NCBI RefSeq assembly: GCF_019059575.1
Contig: NW_024881829.1
Coordinates: 1 to 64,000 of the forward strand
Length of the DNA stretch: 64,000 nt
Direction of reading: 5' to 3'
DNA from: Amphibalanus amphitrite
Lineage: Eukaryota > Arthropoda > Thecostraca > Balanomorpha > Balanidae
Shown here piece after piece: positions 1 to 64,000 of the stretch; the stretch's first letter is position 1; every line of letters starts with the position of its first letter. Below the pieces are notes generated by a model that was not told the origin of the DNA, made no database searches, and was given only the letters and a program-made list of their open reading frames with translations. The position numbers and the translations under genes were made by a program.

Positions 1-1141
1 ACACTTAGGTGATCCACATTGCGCGCTCCGATCAGGTCGATTGGGCCGAGATCGTTGAGCGTCAACACCGACTGGGGGCTAGCTTTCCTGCTGCATGGGC
101 GCCTTCTCGCGCGGAGTCACCTCCCTGTCCCTTTTTTATCCCTCCTTGCACAGACATATGCGCGCTCCGGTAAAGGCCCCGTGCAACAACCGTCGCAGCG
201 CCAACACCGACTGGGGGTGAAGCGTTTGTGCTAGGCGACCACGGGTGTCCTCCCGCGCGGAACCGTCTCCCATCTCCCTCTTCGTCACCCTCCTACACAT
301 TAGCTTAACGATACAGGGGTTTTTCCCCGCGCTATTTTGGCTTCAGCGCGGGTTTTCCTTTTGCAATAGGCGCCGGGTTTTTCAGTTCATAGAACTTTGT
401 CCCGGCTATTACACCCACAACGAACACTGACACTTACACAAGTATGACTGTGTGTATGAATGTTAATAAATACATGAACCAATGTTGTGTTTTCGGTTCC
501 AGCGCCTTCTTTCGGCACTTCGGCAACAAGTAAGTACTCCGTTAGCTTTGCCACACCTAAGATAGGCTCCCACGCTGTTATTTGCTCCCGGTTTAACATA
601 AACCGGTTTAACGTAACTTTTGCATCCCGGCCAAAATTGCCGGGTTAACTGTCAAAATTGCCGGGTTAACTGTCCCACCGCTCGAGACTGGCGCTAGGCT
701 GGCCGAGCAAAAAAAAAATGGAATCGAAGCGATTCAAAACTGTTCCTTAACCTGCTGGGGGAGGGCAGAAACTGCCCCCCCCCCCTTCCCGTTTTTCGCC
801 AATAACTTCTAAACGCGTTACGCCAGCGACGTTTAACTTTCAGCACCTTATTACACATCAATTATACACGTTCCCTGAAAATTTGAGCGAAATCCGTCAA
901 AAAAAGTTTGAGAAAATGACGTTTTAGTGACGTCATGTTCGCCTAAAAAACGGCAAAATTTCAAACGCCGCTAGTAGCTGCCACCGCTACGTCCCTTATC
1001 ATGCGGTTCTGTTCCGATTTCGATAGCGACCATGGTAAGTGCGAAACAAGTGCAGATCAGCGTCTGTTTGAAGCCGACGACCCGCTGCAACAATGACCCG
1101 GATGTAATCATCTGTGGTGCAAGTCCACTATTTGATTTATT
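1..1141. repeat. 5' flank of the histone locus with a degenerate ~140-bp direct duplication
   Basis: No gene is supported here. A 20-bp block ending in ACACCGACTGGGGG occurs near 57 and again near 197, and GCGCGCTCCG occurs near 22 and 159, which indicates an old ~140-bp tandem duplication. A shorter direct repeat around 629-674 ends in CCGGGTTAACTGTC twice. A homopolymer C run lies near 775-785. The 16-mer at 982-997 recurs exactly in the H2B/H2A promoter interval (1754-1769). The short open frames here have no family resemblance. Confidence 0.45.
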
Positions 1142-1157
1142 GGTCTTGAAAAAGACC
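1142..1157 (-). terminator. Histone 3' stem-loop of H2B
   Basis: Read on the minus strand this is GGTCTTTTTCAAGACC. It fits the metazoan replication-dependent histone stem-loop consensus GGYYYUUYUNARRRCC: a 6-bp stem and 4-nt loop. It lies about 107 nt beyond the H2B stop codon. In this gene class the element is bound by SLBP and directs U7-dependent 3' cleavage in place of polyadenylation. Confidence 0.93.
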
Positions 1158-1264
1158 TATTTGTGCTGCTAGGAGCGGCACCGGCCGGCATGGGAGGCGA
1201 TGAGCGATGATCAGTGATGAGATGAAGCGAGCGTCGACCGGCACCGGCTGCCAGGCCAGCCAGC

Positions 1265-1636
1265 TTACTTGCTGCTCGTGTACTTGGTGACGGCCTTGGT
1301 CCCCTCCGACACGGCATGTTTGGCAAGCTCACCGGGCAGGAGCAGGCGGACAGCAGTCTGAATCTCCCTAGAGGTGATTGTCGAGCGCTTGTTGTAGTGC
1401 GCCAGACGCGAGGCCTCGGCAGCAATGCGCTCGAAGATGTCGTTGACAAAGGAGTTCATGATGCTCATGGCCTTCGACGAGATACCGGTGTCGGGGTGGA
1501 CCTGCTTCAGCACCTTGTAGATGTAGATGCCGTACGATTCCTTCCTCTTGCGCTTACGCTTCTTATCTCCCTTGGAGATATTCTTCTGGGCCTTGCCGGC
1601 CTTCTTTGCGGCCTTTCCGCTAGTCTTCGGTGGCAT
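1265..1636 (-). CDS. H2B: Histone H2B
   Basis: Core nucleosome histone of 123 residues that pairs with H2A in chromatin. The protein starts [17 protein letters not shown], has a basic [10 protein letters not shown] tail segment, the [11 protein letters not shown] and [12 protein letters not shown] histone-fold helices, and ends AVTKYTSSK, all as in arthropod H2B. The reading frame is open for eight codons upstream, but the ATG ending at 1636 gives the conserved N terminus. It is intronless and divergent from H2A, sharing a 202-bp promoter interval. A 3' stem-loop follows, which marks it as replication-dependent. Confidence 0.98.
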
Positions 1637-2210
<574 letters not shown>

Positions 2211-2247
2211 GCCTGCATCTGGCTCAGTCGACTCGAACCCTGTAACA

Positions 2248-2263
2248 GGCCTTTTTAAAGGCC
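2248..2263 (+). terminator. Histone 3' stem-loop of H2A
   Basis: GGCCTTTTTAAAGGCC is a perfect match to the histone mRNA 3' stem-loop consensus and lies 37 nt beyond the H2A stop. The same 16 bases are used by H4 further right. Confidence 0.95.
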
Positions 2264-2460
2264 ACACAATACCAATGGAACTGGTCACAGGTCACTTTCA
2301 TGACAACGCGTCGGCTTATCACGCTATCTGGGGAGCACCCAGAGCTGTTTCCGTTGGCGTGAAGCGTTAACCCACGCCCCTATCTCCTGAACTACTACAG
2401 ACATTGAATTTGCGATTGATATCTCTTATTGGTCAAGCTACGGCGAAAAAAAAAAACTAT

Positions 2461-2700
2461 GTAAGGGACTGTCCCACCTTTGCATTAGTTCGGAGTTGAG
2501 AGAGCCAAGTTGGCGGCCAGGTTCAAAAACCACTATATATCCTGTTCGCAATATCCTCAGTTTCGTGGTGTTAAAGAAATTCGTTCCCTTCATTTGAAAA
2601 GTGGGCCTTAGCTAAGGCCCTATCTCTTAACTATTAACGGCCATTTGATGACGTCATCAGCCGTTTCACGCGTTCGACCTGTTTTACGAATAAGTTGAAA
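2461..2700 (+). mobile_element. Truncated copy of the TTAA-type MITE found at 17713-19032
   Basis: The sequence starts with AGGGACTGTCCCACCTT, one base different from the terminal repeat of the element at 17713-19032. Bases 2461-2590 align in reverse complement with about 18903-19032, including the ACCACTAT and GAAGAAATTCGTTCCC-like blocks. Bases 2580-2680 align with about 18040-18110, including GATGACGTCA. The ~0.8 kb between those blocks in the longer copy is missing here, and I see no second terminal repeat. It is an internally deleted, degenerate relic. Confidence 0.6.
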
Positions 2701-3800
2701 TCGGCGCCGGGGAAATCTCGCACTTTGCTTATAATTCGAGTCGGGCTATCGCATAACTATTCTATTTGCGTGGGTTTGCGGTTTTTTTGAAGTGCTCAGT
2801 TTTTGCAGCGAGCTTTTCCTCTTAGGGCCTGCGAGATATCTGCGTACACACATATCCCTTCAGCATTAGACGTTGACCAGGAATGCGGCTGAATTCACGT
2901 GACAAACTCGATGGCGGTCCCTCCATTCAGGAGAAAAATTACCGGCCGACGACTGGGAAATTCCACCGGCCGGCCCGGCGGTAGTGTGTCGGGCGGCGGG
3001 GTTTCCCCGTCCAGCGGCCGGCAGCGCTGAGCCGAGTCGTTCCCACGGTCTGGCGGCCAGCTGGGTGGGGGCGGGGTGGGGAGTGGGACGGCCGATTGCC
3101 AGCCGCTTCTCCACGGGCAGGTGCTGCCACCTGCGCAGTAGTTCCTTTTTTTTTTGAATTTTGCTCCCGACAGGCCGAGGCCCTGGTCGGGGTAGGGGGA
3201 AGTTACTAGCTGGCAATTAGCCAGATCTTCCGTTTTACTTTACTTTAAAGCCGGCTATGTTACTCCGGCCCAAGGCAATATCAAGAGCAAAGTTTACGTT
3301 AGACCGGCCCATGTGACGTCCGGTGGGAGCAAGTGCAAGGCGGCCGTGGTGAGCCGGAAGATGATTGTCGGTTCGGGGGGGAGGAGAGAGGGAGGGAGGG
3401 TCGGGGCAGAGGGGTGTGAGGAGACCCGAGGCGTGGTGCGGCAGAGAACTGAGAGCGCGGCCCGAGTCCAGGGAGGGGGGGGAGGGGACCGGGCAAGGCC
3501 GAGCCGAGATAAGGCACGCATTGTTCACAGAGGGAGGGAGGGGACGGGGCAGACTAGCAGGACAACAAAACCAGCAGTCCAGGACTAGAGCTCGGAGGTG
3601 CAGACGGCCAACATATAAACTTTAATGATGAACATCAAGCTAGTAACATGCATACTGACACCAGATCGTACCAACCTGAACCGGACTATTGAATCCAATT
3701 CGTTGAAGATATGCTACATGTCACATGAGCTGTCAAAGACGCATATTTATGGATGCATGCATTGCAGTCCCTGCCACGCCTGTCCGGCATGGCAGGTGCT
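2700..3800. other. Histone spacer, non-coding, with purine-rich G-run tract
   Basis: No gene is supported. From about 3370 to 3560 the plus strand is strongly purine-rich with many GGG and GGGG runs (for example near 3376, 3389, 3474 and 3533), so it could form G-quadruplexes. The apparent open frames in this tract follow from low stop-codon density and resemble no protein. The remainder is unremarkable spacer. Confidence 0.4.
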
Positions 3801-5523
3801 GTCCCTACTAGAGTTGCAAAGTTTTCCCTATGGGCTACTACCGGCACCGCCCCGCCCCACAAAAATTTTCTGGGATACCGGCATGCTACCACGCCCCAAG
3901 CAAAAACACCGCCAAATTACCGGCATACTAAAAAACCTGCATTCTTGATTCTGGCTTACCCCTACATGAGATGCCACATTTTGGCAATTTCAGTTACCGC
4001 CCCACCCAGCAGCCACTCATTGTCCAACCAAAACTCCAGCAGCCTGATTTTGGCTGAGTTGCCCCCACAAATACCACAATTTTGAAACTCAATTCCAGTT
4101 TACAGCTGTTAAAATATCACCTGTAATCAAAGAGGTATTGCCTACAAAAAGCCTACACACATTCATCAAAAAAGCAAGGTCAAAAAGAACTTGAATTACT
4201 GAAATGTGTTCCTGAAGACTGCACAGTGAGCAGCAATCACATTTACCACAAGCGTTCTTATTTTCCACCTTACCCTAAAATGAACTATAGCTAGTCATAA
4301 ATCACAATATAAAAAAAAACTACAGATTTGGCCATGTTCCTGAGGAAGCGAGATCAACATCTGCTTTTTCCTATCCGCCATGGCTTGGCTCGTGAGTAAG
4401 ATACGAATCATGTAAAAATATGTGTTAATAACTCACTTGTCCTGAGAAGTCACCAAATAATATGTATAAAAACGATATAATATCCTCTCCCATCTCAAAC
4501 GCGGGAACAAACACAAGGTTATAAAGGATCGAAACAGATGCGCCATAACACAGTTTTTAACCAGCTGATTAAAACACTGCAAAAAAAAGTTTTAGGACTG
4601 CAAACTACTGCCTCGTGAATGATTTTTTTTTTTTTTTTTGATAAAAATCATCCAACACGATATTAAAATCCAATAAAATCAACACTGTGAGTGTTATTCA
4701 CTACAAGAAAATCCACTTCTCTTGAGTAAGTCAACCAAAAGGGCATATGAATAAATATTACGTCATCAGCTTACATCTTTTTTAGGGGACAGAAGATCTT
4801 AAAAGTCAATCCTTGGTTGCTTGATCAGCTGATCATATTGCGCCACTTTGTATTCATTCGGTCTGCATGTTGTGTTTTCTAGTAAAGATAAGACAAAATG
4901 CCAGTTTAATTCATTTTCATTTCATTTTGGGACTGAAGTTAGGATCAGGGCTTCCTAACACCTGCCTTTTCAGCTGGATTTTCAGTGTCAAATTCTTTGT
5001 AGAGTATCTCAGACCACATCTCAGGACTCAAGGCCAGTTTCCAAACAATGTGTTTTGTGTTGTTTTGATTCTGCCTTTTGCCTAGGGAATGTTGCCATTA
5101 ACATTAATTTATTTTATTGTATTATACCTATTACCTACCATTAGACTTACTAATTGGTTGTGCTTTTGCAACATGAATGAGTATTCTTCCTTTGATAGAC
5201 CAAAGTAGATTCTTGACAATTCTTATTAGAGCCAAATCTGTGAAATGCTGAGGTTCATGTATTGTGTACAATTACCCTTACCAATGGAACTTCTACCACA
5301 AAATGTATTTTTCAGTGGCTAAGATTGCTGTTATTACAATTCAATAGCCTCTTAGTGTCCAAAGTTTGAATCATATGCTGATAATTTTTTTTTTGTGCAA
5401 AATCAAAAATACCGGCATGCTACCGGCAGGATATGCCAAATACCACGAAAAAAACCTGCGGTAGTGAAAAATTACCGGCATGCCGGTAGTGCGGTAGGGA
5501 AATTTTGCAACTCTAGTCCCTAC
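3801..5523 (+). mobile_element. Non-autonomous hAT-type element with 8-bp target duplication
   Basis: The element spans 3809-5515 (1,707 bp). It starts TAGAGTTGCAAAGTTTTCCC and ends with the inverted counterpart (TAGAGTTGCAAAATTTCCC in reverse complement). It is flanked by the exact 8-bp direct repeat GTCCCTAC at 3801-3808 and 5516-5523. Eight-bp duplications and ends of this type characterise the hAT superfamily. Subterminal ACCGGCATGC-like motifs recur at both ends, as hAT transposase-binding sites often do. No transposase is encoded, so it would depend on an enzyme supplied elsewhere. Removing the element and one repeat joins flanks that read continuously. Confidence 0.88.
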
Positions 5524-5576
5524 CAGCCATATGCGCCATTCACAGTTGCAGCGGTTGCTGTACATTAGCGTCATCT

Positions 5577-5776
5577 ATGATTCACGAAAAGTCTCACGAT
5601 GTTGTACCCATTTCCCGCATTATCTACGGTGGTATTAGTTCGTGAGAGAAAACGTGAACACCCATAAGGTGTGCTGGAAGGTGGTTTTCCGAAAAGTCTC
5701 ACGATGTTGTACCCAGTTCCCGGATTATCTACGGTGGTACAATTTCGTGAGAAATACCGGAAAACATGGTCCTGGC
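5577..5776 (+). repeat. Local direct repeat 'X', two copies here and one at 6629-6727
   Basis: A block beginning CACGAAAAGTCTCACGATG and including ATTATCTACGGTGGTA occurs near 5583-5638, 5693-5747 and 6635-6688. The second and third copies continue through GAGAAATACCGGAAAACATG to CCTGGCTTAA. In the third copy this runs straight into block 'Y'; in the second it is interrupted by the MITE at 5781. No coding potential is supported. Confidence 0.7.
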
Positions 5777-6278
5777 TTAAAGGAAAAGGGCCACCTTCGT
5801 GAAATATGAAGATATCGTTGTTTTTCATTTTGACATTATTATTTTTCATTTTCTTTTTAAAACTGGTGCCAGAAGTGCACAATTCGCGAAAAAGTATTTA
5901 AAACTATTTAACATATTGGTACTTTGTTGATACTCTCTACGGCACCTACTGTGAGATGGCATAGCGATGACGTCACACTCAAACCAATCAGCGTTCAGAA
6001 GACAGACTCGTCGGATTGTGTCAGATAAGCTGATTGGTTAAAGCTGAGCTGATTGGAGCTGATTGGTAAAAAACCAAAGCCTCGCCGCGGGTGGCTGTAT
6101 TACAGGGTAAGGACGCATTCCTGGGATAAGGACGCATTCCTCTTTTAAAATTGCCGATACCTACGAATGGAAGCCGAAATCGGCCGTAAGGAGATAGACT
6201 GGAGGGTTTTCGGACACGGGCTACTAGATGGCTATCTCAGTTTCAATCCCCATGTTAAAGGTGGCCCTTTTCCTTTAA
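5777..6278 (+). mobile_element. piggyBac-like MITE at a TTAA target site
   Basis: Bases 5781-6274 (494 bp) are bounded by the 17-bp inverted repeats AGGAAAAGGGCCACCTT and AAGGTGGCCCTTTTCCT. TTAA lies outside each end (5777-5780 and 6275-6278). The paralogous empty site GGCTTAAGGGGCTG is present at 6723-6736, where the same flanks meet without the insert. TTAA duplication is the piggyBac signature. The terminal repeat shares its start (AGG) and end (CCACCTT) with the element at 17713-19032. There is no open frame of note. Confidence 0.8.
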
Positions 6279-6430
6279 GGGGCTGTGACGGAGTACCGTT
6301 CGTCAGGTCGACACGGGACTGGTATCAATCGCTTTTCCGAATTTTCTCATGGACACATATGTACCTTGCCGAAGAATATTCGGAAAATAGTACGGAGAGT
6401 GCGAGGGAGCAGTTTCCGAATTTTCTCACA
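6279..6430 (+). repeat. Local direct repeat 'Y', first copy
   Basis: This block runs from GGGGCTGTGACGGAGTACCG to a TTTTCTCAC end and recurs at 6729-6880 with only a few differences. It contains two CCGAATTTTCTCA motifs. Together with block X it shows that an X-Y unit was duplicated inside the histone spacer. The function is unknown. Confidence 0.7.
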
Positions 6431-6431
6431 A

Positions 6432-6580
6432 GTTTGACGCGCTGGGGCGCGGCAGTGAGCCGGAACATCCGGGAGCTCTGGTCGCGCCTGGGGCAGGGAT
6501 GCGGGCCCGAGGCTAGATGCTCGGCGCTGGCCGTAGGACAGTTCCGCGCGACGACCCCTGTCAGTCCCGCCCCTCACCCC
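6432..6580 (+). repeat. Dispersed ~150-bp repeat, copy 1 (copy 2 at 14070-14222)
   Basis: The stretch from GTTTGACGCGCTGGGGCGCG to CCCGCCCCTCACCCC is about 95% identical to 14070-14222. It is GC-rich, has no open frame that resembles a protein, and is not recognisable as 5S rRNA, tRNA or snRNA. Confidence 0.7.
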
Positions 6581-6628
6581 CCGCTGTGCCGGTCTCGGGT
6601 CCCGTCTGCCCCTACTTTGGCGCCATCT

Positions 6629-6880
6629 ACGATTCACGAAAAGTCTCACGATGTTGTACCCAGTTCCCGGATTATCTACGGTGGTACAATTTCGTGAGAA
6701 ATACCGGAAAACATGGTCCTGGCTTAAGGGGCTGTGACGGAGTACCGTTCGTCAGGTCGACACGGGACTGGTGTCAATCGCTTTTCCGAATTTTCTCATG
6801 GACACATAGGTGCCTTGCCGAAGAATATTCGGAAAATAGTACGGAGAGTGCGAGGGAGCAGTTTCCGAATTTTCTCACGG
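6629..6880 (+). repeat. Local X-Y repeat, intact junction copy
   Basis: Block X (6629-6727) joins block Y (6728-6880) directly through CTTAAGG. This is the uninterrupted form of the arrangement split by the MITE at 5781-6274 and so serves as its empty site. Confidence 0.7.
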
Positions 6881-7011
6881 ACATATCCTTCAGGAGGGTG
6901 CTCACCAGGCACCCTCGGCTGCTGACCAGCCTATTGGCTAGACGATCGGGGATGATTTGCGTCTCAATAATGGAATACAATCAATCGGTGAAAATCTTTC
7001 AGATTAAGTGT

Positions 7012-7027
7012 GGCCTTTAAAAAGGCC
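7012..7027 (-). terminator. Histone 3' stem-loop of H4
   Basis: On the minus strand this reads GGCCTTTTTAAAGGCC, identical to the H2A stem-loop, and lies 36 nt beyond the H4 stop codon. Confidence 0.95.
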
Positions 7028-7063
7028 TGTTGTTCGTGGGGCTTTCGTCGCGAGGCATTCCGC

Positions 7064-7955
<892 letters not shown>

Positions 7956-8003
7956 GCCGCTTGTGCCGTTGCCGTGCTCCGGCAGGCTGGCAAGCAAGAA
8001 ACA

Positions 8004-8019
8004 GGTCCTTCTCAGGACC
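8004..8019 (+). terminator. Histone 3' stem-loop of H3
   Basis: GGTCCTTCTCAGGACC fits the histone stem-loop consensus, with a UUCUC-type loop region, 48 nt beyond the H3 stop codon. Confidence 0.95.
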
Positions 8020-8129
8020 AGAGAGGTGTTGCGTAGATTGCCTGATCGGATTTTTGCCGCTTTGTGGACTACAGGACGCTTTGGGGACTGGGGACTACCT
8101 AAACCAACCTAGCCTGACCAAACAGAACT

Positions 8130-8363
8130 TTACCTAACCTAACCTAACCTTAACTAGCCAAACCGAGCCTAACCCAACCCACACGAACCTAACCCAAACT
8201 AACCTAACCTAACTTTACCTAGCGCAACCCAAACTTGACTAAACGAACTGAACCTAACCTAACCCAACCCAGCCTTAACTAGCCGAACCGAACCTAACCT
8301 AACCCAACCTTACCCAGCGTAGCCTAGCCTAGCCTAACCTAACCTAACCTAACTTAACCTAAC
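8130..8363 (-). repeat. Degenerate telomere-type (TTAGG)n tract
   Basis: On the plus strand this is a run of AACCT/CCTAA pentamers with many single-base variants, for example several perfect units at 8337-8360. Read on the minus strand it is TTAGG, the ancestral arthropod telomere repeat. It begins about 110 bp after the H3 stem-loop and borders the left arm of the inverted structure at 8364-11954. The degeneracy indicates an old interstitial tract and not a live telomere. Confidence 0.75.
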
Positions 8364-8488
8364 TTGATGTCCGTGAAGTTAGCGTCAGCAACAGCAACGA
8401 ATACAGCGTCGGATTCAGAATCGCTTCAAAAACTCATATCAGGTCAATTGGGGGACGGGGAACAAGAATATGACCTTTGTTTAGCCCT

Positions 8489-10785
8489 AGCTCTTACCCC
8501 TTACCCTTTAATCGGCCCTTAAAGGAAGGGGCGCGTCAAAAGTGCCTCAAGGGTTGGTCTCATCGCCAAAATAAGGGCGGTAATCGATTCCTCGGGTCAA
8601 TGTCAATATCTAGCCGCAGCCTCGGGTTCCAGATGTGTGCATCTTACCCCTTACCCCTTAATCGGCCCTTAAAGGAAGGGGCGCGTCAAAAGTGGCTCAA
8701 GAGTTCGTCTGATCGCCAAAATAAGGGCGGCAATCGATCCTCGGGTCAATATCTACCCGCAGTCTCGGGTTCCAGATGTGTGCATCTTACCCCTTACCCC
8801 TTAATCGGCCCTTAAAGGAAGGGGCGCGTCAAAAGTGCCTCAAGGGTTCGTCTGATCGCCAAAATAAGGGCGGCAATCGATTCCTCGGGTCAATATACAG
8901 CCGCAGCCTCAGGTTCCAGATGTGTGCATCTTACCCCTTACCCCTTAATCGGCCCTTAAAGGAAGGGGCGTGTCAAAAGTGCCTCAAGGGTTCGTCTGAT
9001 CGCAAAAAAGGGCGGCAATCAATTCCTCGGGTCAATATCTAGCCGCAGCCTCGGGTTCCAGATGTGTGCATCTTACCCCTTACCCCTTAATCGGCCCTTA
9101 AAAGAAGGGGCACGTCAAAAGTACCTCAAGGGTTCGTCTGATCGCCAAAATAAGGGCGGCAATCGATTCCTCGGGTCAATATCTAGCCGCAGCCTTGCGA
9201 TCCAGATGTGTGCATCTTACCCCTTAATCGGCCCTTAAAAGAAGGGGCGCGTCAAAAGTGCCTCAAGAGTTCGTCTGATCGCCAAAATAAGGGCGGCAAT
9301 CAATTCCTCGGGTCAATATCTACCCGCAGCCTCGGGTTCCAGATGTGTGCATCTTACCCCTTACCCCTTAATCGGCCCTTAAAAGAAGGGGCGCGTCAAA
9401 AGTGCCTCAAGAGTTCGTCTGATCGCCAAAATAAGGGCGGCAATCAATTCCTCGGGTCAATATCTAGCCGCAGCCTCGGGTTCCAGATGTGTGCATCTTA
9501 CCCCTTACCCCTTAATCGGCCCTTAAAAGAAGGGGCGCGTCAAAAGTGCCTCAAGAGTTCGTCTGATCGCCAAAATAAGGGCGGCAATCAATTCCTCGGG
9601 TCAATATCTACCCGCAGCGTCGGGTTCCAGATGTGTGCATCTTACCCCTTACCCCTTAATCGGCCCTTAAAGGAAGGGGCGTGTCAAAAGTACCTCAAGG
9701 GTTCGTCTGATCGCCAAAGTAAGGGCGGCACTCGATTCCTCGGGTCAATGTCAATATCTAGCCGCAGCCTCGGGTTCCAGATGTGTGCATCTTACCCCTT
9801 ACCCCTTAATCGGCCCTTAAAGGAAGGGGCGCGTCAAAAGTGCCTCAAGGGTTCGTCTGATCGCCAAAATAAGGGCGGCAATCGATTCCTCGGGTCAATA
9901 TACAGCCGCAGCCTCAGGTTCCAGATGTGTGCATCTTACCCCTTACCCCTTAATTGGCCCTTAAAGGAAGGGGCGTGTCAAAAGTGCCTCAAGGGTTCGT
10001 CTGATCGCAAAAAAGGGCGGCAATCGATTCCTCGGGTCAATATCTAGCCGCAGCCTCGGGTTCCAGATGTGTGCATCTTACCCCTTACCCCTTAATCGGC
10101 CCTTAAAAGAAGGGGCGCGTCAAAAGTGCCTCAAGAGTTCGTCTGATCGCCAAAATAAGGGCGGCAATCAATTCCTCGGGTCAATATCTAGCCGCAGCCT
10201 CGGGTTCCAGATGTGTGCATCTTACCCCTTACCCCTTAATCGGCCCTTAAAAGAAGGGGCGCGTCAAAAGTACCTCAAGGGTTCGTCTGATCGCCAAAAT
10301 AAGGGCGGCAATCGATTCCTCGGGTCAATATCTAGCCGCAGCCTCGGGTTCCAGGTGTGTGCATCTTACCCCTTACCCCTTAATCGGTCCTTAAAAGAAG
10401 GGGCGCGTCAAAAGTACCTCAAGGGTTCGTCTGATCGCCAAAATAAGGGCGGCAATCGATTCCTCGGGTCAATTATCTAGCCGCAGCCTCGCGATCCAGA
10501 TGTGTGCATCTTACCCCTTACCCCTTAATCGGCCCTTTAAAGAAGGGGCGCGTCAAAAGTGCCTCAAGAGTTCGTCTGATCGCCAAAATAAGGGCGGCAA
10601 TCGATTCCTTGGGTCAATATCTATCCGCAGCCTTGGGTTCCAGATGTGTGCATCTTACCCCTTACCCCTTAGTCGGCCCTTAAAGGAAGGGGCACGTCAA
10701 AAGTGCCTCAAGGGTTCGTCTGATCGCCGAAATAAGTGTCGCAATCGATTCATCGGGTGGTCAATATCTAGCCGCAGCCTCAGGT
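8489..10785 (+). repeat. 144-bp satellite array, forward arm (~16 units)
   Basis: The landmark ATGTGTGCATCTTACCCC recurs at about 8633, 8776, 8920, 9062, 9206, 9343, 9487, 9631, 9781, 9925, 10067, 10211, 10355 (variant), 10500 and 10644. Spacing is mostly 142-145 bp, with a 137-bp and a 150-bp variant. Each unit has two tandem TTACCCC heptamers, a GGCCCTTAAAGGAAGGGGC segment and ATCGATTCCTCGGG. The period is divisible by three, so long open frames with a 48-residue repeat appear. I regard these as incidental. Confidence 0.9.
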
Positions 10786-11829
10786 TCAAAAAGGCCGATA
10801 AAGGGGTAAGGGGTAGGATGCACACATCTGGAACCCAAGGCTGCGGCTACATATTGACCCGAGGAATCGATTGCGACCCTTATTTTGGCGATCAGACAAA
10901 CGCTTGAGGCACTTTTGACGCGCCCCTTCCTTTAAGGGCTGATTAAGGGGTAAGGGGTAGGATGCACACATCTGGAACCCAAGGCTGCGGCTACATATTG
11001 ACCCGAGGAATCGATTGCGACCCTTATTTTGGCGATCAGACAAACGCTTGAGGCACTTTTGACGCGCCCCTTCCTTTAAGGGCTGATTAAGGGGTAAGGG
11101 GTAGGATGCACACATCTGGAACCCAAGGCTGCGGCTAGAAATTGACCCGAGGAATCGATTGCCGCCCTTATTTTGGCGATCAGACGAATCCTTGAGGCAC
11201 TTTTGACGCGCCCCTTTCTTTAAGGGCCGATTAAGAGGTAAGGGGTAAGATGCACACATCTGGAACCCGAGGCTGCGGCTAGATATTCACCCGAGAAATC
11301 TATTGCCGCCCTTATTTTGGCGATCAGACGAACCCTTGAGGCATTTTTGACGCGCCCCTTCCTTTAAGGGCCGATTAAGAGGTAAGGGGTAAGATGCACA
11401 CATCTGGAACCCGACGCTGCGACTAGATATTGACCCGAGAAATCGATTGCCGCCCTTATTTTGGCGATCAGACGAACCCTTGAGGCACTTTTGACGCGCC
11501 CCTTCCTTTAAGGGCCGATAAAGGGGTAAGGGGTAAGATGCACACATCTGCAACCCAAGGCTGCGGCTAGATATTGACCCGAGGAATCGATTGCCGCCCT
11601 TATTTTGGCGATCAGACGAACCCTTGAGGCACTTTTGACGCGCCCCTTCCTTGAAGGGCCGATTAAGAGGTAAGGGGTAAGATGCACACATCTGGAACCC
11701 AAGGCCGCGGCTAGATATTGACCCGAAAAATCGATTACCGCCCTTATTTTGGCGATCAGACGAACCCTTGAGGCACTTTTGACGCGTCCCTTCCTTTAAG
11801 GGTCAATTAAAGGGTAAGGGGTAAGAGCT
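10786..11829 (-). repeat. 144-bp satellite array, inverted arm (~7 units)
   Basis: The same unit as in the forward arm, now reverse-complemented: GATGCACACATCTG recurs near 10818, 10961, 11106, 11248, 11394, 11537 and 11682. The switch of orientation occurs at about 10786 without a spacer. This arm has about half as many units as the forward arm. The first two units share private variants, consistent with local amplification. Confidence 0.88.
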
Positions 11830-12025
11830 AGGGCTAAATAAAGGTCATATTCTTGCTCCCCGTCCCCCAATTGACCTGATATGAGTTTTTGAAGTGATTC
11901 TGAATCCGAAGTTGTATTCGTTGCTGTTGCTGACGCTAACTTCACGGACATCAATAAACGTGACCTTGATTAGTTTCAACCTTGGCGCCGGCGGAGAAGG
12001 TGTAAGCCAGCGCTACCGTTACCGG

Positions 12026-12517
12026 GTAGGGTAGGGTAGGGTAGGGTAGGTTAGTGTAGGGTAGTGTAGGGGTAGGGTAGGGGCAGGGTAGTGTAGGGGT
12101 AGGGTAGGGTAGGGTAGGGGTAGGGTAGGTTAGGGTAGGGTAGGGGTAGGGTAGGGTAGGGTAGGGTAGGGTAGGGTAGGGTAGGGTAGGGTAGGGCAGG
12201 GTAGGGTAGGGTATAGGGTAGGTTAGGGTAATGTAAGGGTAGGGTAGGGTAGGGTAGGGTAGGGTAGGGTAGGGTAGGGCAGGGTAGGGTAGGGTATAGG
12301 GTAGGTTAGGGTAATGTAAGGGTAGGGTAGGGTAGGGTAGGGTAGGGTAGGGGTAGGGGTAGGGTAGGGTAGGGTAGGGTAGGGCAGGACAGGGCAGGGC
12401 AGGGTAGGGTAGGGTAGGGGTAGGGTAGTGTAAGGTAGGGTATGGTAGGGTAGGGTAGGGTAGGATAGGGTAGGGTAGTGTAAGGGTAGGGTAGGGTAGT
12501 GTAAGGGTAGGGTAGGG
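12026..12517 (+). repeat. Telomere-like (TAGGG)n pentamer tract
   Basis: About 490 bp of nearly perfect GGGTA pentamers with occasional GGGGTA, GGGCA and GTGTA variants, and an internal duplication of a GGGTATAGGGTAGGTTAGGG block near 12210 and 12291. It differs from TTAGG by one base per unit. The G-rich strand runs toward the right, mirroring the C-rich tract left of 8364. It has high G-quadruplex potential. The proline-rich frames on the minus strand are artefacts of the repeat. Confidence 0.85.
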
Positions 12518-12559
12518 TTGAATTGAGTAACATCCTAACTTACAAAGGGCTCGAACAAC

Positions 12560-12715
12560 TCGCATGCATCACCATCATGCTTTACAGTTCAATCAAAAGC
12601 AGTTACCCAGTTCTACACAAATAATACCAATAAAAATGCAAGTTTCTACACCCAAACTAATGCATCCGTTAATCATACGTATCAAAACATACAGTTATCG
12701 CGTAAACCTGTATTC
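12560..12715 (-). repeat. Dispersed repeat segment A (inverted relative to 20670-20825)
   Basis: In reverse complement this matches 20670-20825, sharing ACAGGTTTACGCGA, ACTGTATGTTTTGAT, TGCATTAGTTTGGGTG and TTGAACTGTAA blocks. No coding capacity. See segment B for the different arrangement of the two copies. Confidence 0.7.
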
Positions 12716-12822
12716 CAGTTATCACTAATAGATAATTAATTAATCTGCAATCGCAGATTGCAGGCAAAAGTAAATCAAATATGTTCAGGTTAAGTGATTA
12801 TGCATTAGATACATAACCACTT

Positions 12823-13230
12823 AACCTGAACCCTCGCCGGCACTGGCCATTTAACGTCCTTCGACTGCACAAGGAGGGTTGGTACGATCCCCACTTCCCC
12901 CCTCGCGTTTGGCCCCTGATCGAGCTAGAGCTTCGCGGAAACACGAGCGTGCTACCCGTCACGAGACGAAGCCGATGATACCCCATTTTAAGGTCCTAGG
13001 TCATCGTTTGATCTTCCAGGTCAACCGATTCCAGTCAATGACCCAAAAGTCGGGAAAATCGGGACCTGTTAAAAAGTCGTGAAGTGTGCCTGCTGTGGGG
13101 TTTTTCGGGGTGCTAACCACGAACATCGTGTCAGTTTTTATCACAGATGATGTCTTGAAGCATTTAGACCAGGTCGGGTTGGGGCAGGTCGTAGGGGTTG
13201 TGACGAGGATTCGTAGTACGTGTCAACCGC
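12823..13230 (+). repeat. Dispersed repeat segment B, copy 1
   Basis: This aligns with 19897-20285 over about 390 bp, sharing CCTCGCCGGCAC, TGAGCTAGAGCTTCGC-like, CCGATGATACCC and TTTAGACCAGGTCGGGT blocks at roughly 80-85% identity. Here segment A lies to the left and inverted. In the other copy A lies about 0.4 kb to the right and is not inverted. Confidence 0.7.
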
Positions 13231-14066
13231 CTCTGACAGCTTCATAACATGTTACGAAATTACCGAAACTGCTTCGTAAATGTTCAAATGGTTGCTAAAT
13301 TCGAATCCAGCTCCAAAAACTGGCCTAGAAACATGTAGAACTCGAAAAAGTGAACCGAGTTCACCAAAGGTCATTGATCTGACCTGACCTTCAGGTGACC
13401 TTGACATCCACCCTTATGCATGGGAACAACATCAAATCACATGTTTGAACGTTTGAAACCACGAAAAGATTGTAATAATGCGCGGCTAATGCGAGCCGAC
13501 ATACGCCGAATCGCGATTCCGGCCAAACATGGTCTCAGAAAGAAGGTCACAGGTCAAAGGTCATTTGGGTCAGGGTCATGATATTTTCAAGGTAGGTGTA
13601 AAATTGACCAATGCGGGAGTACGGAAAGTTTCGTCGCGATCGGCCGCTTTTTACGAGGGTTATTTGCGATAATTCTTAGGAGGGATTGCATCAACATGCA
13701 ATCGTCAACTATCGAAACCGTGGTTTCAAACGCCGGCGAGGTTTTGGATTTAGTTTCGCCCGTAACCTCTCCTAAGACATTGCCTACGGCACTGCACTGC
13801 TTCGCCACGAGAAACATGGTGATGTCATTATTCATAGTTGAATGGCATTTGTTGGACAGCATCCTTGAAATATTCGTGCGTTTTGTTTTTCCCCCACCCC
13901 AAAAATAAAAAACAAAACTAATATCAATCAATCATACACACAAAGGCAAAACAAAATTGGCCGGGCTCGGGCTGCCTGCGGACAGCCACGGCGACGAGCT
14001 GTAATCCGTTGCATCCGTCGACCGCGATAGTCGACGGTTTCATGCTCACGTGGCCCGACTAGACGA
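13231..14066. other. Non-coding interval with AGGTCA-rich stretch
   Basis: No gene is supported. Around 13375-13580 there are several TGACCT/AGGTCA half-sites, also seen at 51130-51190 and 52650-53350, so this is part of a diverged dispersed repeat. A short palindrome (GATTGCATCAACATGCAATC) lies near 13685-13704, and another (GTCGAC...GTCGAC) near 14017-14036. Confidence 0.35.
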
Positions 14067-14069
14067 GCC

Positions 14070-14222
14070 GTTTGACGCGCTGGGGCGCGGCAGTGAGCCG
14101 GAACATCCGGGAGCTCTGGTCGCGCCTGGTGCAGCCCTGCGGGCCCGAGGCTAGATGCTCGGCGCTGGCCGTAGGACAGTTCCGCGCGACGACGACCTGT
14201 CAGTCCCGCCCCTCACCCCTTA
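14070..14222 (+). repeat. Dispersed ~150-bp repeat, copy 2
   Basis: Partner of 6432-6580 in the histone spacer. The two diverge abruptly after the CTCACCCC end. It shows that sequence from the histone spacer, or a mobile sequence present in it, also occurs outside it. Confidence 0.7.
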
Positions 14223-14461
14223 CCCCACCCCCCGCGGTGCCAGTGGCAGGCAGACAGACACACAGACCGCAGACCGGGGACGGTGTGAGCGCCCTTGGCT
14301 CAGGCAGGGGCGTTTTCAGCAGCAAAAAGATGGACATTCTCAACAACAGAAATGCGGTGCAGATCATTCAATGAGTGTCGGTTGCCTTATTCGTAATTTT
14401 AATCTCACCAGCTTCGGAGTCTCACAGTCAATATGATTCGCCGAATTTGCCGATGGTACCT

Positions 14462-15213
14462 TGTTGATTTGGTGAGTTGGGTGAGAGGAAAATTGAGAAT
14501 AAGACAGCTGACATTCCAATTAGCAGATGGGCCGAGTGATTTTTCAATCAACCCAATCAAAAACAGTTTGTTTCGGAACTAAGCTTCATCGATCACCGTG
14601 AATGGCATTTGCCGAATTTGCCTATGATACATGAACGTGTTTGGTTTTTGGTCTCTAGCTTTGCCATAATTTGTTCGACCCCTAAGATGAAATAATGAGC
14701 GTGTAGGAAACTCTATTATGTACGGAACCCGCGTCAGTCAGAGTTGTTGGATTACTTCCCTAATCTCCAAAAATCGGTCAAAGTTGACAGGGTAACGAAG
14801 CCTTTTAATGTACGCATGTGGCAGGTCACCAATAATCACAATGATGACTTGAGCGGTGAGACCTGGTTGAATTGGTGAGTTGGGCGAGAGGAAAATTGAG
14901 AATAAGGCAGCTGACATTCCTATTAGCAGATGCGCTGAGGGATTCTTCAGTCAAACTATTCATACACAGTTTGTTTCGGAACTGAAACTTGCCGATCACC
15001 GCCAATGGGCTTTGCCGACTTTGCCGACTTTGCCGAACGTGTTTGGTTTTTGGTCTCTAACTTTGCCATAATTTGTTCCGCCCCTAATATGAAATAATGA
15101 GCGTGTAGGACACTCAATTATGTACGGAACCCGCGTCAGTCAGTGTTGCTAGATTACTTCCCTAATCTCCAAAAATCGGTCAAAGTTGACAGAGTAACGA
15201 ACCTTTTAACACG
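14462..15213 (+). repeat. Tandem direct duplication with ~400-bp period
   Basis: Unit 1 (about 14462-14806) and unit 2 (about 14866-15208) share GGTGAGTTGGG, GAGGAAAATTGAGAATAAG, CAGTTTGTTTCGGAACT, CGTGTTTGGTTTTTGGTCTC and GTACGGAACCCGCGTCAGTC blocks. Identity is roughly 85-90%. No open frame crosses both units. Function and class are unknown. Confidence 0.75.
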
Positions 15214-17040
15214 CGTAGTGGAAGGGGGGGGGGCGGATTTCGCCCACCCCTCCTGTTTTCGCTAAAAACTCGCGCCGCAAACCTAATATTGATGTGAAAT
15301 TTCAGCTACCTGTGCAGAATTGAATTGCAGATCTTCTCGTGCAAGAAATAAGAAAATCGGCTCACAACTTTTCTACTAATAGCGGTGTAAAGTCAAACAA
15401 CCGGCCACTGCCAGCCGTTGCGCGCGCGCCGCCCGCCTGAATTGTAGACTGTGCCGGGGCGGGATGGTCCCGTCTTTACATCGCGCTCGTTACCGCTGAT
15501 TACATTGGATTCGCTTAAGATTTTGTGTGAAGACTAAGAAATGTACAAGCAATCTTCTGGTCCATAAATTTTGAAAATCGACAGATAAAAATTTGAATTA
15601 TGAGTGTGTAAACACAAAATTGTGATTGCCGCGTTTCCCGCGTCGGCCGCCGATCCCGCTCCAGCCGGCGACATCTTACCCTTAGCAGGCAACTAACTGC
15701 CATATTTATTGTTGGATTAACTAGAAATTCACCATACATAATCACAATCAGTCTGTCTGAGCTATCAGTCTGTCAATCCTTACGGTGTCCGGGAGTTGTC
15801 CCGTGTTGAGTCAAATTAAGCCGCAACTGAGCATCCTTCATAATCCGTGATCCCGGTATGGCGGGAAACCTTAGCCAATCGGAGTGCCCAGATGGGTTGT
15901 CATGCCAACGGTTGCTTGGCAACGACTCAGAGTAGGGAGTCGGGGCTCCGGAGAGCTTGAGACAGCTTAGGACAGAGTGATGGGATGTCTTCTCGTAACG
16001 GCCAAACACCCCCCATTTCCGCTTATGTCTACACCACGGGCCACCACAGGCGGAGCAGCGCCGCACACAATGCAGCGAGCCGAGAGGCCGTGGCGACCTC
16101 TGCAGTCCATATCGCCAACCACTAGCCAGACATCTGGCTGGGCTGAATGGCTCCACGGACGGTGGTGACCTCTGCAGTCCATATTGCCAACCACCCGTCC
16201 GACAGGGCGTGGGCCGCCGGGAGACGTATATACAGGGATCTCTGGGCTCGGAGAGGACGCCTTCATATGGACGCAGTGCTTCTCACTCCGAGTCCACGAG
16301 TCCCGAGTCCGGGGTTTCCACATTGCCCCTGTGGTCCCCATGTCATAATCGCAATTTTCCAGCTTTATAACTTACAGTGAAGAAGTATGATGCTTGTTTT
16401 GAAACGAAACTCAATAAAACTTCTTTTATCAAGGTAGACTGTCTATACAGAGACATTAATTTGGAGCAATAAACGAATGTCTGTAGTTTTCCTGTGCAAA
16501 CGCAACATAACTTTCGTCATGGCAAGAATAATTATTAAAAAACCTCCCAGTACCAAACGCCAACGCCATGCAGTGCTACAGCCATCTGTCGGCCAAAATG
16601 AGCACTTCTAATCGGACCTTGTATGAAGAAGCTTTTAAGATGAATTGATTTGAAAAGCATGTTTTTCATGCATGCGCATCGGGCGGGCCTAACCAATAGC
16701 AACAACTATCATTGTGGAATGACGCTTCACCATAGTTTGTTATACAAATTAATGAAAATTCATTTCATATCTGGTTCCTATTGTGTGCTTGGACACACTG
16801 CAACCCTGACAAGTGCTGCCGCTGTTGGCAATATGCCAAACCACTATCTCACCTAACCGTTCATAGGCGACGTTAGGGCAGCCTCAACAGATTACAAACA
16901 GGCAACAGGCAACAAAAACGGTTCACTTATTGTTATATTCTAATCCACAATTTTCATACAAGAAAAACAAAATTTTGATTGACGTACAAAATTTAAAAAA
17001 GCCTTAAGCTATTCGCACAAAATATTCACAGCCATTTTTT
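15214..17040. other. Non-coding interval with short internal direct repeat
   Basis: No gene is supported. GACCTCTGCAGTCCATAT followed by GCCAACCAC occurs twice, near 16095 and 16169 (one-base difference), an ~74-bp local duplication. A poly-G run lies near 15224-15233. CAATAAA near 16409-16415 resembles a polyadenylation signal, but no transcript can be argued. Confidence 0.35.
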
Positions 17041-17245
17041 CCCGGCTGCTTGGAGCGGCACCGCTGCTCCCGAGGGAGCGCACCCCGTAGCCGGGTGCAG
17101 CGAGTACCTTGGGGCTGGTCGGCCTGTCCTTCGGGACGGGCCGGTGACTTACTAGGGTGCCTGCCCAGACCAATGTCTCCCCCTAGTTCCTATCGCCCTT
17201 CTGGCTCTGAAATGGTCTCGTCAGACCGAAAGGGCCTAACCTAAC
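17041..17245 (+). other. Stretch with three strong predicted hairpins; possible SINE or LINE 3' end
   Basis: Three stable stem-loops follow in order: GCTCC/GGAGC at 17066-17079; GCACCC/GGGTGC at 17080-17098; and a 9-bp stem capped by a TTCG tetraloop at 17121-17142 (one G-T pair). The segment ends in CCTAACCTAACAAAACAAAAAC, a simple A-rich tail. Structured 3' regions with such tails are found in SINEs and in R1/R2-type LINEs. No polymerase III boxes or target duplication were identified, so the class is open. Confidence 0.4.
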
Positions 17246-17339
17246 AAAACAAAAACAAATGGAGAGATTAACCTGCGCCCCAATGGGGATCCTGGATTTG
17301 CACGCCCTGCTGGAGGGATGTTTGAACCACCACTCCCCC

Positions 17340-17708
17340 CTTCTAACTAATTCGGCTCCCGGGCCACGTAGCGACACGCGGTGAGCGACGATGGAAAAAG
17401 CGTAAAAAAAATATAACGAAATTAGTTCTTTGACATTTTAATCAGGTGAAACGTCCTGTCACCAGAGGAGGTGACCAAAAGGTAAAATTTCACCACTTCC
17501 CAAGTCAAACTTCGACAATCTTTTACAGACCGGCGCATATGGAGCTCAAGAACACATGGAGCTACAACGCCGCGGTTCAGCGCATTCCATAGCTCTAATA
17601 ACGGTCTCTCTGAGATAATGTTCTCAGATTTGGCCTAAGGTCGACGTTTTAGCATCCACAGGGAATAACTGCCAAAATTGACGTTCATTTTGGCGGTAGC
17701 AGTTTTTC
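17340..17708 (+). repeat. Dispersed repeat R (left part), interrupted by a MITE
   Basis: This aligns with 52555-52880: both share GGCTCC, GGGCCACGTAGCGACACGC, a GAGCTACA(A/G)CGCCGCGG block, TGTTCTCAGATTTG and a TAGCAGTTTT end. The repeat resumes at 19037 after the TTAA-flanked element, with the TCATGTTCCTCTCGTC-like block shared with about 52945. This comparison defines the insertion site of the element. Confidence 0.65.
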
Positions 17709-19036
17709 TTAAAGGGACTATCCCACCTTCTAAAAAGTAACGTTTAGGATTCGGAAATGTTACTCATGATATAGTGACGAATTCTGCAAGTTTTTACGCG
17801 TTTTCGTCTGATACTTTTTGAGATATTGCGACTTTTATATTTCATTATGACGTCATTTAGATCAGATCTGTGACGCAATGAAGGATTTACTTAATGTCAA
17901 TGTGGAGGGAAATTTGGCAGAAAATATATTTGCTCTCAAATATGACGCGGCTCATACAATAGCAAAAGTATCTTTGATTGGCATATTCGTAAATCAAGTG
18001 ATACTTACCTTGATTGCGTGACAGGCGTTCAAAAGGCAAATGACGTCATCAGATTGCCGTTAATAGGTAAGAGATTGGGACTCGTACAGGGAACATTTTC
18101 AAATGAAGGGAACAAACAGAGGTGAAAAAACCCGGCTACTCGCCTGCGTGCGTAGGTGACAGCCATAGGAATAAGGAGACAGATTCGAGCATCTTAGTTA
18201 ATGCACCTAAAATTAATAACTAGGCCGTTTCCGCTAAAATCAGAGCTGTCTTCCCATAGAGAGCCACTATGGACCACGGCACAAAAATTTAACAGCGTCA
18301 TCTCTTTGTAGACAGCTGGGGCTGAAAAATCCCGCCGGTGCGACAGCCGGTGCGTTGTGAATCGCCATAGACAACGCAGGAAAAACGGCGACAGCGCGAC
18401 AGCTCGTCCCCGCTCGTCGCCGGTTGAGCGGTGGCGGGGACCGGCGCGGCCTTGGCCGCCGCTGAAGTAGGGGAGGACCGGACGACTGGGACGGGGGACG
18501 TCACATCTGGGCCACAACTGGGGTGAGGTCCATGACCATCGGTCCCAGAAACTTTGTAGGAGCGTTGATAATTGGTTCTGACTACTGAAGCAAAGGCAAG
18601 TGAATCAGTGACAAAACTGACAAGTGACAATCCTTTCGTGAGTTCTGATTGAACTGGATCTGGAAGCCAGGAACCAGGAGGAGCTAGAAAGTCGATCAGA
18701 CCTTTAGGTAAGTTGGAAGAAAGTGATTGATTTTTTGTTGTGTCACTGAAATGTGATGATGTGTTGTAATGCCCAGAGGCCGAAATTTGGCCTTCAAAGG
18801 TGATGAGAAAACGTAAAAAAGGTACCTACTGTTTCAAGATGACTTGTAAAAAATTCGCGACAGCTAGACATCGCGTAGGTGACAGCTTTTGAGTTTTATT
18901 CACCTCTGGGAACGAATTTCTTCAACACCACGAGGCTGCGGGGGTTGCGACCAAGATAGATAGTGGTTCCTGAACCTCGCCGCAAACTTGGGTATCTCAA
19001 CTCAAACCTAATGTAAAGGTGGGATAGTCCCTTTAA
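17709..19036 (+). mobile_element. piggyBac-like non-autonomous element at TTAA
   Basis: Bases 17713-19032 (1,320 bp) are bounded by perfect 17-bp inverted repeats AGGGACTATCCCACCTT, with TTAA at 17709-17712 and 19033-19036. The flanks belong to a dispersed repeat whose uninterrupted copy lies near 52870-52900, which supports a real insertion. A deleted relative lies in the histone spacer at 2461. Short minus-strand frames at 18194-18630 have no recognisable domain, so no transposase is evident. Confidence 0.78.
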
Positions 19037-19896
19037 ATAACTTTTTGACTCAAAACTTGCAATAGCCTACTTTTAGTGGCATCGTGTTCCTCTCGTCAAG
19101 ACGCAGTAAACAACACGCTTCTTGTATCGAGAGTACATTAACCTCCAGGCTCTACGAATCAAACTATTAAAACAGTTACATTAAGGGCGTACCGGTTTCG
19201 TCTATTGACTTCTTCAGCGCCGTTGACAACGGCGGCGGCAGGAGGCGACTGGCTCCTGCAGCGGACTGCAGCGCCGTGGTCGGCCCTCCCTCGCCGGCTG
19301 GCGATCGGACGCCAGGACCGGTCCGGTCAGCTCGGCAGTGCACACCCGCTGCCGACCACGGCTCCCGAACATACGAGTATACCTAAAGACATGGACAATG
19401 GACAGTCATTACCATCTCCGTATAGAAAAACACTGGTCAACAACAGGCTAAAAGTGGCCGATGCCGTGCTACCCGTGTCCGCTTCGTACGTCGTACGGAG
19501 TGTCACGTCCGGTCAGGTTAGGTCAGGGTTAGTCATGTCAAGTATGTACAGGTCTCGCGGGTTTAAAACGCAATTCACACTTGACCGTCAGTCTGTCGGT
19601 GTCGGGCCCGTCAAGGAACATTTCAATAGAAAGTGCTCCATGTCTTCATTCTCCTCTCCACATAGTTGGCATAATGTGTCTTCATTGGTGTGTCGTCTTC
19701 TTTCTTGTAGGGGTAGCGAATTCGTTCTAGCTCGAAAGAGAGTGACCGCTGCTGGGGTGTTGTCATAGATAGTCTCTTCTCTTATACGTTGTTTGCTTGC
19801 TTTGTATAGCTGTGGGCTTTAATTGACTGCTGGCCATTAATATTTTATGTGTGGTCAAGTTATGCGGCGTGTGAATTTTCCGTACATTGCACCTTA

Positions 19897-20285
19897 TTCC
19901 TCGCCGGCACAGGCCATTTTGCGTCCTTCGACGACACAAGGGGGGTACGACTTCCCCCCTCGCTTTCGGTTCCTGATTGAGCTAGAGCTTCGCAAAAAAA
20001 AACGAGCGTGTTGCCCGTCACGAGAGGAAGCCGATGATACCCAATTTTAAGGTCCTAGGCCATCATATGACCTTCCAGGTCAGGTCAATGACCCAATGGT
20101 CGGAAAAACCAGGACCTGTTAGAAAGTCGTTAAGTGTGGCTGCTATGGTTTTTTGGGGTGCTGATCACGGACATCGTGTTACTTTTGATCACAGATGATG
20201 TTATTGGGCATTTAGACCAGGTCGGGTCAGCTCAGGTCTGGCCAACCAGTAGGGGTCGTGACAGGTATTCGTAGTACAGTATATC
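19897..20285 (+). repeat. Dispersed repeat segment B, copy 2
   Basis: Partner of 12823-13230. Shared blocks include the CCCTCGC(T/G)TT region, GCCGATGATACCC, AAGGTCCTAGG, and a terminal GTATTCGTAGTAC-like end. No coding capacity. Confidence 0.7.
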
Positions 20286-20669
20286 TAAAAAGTATGTCCC
20301 CTGGTTTGGCTCTCCCACAGGAGGCGAATCGGTAACTTGGCTGAATCCCAGTTGCGGCACCCGGCCGCCAGGGTCGCTGCCGCGCGAGCGGCCTCGACCG
20401 CTCGCATGTCATTGGCAGTTCGGTCCCTCCCTTTCTATACCGAGGTGGGGAGGGGAGAAGAGGGGAAGAGAGGGGAGGGAGCGGCATCCGCTCGGCACTG
20501 GGCGATATCTGGCTGACCCCGCGCTCCCTCGCTGACCTCCGTCCTGCCCTCAGGCGAAGACCGACTTCCTCGGCCCGTAACGGCCGAGCGAAAAACCGAG
20601 CTCGCGGGGCGCGACTCCATTGGCCAAATCTTATAAATGGAATGCTGTCGTATTTACGGCATTAGATAA
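20286..20669. other. GC-rich non-coding interval with polypurine tract
   Basis: A G/A-only run of about 40 nt (20439-20481) with several GGGG blocks could form a quadruplex or triplex. Open frames on the minus strand through this tract are composition artefacts. No gene is supported. Confidence 0.35.
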
Positions 20670-20825
20670 TACTAGAGGTACAGGTTTACGCGAAAACTGT
20701 ATGTTTTGATTTATGTTATGTTACGGGTGCATTAGTTTGGGTGATTGACTTGTATTTTTAGCTGTATTATTTGGGTAGATTTGGGTAGCTGTTTTTAATT
20801 GAACTGTAAGGAATGGTGACAGTTG
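20670..20825 (+). repeat. Dispersed repeat segment A, copy 2
   Basis: Reverse-complement partner of 12560-12715. It lies downstream of segment B here, whereas the first locus has A upstream and inverted. Confidence 0.7.
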
Positions 20826-20954
20826 CGGGGTGTCTAAAAACACAATAAACACATTATCGAGCGTAGAAGCATGACTCTTTTGTTACGTACAAGCTTTGTT
20901 CAGTTTGTCTGTAAGCACCATCAAATATTGCAAGCTTCAAGGGGTCAATGCCCT

Positions 20955-20995
20955 GGGGCTGTGACGTCACGCTGGGGATCGTGACGTCAGCCGTG
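20955..20995. promoter_or_regulatory. Paired TGACGTCA palindromes upstream of the mariner transposase
   Basis: Two TGACGTCA octamers, the consensus CRE for bZIP factors, lie about 20 bp apart in otherwise GC-rich sequence about 100 bp upstream of the transposase ATG. The regulatory role is inferred from the motif only; the sites could also be part of the element's terminus. Confidence 0.3.
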
Positions 20996-21076
20996 GGGTT
21001 GCCAGTCTAGTATGAACTAGACTTCGACCCCCCCTGGTCTCGGCCAAGGCCGTATTTAAGGTCTCGGCCGAATCGC

Positions 21077-22115
21077 ATGCGTGATCTGGGAAGAGTCGCA
21101 CAATTTTATCAAAACCATCGGGAATTGGGGAAAAAGTATACGGTTAAGCATTTTCTTGAAGAAGGTATTCCAAAATCAACAGTCTATAATGTTTTGAAAA
21201 GGGTCGATGATGGTGAAACACTGGAAAGACAGTCGGGGAGTGGGCGGAAGGCAATGAAAATGACACAATCGAAGATCAGTAACGTAAAAAGGGATCTGGA
21301 ACACAAAGTTGGCTCTTCGGTCAGGGTTTTGGCCAGAAAATACAAGATTTCTAAGTCGTATCTGCACAGAGTGGTCGCAAACACATGTGGTTTGACCTAC
21401 TACAGGCGCAATAGAGCCAGTCTGCAAACAGAGGCCCAGAAAACCAAGATCAAGTCGCGCTGCATGAGGCTGTACCGCGGACCACTCGCCTTGAGCGCAC
21501 GCGCAGAGATCGTCATGGACGACGAGTCGTACTTCGGATTTTCGGGATCCGAATATGCCAGGAACAGGGGGTTTTATTCCTCAGACAAGAGCAACTGCCC
21601 TCCCGACGTTCAGTATGCCAGGAAACAAAAGTTTCCGCCCAGGATAATGGTTTGGCTCGCCATCAGTCCAAGGGGCCTGAGCACCCCCTTCATCATGGAG
21701 AAGGGGTGCATGGACGGTCAGACGTATGTACCTGGAAAACTGTCTGAGGGGCAGATTAGTGCCCTTCTTAGACGAAAAACATCCTAAAAGGAACATCTTG
21801 TTCTGGCCGGACCTGGCATCGTGTCATTATCACAAGGATGTGACAGCATTTCTCAAGGCCAGCGGGATCCCATTCGTCAAGAAGGAGGATAACCCACCAA
21901 ACATGCCCGCCATCCGCCCAATCGAGACGGTGTGGGCACTTCTGAAGCAGAAAGTCTACGAGGGCAACTGGACAGCCCTTTCGAAGCAGCAGCTGGCGGG
22001 CAGGATCCGAAGAAAAATCAAGGAAGTGGACATCGAGGTTGTGCGCACCCTCCTGGAGCGCGTGCCCGGGCACCTCCGTCTCGTGGGTCGTGAGGGCGCC
22101 GATGCCCTGATCTAG
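21077..22115 (+). pseudogene. Tc1/mariner-superfamily transposase, DD37E spacing, one frameshift
   Basis: A cut-and-paste transposase of about 345 residues if the frameshift is ignored, close to full length for the superfamily. The N terminus (about residues 5-45 and 65-105) has two helix-turn-helix segments, including KSTVYNVLKR, that would bind terminal repeats. The catalytic domain shows MDDESYF (first Asp near residue 148), FWPDLASCHY (second Asp) and IRPIETVW (Glu). There are 37 residues between the second Asp and the Glu, i.e. DD37E, as in the ITmD37E group. The frame changes from that of 21077 to the next one between about 21720 and 21745, so the gene is broken. Stop TAG is at 22113-22115. 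No terminal inverted repeats were found in the flanks. Confidence 0.85.
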
Positions 22116-22542
22116 ACATGTGTGTGAGTGAAGCACAGTCGCCCACATATTCGTGGAAAGTTTCATGAATAAATATGGTATAGCCTCTGAGTTATCGCAT
22201 TTGGAAAATTTGCCACTATTTTAGGGGACAGATGTTATTTCCTGGTTTTCTTTATAGGCCAAGGCTTGGTAACTGATAACTCTGCTGCCCTATAATGGGT
22301 CCGGCCCGCTGTGGCGAGTGAAGACACTCGCCCTGACTGACTGGACCGCCAGCCGAGACGCTGCTGACTCTGGTGGTGAATAGTGAGCGAAAGAGGAGAA
22401 AGTTTACGCCAAAGCTGAAGCAACTCTACATTGCTGTACAGCTATTACGCTTTTCACCTGGTGGCCAGTAGAGGAACTAACAGTTACTACAACTGACCGT
22501 CAGAAGCACCCAACACACACTGTGCCGCTCCCAGTAACGTAC

Positions 22543-22664
22543 CAGGATGTAGACCCCAGTCGGGCAGCGCTCCGGCGTCCGGCGGCCGCAGCTGGTCCAG
22601 CAGTGACTGCAGCCGGCCGGCGCTGGCCTCCGGCGCCGTCAGACAGGCGTTCACGGCCACCACC
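22543..22664 (-). CDS. IQGAP-like exon E3 (unit 1)
   Basis: A 122-nt exon: one base, 40 codons, one base. It encodes VVAVNACLTAPEASAGRLQS followed by LLDQLRPPDAGALPDWGLHP. The acceptor is GTCCGTCAG and the donor GTACGT. The pattern (hydrophobic AVNACL, then LL..LR.PDAG.LPDW) matches the IQGAP repeat, in which a V..INEAL..GD segment precedes a TL.AL..P.A.L..V segment. Near-identical copies are in units 2, 4, 5, 6, 7, 8, 10, 11, 13 and 14. The IQGAP call is from motif memory and was not checked by alignment. Confidence 0.55.
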
Positions 22665-22948
22665 CTGACGGACAGACGTCACACGGTCAGCAGAGAGCCG
22701 ACACTCGGTCAGCGGACAGTGGCATTAAGTCACCGGATAGCAGAGCATCGCCGCAGCACAGAGACCAGACAGGACTGTGCCGACAACGCAACCCCGTTGG
22801 AGTAACATGACCCTAATAAATGCACCGAAAATGCTCTGGTCTATCTCCATTATTTATAAAAAAAAAAATGAAAGAACAACTGAGATGAGGGAAAGGAGTG
22901 AGGCGTCTGTTAGGGTCCCCGTGCAATACGCCCGGTGTGGTGACTGAC

Positions 22949-23081
22949 CTCTGCGCCGCAAGCTGGAGAGCTGGTTCACCTGGCTGACGACCTTCTGTAC
23001 CTCCTCGGCGGAGAGCGGATTGCCGTTGGTGGCCCGCCGCAGCCCGTCCCGGTAGCCGGCCGCCCCATCCGGCGACACACC
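22949..23081 (-). CDS. IQGAP-like exon E2 (unit 1, open copy)
   Basis: Encodes GVSPDGAAGYRDGLRRATNG then NPLSAEEVQKVVSQVNQLSS and LRRR. The acceptor is GACTCCCCAG; the donor is GTCAGT, or alternatively GTCACC five bases further, which gives the phase needed to join E3. LSAEEVQKVVSQVN corresponds to the conserved WNDIQxxVDxVN-type segment of the IQGAP-repeat region. This copy, and those in units 7 and 13, lack the in-frame stop present in four other copies. Confidence 0.55.
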
Positions 23082-23574
23082 CTGGGGAGTCATAGCATTA
23101 CACTCAGGCAGGTTCAGGTTTCAGTCCGACACACAGAACCGTCCGGCGACACGACCTGGGGGCGACACATGGGCGCGCTCAGGGCTCAGGTACAGGTCTC
23201 GCGAGATTAAGCGGTAGGTTTTGCACTTTTACATTTCCGGTTATATCTCAGAAACTAATCGATCTACGATGAAGCCATTTTATACGATCATGGCCGGTAG
23301 GGTGGCACTAAAACGGGGCTAAAATTTCGTTTGAGAATTTTCAACGGGACGGGCAGTCAATCTGTTCTACCACCGGAGGAAACGTTGTGTGTAAAATATT
23401 TTTGGAAAATGTTTATTTAGAGGTAGCTCAACCAGGTCAAAGTTCACATTTTTGTGAAAAACACAACTATGACGAACTTTTTATTTCCACGTGCATTTCT
23501 GACGTTCACAATGACATTGGACGTTGTCAATACTTCTTCAAAACGTTTCAGCACCTAAACTTCAAATATATATA

Positions 23575-24375
23575 CAGGGTGATCCAAAAAAATTGGAACC
23601 CCTAACTTAAAATGTCTGTAAGTCAGAAAATTTTCAATTTATTGATAAATTGCAAACACCATTAGAAAGAACGTTCAATTCTCTATAAAACCAAGTTGAT
23701 TGTACTTACTTATTATTATAAATAGTGCCCTAGACAGTAGACATATTCCTATAAAATTTGTGTTACGAAACTCAGTGAAACGGTTTTGAACATTATGCGC
23801 AAATCAGTGATTGACGGTTTGCTGTTCTGACCATGTCGCTTGTTGGAGGTCCATGAATAAAAATAGCTCATACACTTGCTATTGTAAGGAAAGGAAAGAC
23901 TGACAGCCTGCTGGGACCAGTTGTCCCAGAGACTGCTGGCCAGTGCAGTCGGAGCTGTCCCCGAGCAACTGCAGGCCTGCGCGACGGCCCCCGGAGCTCG
24001 CGTTGAGCACATGCTGTGATGAACAGCGGAAGCTAGGACGCGTGTATCTGTTCTACTATGTGCTTCTGTGTAAAATTTAATGAAATAAAATTGAATTTGG
24101 ATGTGGTATTATTCGCAAAAAGACAACAGATAGAATGCTAACGGATTTCAGCGCATTGTAAACATTTGGCAATTTTGTTTCACTCAGTTTTCTGACGCTC
24201 ATTCCAAAAACTAATAGTGTGCCAATGCTGTACAACATACATGCACCAATTTGACGTGATTTTATGGAGGAGTTAATGCTCTTTCTTATGGTGTTCGCAA
24301 TTTGTCAATAAAGTGAATACTGTCGGACTTATAGACATTTTAAGTTAGGGGTTCCAAATTTTTTGGATCACCCTG
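23575..24375 (+). mobile_element. Mariner-type MITE with CAGGGTGATCC ends
   Basis: An 801-bp element whose ends are long inverted repeats, from CAGGGTGATCCAAAAAA through GGAACCCCTAACTTAAAATG. It is flanked by TA on both sides (23573-23574 and 24376-24377). TA targets and CAGGGTG-type termini are typical of mariner-family elements. A minus-strand frame at 23749-24012 shows no catalytic motif, so it is non-autonomous. It recurs intact at 37499-38299 in unit 7, so it inserted before the 13.9-kb duplication. Confidence 0.8.
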
Positions 24376-24519
24376 TATAGGTACATATGAGGTATATAGT
24401 TCTTTTGAAGGTATCCTTAACTTAATGCATAGCTACATGAAAAGAGAAAGCGGTATCATCGGTAATCAGCCAACACTTGTACACATCATTCGTCGGCTAG
24501 TCTCGCCCACTTAGAAGTT

Positions 24520-25327
24520 ACGATCGCCTTGCGTATGTTAGAAAACTTGCGTCTTTGCTCCTCGACGACCTACAAGAGAAGCTGCTTCATCTTCATCAAA
24601 GTCTTCACCTTCTTCAAGTCTTCATCCTTCGTGGGGGTCAGATTGATTTCCTGGCCATCAACAACATACCTCGTTCTGCGAAGTCGTAGAAGTTGTGATA
24701 TGACGAAGTCTTCCGTGGACTTGCTAGAGACTGAAGCTATAGTAAGTTCAACGTTGGCTCGACGGGGGGGGGGGGGTCCTCGGCCCTCTCTTCTCTTAAC
24801 GATGCAGCCATCTCACGTTTAGTAACAGCGAACGTAATCTCCTTATCAAAGGCGAGGGCGACCAGCCCCTCATTTAGATATCAGAGGTGACGGCTGAAGA
24901 CAATGGCTGTCGCCTTGGACACCAGTTCGGACATCAATTCGTCCAATTCGTACTCTAGGAGGGACTTGAAGAAGTCGAGATCTTGCGCTAGTGCAGACGC
25001 CAGAAGCGATGCATTGAATTGAGCCGAAAACTACGTTATTACCACAAAGGTCACGATTCGCTGGAGGCTCTTCTTCTTAGACATAGTGAGGCACGATTGT
25101 GCTCGGAAGAGGTATAGTTTCATAGCGCAAATGGCATTGGTCAACCAGTACACACAGAGCATATCGGGGCGAGTGATCTTCATACCTCGTTTCGGAGCAC
25201 CACCGAGGACAGCGATTGCCAGCTCCAGCATCTCGCGGTTGTCGCGTGAGTGCTGGCGGTTAGGGACACCTTTACGACCGACTCTGTGCAAGAGCATCAC
25301 CTGGGTTGTGGAGGTGGGACATGTCAC
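24520..25327 (-). pseudogene. Degenerate coding relic, probably transposon-derived (family not recognised)
   Basis: On the minus strand, from 25327 downward, about 98 codons are open, including GRKGVPNRQHSRDNREMLEL and WLTNAICAMKLYLFRAQSCL. After a stop, collinear protein-like sequence continues through FNASLLASALAQDLDFFKSL. A poly-G/poly-C run near 24764-24776 and several stops break the frame. The composition and motif string look like a decayed mobile-element protein, but I cannot name the family. It is duplicated at about 38449-39256. Confidence 0.4.
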
Positions 25328-25494
25328 AGTTTTTGAAGGTTTATGGCTTCGTTCTATCTATCGACGCCCACTTTTTATGGAAGCGCTTAAACAAAGCAAC
25401 GTCTGGGCCGCTGGACGGATTGAGTCAGGCTGTAAATGTCTTACTAACTTAAAATTGTAAAATTAAATAAAATTACTATCTTAAAATTGTCCTA

Positions 25495-25683
25495 CTAACG
25501 GGCCACTCTTTGGTGGCCACAAGCATGGTTAGAAGGCACAAAGAAACTGTTGTCTGTCCATTGTGTCGTAATGCCATTGAAACTCTGGAACACATGCTCT
25601 TTGAATGTGACAAACTGAAAGACGATAGAGTAGCTGCTCAAAAAATATACAAAACTACTATTAAACTACAAAAATACTACTAA
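25495..25683 (+). pseudogene. 3' end of a non-LTR retrotransposon ORF
   Basis: A 62-codon open stretch to a TAA stop starts LTGHSLVATSM and contains CPLCRNAIETLEHMLFEC, a C-x2-C-x8-H-x4-C zinc-knuckle. This TGH plus C-terminal knuckle arrangement is seen at the end of the reverse-transcriptase ORF in I, R1 and LOA-type LINEs. Nothing upstream of it is LINE-like, so the copy is severely 5'-truncated. An identical relic lies at 39424-39612. Confidence 0.65.
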
Positions 25684-25691
25684 TTGCTACT

Positions 25692-26988
25692 ATTTCTTGG
25701 TTTTCTTTATAGGCCAAGGCTTGGTAACTGATAACTCTGCTGCCCTGTAATGAATCCGGCCCGCTGTCGCGAGTGAAGACACTCGCCCTGACTGACTTAA
25801 CCGCCAGCCGAGACGCTGCTGACTCTGGTGGTGAATGGTGAGCGGAAGAGGAGAAAGTTTACGCCAAAGCTGAAGCAACTCTACATTGCTGTACAGCTAT
25901 TACGCTTTTCAACTGGTGGCCAGTAGAGGAACTAACAGTTACTACAACTGACCGTCAGAAGCACCCCACACACCGTGCCGCTCCCAGTAACGTACCAGGA
26001 TGTAGACCCCAGTCGGGCAGCGCTCCGGCGTCCGGCGGCCGCAGCTGGTCCAGCAGTGACAGCAGCCGGCCGGCGCTGGCCTCCGGCGCCGTCAGACAGG
26101 CGTTCACGGCCACTACCCTGACGGACAGACGTTACACGGTCAGCAGAGAGCCGACACTCGGTCAGCGGACAGTGGCATTGGGTCACCGGATCACCTTGGC
26201 GTTAAACACTAACGCCAAGGGGATGACAACTGCTGAGGAATAAAGAAACTACATGCAGGTACACTGGGAACACGTCATGCTGGAGTTGACGTGTTCCCAG
26301 CCCGTCCTGTACCATGCAGCCCGTCCCGATGATCACTCCCGCCTCTGATGGCTTATCCTGCTATACAGGGCCGGATATTGGTTGGAGCTGTTTGGACACT
26401 GGCGTCAGCGGCTGTGGCGACTGACGGCCGAGCCGACGGCGTGCACAGCTCAGCTGTCTGAGGTCAGGGCTGCGACACAGCTCAGCTATCTCGGGTCAGG
26501 ACCGTGACCTCCTATGAAAGGACCCAGAGAGGGATGTAACATCGGTGACTCCCTGCTTAACCCTAACAATCCCTACTTTTTCTCCGCGCTATAAAAAAAC
26601 ACATGCGCGCTAAAAAAAAACACATCCCTATCAACCAGTCCCAAACAGTGTACCAAATTTGAGCGCAATGGGCGTGGCAGTTCAGGGTTCAAGATATATG
26701 AGCAACCCAAAATCGCTACTGCAGCAGAATAACGAACGCTCTTGGCCCTTCACGTCGCACGTGTCACGACGCTCACCATGATACATCAGTTGTAGTCAAT
26801 AACTCACCAAGATACATCAGTTGTAGTCAATAACGAGATGGAAGGGATAGGAATACGCAACAAAGAGTAACGCATGTCAATCAGCCCAGCGGTTGCTGAC
26901 TTACAAGCCTATTAAAAACGTTACAGGAATACGCTTCGCTAGCTCAATCGTAATAGAGTAGAATCATTACATATATGCAATTGCTACT
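25692..26988 (-). repeat. Array unit 2 (short form, E3 only)
   Basis: About 1.30 kb with E3 at 25996-26117. After the E3-side sequence ...GGGTCACCGGAT it jumps straight to CACCTTGGCGTTAAACACTA, omitting the E2, micro-exon, E1 and left-arm segments. The new junction forms a CCTTGGCGTTA/TAACGCCAAGG hairpin. A second perfect hairpin (14-bp stem, CTGGGAACACGTCA) lies at 26264-26300. Confidence 0.75.
25996..26117 (-). CDS. IQGAP-like exon E3 (unit 2)
   Basis: Same exon as in unit 1 with a Gln-to-Leu codon change in the RLQSLL segment and intact AG/GT borders. It is the only exon in its unit. Confidence 0.5.
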
Positions 26989-27267
26989 ATTTCCTGGTTT
27001 TCTTTATAGGCCAAGGCTTGGTAAGGCCAAGCGGACAGTGGCATTGGGTCACCGGATAGCAGAGCATCGCCGCAGCACACAGACCAGACAGGACTGTGCC
27101 GACAACGCAACCCCGTTGGAGTAACATGACCCTAATAAATGCACCGAAAATGCTCTGGTCTATCTCCATTATTTACAAAAAAAAAAATGAAAGAACAACT
27201 GAGATGAGGGAAAGGAGTGAGGCGTCTGTTAGGGTCCCCGTGCAATACGCCCGGTGCGGTGACTGAC

Positions 27268-27400
27268 CTCTGCGCCGCTAGCTGGAGAGCTGGTTCACCC
27301 GGCTGACGACCTTCTGTACCTCCTCGGCGGAGAGCGGATTGCCGTTGGTGGCCCGCCGCAGCCCGTCCCGGTAGCCGGCCGCCCCATCCGGCGACACGCC
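27268..27400 (-). pseudogene. IQGAP-like exon E2 with in-frame TAG (unit 3)
   Basis: Identical in frame to the unit-1 copy until codon AGC, where TTG has become TAG (SS-stop-RRR), four codons before the splice donor. Units 6 (32764-32896), 9 (41198-41330) and 12 (46261-46393) carry the same stop, so it predates their separation. Unless the exon is skipped or spliced upstream, these copies cannot be read through. Confidence 0.6.
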
Positions 27401-27786
27401 CTGGGGAGTCATAGCATAACACTCAGGCAGGTTCAGGTTTCAGTCCGACACACAGAACCGTCCGGCGACACGCCCTGGGGGCGACACATGGGCGCGCTCA
27501 GGGCTCAGGTACAGGTCTCGCGAGATTAAGCGGTAGGTTTTGCACTTTTACATTTCCGGTTATATCTCAGAAACTAATCGATCTACGATGAAGCCATTTT
27601 ACACGATCATGGCCGGCTTGTTACCCAACAAGTCGATCGCATCTTCAACACTTTAAAGCTTAAGACGACGAAGATATAGCCTGAAGTACACTAAATTTTC
27701 TAGGTGCAAAACCTACCGCTAAAACCCGCGAGACCTGTACCATGCACAAGGGCGCCGGGTGCAGTGTCTGTGTGTCCCTGACTGAC

Positions 27787-27816
27787 CTGCAGCGGTGACG
27801 CTGTCACAGAAAGCAC
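27787..27816 (-). CDS. Putative 30-nt micro-exon F (unit 3)
   Basis: GTGCTTTCTGTGACAGCGTC and the following ten bases are bordered by AACAG and GTCAGT and encode VLSVTASPLQ in phase 0, which joins E1 to E2 in frame. Copies lie at 33283-33312, 41717-41746, 46777-46806 and 61656-61685. The call rests on splice-site fit and phase only. Confidence 0.35.
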
Positions 27817-27985
27817 CTGTTCATTGCCCAATGGGTACAGCCCAGTTCCGGCCGGCCGAGTGCCCGCACGTACGCAGCCAGTGTTACGGTCTGTGTTCGA
27901 TCTATGTTACGGTCTGTGTTCAATCTATTTTACGCCCTGTGTAACGACCTGCGTTACGGTTTGTGTTACGGTCTGTGTTACATAC

Positions 27986-28113
27986 CCTGTTCTGGGCGGT
28001 CTCCACCCTGACCCTCTTAGCGTCCCAGAGTCGGTACTGGTAGAGGTGCGCGTTCTCTACCGACACGTCCCGCAGGTGAACGAGCAGGTTCTGTAGGCCG
28101 ACCAGCGTCTCAG
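27986..28113 (-). CDS. IQGAP-like exon E1 (unit 3)
   Basis: A 128-nt exon encoding ETLVGLQNLLVHLRDVSVEN then AHLYQYRLWDAKRVRVETAQ. The donor is GTATGT; the acceptor is GGTGCCAG (or TTCTCAG seven bases earlier). The TL.GLQN...LRDV..ENA.LYQ..L..AK..K pattern is that of an IQGAP repeat. Other copies: 33482-33609, 41916-42043, 46976-47103 and 61855-61982, with V/A and R/K differences. All are free of stops. Confidence 0.6.
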
Positions 28114-28363
28114 CTGGCACCTGAGAAGGTCAGGGGAGGGTAGGGGAGGTCAGTGGTGTACTGGTGTCTAACATAGACCAGCGGACAGGGGTGGCGCAGT
28201 AGGACCGTTCCGCGCTTGAAAGTGGACACATCTGAGGACCGTTCCGCGCGCGCTGACACTGCCTCTAGAACCGTTCTGCGAGCAGTCAGACATGCAGACC
28301 GGATTGATGTTTTGAAACTTTGACAAAATAAACTTTAATTAATTCGACACAGGTATCCTAACC

Positions 28364-29061
28364 GCATGTGTTTTTTATATCGCGGACAAAAAAGTGGGGA
28401 TTGTTAGGGCTAAGCAGGGAGTCACCGATGTTAGATCCCTCTCTGGGTCCTTTCATAGGTCACGGTCCTGACCCGAGATAGCTGAGCTGTGTCGCAGCCC
28501 TGACCTCAGACAGCTGAGCTGTGCACGCCGTCGGCTCGGCCGTCAGTCGCCACAGACGCTGACGCCAGTGTCCAAACAGGCCCAAACAATATCCGGCCCT
28601 GTATAGCAGGATAAGCCATCAGAGGCGGGAGTGATCAATGGAGGGACGCGAAACACTAACGCTAAGGGGATGACAACTGCTGAGGAATAAAGAAACTACA
28701 TGCAGGTACACCGGGAACACGTCATGCTGGAGTTGACGTGTTCCCAGCCCGTCCTGTACCATGCAGCCCGTCCCGGTGACCACTCCCGCCTCTGATGTCT
28801 TATCCTGCTATACAGGGCCGGATATTGTTTGGAGCTGTTTGGACACTGGCGTCAGCGGCTGTGGCGACTGAAGGCCGAGCCGACGGCGTGCACAGCTCAG
28901 CTGTCTGAGGTCAAGGCTGCGACACAGCTCAGCTATCTCGGGTCAGGACTCAGGACCGTGACCCCCTATGAAAAGACCCAGAGAGGGATCTAACATCGGT
29001 GACTCCCTGCTTAACCCTAACAATCCCTACTTTTTTCTCCGCGCTATAAAAAAACACATGC
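28364..29061. repeat. Foldback-like inverted repeat within the array unit
   Basis: The left arm 28364-28637 and right arm 28777-29061 are inverted copies, from GCATGTGTTTTTTATA at the outer edge to GGGAGTGATCA at the inner. They surround a 139-bp loop that contains the CTGGGAACACGTCA hairpin. It could be an old foldback or long-TIR MITE captured in the ancestral unit. Full units carry both arms; short units keep only the right arm. Confidence 0.55.
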
Positions 29062-29447
29062 ACGCTATAAAAAAAAAAACACATCCCTATCAACCAGTCC
29101 CAAACAGTGTACCAAATTTGAGCGCAATCGGCGTGGCAGTTCAGGGTTCAAAATATATGAGCAGCCCAAAATCGCTACTGCAGCAGAATAACGAACACTC
29201 TTGGCCCTTCACGTCGCACGTGTCACGACGCTCACCATGATACATCAGTTGTAGTCAATAACTCACCAAGATACATCAGATGTAGTCAATAACGAGATGG
29301 AAGGGATAGGATTACGCAACAAAGAGTAACGCAGGTCAATCAGCCCAGCGGTTGCTGACTCACAAGCCTATTAAAAACGTTACAGGAATACGCTTCGCTA
29401 GCTCAATCGTAATAGAGTAGAATCATTACATATATGCAATTGCTACT

Positions 29448-30745
29448 ATTTCTTGGTTTTCTTTATAGGCCAAGGCTTGGTAACTGATAACTCTGCTGCC
29501 CTGTAATGGGTCCGGCCCGCTGTCGCGAGTGAACACACTCGCCCTGACTGACTGGACCGCCAGCCGAGACGCTGCTGACTCTGGTGGTGAATGGTGAGCG
29601 GAAGAGGAGAAAGTTTACGCCAAAGCTGAAGCAACTCTACATTGCTGTACAGCTATTACGCTTTTCAACTGGTGACCAGTAGAGGAATTAACAGTTACTA
29701 CAACTGACCGTCAGAAGCACCCCACACACCGTGCCGCTCCCAGTAACGTACCAGGATGTAGACCCCAGTCGGGCAGCGCTCCGGCGTCCGGCGGCCGCAG
29801 CTGGTCCAGCAGTGACAGCAGCCGGCCGGCGCTGGCCTCCGGCGCCGTCAGACAGGCGTTCACGGCCACCACCCTGACGGACAGACGTTACATGGTCAGC
29901 AGAGAGCCGACACTCGGTCAGCGGACAGTGGCATTGGGTCACCGGATCACCTTGGCGTTAAACACTAACGCCAAGGGGATGACAACTGCTGAGGAATAAA
30001 GAAACTACATGCAGGTACACTGGGAACACGTCATGCTGGAGTTGACGTGTTCCCAGCCCGTCCTGTACCATGCAGCCGGTCCCGGTGATCACTCCCGCCT
30101 CTGATGGCTTATCCTGCTATACAGGGCCGGATATTGGTTGGAGCTGTTTGGACACTGGCGTCAGCGGCTGTGGCGACTGACGGCCGAGCCGACGGCGTGC
30201 ACAGCTCAGCTGTCTGAGGTCAGGGCTGCGACACAGCTCAGCTATCTCGGGTCAGGACCGTGACCTCCTATGAAAGTACCCAGAGAGGGATGTAACATCG
30301 GTGACTCCCTGCTTAACCCTAACAATCCCTACTTTTTCTCCGCGCTATAAAAAAACACATGCGCGCTAAAAAAAACACACATCCCTATCAACCAGTCCCA
30401 AACAGTGTACCAAATTTGAGCGCAATGGGCGTGGCAGTTCAGGGTTCAAGATATATGAGCAACCCAAAATCGCTACTGCAGCAGAATAACGAACGCTCTT
30501 GGCCCTTCACGTCGCACGTGTCACGACGCTCACCATGATACATCAGTTGTAGTCAATAACTCACCAAGATACATCAGTTGTAGTCAATAACGAGATGGAA
30601 GGGATAGGAATACGCAACAAAGAGTAACGCAGGTCAATCAGCCCAGCGGTTGCTGACTTACAAGCCCATTAAAAACGTTACAGGAATACGCTTCGCTAGC
30701 TCAATCGTAATAGAGTAGAATCATTACATATATGCAATTGCTACT
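29448..30745 (-). repeat. Array unit 4 (short form, E3 only)
   Basis: E3 at 29752-29873, open and with intact borders. Organised as unit 2. Confidence 0.75.
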
Positions 30746-32050
30746 ATTTCCTGGTTTTCTTTATAGGCCAAGGCTTGGTAACTGATAACTCTGCTGCCCT
30801 GTAATGGGTCCGGCCCGCTGTGGCGAGTGAAGACACTCGCCCTGACTGACTGGACCGCCAGCCGAGACGCTGCTGACTCTGGTGGTGAATGGTGAGCGGA
30901 AGAGGGGAAAGTTTACGCCAAAGCTGAAGCAACTCTACATTGCTGTACAGCTATTACGCTTTTCACCTGGTGGCCAGTAAAGGAACTAACAGTTACTACT
31001 ACTGACCGTCATAAGCACCCAACACACAACGTGCCGCTCCCAGTAACGTACATACCAGGATGTAGACCCCAGTCGGGCAGCGCTCCGGCGTCCGGCGGCC
31101 GCAGCTGGTCCAGCAGTGACAGCAGCCGGCCGGCGCTGGCCTCCGGCGCCGTAAGACAGGCGTTCACGGCCACCACCCTGACGGACAGACGTTACACGGT
31201 CAGCAGAGAGCCGACACTCGGTCAGCGGACAGTGGCATTGGGTCACCGGATCACCTTGGCGTTAAACACTAACGCCAAGGGGATGACAACTGCTGAGGAA
31301 TAAAGAAACTACATGCAGGTACACTGGGAACACGTCATGCTGGAGTTGACGTGTTCCCAGCCCGTCCTGTACCATGCAGCCCGTCCCGGTGATCACTCCC
31401 GCCTCTGATGGCTTATCCTGCTATACAGGGCCGGATATTGTTTGGAGCTGTTTGGACACTGGCGTCAGCGGCTGTGGCGACTGACGGCCGAACCGACGGC
31501 GTACACAGCTCAGCTGTCTGAGGTCAGGGCTGCGACACAGCTCAGCTATCTCGGGTCAGGACCGTGACCTCCTATGAAAGGACCCAGAGAGGGATGTAAC
31601 ATCGGTGACTCCCTGCTTAACCCTAACAATCCCTACTTTTTCTCCGCGCTATAAAAAAACACATGCGCGCTATAAAAAAAAACACATCCCTATCAACCAG
31701 TCCCAAACAGTGTACCAAATTTGAGCGCAATCGGCGTGGCAGTTCAGGGTTCAAGATATATGAGCAACCCAAAATCGCTACTGCAGCAGAATAACGAACG
31801 CTCTTGGCCCTTCACGTCGCACGTGTCACGACGCTCACCATGATACATCAGTTGTAGTCAATAACTCACCAAGATACATCAGTTGTAGTCAATAACGAGA
31901 TGGAAGGGATAGGATTACGCAACAAAGAGTAACGCAGGTCAATCAGCCCAGCGGTTGCTGACTTACAAGCCTATTAAAAACGTTACAGGAATACGCTTCG
32001 CTAGCTCAATCGTAATAGAGTAGAATCATTACACATATGCAATTGCTACT
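30746..32050 (-). repeat. Array unit 5 (short form, E3 only)
   Basis: E3 at 31056-31177. A 4-bp insertion creates a GTATGTAC donor in place of GTACGT; the exon is open. Unit 14 shares this donor variant. Confidence 0.75.
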
Positions 32051-35000
32051 ATTTCCTGGTTTTCTTTATAGGCCAAGGCTTGGTAACTGATAACTCTGCT
32101 GCCCTGTAATGGGTCCGGCCCGCTGTGGCGAGTGAAGACACTCGCCCTGACTGACTGGACCGCCAGCCGAGACGCTGCTGACTCTGGTGGTGAATGGTGA
32201 GCGAAAGAGGAGAAAGTTTACGCCAAAGCTGAAGCAACTCTACATTGCTGTACAGCTATTACGCTTTTCACCTGGTGGCCAGTAGAGGAACTAACAGTTA
32301 CTACAACTGACCGTCAGAAGCACCCAACACACACTGTGCCGCTCCCAGTAACGTACCAGGATGTAGACCCCAGTCGGGCAGCGCTCCGGCGTCCGGCGGC
32401 CGCAGCTGGTCCAGCAGTGACAGCAGCCGGCCGGCGCTGGCCTCCGGCGCCGTCAGACAGGCGTTCACGGCCACCACCCTGACGGACAGACGTCACACGG
32501 TCAGCAGAGAGCCGACACTCGGTCAGCGGACAGTGGCATTAAGTCACCGGATAGCAGAGCATCGCCGCAGCACAGAGACCAGACAGGACTGTGCCGACAA
32601 CGCAACCCCGTTGGAGTAACATGACCCTAATAAATGCACCGAAAATGCTCTGGTCTATCTCCATTATTTATAAAAAAAAAAAATGAAAGAACAACTGAGA
32701 TGAGGGAAAGGAGTGAGGCGTCTGTTAGGGTCCCCGTGCAATACGCCCGGTGTGGTGACTGACCTCTGCGCCGCTAGCTGGAGAGCTGGTTCACCTGGCT
32801 GACGACCTTCTGTACCTCCTCGGCGGAGAGCGGATTGCCGTTGGTGGCCCGCCGCAGCCCGTCCCGGTAGCCGGCCGCCCCATCCGGCGACACGCCCTGG
32901 GGAGTCATAGCATAAAACTCAGGCAGGTTCAGGTTTCAGTCCGACACACAGAACCGTCCGGCGACACGCCCTGGGGGCGACACATGGGCGCGCTCAGGGC
33001 TCAGGTACAGGTCTCGCGAGATTAAGCGGTAGGTTTTGCACTTTTACATTTCCGGTTATATCTCAGAAACTAATCGATCTACGATGAAGCCATTTTACAC
33101 GATCATGGCCGGCTTGTTACCCAACAAGTCGATCGCATCTTCAACACTTAAAAGCTTAAGACGACGAAGATATAGCCTGAAGTACACTAAATTTTCTAGG
33201 TGCAAAACCTACCGCTAAAACCCGCGAGACCTGTACCATGCACAAGGGCGCCGGGTGCAGTGTCTGTGTGTCCCTGACTGACCTGCAGCGGTGACGCTGT
33301 CACAGAAAGCACCTGTTCATTGCCCAATGGGTACAGCCCAGTTCCGGCCGGCCGAGTGCCCGCACGTACGCAGCCAGTGTTACGGTCTGTGATCGATCTA
33401 TGTTACGGTCTGTGTTCAATCTATTTTACGCCCTGTGTAACGACCTGCGTTACGGTTTGTGTTACGGTCTGTGTTACATACCCTGTTCTGGGCGGTCTCC
33501 ACCTTGACCCTCTTAGCGTCCCAGAGTCGGTACTGGTAGAGGTGCGCGTTCTCTGCCGAGACGTCCCGCAGGTGAACGAGCAGGTTCTGTAGGCCAACCA
33601 GCGTCTCAGCTGGCACCTGAGAAGGTCAGGGGAGGGTAGGGGAGGTCAGTGGTGTACTGGTGTCTGACATAGACCAGCGGACAGGGGGGAGGGGAGAGGG
33701 AGAGGAGTCTGGTGGCGCAGTAGGACCGTTCCGCGCTTGAAAGTGGACACATCTGAGGACCGTTCCGCGCGCGCTGACACTGCCTCTAGAACCGTTCTGC
33801 AAGCAGTCAGACATGCAGACCGGATTGATGTTTTGAAACTTTGACAAAATAAACTTTAATTAATTCGACACAGGTATCCTAACCGCATGTGTTTTTTATA
33901 TCGCGGACAAAAAAGTGGGGATTGTTAGGGCTAAGCAGGGAGTCACCGATGTTAGATCCCTCTCTGGGTCCTTTCATAGGTCACGGTCCTGACCCGAGAT
34001 AGCTGAGCTGTGTCGCAGCCCTGACCTCAGACAGCTGAGCTGTGCACGCCGTCGGCTCGGCCGTCAGTCGCCACAGACGCTGACGCCAGTGTCCAAACAG
34101 GCCCAAACAATATCCGGCCCTGTATAGCAGGATAAGCCATCAGAGGCGGGAGTGATCAATGGAGGGACGCGAAACACTAACGCTAAGGGGATGACAACTG
34201 CTGAGGAATAAAGAAACTACATGCAGGTACACCGGGAACACGTCATGCTGGAGTTGACGTGTTCCCAGCCCGTCCTGTACCATGCAGCCCGTCCCGGTGA
34301 CCACTCCCGCCTCTGATGTCTTATCCTGCTATACAGGGCCGGATATTGTTTGGAGTTGTTTGGACACTGCACAGTGGCCCTTTTTCAGAATTAGCACGCA
34401 TAAATTCAAAATATTTTTTCTCTTCTTTTGAGTAAAAAGCAGTCTTATCATGTGCAAAACATTCCAAACTATCCGATGGTGCCATTTTTACATCCTAAAA
34501 AATAATCATCTTTCGTAAAACTGACCGCAAAATCGAAGTTTGTCGAGAGGCGCGCGGGCACCACCGGCGGACCCTAAAAAGTAGAGTGAGATGAACATCA
34601 ATTTGTAACACTTTCGATGCGAAAATATTGAAAACTAGTGGCATGGCTGTAAAGCTGAGTTTACGTAGAAGCCCTAGAAACCACCATTTTCATTATTTAA
34701 ACTTAAATAGACCACTTTTGCCGAATATTGTGGACACAATAACAGGACAATTATTAACTGGAGATGGCAGCATACATATGAAGCTTTATGTTAAGTAGAA
34801 CACTCTGGCACATATCGTATTATACATTGTTCGAATCGCCGATCTCTTCTGACCATGTCCACCAAAGGGCATCGCGCCATTTTGCGCCATTTTGCTTCTA
34901 CGGTGGATAACGTGAGCCGTTCAGTCCGCGAGCGGCTGTGGCTCCTGTTCGATACGACTAAGCTCATTGACCTGGCTCGGAGCTGGTGTCACCTGGTGTG

Positions 35001-36159
35001 CGCCTAAATGTGGCTTGACTTTTGCCATGAGATGTGCTAATTGAAATGTCATGTATAACGCTGTGCCCAAGAAAAACTGTCCGATTTCTTGTCGCGTTTG
35101 ATGTCCAAGCCGCACAAGTCCCGTGGTCGGGTTACCGGTTAAGATCGAACGTCAAAAGCGCTATGTTTTTGTATTGTTCGCGCCGCGCTGACCTTATGTT
35201 GCTGCCCGGCCGGGGCCGACTAACGGTGGCTGGCAACAGCTGTAGATGCGGTCACGTGACGCCCTGGGGCGTCCTGGCGGTCAGTGCAGCGCGGTCGGCT
35301 GGCGGGTTCGCCATACAGTTCTCTATATACCGTGGCCACACTAGCGTTCGGAGCGGCCTGGCCGGCGGGCGAGTCGTGCGAACGTGCGCCAAATATTGGG
35401 CCGAGCGGCCTGCCGCTGTTGGGCCGAATCTCCTTGGGCAGTTCGTTTCTTTTCTTCTCTTTCCATTGGCAGGGAATACGTCCATGATCACGTGGTGATG
35501 TCTTGCACCACTTTCATGTCATGTGGGAATTAATGCGTGCTAATTCTGAAAAAGGGCCACTGTGCACTGGCGTCAGCGGCTGTGGCGACTGACGGCCGAG
35601 CCGACGGCGTGCACAGCTCAGCTGTCTGAGGTCAGGGCTGCGACACAGCTCAGCTATCTCGGGTCAGGACCGTGACCCCCTATGAAAAGACCCAGAGAGG
35701 GATGTAACATCGGTGACTCCCTGCTTAACCCTAACAATCCCTACTTTTTCTCCGCGCTATAAAAAAACACATGCGCGCTATAAAAAAAAAACACATCCCT
35801 ATCAACCAGTCCCAAACAGTGTACCAAATTTGAGCGCAATCGGCGTGGCAGTTCAGGGTTCAAGATATATGAGCAACCCAAAATCGCTACTGCAGCAGAA
35901 TAACGAACGCTCTTGGCCCTTCACGTCGCACGTGTCACGACGCTCACCATGATACATCAGTTGTAGTCAATAACTCACCAAGATACATCAGTTGTAGTCA
36001 ATAACGAGATGGAAGGGATAGGATTACGCAACAAAGAGTAACGCAGGTCAATCAGCCCAGCGGTTGCTGACTTACAAGCCTATTAAAAACGTTACAGGAA
36101 TACGCTTCGCTAGCTCAATCGTAATAGAGTAGAATCATTACACATATGCAATTGCTACT
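32051..36159 (-). repeat. Array unit 6 (full form with Transib-like insertion)
   Basis: Holds E3 (32357-32478), E2 (32764-32896, with TAG), the micro-exon (33283-33312) and E1 (33482-33609), then both foldback arms. The right arm is split by the element at 34370-35564. Without that insertion the unit would be about 2.9 kb. Confidence 0.78.
34365..35569 (+). mobile_element. Transib-like non-autonomous element with CACAGTG ends and 5-bp duplication
   Basis: Bases 34370-35564 (1,195 bp) have inverted ends that match for 32 bp and, after one mismatch, a few more, starting CACAGTGGCCCTTTTTCAGA. They are flanked by the 5-bp direct repeat CACTG (34365-34369; 35565-35569). The uninterrupted sequence GGACACTGGCGTCAG is present in the other units, so the insertion is certain. 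A 5-bp duplication with CACWRTG-type termini is the signature of the Transib superfamily, relatives of RAG1. CACAGTG is also the heptamer of V(D)J recombination signals. No transposase is encoded and no RSS-like nonamer is obvious. Confidence 0.82.
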
Positions 36160-37498
36160 ATTTCCTGGTTTTCTTTATAGGCCAAGGCTTGGTAACTGAT
36201 AACTCTGCTGCCCTGTAATGGGTCCGGCCCGCTGTGGCGAGTGAAGACACTCGCCCTGACTGACTGGACCGCCAGCCGAGACGCTGCTGACTCTGGTGGT
36301 GAATGGTGAGCGAAAGAGGAGAAAGTTTACGCCAAAGCTGAAGCAACTCTACATTGCTGTACAGCTATTACGCTTTTCACCTGGTGGCCAGTAGAGGAAC
36401 TAACAGTTACTACAACTGACCGTCAGAAGCACCCAACACACACTGTGCCGCTCCCAGTAACGTACCAGGATGTGGACCCCAGTCGGGCAGCGCTCCGGCG
36501 TCCGGCGGCCGCAGCTGGTCCAGCAGTGACTGCAGCCGGCCGGCGCTGGCCTCCGGCGCCGTCAGACAGGCGTTCACGGCCACCACCCTGACGGACAGAC
36601 GTCACACGGTCAGCAGAGAGCCGACACTCGGTCAGCGGACAGTGGCATTAAGTCACCGGATAGCAGAGCATCGCCGCAGCACAGAGACCAGACAGGACTG
36701 TGCCGACAACGCAACCCCGTTGGAGTAACATGACCCTAATAAATGCACCGAAAATGCTCTGGTCTATCTCCATTATTTATAAAAAAAAAAAATGAAAGAA
36801 CAACTGAGATGAGGGAAAGGAGTGAGGCGTCTGTTAGGGTCCCCGTGCAATACGCCCGGTGTGGTGACTGACCTCTGCGCCGCAAGCTGGAGAGCTGGTT
36901 CACCTGGCTGACGACCTTCTGTACCTCCTCGGCGGAGAGCGGATTGCCGTTGGTGGCCCGCCGCAGCCCGTCCCGGTAGCCGGCCGCCCCATCCGGCGAC
37001 ACGCCCTGGGGAGTCATAGCATAACACTCAGGCAGGTTCAGGTTTCAGTCCGACACACAGAACCGTCCGGCGACACGACCTGGGGGCGACACATGGGCGC
37101 GCTCAGGGCTCAGGTACAGGTCTCGCGAGATTAAGCGGTAGGTTTTGCACTTTTACATTTCCGGTTATATCTCAGAAACTAATCGATCTACGATGAAGCC
37201 ATTTTATACGATCATGGCCGGTAGGGTGGCACTAAAACGGGGCTAAAATTTCGTTTGAGAATTTTCAACGGGACGGGCAGTCAATCTGTTCTACCACCGG
37301 AGGAAACGTTGTGTGTAAAATATTTTTGGAAAATGTTTATTTAGAGGTAGCTCAACCAGGTCAAAGTTCACATTTTTGTGAAAAACACAACTATGACGAA
37401 CTTTTTATTTCCACGTGCATTTCTGACGTTCACAATGACATTGGACGTTGTCAATACTTCTTCAAAACGTTTCAGCACCTAAACTTCAAATATATATA

Positions 37499-38299
37499 CA
37501 GGGTGATCCAAAAAAATTGGAACCCCTAACTTAAAATGTCTGTAAGTCAGAAAATTTTCAATTTATTGATAAATTGCAAACACCATTAGAAAGAACGTTC
37601 AATTCTCTATAAAACCAAGTTGATTGTACTTACTTATTATTATAAATAGTGCCCTAGACAGTAGACATATTCCTATAAAATTTGTGTTACGAAACTCAGT
37701 GAAACGGTTTTGAACATTATGCGCAAATCAGTGATTGACGGTTTGCTGTTCTGACCATGTCGCTTGTTGGAGGTCCATGAATAAAAATAGCTCATACACT
37801 TGCTATTGTAAGGAAAGGAAAGACTGACAGCCTGCTGGGACCAGTTGTCCCAGAGACTGCTGGCCAGTGCAGTCGGAGCTGTCCCCGAGCAACTGCAGGC
37901 CTGCGCGACGGCCCCCGGAGCTCGCGTTGAGCACATGCTGTGATGAACAGCGGAAGCTAGGACGCGTGTATCTGTTCTACTATGTGCTTCTGTGTAAAAT
38001 TTAATGAAATAAAATTGAATTTGGATGTGGTATTATTCGCAAAAAGACAACAGATAGAATGCTAACGGATTTCAGCGCATTGTAAACATTTGGCAATTTT
38101 GTTTCACTCAGTTTTCTGACGCTCATTCCAAAAACTAATAGTGTGCCAATGCTGTACAACATACATGCACCAATTTGACGTGATTTTATGGAGGAGTTAA
38201 TGCTCTTTCTAATGGTGTTCGCAATTTGTCAATAAAGTGAATACTGTCGGACTTATAGACATTTTAAGTTAGGGGTTCCAAATTTTTTGGATCACCCTG
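37499..38299 (+). mobile_element. Mariner-type MITE, duplicated copy
   Basis: Same element and same flanking TA as at 23575-24375. It was copied with the surrounding 13.9-kb segment and did not insert independently. Confidence 0.8.
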
Positions 38300-38448
38300 T
38301 ATAGGTACATATGAGGTATATAGTTCTTTTGAAGGTATCCTTAACTTACTGCATAGCTACATGAAAAGAGAAAGCGGTATCATCGGTAATCAGCCAACAC
38401 TTGTACACATCATTCGTCGGCTAGTCTCGCCCACTTAGAAGTTACGAT

Positions 38449-39256
38449 CGCCTTGCGTATGTTAGAAAACTTGCGTCTTTGCTCCTCGACGACCTACAAG
38501 AGAAGCTGCTTCATCATCATCAAAGTCTTCACCTTCTTCAAGTCTTCATCCTTCGTGGGGGTCAGATTGATTTCCTGACCATCAACAACATACCTCGTTC
38601 TGCGAAGTCGTAGAAGTTGTGATATGACGAAGTCTTCCGTGGACTTGCTAGAGACTGAAGCTATAGTAAGTTCAACGTTGGCTCGACGGGGGGGGGGGGG
38701 GGGGGTCCTCGGCCCTCTCTTCTCTTAACGATGCAGCCATCTCACGTTTAGTAACAGCGAACGTAATCTCCTTATCAAAGGCGAGGGCGACCAGCCTCTC
38801 ATTTAGATATCAGAGGTGACGGCTGAAGACAATGGCTGTCGCCTTGGACACCAGTTCGGACATCAATTCGTCCAATTCGTACTCTAGGAGGGACTTGAAG
38901 AAGTCGAGATCTTGCGCTAGTGCAGACGCCAGAAGCGATGCATTGAATTGAGCCGAAAACTACGTTATTACCACAAAGGTCACGATTCGCTGGAGGCTCT
39001 TCTTCTTAGACATAGTGAGGCACGATTGTGCTCGGAAGAGGTATAGTTTCATAGCGCAAATGGCATTGGTCAACCAGTACACACAGAGCATATCGGGGCG
39101 AGTGATCTTCATACCTCGTTTCGGAGCACCACCGAGGACAGCGATTGCCAGCTCCAGCATCTCGCGGTTGTCGCGTGAGTGCTGGCGGTTAGGGACACCT
39201 TTACGACCGACTCTGTGCAAGAGCATCACCTGGGTTGTGGAGGTGGGACATGTCAC
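38449..39256 (-). pseudogene. Degenerate transposon-like coding relic, duplicated copy
   Basis: Near-identical copy of 24520-25327; the 98-codon segment is at 38960-39256. Family not recognised. Confidence 0.4.
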
Positions 39257-39423
39257 AGTTTTTGAAGGTTGATGGCTTCGTTCTATCTATCGACGCCCAC
39301 TTTTTATGGAAGCGCTTAAACAAAGCAACGTCTGGGCCGCTGGACGGATTGAGTCAGGCTGTAAATGTCTTACTAACTTAAAATTGTAAAATTAAATAAA
39401 ATTACTATCTTAAAATTGTCCTA

Positions 39424-39612
39424 CTAACGGGCCACTCTTTGGTGGCCACAAGCATGGTTAGAAGGCACAAAGAAACTGTTGTCTGTCCATTGTGTCGTAA
39501 TGCCATTGAAACTCTGGAACACATGCTCTTTGAATGTGACAAACTGAAAGACGATAGAGTAGCTGCTCAAAAAATATACAAAACTACTATTAAACTACAA
39601 AACTACTACTAA
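39424..39612 (+). pseudogene. 3' end of a non-LTR retrotransposon ORF, duplicated copy
   Basis: Copy of 25495-25683 with the same zinc-knuckle CPLCRNAIETLEHMLFEC. Confidence 0.62.
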
Positions 39613-39620
39613 TTGCTACT

Positions 39621-40918
39621 ATTTCTTGGTTTTCTTTATAGGCCAAGGCTTGGTAACTGATAACTCTGCTGCCCTGTAATGAATCCGGCCCGCTGTCGCG
39701 AGTGAAGACACTCGCCCTGACTGACTTAACCGCCAGCCGAGACGCTGCTGACTCTGGTGGTGAATGGTGAGCGGAAGAGGAGAAAGTTTACGCCAAAGCT
39801 GAAGCAACTCTACATTGCTGTACAGCTATTACGCTTTTCAACTGGTGGCCAGTAGAGGAACTAACAGTTACTACAACTGACCGTCAGAAGCACCCCACAC
39901 ACCGTGCCGCTCCCAGTAACGTACCAGGATGTAGACCCCAGTCGGGCAGCGCTCCGGCGTCCGGCGGCCGCAGCTGGTCCAGCAGTGACAGCAGCCGGCC
40001 GGCGCTGGCCTCCGGCGCCGTCAGACAGGCGTTCACGGCCACCACCCTGACGGACAGACGTTACACGGTCAGCAGAGAGCCGACACTCGGTCAGCGGACA
40101 GTGGCATTGGGTCACCGGATCACCTTGGCGTTAAACACTAACGCCAAGGGGATGACAACTGCTGAGGAATAAAGAAACTACATGCAGGTACACTGGGAAC
40201 ACGTCATGCTGGAGTTGACGTGTTCCCAGCCCGTCCTGTACCATGCAGCCCGTCCCGATGATCACTCCCGCCTCTGATGGCTTATCCTGCTATACAGGGC
40301 CGAATATTGGTTGGAGCTGTTTGGACACTGGCGTCAGCGGCTGTGGCGACTGACGGCCGAGCCGACGGCGTGCACAGCTCAGCTGTCTGAGGTCAGGGCT
40401 GCGACACAGCTCAGCTATCTCGGGTCAGGACCGTGACCTCCTATGAAAGGACCCAGAGAGGGATGTAACATCGGTGACTCCCTGCTTAACCCTAACAATC
40501 CCTACTTTTTCTCCGCGCTATAAAAAAACACATGCGCGCTAAAAAAAAAACACATCCCTATCAACCAGTCCCAAACAGTGTACCAAATTTGAGCGCAATG
40601 GGCGTGGCAGTTCAGGGTTCAAGATATATGAGCAACCCAAAATCGCTACTGCAGCAGAATAACGAACGCTCTTGGCCCTTCACGTCGCACGTGTCACGAC
40701 GCTCACCATGATACATCAGTTGTAGTCAATAACTCACCAAGATACATCAGTTGTAGTCAATAACGAGATGGAAGGGATAGGAATACGCAACAAAGAGTAA
40801 CGCAGGTCAATCAGCCCAGCGGTTGCTGACTTACAAGCCTATTAAAAACGTTACAGGAATACGCTTCGCTAGCTCAATCGTAATAGAGTAGAATCATTAC
40901 ATATATGCAATTGCTACT
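39621..40918 (-). repeat. Array unit 8 (duplicate of unit 2)
   Basis: Short form with E3 at 39925-40046; offset 13,929 bp from unit 2. Confidence 0.8.
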
Positions 40919-43376
40919 ATTTCCTGGTTTTCTTTATAGGCCAAGGCTTGGTAAGGCCAAGCGGACAGTGGCATTGGGTCACCGGATAGCAGAGCATCGC
41001 CGCAGCACACAGACCAGACAGGACTGTGCCGACAACGCAACCCCGTTGGAGTAACATGACCCTAATAAATGCACCGAAAATGCTCTGGTCTATCTCCATT
41101 ATTTACAAAAAAAAAAATGAAAGAACAACTGAGATGAGGGAAAGGAGTGAGGCGTCTGTTAGGGTCCCCGTGCAATACGCCCGGTGCGGTGACTGACCTC
41201 TGCGCCGCTAGCTGGAGAGCTGGTTCACCCGGCTGACGACCTTCTGTACCTCCTCGGCGGAGAGCGGATTGCCGTTGGTGGCCCGCCGCAGCCCGTCCCG
41301 GTAGCCGGCCGCCCCATCCGGCGACACGCCCTGGGGAGTCATAGCATAACACTCAGGCAGGTTCAGGTTTCAGTCCGACACACAGAACCGTCCGGCGACA
41401 CGCCCTGGGGGCGACACATGGGCGCGCTCAGGGCTCAGGTACAGGTCTCGCGAGATTAAGCGGTAGGTTTTGCACTTTTACATTTCCGGTTATATCTCAG
41501 AAACTAATCGATCTACGATGAAGCCATTTTACACGATCATGGCCGGCTTGTTACCCAACAAGTCGATCGCATCTTCAACACTTTAAAGCTTAAGACGACG
41601 AAGATATAGCCTGAAGTACACTAAATTTTCTAGGTGCAAAACCTACCGCTAAAACCCGCGAGACCTGTACCATGCACAAGGGCGCCGGGTGCAGTGTCTG
41701 TGTGTCCCTGACTGACCTGCAGCGGTGACGCTGTCACAGAAAGCACCTGTTCATTGCCCAATGGGTACAGCCCAGTTCCGGCCGGCCGAGTGCCCGCACG
41801 TACGCAGCCAGTGTTACGGTCTGTGTTCGATCTATGTTACGGTCTGTGTTCAATCTATTTTACGCCCTGTGTAACGACCTGCGTTACGGTTTGTGTTACG
41901 GTCTGTGTTACATACCCTGTTCTGGGCGGTCTCCACCCTGACCCTCTTAGCGTCCCAGAGTCGGTACTGGTAGAGGTGCGCGTTCTCTACCGACACGTCC
42001 CGCAGGTGAACGAGCAGGTTCTGTAGGCCGACCAGCGTCTCAGCTGGCACCTGAGAAGGTCAGGGGAGGGTAGGGGAGGTCAGTGGTGTACTGGTGTCTA
42101 ACATAGACCAGCGGACAGGGGTGGCGCAGTAGGACCGTTCCGCGCTTGAAAGTGGACACATCTGAGGACCGTTCCGCGCGCGCTGACACTGCCTCTAGAA
42201 CCGTTCTGCGAGCAGTCAGACATGCAGACCGGATTGATGTTTTGAAACTTTGACAAAATAAACTTTAATTAATTCGACACAGGTATCCTAACCGCATGTG
42301 TTTTTTATATCGCGGACAAAAAAGTGGGGATTGTTAGGGCTAAGCAGGGAGTCACCGATGTTAGATCCCTCTCTGGGTCCTTTCATAGGTCACGGTCCTG
42401 ACCCGAGATAGCTGAGCTGTGTCGCAGCCCTGACCTCAGACAGCTGAGCTGTGCACGCCGTCGGCTCGGCCGTCAGTCGCCACAGACGCTGACGCCAGTG
42501 TCCAAACAGGCCCAAACAATATCCGGCCCTGTATAGCAGGATAAGCCATCAGAGGCGGGAGTGATCAATGGAGGGACGCGAAACACTAACGCTAAGGGGA
42601 TGACAACTGCTGAGGAATAAAGAAACTACATGCAGGTACACCGGGAACACGTCATGCTGGAGTTGACGTGTTCCCAGCCCGTCCTGTACCATGCAGCCCG
42701 TCCCGGTGACCACTCCCGCCTCTGATGTCTTATCCTGCTATACAGGGCCGGATATTGTTTGGAGCTGTTTGGACACTGGCGTCAGCGGCTGTGGCGACTG
42801 AAGGCCGAGCCGACGGCGTGCACAGCTCAGCTGTCTGAGGTCAAGGCTGCGACACAGCTCAGCTATCTCGGGTCAGGACTCAGGACCGTGACCCCCTATG
42901 AAAAGACCCAGAGAGGGATCTAACATCGGTGACTCCCTGCTTAACCCTAACAATCCCTACTTTTTTCTCCGCGCTATAAAAAAACACATGCACGCTATAA
43001 AAAAAAAACACATCCCTATCAACCAGTCCCAAACAGTGTACCAAATTTGAGCGCAATCGGCGTGGCAGTTCAGGGTTCAAAATATATGAGCAGCCCAAAA
43101 TCGCTACTGCAGCAGAATAACGAACACTCTTGGCCCTTCACGTCGCACGTGTCACGACGCTCACCATGATACATCAGTTGTAGTCAATAACTCACCAAGA
43201 TACATCAGATGTAGTCAATAACGAGATGGAAGGGATAGGATTACGCAACAAAGAGTAACGCAGGTCAATCAGCCCAGCGGTTGCTGACTCACAAGCCTAT
43301 TAAAAACGTTACAGGAATACGCTTCGCTAGCTCAATCGTAATAGAGTAGAATCATTACATATATGCAATTGCTACT
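40919..43376 (-). repeat. Array unit 9 (duplicate of unit 3)
   Basis: Contains E2 with the TAG stop (41198-41330), the micro-exon (41717-41746) and E1 (41916-42043). The E3-removing junction near 40950 is identical to that of unit 3. Confidence 0.8.
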
Positions 43377-44674
43377 ATTTCTTGGTTTTCTTTATAGGCC
43401 AAGGCTTGGTAACTGATAACTCTGCTGCCCTGTAATGGGTCCGGCCCGCTGTCGCGAGTGAACACACTCGCCCTGACTGACTGGACCGCCAGCCGAGACG
43501 CTGCTGACTCTGGTGGTGAATGGTGAGCGGAAGAGGAGAAAGTTTACGCCAAAGCTGAAGCAACTCTACATTGCTGTACAGCTATTACGCTTTTCAACTG
43601 GTGACCAGTAGAGGAATTAACAGTTACTACAACTGACCGTCAGAAGCACCCCACACACCGTGCCGCTCCCAGTAACGTACCAGGATGTAGACCCCAGTCG
43701 GGCAGCGCTCCGGCGTCCGGCGGCCGCAGCTGGTCCAGCAGTGACAGCAGCCGGCCGGCGCTGGCCTCCGGCGCCGTCAGACAGGCGTTCACGGCCACCA
43801 CCCTGACGGACAGACGTTACATGGTCAGCAGAGAGCCGACACTCGGTCAGCGGACAGTGGCATTGGGTCACCGGATCACCTTGGCGTTAAACACTAACGC
43901 CAAGGGGATGACAACTGCTGAGGAATAAAGAAACTACATGCAGGTACACTGGGAACACGTCATGCTGGAGTTGACGTGTTCCCAGCCCGTCCTGTACCAT
44001 GCAGCCGGTCCCGGTGATCACTCCCGCCTCTGATGGCTTATCCTGCTATACAGGGCCGGATATTGGTTGGAGCTGTTTGGACACTGGCGTCAGCGGCTGT
44101 GGCGACTGACGGCCGAGCCGACGGCGTGCACAGCTCAGCTGTCTGAGGTCAGGGCTGCGACACAGCTCAGCTATCTCGGGTCAGGACCGTGACCTCCTAT
44201 GAAAGTACCCAGAGAGGGATGTAACATCGGTGACTCCCTGCTTAACCCTAACAATCCCTACTTTTTCTCCGCGCTATAAAAAAACACATGCGCGCTAAAA
44301 AAAAAACACATCCCTATCAACCAGTCCCAAACAGTGTACCAAATTTGAGCGCAATGGGCGTGGCAGTTCAGGGTTCAAGATATATGAGCAACCCAAAATC
44401 GCTACTGCAGCAGAATAACGAACGCTCTTGGCCCTTCACGTCGCACGTGTCACGACGCTCACCATGATACATCAGTTGTAGTCAATAACTCACCAAGATA
44501 CATCAGTTGTAGTCAATAACGAGATGGAAGGGATAGGAATACGCAACAAAGAGTAACGCAGGTCAATCAGCCCAGCGGTTGCTGACTTACAAGCCCATTA
44601 AAAACGTTACAGGAATACGCTTCGCTAGCTCAATCGTAATAGAGTAGAATCATTACATATATGCAATTGCTACT
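43377..44674 (-). repeat. Array unit 10 (duplicate of unit 4)
   Basis: Short form with E3 at 43681-43802. Confidence 0.8.
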
Positions 44675-45979
44675 ATTTCCTGGTTTTCTTTATAGGCCAA
44701 GGCTTGGTAACTGATAACTCTGCTGCCCTGTAATGGGTCCGGCCCGCTGTGGCGAGTGAAGACACTCGCCCTGACTGACTGGACCGCCAGCCGAGACGCT
44801 GCTGACTCTGGTGGTGAATGGTGAGCGGAAGAGGGGAAAGTTTACGCCAAAGCTGAAGCAACTCTACATTGCTGTACAGCTATTACGCTTTTCACCTGGT
44901 GGCCAGTAAAGGAACTAACAGTTACTACTACTGACCGTCATAAGCACCCAACACACAACGTGCCGCTCCCAGTAACGTACATACCAGGATGTAGACCCCA
45001 GTCGGGCAGCGCTCCGGCGTCCGGCGGCCGCAGCTGGTCCAGCAGTGACAGCAGCCGGCCGGCGCTGGCCTCCGGCGCCGTAAGACAGGCGTTCACGGCC
45101 ACCACCCTGACGGACAGACGTTACACGGTCAGCAGAGAGCCGACACTCGGTCAGCGGACAGTGGCATTGGGTCACCGGATCACCTTGGCGTTAAACACTA
45201 ACGCCAAGGGGATGACAACTGCTGAGGAATAAAGAAACTACATGCAGGTACACTGGGAACACGTCATGCTGGAGTTGACGTGTTCCCAGCCCGTCCTGTA
45301 CCATGCAGCCGGTCCCGGTGATCACTCCCGCCTCTGATGGCTTATCCTGCTATACAGGGCCGGATATTGTTTGGAGCTGTTTGGACACTGGCGTCAGCGG
45401 CTGTGGCGACTGACGGCCGAACCGACGGCGTACACAGCTCAGCTGTCTGAGGTCAGGGCTGCGACACAGCTCAGCTATCTCGGGTCAGGACCGTGACCTC
45501 CTATGAAAGGACCCAGAGAGGGATGTAACATCGGTGACTCCCTGCTTAACCCTAACAATCCCTACTTTTTCTCCGCGCTATAAAAAAACACATGCGCGCT
45601 ATAAAAAAAAACACATCCCTATCAACCAGTCCCAAACAGTGTACCAAATTTGAGCGCAATCGGCGTGGCAGTTCAGGGTTCAAGATATATGAGCAACCCA
45701 AAATCGCTACTGCAGCAGAATAACGAACGCTCTTGGCCCTTCACGTCGCACGTGTCACGACGCTCACCATGATACATCAGTTGTAGTCAATAACTCACCA
45801 AGATACATCAGTTGTAGTCAATAACGAGATGGAAGGGATAGGATTACGCAACAAAGAGTAACGCAGGTCAATCAGCCCAGCGGTTGCTGACTTACAAGCC
45901 TATTAAAAACGTTACAGGAATACGCTTCGCTAGCTCAATCGTAATAGAGTAGAATCATTACACATATGCAATTGCTACT
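44675..45979 (-). repeat. Array unit 11 (duplicate of unit 5)
   Basis: Short form with E3 at 44985-45106, carrying the same 4-bp donor insertion as unit 5. Confidence 0.8.
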
Positions 45980-47150
45980 ATTTCCTGGTTTTCTTTATAG
46001 GCCAAGGCTTGGTAAGGCCAAGCGGACAGTGGCATTGGGTCACCGGATAGCAGAGCATCGCCGCAGCACACAGACCAGACAGGACTGTGCCGACAACGCA
46101 ACCCCGTTGGAGTAACATGACCCTAATAAATGCACCGAAAATGCTCTGGTCTATCTCCATTATTTACAAAAAAAAAAAAATGAAAGAACAACTGAGATGA
46201 GGGAAAGGAGTGAGGCGTCTGTTAGGGTCCCCGTGCAATACGCCCGGTGCAGTGACTGACCTCTGCGCCGCTAGCTGGAGAGCTGGTTCACCCGGCTGAC
46301 GACCTTCTGTACCTCCTCGGCGGAGAGCGGATTGCCGTTGGTGGCCCGCCGCAGCCCGTCCCGGTAGCCGGCCGCCCCATCCGGCGACACGCCCTGGGGA
46401 GTCATAGCATAACACTCAGGCAGGTTCAACTTTCAGTCCGACACACAGAACCGTCCGACACGCCCTGGGGGCGACACATGGGCGCGCTCAGGGCTCAGGT
46501 ACAGGTCTCGCGAGATTAAGCGGTAGGTTTTGCACTTTTACATTTCCGGTTATATCTCAGAAACTAATCGATCTACGATGAAGCCATTTTACACGATCAT
46601 GGCCGGCTTGTTACCCAACAAGTCGATCGCATCTTCAACACTTAAAAGCTTAAGACGACGAAGATATAGCCTGAAGTACACTAAATTTTCTAGGTGCAAA
46701 ACCTACCGCTAAAACCCGCGAGACCTGTACCATGCACAAGGGCGCCGGGTGCAGTGTCTGTGTGTCCCTGACTGACCTGCAGCGGTGACGCTGTCACAGA
46801 AAGCACCTGTTCATTGCCCAATGGGTCCAGCCCAGTTCCGGCCGGCCGAGTACCCGCACGTACGCAGCCAGTGTTACGGTCTGTGTTCGATCTATGTTAC
46901 GGTCTGTGTTCAATCTATTTTACGCCCTGTGTAACGACCTGCGTTACGGTTTGTGTTACGGTCTGTGTTACATACCCTGTTCTGGGCGGTCTCCACCTTG
47001 ACCCTCTTAGCGTCCCAGAGTCGGTACTGGTAGAGGTGCGCGTTCTCTGCCGAGACGTCCCGCAGGTGAACGAGCAGGTTCTGTAGGCCGACCAGCGTCT
47101 CAGCTGGCACCTGAGAAGGTCAGGGGAGGGTAGGGGAGGTCAGTGGTGCC

Positions 47151-49411
47151 GTCTACGCTGCCGTCTCGAGACTGCCCAAACGGAAGCAGGAAGACCATGC
47201 CATCAAACTCAGCTCACGCCGCGCCGGGAAGACCTGCGAGTGCGGCGACACCAAGGAAGGGTTCTGCTCTCCCTTCTCCCGCCGCGAGCTACAACACGCT
47301 CTCTCCAAGCTGAAGCCCGGAAAGAGCCCCGGCCCGGACATGGTGTCCAACGACATGCTCCGACAACTGAGCCCCACCGGCGAGACGGAGCTGCTCCGGG
47401 TCCTAAACCGTAGCTGGACCGAAGGCACGGTCCCCGCCAGCTGGCGCGCCGCAGAGATAGTCGCCATTCCCAAGAAGGGCAAGTCGCCGGCCCTCCCAAG
47501 CAGCTACCGGCCAATCAGCCTCCTCAACACCATCAGCAAGCTCGCCGAGAGACTGGTGCAGAACCGGCTCCAACACTTGCTGGAGCGACACAAGAAGCTG
47601 AACCCGAACCAGGCCGGCTTCCGCAAGGGACACAGCACGAGCGACCAGCTCTTCCGAGTCACCCAATCGATCTTTGACGCCTTCGAACAACCGAAGCACC
47701 ATCGCGCCATCCTAGCCTTGCTAGACTTCGCCAAGGCCTACGATCGTGTATGGCGGGACGGCCTGTTCCACAAGATGGAGAAGATGGGCATCCCTGGCTG
47801 CGCCACGCGGTGGGTGAAGGCCCTGCTCACGGATAGGCGTGCTCGTGTCAGGTGGGGAAACGCCCGCTCATCACAGCGCGTCTTCCAAGAGGGCCTCCCG
47901 CAGGGCAGCGTGATGGCGCCGCTACTGTGGCTGATCTATTGCAATGACCTCGATGAAGACATCAACACCAACACCACCCGCTCTCTCTACGCGGACGATA
48001 CCGCCCTCCTGGCTACTGGACGTTCGCTGCATGCGTGCGCCGACCAGCTGCAACCGGATCTGGACCAAGTCGCCCGCTGGCTGGACAAGTGGAAGGTCGA
48101 GGCCAGCCCAAGCAAGTGCGTCTTCACCACCTTCTCGCTACACGCCAAGGAGGTCAACGGAAAGGTCGTCCCGACACTGACCTTCAAAGGCGACCACCTC
48201 GCGCACGAGAAGAACCCGACCTTCCTGGGGCTGACCCTGGACAGCCAGCTCACTTTCACCAACCACATCGAGGAAGTGAAGAAGAGGATGGCACAGCGCC
48301 GATGCTGTCTGACAGCTCTGGCGGGCAGGTCATACGGCAGTGACCAAGCCACGCTGCGTGCGGCCTACATCGCGTACATCCGCAGCGTGGCCGACTACGG
48401 AGCTGCCCTCTACTCCACTCACGCTGCACCCTTCGTGCGGGCCCGGCTCGAGGCAGAGCAGCACAAGTGCGCCAGAGTGATTACTGGCTGCATCCGCCTC
48501 ACAAACTCGGAGACCCTCATCACCGAGGCCGGCCTGCCACCACTCGCAGTGAGAGGCTGGGAAAAAGCAGCAATGGAGCAGGAGCGACTCGCCAGACTGC
48601 CGCCAGGAGACCCCGCCAGAGCCCTCACCGAGCGACACGTCCGCCCACGCCTCAAGCACAGGGCTCATGAGGCCTGGCAGCGAGCGCGCACTGAGGCCAG
48701 AAGACGCGGCGAACCGCCGCCGGACCCCCCGAGCGAGGACACGGCGCTGCCCTTCAAACCGTGCTTCCGGCGGGTAAGTCAGTGGATGGCCAAGGAGGCG
48801 GGTCTAGCGGACCTCCCACGGGAACCGCTGGCCCTGGTCCCGGAACAGCCGCCGTGGACCAACCCAGCAGACGCGGTCACCTTCCGCCTCTCCCTCCCGC
48901 GCGCCACCAGAAGAGACGACCCACCCGCCGTGAGGAAAGCTGCCGCCCTCGAGGCCATAGCCATGGTCAACCCGGACTGCACCATCTGGTCCGACGGCTC
49001 CGCCAAGTCCGGCACCAGGGACGGAGGCGGCGGTGCGCTGATCCAGCTGCACCGGGAGAACCGCGAAGTGGAGACATTGGTGCCGGCGGGCTCGGTCTGC
49101 AGCAGTATGCGGGCCGAACTCGCAGCGATGTTGGCGGCGTTCACCTGTCTGCTGGCACAACCGGGGGAGACCAGGAGCCGCATCAAGACATGTCTGCTGT
49201 GCACCGACTCCCTCTCCGGCCTTCAGCTACTCCAACGCGGACCAAAGGCCCAGCAGCTGGTCCTCGCCGAGCGCGTCTGGGCCGCGATGGACTCACTGAG
49301 GGAACAGAACACGGCCATCATCCTCCAGTGGGTCCCAGGCCATGCCGACATCGCCGGCAACGAGGCGGCAGACAGGCTGGCTAACCGTGCGGCGGCCGAG
49401 TGTGCCCAATC
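47151..49411 (+). pseudogene. LINE reverse transcriptase and RNase H (first part)
   Basis: Open from the truncation point. Visible in order: KPGKSPGPDM at the start of the RT core; YRPISLLNTISKLAERLVQN; FAKAYDRVW (first catalytic Asp); GLPQGSVMAPLLW; SLYADDTALLA (YADD at 47988-47999). RNase H follows with IWSDGSAKSG (Asp near 48992), SSMRAELAAM, LLCTDSLSG and GHADIAGNEAADRLAN, so all four acidic positions are kept. The N-terminal endonuclease is missing through 5' truncation, so the copy is dead. The nested element interrupts it just after RNase H; without the insert and one target copy the frame continues at 54254. Confidence 0.9.
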
Positions 49412-49519
49412 CAGGGGCGTAACTTTGTATACTTTTGGGGAGGCAGGTGCCCCCCCAACTTGAAATTTTGCCACCCCAACATTCCGTTTGCCCCCCCCCC
49501 AACCTTGGTGGGCGCCCCC

Positions 49520-51600
49520 AGGCCCGAAAGGCGCCCTCACGGGCCAGCGGCGTCATAGGAGCGCGTGCGCCATCTTTCAAGGGGGCGCCATCGCCTATGA
49601 AAATGGGATGCGTGAGAGGGGAACCTCTGAGGCCGTGGGGGCGCCTGCATGCGAAAGAGGGGCGCCCATGAAGTCCTCAGGGGCGCCTCAATGCAAAACA
49701 CGGGCGCCTGAGATGGCCACAGGGGCGCCTGCATGCGAAAGAGGGGCACCTTATTGGCCTCTGAGGGCCTTCGGGGTGCCTCTGAGATCTATAGTATAGG
49801 GGCGCCCACATGAAAAAGGGGCGCCCATTAAGGCCATAACGGCGCCCCAATACGAAACAGGGGAGACTGCATGCCAAATGGGGGCGCCTCGGAGGCCCAT
49901 AGAAAGAGGAGCTCCAGTTGAAGTCCAAAGGGGCGCCTCAATGGGAATTAGAGACGCCTGTGAGGTCTATAGGGGCGCCTCTGATGCCCATGTCGAGAGA
50001 GTCGTCAGTCGTTTGTGTAACGTTCCTCAGGGATGGTGCGCCGCTTGCGGCAAGTAAAAACTTAGCTAAATAGCGTGCCCCATTGGTTAAAAAGCGCCCC
50101 TCGAGCCAAAGTGGTGCCCCTCTGACAACACGCACGTCTTATGACATCTGTTTTGCTAATAACTAATGCCCCCGCACGCAGAGCGGCGCCCCATCCGTTT
50201 ATCAATGTGACCCTTCAGGTGGATGAAGCGCCCCTCTGGCCAATACCTTATCAGCATTGTTGCTAGAACAGCGCCCCTAGTCCGGAGACTGCCCCATTGG
50301 CTCCTGAAGGCGCCCCTCGTGCCCGTTTTGGCGCCCCTCTGCACTGAGTAATGAATTGTATGTGGCCTACCAATTCTTAAGGGCGCTCCTTGAGTCATAA
50401 TCATCGCTCCTCGGGGAGGGGGGGAGGCTAGAGGGCCTAGATGCCATAGCACGCTATAGTGTGTTATGGCATCCCTGCTGCTAAAACGGCACACTTAGCT
50501 AGGTTAGCGCCTCAACGGTTCATACAAGCGCCCCTCGAGCCGAAGTTAGCGCTCCTCTGACTTACATAATTTCCTTGCTAAGTACGACGCCCCTCGCTGG
50601 GCATGGGGTGGCGCCCCACCAGTTTACCAACGCGCCCCTTTAGCCACATGAAGCGCTCCTCTGGTCAATGCGGTCAATACCTTATTTCATCACTGCAGCT
50701 AGAGCGGCGCCCCTATTTCGGTGGCTGTTCCATCGGTTCCTGAAGGCACCCCTCGAGACAGTTTGGAGGCCATCTGCAGTGAGTATTAAAATTGATGTGG
50801 TTAAGAATGGCGCCCTCTGCACGGTGTCGCACCGATTCTAAAGGGCGCCCCTTGAGTCAATGTAATCGTCCCACAGGGCCTTGTGTGTTATGGTATCCCT
50901 GCTGTTAAAGCGCACTCTTGCTTGGCGTAGCGTCCCAACGGTTCATAGCACCCATCGAGCCAATGTTAGCGCTCCTCTGACTATACTGGTATCCTACATC
51001 ATCTTTTTTGCTAATTACGGCTCCCTTCGACCGAAAGGGCAGTGTCTCAAGTCTCAACAAATCAATGTAGAACTCTAGTTGTTATGAACAAAATAGTGCA
51101 TTTTAGTGCTATTTTGACAATATACCGGTTTTGTGACCTTGTGACCTGACCTCAGGTCACTGGAAGCTAAAACTCCCAGGTCAAGTGACAAACAGATCCC
51201 CCAAGTTATATCTGAAATTTGGTAGCGATACGTGCCATAGCTAATTACGGTCATAGCTAATTACGTGTCATTGCTAATCTTTTGCTAATTACGGCTCCCT
51301 TCGACCGAAAGGGCAGTGCCTCAAGCCTCAATAGTTAATCAACTTGCCCCTGGTGCCAGTTGAGGCGTCCCGTGGTTCACACCTTGCCATTGTTGACTTG
51401 TTGCTAGAACAGAGACCCTTATTCAGGAAGGAAGGCTTTCCCACTGGTTCTTGAAGACGTCCCTTGAGGCTCTTTTGACGCCCATCTTTAGAACGTAATG
51501 ACATTTATGTGGTCAAGAGCGATGCCCTTGGCGCTGAGTGGCGCCTCACTATTTATCAATGCGCCCCTCCAGTCTTGAAATCGCTCCTCTGGGAAATCCC
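49520..51600. repeat. Degenerate array of GGGGCGCC/GCGCCCC motifs inside the hAT-type element
   Basis: From about 49520 to 49985 GGGGCGCC recurs every 30-35 bp in + orientation (for example 49629, 49660, 49679, 49722, 49798, 49818, 49929, 49971). From about 50040 to 51600 the motif appears inverted (GCGCCCC, GCGCTCC), embedded in a looser ~60-bp consensus (CATTGGTT..., GAGCCAA...). The element's own ends (CAGGGGCG) and a GGCGCCC pair near 54166-54195 carry the same core. Confidence 0.7.
51006..51340 (+). repeat. Direct repeat flanking an ~220-bp segment within the array
   Basis: TTTTGCTAATTACGGCTCCC followed by TTCGACCGAAAGGGCAGTG occurs near 51006-51044 and 51283-51320. Between them is sequence with AGGTCA-type blocks. 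This suggests a local duplication or an insertion that duplicated its flank. Confidence 0.5.
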
Positions 51601-51960
51601 TTGTTATTTTTTTGCGGTAAAACGGCACACTTAGCTAGTTGGAGAGCCTCATCGACCAATAAAAACGCCTCTCGAGCCAATCTTGACAATACTAGGTATA
51701 GTAGGTAACCCCTTTGACTAGCCCTCATGGCCCTCATGATTCTATATTTATGTTTCATTTGCCACGATCTTGAGGCCTTTAGATGAAGTTCCCCCCCCCC
51801 CCCCCAAATCTTACTGTCCTCAGTTTCAGAGGCCAATTATGTAATCGGATATCGTAAAAGCTGAGAACTTTCATCAAGCGAAATTTAAATTATCTTCCGG
51901 GATAGCAGTGAGTCTGTGTCATGATAGCTTCCGGTTTCCGGTACCAACGCTACTTGTTCA

Positions 51961-52378
51961 AAGGGTGGCAAAATGTGGACCCGAGGACCCGGTCAAAAGA
52001 ACCGGTCTGGACCCATATGGGTCCAGACCGGTTCCTGGAAATTTTCTGGCGGGTCCAACCGGGTCCTACCATAAACCATACATAGTGGACACTACATATG
52101 ATTGCAAAATATGAAGTGAATGGAAAGAAAACATTTGCTCATGTATGTTCCTTTGCACACTGTAGCTCATAAGTATTATCAGTGGGAAAACGGCTGTTTT
52201 ACACGATGCAATTAATGATTTCTACAAACGGTTTGTATTAATTGACTTATGGCCTATGGGGAACGGGTTCAACTGGTTCCGATTCCAACTTAGACCGGGT
52301 CCGACTGGTTCCAGAAATGTCCAGCCGGGTCTGGTTCGGGTCTGGTTCCCAAAATTTTCACGTTTTGCCACCTCTAGC
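51961..52378 (+). mobile_element. Small inverted-repeat element with GGTGGCAAAA ends and a central palindrome
   Basis: The left end reads GGGTGGCAAAATGTGGACC and the right end, in reverse complement, AGGTGGCAAAACGTGAAAAT. CCGGGTC/GACCCGG-type blocks recur at both sides. The left side contains a perfect 36-bp palindrome (51999-52034). No target duplication was identified, so class is uncertain; the ends are similar in style to hAT MITEs. Confidence 0.45.
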
Positions 52379-52479
52379 AGGAGTAATTTGTATCATTTCG
52401 TGATAACTTGATATCACCTGGTGAGCCACAGACTTCTGCATATCTCGGTATACAGAGGTATATGGGTGACCTAGGCTTG

Positions 52480-53520
52480 AACGCTCTCAGCCTGGGATTA
52501 ACCCGCGCCGGGCTGGTGCTCCTAGACTTCCGCGCCGGGCGGGAGGGGGTGTCTGGTCTAACTCGGCTCCTGGGCCACGTAGCGACACGCAGTAAGCAGC
52601 ATTCGAAAGAGCGTCAAAAATAATGACGGAAACACTTCGGTCATTTCTTGGGTCAGGTCAAAGGTCAGGTCGCCAGAGGTCATCAAAGGTCAAATGTAGG
52701 CCATTTCAACAATTTTGAAAACTGCAACGGCTAACTCGGGATCAATAGAGCTACAGCGCCGCGGAAAAGTGCATTCGATAGCCCTTTTACAGACCTTTCT
52801 GACCATTGTTCTCAGATTTGACCTCAGGTCAACGGTTTAGCCTCCAGAGGGCAAAAACGGTAAAATAGCAGTTTTCACGAAAACGGTTTTTCGGCAATAA
52901 CCTTTGACTCAAGAGCGCCACGACATTACTTTTGGCAGCATCATGTTCCTCTCGTCGAGACGCGTCGAATTAACTATTTGTTGACCTTGAAAGGTCATTT
53001 TTAAAATTTGACCTCAGGTCAAGGTCATAACCTGACCGAAAAGGGTCATGTTGCATATCAGTCGATCCGTATCGTCGAGCTGAATACATCTGACGTGTTT
53101 TCATCGCTCTAGCACGCCTTTATCAAAAGTTACAGCCAAAAAACTGGTGGTGACCGTTCATGACCTGAGATGACCTTAAGGGCACACATAGGGGTCACAG
53201 GTGCATTTTTTCCGATTCAGTGTATCATGTTTACCTATGAAACGATGTTTGAGAGGGTTCTAAATACCATTCGTCCAAAAAAGGCTCATTTCAATTTTCT
53301 CCCATTGACTTATAATGGAGAGGTCGCAAACATTACCTGACCTTAGGTCACTGATATCAAAATTCCGAGATAAACATTTTGAACATACTGTTACTCTTAT
53401 CAATCGCTGAAAGTTTCAAGGCGATCGTTCAGTCGGTGTAGCTATGACGAGGATTGCAACTTTTTTTCTGAGGTGAGGTCTTTTGACGTGACCTGGTGAC
53501 CTGACCTTGAGAGCTCTGGG
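52480..53520 (+). repeat. Dispersed repeat R, uninterrupted copy
   Basis: Bases 52555-52990 align with 17340-17708 plus 19037 onward and represent the empty site for the TTAA element there. Further right (52990-53520) are repeated TGACCT/AGGTCA blocks also seen near 13380 and 51140. No coding capacity. Confidence 0.6.
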
Positions 53521-53589
53521 TCTGAAATTTGCACATGTGTAAAAAAGATGCATGAACAGGTGTGCCAAAAATGGCGGCGCGGAGTTTTG

Positions 53590-54160
53590 AGATATCTGCG
53601 AAAAACCGCAGGGGAGGTGTTCACTCCCTCCCTCCCCCCCCCCCGGCCCGGCGCGGGCGGGGGGGGGGCAATTTTTTTTATTTTTTCGATGAGGGCAAAT
53701 TTTTGCCACTGGTTTGCTTCTAGAACACGTGCGGAAAGATGCAGTATGAAGTGTGTTCTTAACTTAAAAGGGGAGGCGTAAAAACGTCCCTTGCTTCTGC
53801 GTGGGGTAAAGTTCTACAGATTTGTTTCTTTAATCTCGCTTTTTTATCAGTTGTTTTTTCTTTTCTTTTTGTCAATTCATCAGTTCGTCTCGTTTCTTTA
53901 GAATAACTACCATATGCGTTGTTTAATAAGGCGTCACTACCCTGGTCCCCAATTCCACTACCCGCCCCCGGTCTCTGGTCCCCAAATTGCTTTCAAAATG
54001 TATTTGGTTTCAAAATAATTCCGCGCTTTTGGCGCGCTATTTCAGAAAAAAAAAACTGCAACATAACGTGCCAAAACACGACGGCACAAAAAAAACGTGC
54101 TATGGTAAAAAAAAATGCTGCCGTAAACTGAAATAAGACATTTCTACATAGACAGTCACG
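53590..54160. other. Low-complexity right part of the hAT-type element
   Basis: A C-rich and then G-rich run near 53625-53670 is followed by T- and A-rich stretches. No gene is supported. Confidence 0.4.
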
Positions 54161-54253
54161 GGGAGGCGCCCCCATGCCCTTAAAAAGGCGCCCCTGACAG
54201 CGTTGCCCCCCCCCCCCCAACGAAAACCAAAAAGTTACGCCCCTGGCCCAATC

Positions 54254-54696
54254 GGAGACGCCCATCGATCTGGCCAGCGCCCGAACCGCCATACGGCAGC
54301 GCGCCAGGGAAATGCAGGCCACGCGTGCACACCGGCACCCGCACCCCCAGCCCACGCCTGGACTCCAAGACCTCCCGCGCTGGGGGCAAGTGACCGTGTC
54401 GCAGTTGCGGACCGGCTACTGCCCCCTGGCACGAGCGACACTCCACCGCCTGGAGCTCACCCCGGACCCTCTCTGCCGGGAGTGCGGTGCCGAGGACACC
54501 GTTCGCCACCTTCTCACCGAGTGCCCAGCATTCGCCACCACGAGACGCCGGCTCTGGGGGAGGACCCCTGCCATCCCGTGGCGAGGTCCTCTCCGGGCCG
54601 GCCGGCAAGATAGTCGACTACATTCGGCGGGTGGGGCGGTCCGAGCCGCCGCTCGACCAGCCCCCGTCCGACGCGCCTGCGGGCGCGTCCACGTGA
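54254..54696 (+). pseudogene. LINE ORF, C-terminal part with zinc-knuckle
   Basis: Continuation of the RT/RNase H frame after the nested element. It contains LRTGYCPLARATLHRLEL and CRECGAEDTVRHLLTEC, a C-x2-C-x7-H-x4-C knuckle. Near 54575-54600 the likely reading changes frame to one ending SDAPAGAST and a TGA at 54694-54696, so at least one further frameshift is present. Confidence 0.75.
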
Positions 54697-56338
54697 CGTG
54701 CGGCAAAGAAGAAGAAGGTCAGTGGTGTACTGGTGTCTGACATAGACCAGCGGACAGGGGGGAGGGGAGAGGAAGAGGAGTCTGGTGGCGCAGTAGGACC
54801 GTTCCGCGCTTGAAAGTGGACACATCTGAGGACCGTTCCGAGCGCGCTGACACTGCCTCTAGAACCGTTCTGCGAGCAGTCAGACATGCAGACCGGATTG
54901 ATATTTTGAAACTTTGACATAATCAACTTTAATTAATTCGACACAGGTAGCCTAACCGCATGTGTTTTTTATATCGCGGACAAAAAAGTGGGGATTGTTT
55001 GGGTTAAGCAGGGAGTCACCGATGTTAGATCCCTCTCTGGGTCCTTTCATAGGTCACGGTCCTGACCCGAGATAGCTGAGCTGTGTCGCAGCCCTGACCT
55101 CAGACAGCTGAGCTGTGCACGCAGTCGGCTTGGCCGTCAGTCGCCACATACGCTGACGCCAGTGTCCAAACAGATCCAAACAATATCCGGCCCTGTATAG
55201 CAGGATAAGCCATCAGAGGCGGGAGTGATCAATGGAGGGACGCGAAACACTAACGCCAAGGGGATGACAACTGCTGAGGAATAAAGAAACTACATGCAGG
55301 TACACTGGGAACACGTCATGCTGGAGTTGACGTGTTCCCAGCCCGTCCTGTACCATGCAGCCCGTCCCGGTGATCACTCCCGCCTCTGATGGCTTATCCT
55401 GCTATACAGGGCCGGATATTGTTTGGAGCTGTTTGGACACTGGCGTCAGCGGCTGTGGCGACTGACGGCCGAGCCGACGGCGTGCACAGCTCAGCTGTCT
55501 GAGGTCAGGGCTGCGACACAGCTCAGCTATCTCGGATCAGGACCGTGACCTCCTATGAAAGGACCCAGAGAGGGATCTAACATCGGTGACTCCCTGCTTA
55601 ACCCTAACAATCCCTATTTTTTCTCCGCGCTATAAAAAACACATGCGCGCTATAAAAAACACATCCCTACCAACCAGTCCCAAACAGTGTACCAAATTTG
55701 AGCGCAATCGGCGTGGCAGTTCGGGGTTCAAGATATATGAGCAACCCAAAATCGCTACTGCAGCAGAATAACGAACACTCTTGGCCCTTCACGTCGCACG
55801 TGTCACGACGCTCACCATGATACATCAGTTGTAGTCAATAACTCACCAAGATACATCAGTTGTAGTCAATAACGAGATGGAAGGGATAGGATTACGCAAC
55901 AAAGAGTAACGCAGGTCAATCAGCCCAGCGCGGCGGTTGCTGACTTACAAGCCTACTAAAAACGTTACAGGAATACGCTTCGCTAGCTCAATCGTAATAG
56001 AGTACAATCATTACATATATGCAATTGCTACTATTTCCTGGTTTTCTTTATAGGCCAAGGCTTGGTAACTGGTAACTCTGCTGCCCTGTAATGGGTCCGG
56101 CCCGCTGTGGCGAGTGAAGACACTCGCCCTGACTGACTGGACCACAAGCCGAGACGCTGCTGACTCTGGTGGTGAATGGTGAGCGGAAGAGGAGAAAGTT
56201 TACGCCAAAGCTGAAGCAACTCTACATTGCTGTACAGCTATTACGCTTTTCACCTGGTGGCCAGTAGAGGAACTAACTGTTACTACAACTGACCGTCAGA
56301 AGCACCCAACACACACCGTGCCGCTCCCAGTAACGTAC

Positions 56339-56460
56339 CAGGATGTAGACCCCAGTCGGGCAGCGCTCCGGCGTCCGGCGGCCGCAGCTGGTCCAGCAGT
56401 GACAGCAGCCGGCCGGCGCTGGCCTCCGGCGCCGTCAGACAGGCGTTCACGGCCACCACC
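56339..56460 (-). pseudogene. IQGAP-like exon E3 with destroyed splice acceptor (unit 13)
   Basis: The coding stretch is open, but the acceptor CAG of other copies reads CAA here (plus-strand TTG at 56461-56463), so normal splicing into this exon is not expected. Confidence 0.55.
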
Positions 56461-56645
56461 TTGACGGACAGACGTCACACGGTCAGCAGAGAGCCGACAC
56501 TCGGTCAGCGGACAGTGGCATTTGGTCACCGGATAGCAGAGCATCGCCGCAGCACACAGACCAGACAGGACTGTGCCGACAACGCAACCCCGTTGGAGTA
56601 ACATGACCCTAATAAATGCACCGAAAATGCTCTGGTCTATCTCCA

Positions 56646-59600
56646 TTTACATATATAAAAATCAAAATGTCCGTATGTATGTATGTATGTAACGCGTCAG
56701 TCACGCTTGGCGGGCTATTGCTCCGGAACGGTGCGGGCTACGGGGGTGAAATTTTGGACTTAAGTCGGACGCGTGCATCTGTTTGTTGTATTAAATTTTG
56801 GTGGGGGTGGGTTTGATGGTTTGCACGTGGCGGGCGCATCTTTGCGGGATTTTGGGCCGCGGCCGGTTTCGAGCAGACGGCACGCGCCTTAGGCTCAGTT
56901 TCTTCGCTGCAAAACTGAGTGAAATCAGAGCCGGAAGGTCACTGACCTTTGGCAATGAATACCGGAACAGGGCACCGCCGGCCAGGAGGAGACGCCAGAT
57001 TTATTCTGGCCATAACTCGGCCGCTACTGGGCCGATTTTAATGAAAATTGATTCATTACGCTGCGCGTAATGCTGTCCCTCTAGTCACTTATATAAAAAT
57101 CAAAATGTCCGTATGTATGTAACGCGTCAGTCACGCTTGGCGGGCTGTTGCGAGGCGACGGTGCGGGCTACGGGGGTGAAATTTTCGACACAAGTCGGAC
57201 GCGTGCATCTGTTTGTCGTATTAAATTTTGGTGGGGGTGCGCTCGCCGGTTTGCACGTGGCGGGCGCATCTTTGCAGCATTTTGGGCCGCGGCCGGCGCC
57301 GAGCAGACGGCACGCGCCTTAGGCTCAGTTTCGTCGCTGCAAAACTGGGTGAAATCAGAGCCGGAAGGTCACTGACCTTTGGCAATGAATACCGGAACAG
57401 AGCACCGCCGGCCAGGAGGAGACGCCAAATTTATTCTGGCAATAACTCGGCCGCTACTGGGTCGATTTTAATGAAAATTGATTTATTACGCTGCGCGTAA
57501 TGCTGTCCCTCTAGTCACTTATATAAAAATCAAAACGTCTGTACGTATGTATGTATGTATGTATGTATGTAACGCGTCAGTCACGCTTGGCGGGCTATTG
57601 CTCCGGAACGGTGCGGGCTACGGCGGTGAAATTTTCGACGTAAGTCGGACGCGTGCATCTGTTTGTCGTATTAAATTTTGGTGGGGGTGCGCTCGCCGGT
57701 TTGCACGTGGCGGGCGCATCTTTGCGGGATTTTGGGCCGCGGCGGTCGCCGATCAGAGAGCACGCGCATTATCCTCAGTTTCTTCGCTTGCGAAACTGAG
57801 CGAAATCAGAGCCGGAAGGTCACTGACCTTTGACAATGAATACCGGAACAGAGCACCGCCGGCCAGGAGGAGACGCCAAATTTATTCTGGCAATAACTCG
57901 GCCGCTACTGGGCCGATTGCAATGAAGCTTGGTTTATTACGCTGCGCGTAATGCTGTCCCTCTAGTTTACATATATAAAAATCAAAATGTCTGTATATAT
58001 GAAACGCGTCAGTCACGCTTGGCGGGCTATTGCTCCGGAACGGTGCGGGCTAGGGGGCTGAAACTTTGGCGCCGAGTCGGACGCGTGCATCTGTTTGTCG
58101 TATTAAATTTTGGTGGGGGTGCGCTCGCCGGTTTGCACGTGGCGGGCGCATCTTTGCGGAATTTTGGCCGCGGCCGGCGCCGAGCGGAGAGCACGTGCCG
58201 TAGGCTCAGTTTCTTCGCTTGCAAAACTGAGCGAAACCAGAGCCGGAAGGTCACTGACCTTTGGCAATGAATACCGGAACAGAGCACCGCCGGCCAAGAG
58301 GAGAAGCCAAATTTATTCTGGCCATAACTCGGCCGCTACTGGGCCGATTTTATTGAAACTTGATTTATTACGCTGCGCGTTATGCTGTCCCTCTAGTTAA
58401 CATATAAAAATCAAAATGTCTGTACGTATGTATGTATGTATGTAACGCGTCAGTCACGCTTGGCGGGCTATTGCTCCGGAACGGTGCGGGCTACGGGGGT
58501 GGAATTTTCGACGTAAGTCGGACGCGTGCATCTGTTTGTCGTATTAAATTTTGGTGGGGGTGGGTTCGGTGGTTTGCACGTGGCGGGCGCATATTTGCCG
58601 CATTTTGGGCCGCGGCCGGCGCCGAGCAGACGGCACGTGCCGTAGGCTCAGTTTCTTCGCTTTCAAAACTGAGCAAAATCAGAGCCGGAAGGTCACTGAC
58701 CTTTGGCAATGAATACCGGGACAGAGCACCGCCGGCCAGGAGGAGTCGCCAAATTTATTCTAGCAATAACTCGGCCGCTACTGGGCCGATTTTATTGAAA
58801 ATTGATTTATTACGCTGCGCGTAATGCTGTCCCTCTTTACGCTGCGCGTAATGCTGTCCCTCTAGTTTACATATATAAAAATCAAAACGTCCGTATGTAT
58901 GTATGTATGTATGTATGTATGTATGTATGTGACGCGTCAGTCACGCTTGGCGGGCTAATGCTCTGGAACGGTGCGGGCTACGGGGGTGAAATTTTCGACG
59001 TAAGTCGGACGCGTGCATCTGTTTGTTGTATTAAATTTTGGAGGGGGTGCGTGCAGCGGTGTGCACGTGGCGGGCGCATCTTTGCAGCATTTTGGGCCGC
59101 GGCCGCGCCGATCAGAGAGCACGCGCCTTAGGCTCAGTTTCTTCGCTTGCAAAACTGAGCGAAATCAGAGCCGGCAGGTCATTGACCTTTGGCAATGAAT
59201 ACCGGAACAGAGCACCGCCGGCCAGGAGACGCCAAATTTATTCTGGCCATAACTCGGCCGCTACTGGGCCGATTTTATTGAAACTTGATTTATTACGCTG
59301 CGCGTAATGCTGTCCCCCTTTACGCTGCGCGTAATGCTGTCCCTCTAGTTCTCTTATATAAAAATCAAAACGTCTGTACGTATGTATGTATGTATGTATG
59401 TAACGCGTCAGTCACGCTTGGCGGGCTATTGCTGTGGAACTGTGCGGGCTACGGGGGTGAAATTTTGGACTTAAGTCGGACGCGTGCATCTGTTTGTCGT
59501 AGTAAATTTTGGTGGGGGTGGGTTCGGTGGTTTGCACGTGGCGGGCGCATCTTTGCGGGATTTTGGGCCGCGGCTGGCGCCGAGCAGACGGCACGCGCCT

Positions 59601-59757
59601 TAGGCTCAGTTTCTTCGCTGCAAAACTGAGCGAAATCAGAGCCGGAAGGTCACTGACCTTTGGCAATGAACACCGGCGCAGGGCACCGCCGGCCAAGAGG
59701 AGACGCAACATTTATTCTGGCCATAATCACATATATAAAAATCAAAACGTCTGTACG

Positions 59758-59788
<31 letters not shown>

Positions 59789-61043
59789 CGCGTCAGTCAC
59801 GCTTGGCGGGCTATTGCCCCGGAACGGTGCGGGCTTCGGGGGTGGAATTTTGGGCGCAAGTCAGACGCGTGCATCTGTTTGTCGTATCAACTTTTCGAGG
59901 GGGTGGGTTCAGCGGTGTGCACGTGGCGGGCGTATCTTTGCAGCATTTTGGGCCGCGGCCGGCGCCGGGAAGACGGCACGCGCTTAGGCTCAGTTTCTTC
60001 GCTTTCAAAACTGAGCGAAATCAGAGCCGGAAGGTCACTGACCTTTGGCAACGAATACCGGAACAGAGCACCGCCGGCCAGGAGGAGACGCCAAATTTAT
60101 TCTGGCAATAACTCGCCCGCTACTGGGCCGATTTTATTGAAAATTGATTTATTACGCTGCGCGTAATGCTGGACACCTAGTTTACATATATAAAAATCAA
60201 AATGTCTGTATGAAACGCGTCAGTCACGCTTGGCGGGCTATTGCTCCGGAACGTTGCGGGCTACGGGGGTGAAATTTTCGACACAAGTCGGACGCGTGCA
60301 TCTGTTTGTCGTATCAAATTTTGGTGGGGGTGCGCTCGCCGGTTTGCACGTGGCGGGCGTATCTTTGCGGAATTTTGGCCGCGGCCGGCGCCGATCAGAG
60401 ATCACGCGCATTAGCCTCAGTTTCTTCGCTTGCCAAAATGAGCGAAATCAGAGCCGGAAGGTCACTGACCTTTGGCAATGAATACCGGAACAGAGCACCG
60501 CCGGCCAGGAGGAGACGCCAAATTTATTCTTACAATAACTCGGTCGCTACTGGGCCGATTTTATTGAAGCTTGATTCAATACGCTGCGCGTAATGCTGTC
60601 CCTCTAGTTTACATATATAAAAATCAAAATGTCCGTATGTATGTATGTAACGCGTCAGTCACGCTTGGCGGGCTATTGCTCCGGAACGGTGCGGGCTACG
60701 GGGGTGAAATTTTCGACGCAAGTAGGACGCGTGCATCTGTTTGTCGCATTAAATTTTGGTGGGGGTGGGTTCGGTGGTTTGCACGTGGGGGGCGCATCTT
60801 TGCAGCATTTTGGGCCGCGGCCGGCGCCGAGCAGAGAGCACGCGCCTTAGGCTCAGATTGTTCGCTGCGAAAACTGAGCAAAATCAGAGCCGGAAGGTCA
60901 CTGACCTTTGGCAATGAATACCGGAACAGAGCACCGCCGGCCAGGAGGAGACGCCAAATTTATTCTGGCCATAACTCGGCCGCAACTGGGCCGATTTTAA
61001 TGAAACTTGATTTATTACGCTGCGCGTAATGCTGGACACCTAG
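56646..61043 (+). mobile_element. Ten-unit head-to-tail array of Helitron-like elements
   Basis: Units end at 57084, 57514, 57965, 58396, 58865, 59348, about 59727 (3'-truncated), 60180, 60607 and 61043. Each starts near ATATATAAAAATCAAAA, followed by a variable (GTAT)n microsatellite and ACGCGTCAGTCACGCTTGGC, and ends GTAATGCTG...CTAG followed by T. The host sequence CTCCA/TTATTTATA is split between A and T with no duplication. A CTAG-T end, A/T insertion and no target duplication fit Helitrons. The 5' end is not TC, and no Rep/helicase is encoded, so the class is inferred. Units 5 and 6 have a doubled 3' terminus. Confidence 0.7.
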
Positions 61044-61136
61044 TTATTTATAAAAATGAAAGAACAACTGAGATGAGGGAAAGGAGTGAGGCGTCTGTTA
61101 GGGTCCCCGTGCAATACGCCCGGTGCGGTGACTGAC

Positions 61137-61269
61137 CTCTGCGCCGCAAGCTGGAGAGCTGGTTCACCCGGCTGACGACCTTCTGTACCTCCTCGGCGGA
61201 GAGCGGGTTGCCGTTGGTGGCCCGCCGCAGCCCGTCCCGGTAGCCGGCCGCCCCATCCGGCGACACGCC
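61137..61269 (-). CDS. IQGAP-like exon E2 (unit 13, open copy)
   Basis: Stop-free, with a VVSRVNQL variant and intact AG/GT borders. With E1 at 61855-61982 this is the only unit where both E1 and E2 are intact in sequence. Confidence 0.5.
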
Positions 61270-61854
61270 CTGGGGAGTCATAGCATAACACTCAGGCAGG
61301 TTCAGGTTTCAGTCCGACACACAGAACCGTCCGGCGACACGCCCTGGGGGCGACACATGGGCGCGCTCAGGGCTCAGGTACAGGTCTCGCGAGATTAAGC
61401 GGTAGGTTTTGCACTTTTACATTTCCGGTTATATCTCAGAAACTAGTCGATCTACGATGAAGCCATTTTACACGATCATGGCCGGCTTGTTACCCAACAA
61501 GTCGATCGCATCTTCAACACTTAAAAGCTTAAGACGACGAAGATATAGCCTGAAGTACACTAAATTTTCTAGGTGCAAAACCTACCGCTAAAACCCGCGA
61601 GACCTGTACCATGCACAAGGGCGCCGGGTGCAGTGTCTGTGTGTCCCTGACTGACCTGCAGTGGTGACGCTGTCACAGAAAGCACCTGTTCATTGCCCAA
61701 TGGGTCCAGCCCAGTTCCGGCCGGCCGAGTGCCCGCACGTACGCAGCCAGTGTTACGGTCTGTGTTCGATCTATGTTACGGTCTGTGTTCAATCTATTTT
61801 ACGCTCTGTGTAACGACCTGCGTTACGGTTTGTGTTACGGTCTGTGTTACATAC

Positions 61855-61982
61855 CCTGTTCTGGGCGGTCTCCACCTTGACCCTCTTAGCGTCCCAGAGT
61901 CGGTACTGGTAGAGGTGCGCGTTCTCTGCCGAGACGTCCCGCAGGTGAACGAGCAGGTTCTGTAGGCCCACCAGCGTCTCAG
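61855..61982 (-). CDS. IQGAP-like exon E1 (unit 13)
   Basis: Stop-free, alanine variant (DVSAENAHLYQ) with KVETAQ. Donor GTATGT intact. The upstream TTCTCAG of other units is shortened to CTCAG-type sequence by a small deletion near 61993, but GGTGCCAG remains. Confidence 0.5.
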
Positions 61983-63329
61983 CTGGCACCTGAGGTCAGG
62001 GGAGGGTAGGGGAGGTCAGTGGTGTACTGGTGTCTGACAATAGACCAGCGGACAGGGGGGAGGGGAGAGGGAGAGGAGTCTGGTGGCGCAGTAGGACCGT
62101 TCCGCGCTTGAAAGTGGACACATCTGAGGACCGTTCCGCGCGCGCTGACACTGCCTCTAGGACCGTTCTGCGAGCAGTCAGACATGCAGACCGGATTGAT
62201 GTTTTGAAACTTTGACACAATAAACTTTAATTAATTCGACACAGGTAGCCTAACCGCATGTGTTTTTTATATCGCGGACAAAAAAGTGGGGATTGTTAGG
62301 GTTAAGCAGGGAGTCACCGATGTTAGATCCCTCTCTGGGTCCTTTCATAGGTCACGGTCCTGACCCGAGATAGCTGAGCTGTGTCGCAGCCCTGACCTCA
62401 GACAGCTGAGCTGTGCACGCCGTCGGCTCGGCCGTCAGTCGCCACAGCCGCTGACGCCAGTGTCCAAACAGCTCCAAACAATATCCGGCCCTGTATAGCA
62501 GGATAAGCCATCAGAGGCGGGAGTGATCAATGGAGGGACGCGAAACACTAACGCCAAGGGGATGACAACTGCTGAGGAATAAAGAAACTACATGCAGGTA
62601 CACTGGGAACACGTCATGCTGGAGTTGACGTGTTCCCAGCCCGTCCTGTACCATGCAGCCTGTCCTGGTGATCACTCCCGCCTCTGATGGCTTATCCTGC
62701 TATACAGGGCCGGATATTGTTTGGAGCTGTTTGGACACTGGCGTCAGCGGCTGTGGCGACTGACGGCCGAGCCGACGGCGTGCACAGCTCAGCTGTCTGA
62801 GGTCAGGGCTGCGACACAGCTCAGCTATCTCGGGTCAGGACCGTGACCTCCTATGAAAGGACCCATAGAGGGATCTAACATCGGTGACTCCCTGCTTAAC
62901 CCTAACAATCCCTATTTTTTTCTCCGCGCTATAAAAAAACACATGCGCGCTATATAAAAAAACACATCCCTACCAACTAGTCCCACACAGTGTACCAAAT
63001 TTGAGCGCAATCGGCGTGGCAGTTCAAGGTTCAAGATATATGAGCAACCCAAAATCGCTACTGCAGCAGAATAACGAACACTCTTGGCCCTTCACGTCGC
63101 ACGTGTCACGACGCTCACCATGATAATCAGTTGTAGTCAATAACTCACCAAGATACATCAGTTGTAGTCAATAACGAGATGGAAGGGATAGGATTACGCA
63201 ACAAAGAGTAACGCAGGTCAATCAGCCCAGCGGTTGCTGACTTACAAGCCTATTAAAAACGTTACAGGAATACGCTTCGCTAGCTCAATCGTAATAGAGT
63301 ACAATCATTACATATATGCAATTGCTACT

Positions 63330-64000
63330 ATTTCTTGGTTTTCTTTATAGGCCAAGGCTTGGTAACTGATAACTCTGCTGCCCTGTAATGGGTCCGGCCC
63401 GCGGTGGCGAGTGAAGACACTCGCCCTGACTGACTGGACCACCAGCCGAGACGCTGCTGACTCTGGTGGTGAATGGTGAGCGGAAGAGGAGAAATTTTAC
63501 GCCAAAGCTGAAGCAACTCTACATTGCTGTACAGCTATTACGCTTTTCACCTGGTGGCCAGTAGAGGAACTAACAGTTACTACAACTGACCGTCAGAAGC
63601 ACCCAACACACACCGTGCCGCTCCCAGTAACGTACATACCAGGATGTAGACCCCAGTCGGGCAGCGCTCCGGCGTCCGGCGGCCGCAGCTGGTCCAGCAG
63701 TGACAGCAGCCGGCCGGCGCTGGCCTCCGGCGCCGTCAGACAGGCGTTCACGGCCACCACCCTGACGGAGAGACGTTACACGGTCAGCAGAGAGCCGACA
63801 CTCGGTCAGCGGACAGTGGCATTGGGTCACCGGATAGCAGAGCATTGCCGCAGCACACAGACCAGACAGGACTGTGCCGACAACGCAAACCCGTTGGAGT
63901 AACATGACCCTAATAAATGCACTGAAAATGCTCTGGTCTATCTCAGCAGGGAGTCACCGATGTTAGATCCCTCTCTGGGTCCTTTCATAGGTCACGGTCC
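63330..64000 (-). repeat. Array unit 14 (partial, rearranged, runs off the window)
   Basis: Contains E3 (63640-63761, open, GTATGTAC donor). At about 63943 the sequence jumps from GGTCTATCTC to AGCAGGGAGTCACCGATG, joining the E3 flank directly to the left foldback arm. E2, the micro-exon and E1 are absent. It continues beyond the right edge. Confidence 0.7.

Follow-up and report, generated by a model that had tools for sequence, protein, structure and literature searches.

Exon-like blocks on the minus strand

The window, by which we mean the whole analysed stretch of 64,000 nucleotides, carries on its minus strand short exon-like blocks, bordered by CAG on the acceptor side and GT on the donor side, that recur over 22236-64000 as the earlier note had described. 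There are 23 of them: five copies of a block E1, seven of E2 and eleven of E3 (Table 1). The earlier estimate of at least 14 units is not confirmed; the units with an E2 number seven.

In a unit of about 2,886 bp, E1 is followed by 720 bp, E2, 418 bp, E3 and about 1,750 bp. The spacing of the units is irregular inside the window, and the rearrangements and interruptions are listed with the blocks. The earlier note had proposed a micro-exon between E1 and E2; the sequence upstream of E2 briefly repeats the acceptor and the opening bases of E2 itself.

Table 1. Features of the array in the window, and the corresponding exons of the IQGAP gene on contig C670
Feature	Position	Strand	Remarks
IQGAP-fragment macrosatellite array (probable)	22236..64000	-	runs on to contig position 64812, where it ends; broken up by mobile elements and other repeats
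E1 copy	27986..28120	-	
E1 copy	33482..33616	-	85.9% identity to gene E1, C670:302551-302685
E1 copy	41916..42050	-	
E1 copy	46976..47110	-	
E1 copy	61855..61989	-	
E2 copy, TTG form	22949..23081	-	
E2 copy, TAG stop	27268..27400	-	
E2 copy, TAG stop	32764..32896	-	
E2 copy, TTG form	36873..37005	-	
E2 copy, TAG stop	41198..41330	-	
E2 copy, TAG stop	46261..46393	-	
E2 copy, TTG form	61137..61269	-	
E3 copy	22543..22664	-	
E3 copy	25996..26117	-	
E3 copy	29752..29873	-	
E3 copy	31056..31177	-	
E3 copy	32357..32478	-	10-nt deletion at start when aligned to gene
E3 copy	36466..36587	-	
E3 copy	39925..40046	-	
E3 copy	43681..43802	-	
E3 copy	44985..45106	-	
E3 copy	56339..56460	-	acceptor CAG changed to CAA
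E3 copy	63640..63761	-	
9.9-kb block	22236..32086	-	duplicate at 36159-46015, 99.75% identity, offset 13.9 kb
2.4-kb non-array stretch	23297..25682	.	recurs at 37221-39611 inside the 9.9-kb duplicate
Inverted repeat within unit	28371..29053	.	arms 173 and 89 nt, 94-96% complementary
Three consecutive E3 subunits of about 1.3 kb	28651..32552	-	period about 1,305 bp
1.2-kb insertion splitting one unit	34369..35565	.	terminal inverted repeats of about 40 bp
Array-interrupting stretch	47149..54715	+	RT + RNase H open frame 47115-49460, 782 aa stop to stop
Tandem repeat of about 430 bp breaking up one unit	56649..61051	.	
Gene E1	C670 302551-302685		
Gene E2	C670 304537-304669		
Gene E3	C670 308833-309137		

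Homology to an IQGAP gene

The earlier note had claimed that the peptides of these blocks resemble the repeat region of IQGAP. Profiles do not bear this out: compared with Pfam, the peptides, single or joined, give no IQGAP match, the only match being that of E2 to DUF2533 at E 0.11, and comparison with the PDB gives one match, at E 0.99. The first evidence for IQGAP is therefore a partial human IQGAP1 query without the CH domain. E1 is identical to it at 17 of 41 positions, with a score reached by 2 of 1000 shuffles; with an upstream part added, E1 aligns with the IQGAP repeat region over 45 residues without a gap, and its score of 64 is reached by none of 1000 shuffles. The array's E2 and E3, taken alone, are unconvincing, their scores being reached by 26 and 708 of 1000 shuffles, and when the whole query is compared with the window, two matches in a histone region outrank E1, all with E about 1.

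What settles the identity of the array exons is the finding of a homologous gene. Contig C670, with a second copy on C524, contains an IQGAP gene in which E1, E2 and E3 stand in the array's order and are 86-90% identical to array copies; for one window copy of each, the values are 85.9% (E1), 90.0% (E2) and 90.0% (E3). The gene's E2 and E3 together align with human IQGAP1 over about 125 residues and, beyond E1-E3, at about 316-319 kb of C670, lie RasGAP-like and C-terminal exons, identified with the human IQGAP1 query, and RasGAP_C, identified with Pfam. Direct homology to an IQGAP gene of the same genome, beyond resemblance, thus supports the view that the array exons derive from IQGAP. A partial duplicate of the start of the gene's E3 is found at C670 308669.

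The claim that other IQGAP domains are absent holds further than the window: a tblastn search with the partial human IQGAP1 query, lacking the CH domain, finds no other IQGAP part up to contig position 144000. In particular, it finds no RasGAP or RasGAP_C with the array up to 144 kb, and all seven RasGAP_C matches lie on other contigs.

Shared lesions and reading frames

Lesions were counted as exact strings in the window and in 27 loci outside it, no place being counted twice. The 27 loci were those that matched a window query best and are thus biased towards similar copies; four pairs of them overlap, with no exon double-counted. One exon that lies between E1 and E2 in the gene is missing from the array. 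A codon of E2 that reads CAG in the gene reads TAG in 32 of the 35 array copies counted and TTG in the other three, and the gene form is not found among them. E3 has lost 10 nt at its start, a deletion whose junction is present in 35 array copies, and that of a 173-nt deletion inside E3 is present in 36, again with no instance of the gene form; neither length is a multiple of 3. The lost exon and the deleted part of E3 have no match in the 27 loci and the window, and the gene on C670 is free of these shared defects.

Codon usage gives the frame proposed in the earlier note the highest score of the six for each block (z of 3.9 for E1, 2.9 for E2 and 3.3 for E3), with a small margin for E2, where two other minus-strand frames score 2.5 and 2.6, the latter containing a stop. 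The compatible phases that had been proposed all round the unit are found from E1 to E2 (0/0), but not at the other two junctions: E2 ends in phase 1 and E3 is entered in phase 2, while E3 exits in phase 1 and the canonical acceptor of E1 is in phase 0, so that this junction would be in phase only with another acceptor, 7 nt deeper into E1. Within E2, the frame meets the TAG in four of the seven window copies; the three TTG copies have no stop at that codon and keep the phase mismatch to E3. With the TAG of E2 and the deletions of E3, no open reading frame runs across the joined array exons.

Copies in the assembly and their variation

In the 808-Mb assembly, an exact 27-mer of E1 has 402 matches and, with up to 3 mismatches, a 38-mer of E2 has 435 and a 34-mer of the E3 junction 466, all short-probe counts that can include fragments. 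Each probe read backwards has no match, and the gene-type E1 27-mer has three. Among the matches listed, at least 32 contigs carry probe matches, often spaced by about 2,886 bp. Three of the six loci examined (L006, L019 and L030) repeat head to tail with a period of 2,886-2,891 bp, two (L011 and L018) show mixed offsets, 2,882 and 3,007, and L023 has no period; one of the six runs into another repeat. An isolated place on contig C11 holds only 130 bp of the unit, standing alone. A first look returned 1,300 candidates, which are seeds and not a copy number, and 40 were scored; the scored unit matches comprise 40 full-length, one partial and short reverse matches. The 40 full-length places, which are the best matches, are 98-100% alike, against 86-90% to the gene exons, and are thus homogenised. 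A 30-mer of E1 was not found in viral contigs. Constant-period head-to-tail repeats, high copy number and homogenised copies are properties that the unit shares with satellite DNA.

Copy-to-copy variation is close to neutral. Variants among the copies are of the replacement type in 26 cases and silent in 12, a tally that excludes E3, because one frame-shifted copy gave many spurious variants, and from which the loci L002-L004, being window copies, were dropped before counting. Substitutions number 12 in 390 exon positions and 44 in 1266 flanking positions, the flanks consisting of 294 positions downstream of E3, 697 downstream of E1, 75 downstream of E2 and about 200 upstream of E2, and omitting short stretches upstream of E3 (30 bases, of which 4 vary) and of E1 (15 bases, of which 8 vary), as well as whatever lies beyond unit breakpoints. 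Taken alone, E1 is more variable than its flank (4/135 versus 12/697). Against the reading of a dead satellite stand the case of E3, whose exon is less variable than its downstream flank (4/122 versus 24/294), the count in the window only, where six silent and six replacement variants are more silent than neutrality predicts, and the splice-site dinucleotides, kept in nearly all copies examined; this last point is weak evidence, because the copies are about 97% identical. The three E2 copies without the stop, the two loci with mixed offsets and the one that runs into another repeat count on the same side.

Origin of the array

The array is, very probably, a macrosatellite that arose from an IQGAP gene fragment with disabling defects, the source being the gene of C670 and C524 or a close copy that is now lost. 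The starting material would have been a genomic piece with three exons of the IQGAP-repeat region; since intron sequence is kept, the origin would not have been via mRNA. From this fragment the exon separating E1 from E2 would have disappeared, together with parts of E3, and a stop would have arisen in E2; fusion with some 1.7 kb of other DNA would have completed the unit of about 2,886 bp. The unit would then have multiplied head to tail and ended up in many places, possibly by unequal exchange or by reinsertion of circular DNA, and the array of the window would later have been reshaped by the expansion of the 1.3-kb subunits, by the duplication at an offset of 13.9 kb and by insertions. The copies presumably make no protein.

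The earlier note had hesitated between a captured gene fragment, amplified as a satellite, and a single gene whose repeat region had expanded to an extraordinary degree. The lesions, the tandem period, the hundreds of matches and the presence of a source-type gene elsewhere all favour the captured fragment. The exons are flanked by canonical splice sites, codon usage favours their coding frames, and E1 joins E2 in phase, all of which would suit units spliced into one long protein. However, the shared disabling lesions, which in the copies examined leave E2 and E3 with either a stop or an unsuitable phase, the near-neutral variation, the 402-466 probe matches, on at least 32 contigs among the matches listed, and the location of an IQGAP gene elsewhere make this the least credible of the readings considered. 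Nor is it much easier to believe that the array of the window is an artefact of assembly: its 9.9-kb duplicate, at 99.75% identity, could be a haplotype duplication, but other pairs of units diverge by roughly 1-4% and carry insertions that are not the same, and the unit recurs on many contigs.

A more serious competitor, although still an unlikely one, is a transposable element, for example Helitron-like, that captured the gene fragment and formed tandem arrays only secondarily. The spread of probe matches over many contigs, the inverted repeats inside the unit and the lone fragment on C11 are all compatible with such an element; on the other hand, head-to-tail runs of near-constant period are common among the matches listed, and the single isolated place read, on C11, holds a fragment and not a complete unit with defined ends. 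By analogy with Su(Ste) acting on Stellate in Drosophila, one may also imagine that the non-coding array is transcribed, and that the IQGAP gene is the target of the RNA or small RNAs that it yields. Hundreds of copies with 86-90% exon homology might serve this role, but the longest exact match between the window array and the 13 kb of gene sequence that were read is 24 nt, and we hold the idea to be very improbable. If it were true, a satellite transcribed across its IQGAP exons would be a trans-acting RNA regulator, or a source of small RNAs, for IQGAP, a cytoskeletal scaffold gene, and would form an independent Stellate-like system outside Drosophila.

Known systems and significance

A macrosatellite derived from a gene fragment is a kind of repeat already known; the example derived from IQGAP is new. 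Human macrosatellites or megasatellites, in the part of PMC2588610 that we cite, have units of over 2 kb, many with genes or repeated exons. The likeness lies in the kilobase-sized tandem units, whereas the barnacle unit appears to come from a single, identified gene, of which it is a disabled fragment, and it occurs on many contigs. Su(Ste)/Stellate and related families of Drosophila sex chromosomes are described, in the sections of PMC8794474 drawn upon here, as gene-derived and present in tens or hundreds of copies; Su(Ste) has a chimeric-gene origin and is a source of piRNA, and expression is described for its relatives in the D. simulans clade. The amplified gene-derived sequence is common to both. 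Ordinary satellites, for which the excerpt of PMC5615363 names such seeds as rDNA spacers and mobile elements, are likewise tandem, homogenised and apparently non-coding, but the seed of the barnacle array would be a fragment of a protein-coding gene. From a functional IQGAP gene the array differs in lacking the other IQGAP parts, as judged with the partial human IQGAP1 query, and in having exons that cannot be read through. In the literature on IQGAP, gene-derived satellites, exons, barnacle and crustacean genomes, and Stellate, we found general precedents only, and, among the titles listed, none that described an IQGAP-derived satellite.

Since a single assembly contains the gene that carries these exons, the lesions and the unit, the birth of this satellite can be reconstructed. 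For the annotation of the Amphibalanus amphitrite genome, it is a warning that hundreds of IQGAP-like exons are not genes. The array also offers a test bed for the passage from a gene fragment to a dispersed tandem repeat, and for asking if a repeat of this kind might regulate the gene it came from.

The array and its neighborhood

The blocks E1, E2 and E3, which recur on the minus strand of the window, are bordered by CAG acceptors and GT donors, with CAA instead in one copy of E3. The DNA around them is itself repeated: kilobase-long pairs are 96-99% identical, E3 subunits of ~1.3 kb follow one another in runs of three at most, and a 9.9-kb block occurs twice in the window with 99.75% identity. 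The array ends at contig position 64812, past the window edge, and no match to E1-E3 was found between that point and position 144000.

Features of the array in the window and of the IQGAP gene on contig C670
Feature	Location	Size and copies	Remark
Array E1	minus strand, within 22236-64000	135 nt, n=5
Array E2	minus strand, within 22236-64000	133 nt, n=7
Array E3	minus strand, within 22236-64000	122 nt, n=11
Element with terminal inverted repeats	34369-35565	1.2 kb	breaks array
Repeated stretch	23297-25682; 37221-39611	2.4 kb	breaks array
Stretch with reverse transcriptase frame	47-54.7 kb		breaks array; RVT_1 2.1e-42, RNase H 1.5e-13
Tandem repeat	56.6-61 kb	430 bp	breaks array
Repeat-region exon upstream of E1	C670 ~302299-302367
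Gene E1	C670 302551-302685
Further exon between E1 and E2	C670 ~303947-304147
Gene E2	C670 304537-304669
Gene E3	C670 308833-309137
Next exon after E3	C670 ~309529-309705
Exons with matches to the RasGAP and C-terminal regions of human IQGAP1	C670 ~316-319 kb

Directly adjoining the left edge of the array, at 21011-22115, are transposase-like frames, putatively mariner/Tc1-like, whose DDE_3 and HTH matches are weak and below cut-off. Further left, at 1268-7952, are core histone genes by sequence (H2B -, H2A +, H4 -, H3 +), with Pfam core-histone matches, that of H4 below the curated cut-off. A 144-bp satellite follows at 8492-11826, its two inverted halves meeting near 10790; it is flanked on either side by a degenerate TTAGG-type (AACCT) tract (8097-8363) and a GGGTA-repeat tract (12024-12518).

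The IQGAP gene and the coding origin of the blocks

RasGAP_C is a Pfam domain near the C-terminus of IQGAP. Searched for in the assembly to which the window belongs (807.6 Mb in 2,644 contigs), it gives seven matches, two of them in long open frames, on contigs C670 (509 aa) and C524 (449 aa); an internal TAG is common to the remaining five. The exons located in the C670 gene are given in the table; the gene is presumably complete. Joined without the exon between E1 and E2, whose borders are approximate, its E1, E2 and E3 read 191 residues with no stop.

Array E1 aligns ungapped with human IQGAP1 over 45 residues (score 64, 0/1000 shuffles as high). Array E2 and E3 taken alone are not convincing against the same sequence, 26/1000 and 708/1000 shuffles reaching their scores, and Pfam and PDB comparisons of the exon peptides were uninformative. 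The likeness to IQGAP repeats claimed in the earlier note is nevertheless borne out by the homologous exons of the C670 gene, whose E2+E3 scores 118 against human IQGAP1 (0/1000 shuffles as high): E1, E2 and E3 are thus exons of the IQGAP repeat region. A codon-usage model built from window sequence, namely four histone frames plus the reverse transcriptase frame, ranks the proposed frame top of six for every block (z 3.9 for E1, 2.9 for E2, 3.3 for E3); the margin is clear in E1 and small in E2, where two minus-strand frames reach 2.5 and 2.6.

The second gene copy, on C524, is piecewise 84-98% similar to C670, and is either an allele or a duplicate. The start of E1 occurs there two times, at a distance of 71 bp (392216-392313), possibly a small duplication within the gene itself. 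Five further copies of the 3' end of the gene are found on C304, C354, C42, C51 and C866 (loci L042-L046 and L049-L053), the other four being 94-97% identical to that of C354. In these, three gene exons are contiguous without introns and a TAG is common to all: they form a small processed-pseudogene family that is distinct from the satellite.

Copy number and period

The E1+E2 module has 40 full matches at 98-100% on 20 contigs (40 scored of 1,300 seeds). Probes of the array occur at 402 places in the assembly for an exact E1 27-mer, and, with up to 3 mismatches, at 435 for an E2 38-mer and 466 for a 34-mer over an E3 deletion junction; the backwards control of each gives 0. When up to 1 mismatch is allowed, the gene-type E1 27-mer has 3 matches, one on C670 and two on C524. 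Among the matches listed, array probes fall on at least 32 contigs besides C11, whose match is just a 130-bp fragment. Contig C332, which begins with the window and is 657,244 bp long, has matches near each end, at 28-47 kb and at 638-657 kb.

The period of ~2,886 bp, measured in the window as E1-720-E2-418-E3-~1,750, recurs as 2,886-2,891 bp at three of six loci tested; two show mixed offsets of 2,882 and 3,007, and at the sixth the array runs into another repeat. Runs spaced at ~2,885 bp appear, among the matches listed, on C206, C361, C555 and C751. By arithmetic, 400-470 units would add up to ~1.2-1.35 Mb (0.15% of the assembly), a figure that is lower if fragments were counted and higher if arrays are collapsed. 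On C498, satellite units have a degenerate ~20-bp tandem repeat nearby (L023:3037-4120).

Lesions and constraint

Compared with the gene, array E2 has TAG in place of CAG, array E3 lacks 10 nt at its start and 173 nt inside, and gene positions ~302854-304347, one exon included, have no match in the array. Exact strings were counted in 27 outside loci and the window. For E2, TAG is found 32 times (28 outside, 4 in the window), TTG 3 times, all in the window, and the gene form 0 times; TAG is thus near-universal among the copies seen. The 10-nt and 173-nt deletion junctions occur in 35 and 36 copies, the gene form again in 0. Because of these counts, the two E3 deletions and the exon loss are most likely older than the amplification. 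The lesions also explain why the phase-compatible splice chain proposed for the array does not hold: E2 exits in phase 1, and entry into the truncated E3 is in phase 2.

In the window, 12/390 exon sites are variable, versus 44/1266 in the counted flanks, with E3 below its flank and E1 above. Among 32 E1 and 33 E2 copies, 26 variants are replacements and 12 silent; since 68% replacement compares with about 72-75% of sites being replacement sites, variation is close to neutral. Between gene and array, pN/pS is 0.31, as expected if at least one of the two was still under constraint while much of the divergence built up.

Origin of the satellite

Since intron sequence is kept in the array, the IQGAP fragment was copied as DNA. 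Most likely it lost its middle exon, was truncated and became linked to ~1.7 kb of sequence without a match in the 13 kb of gene read. Inverted repeats within the unit may have promoted rearrangement. The tandem arrays could be due to unequal exchange or rolling-circle copying, and their dispersal to ectopic exchange or reinsertion; that the unit spread as a mobile element is unlikely. Later reshaping at this locus is seen in the 1.3-kb subunit runs and in the 9.9-kb duplicate. There is no evidence for a protein product of the array, and regulation of IQGAP through its RNA would be very improbable, the longest exact match between the array and the gene stretch read being 24 nt.

The earlier note knew of no such array, and no published IQGAP-derived satellite was found in the literature searched. 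Precedents of a general kind exist: some human kilobase tandem arrays contain genes or repeated exons (PMC2588610), Drosophila sex chromosomes carry amplified families derived from genes (PMC8794474), and a review describes satellites seeded by rDNA spacers or mobile elements (PMC5615363).
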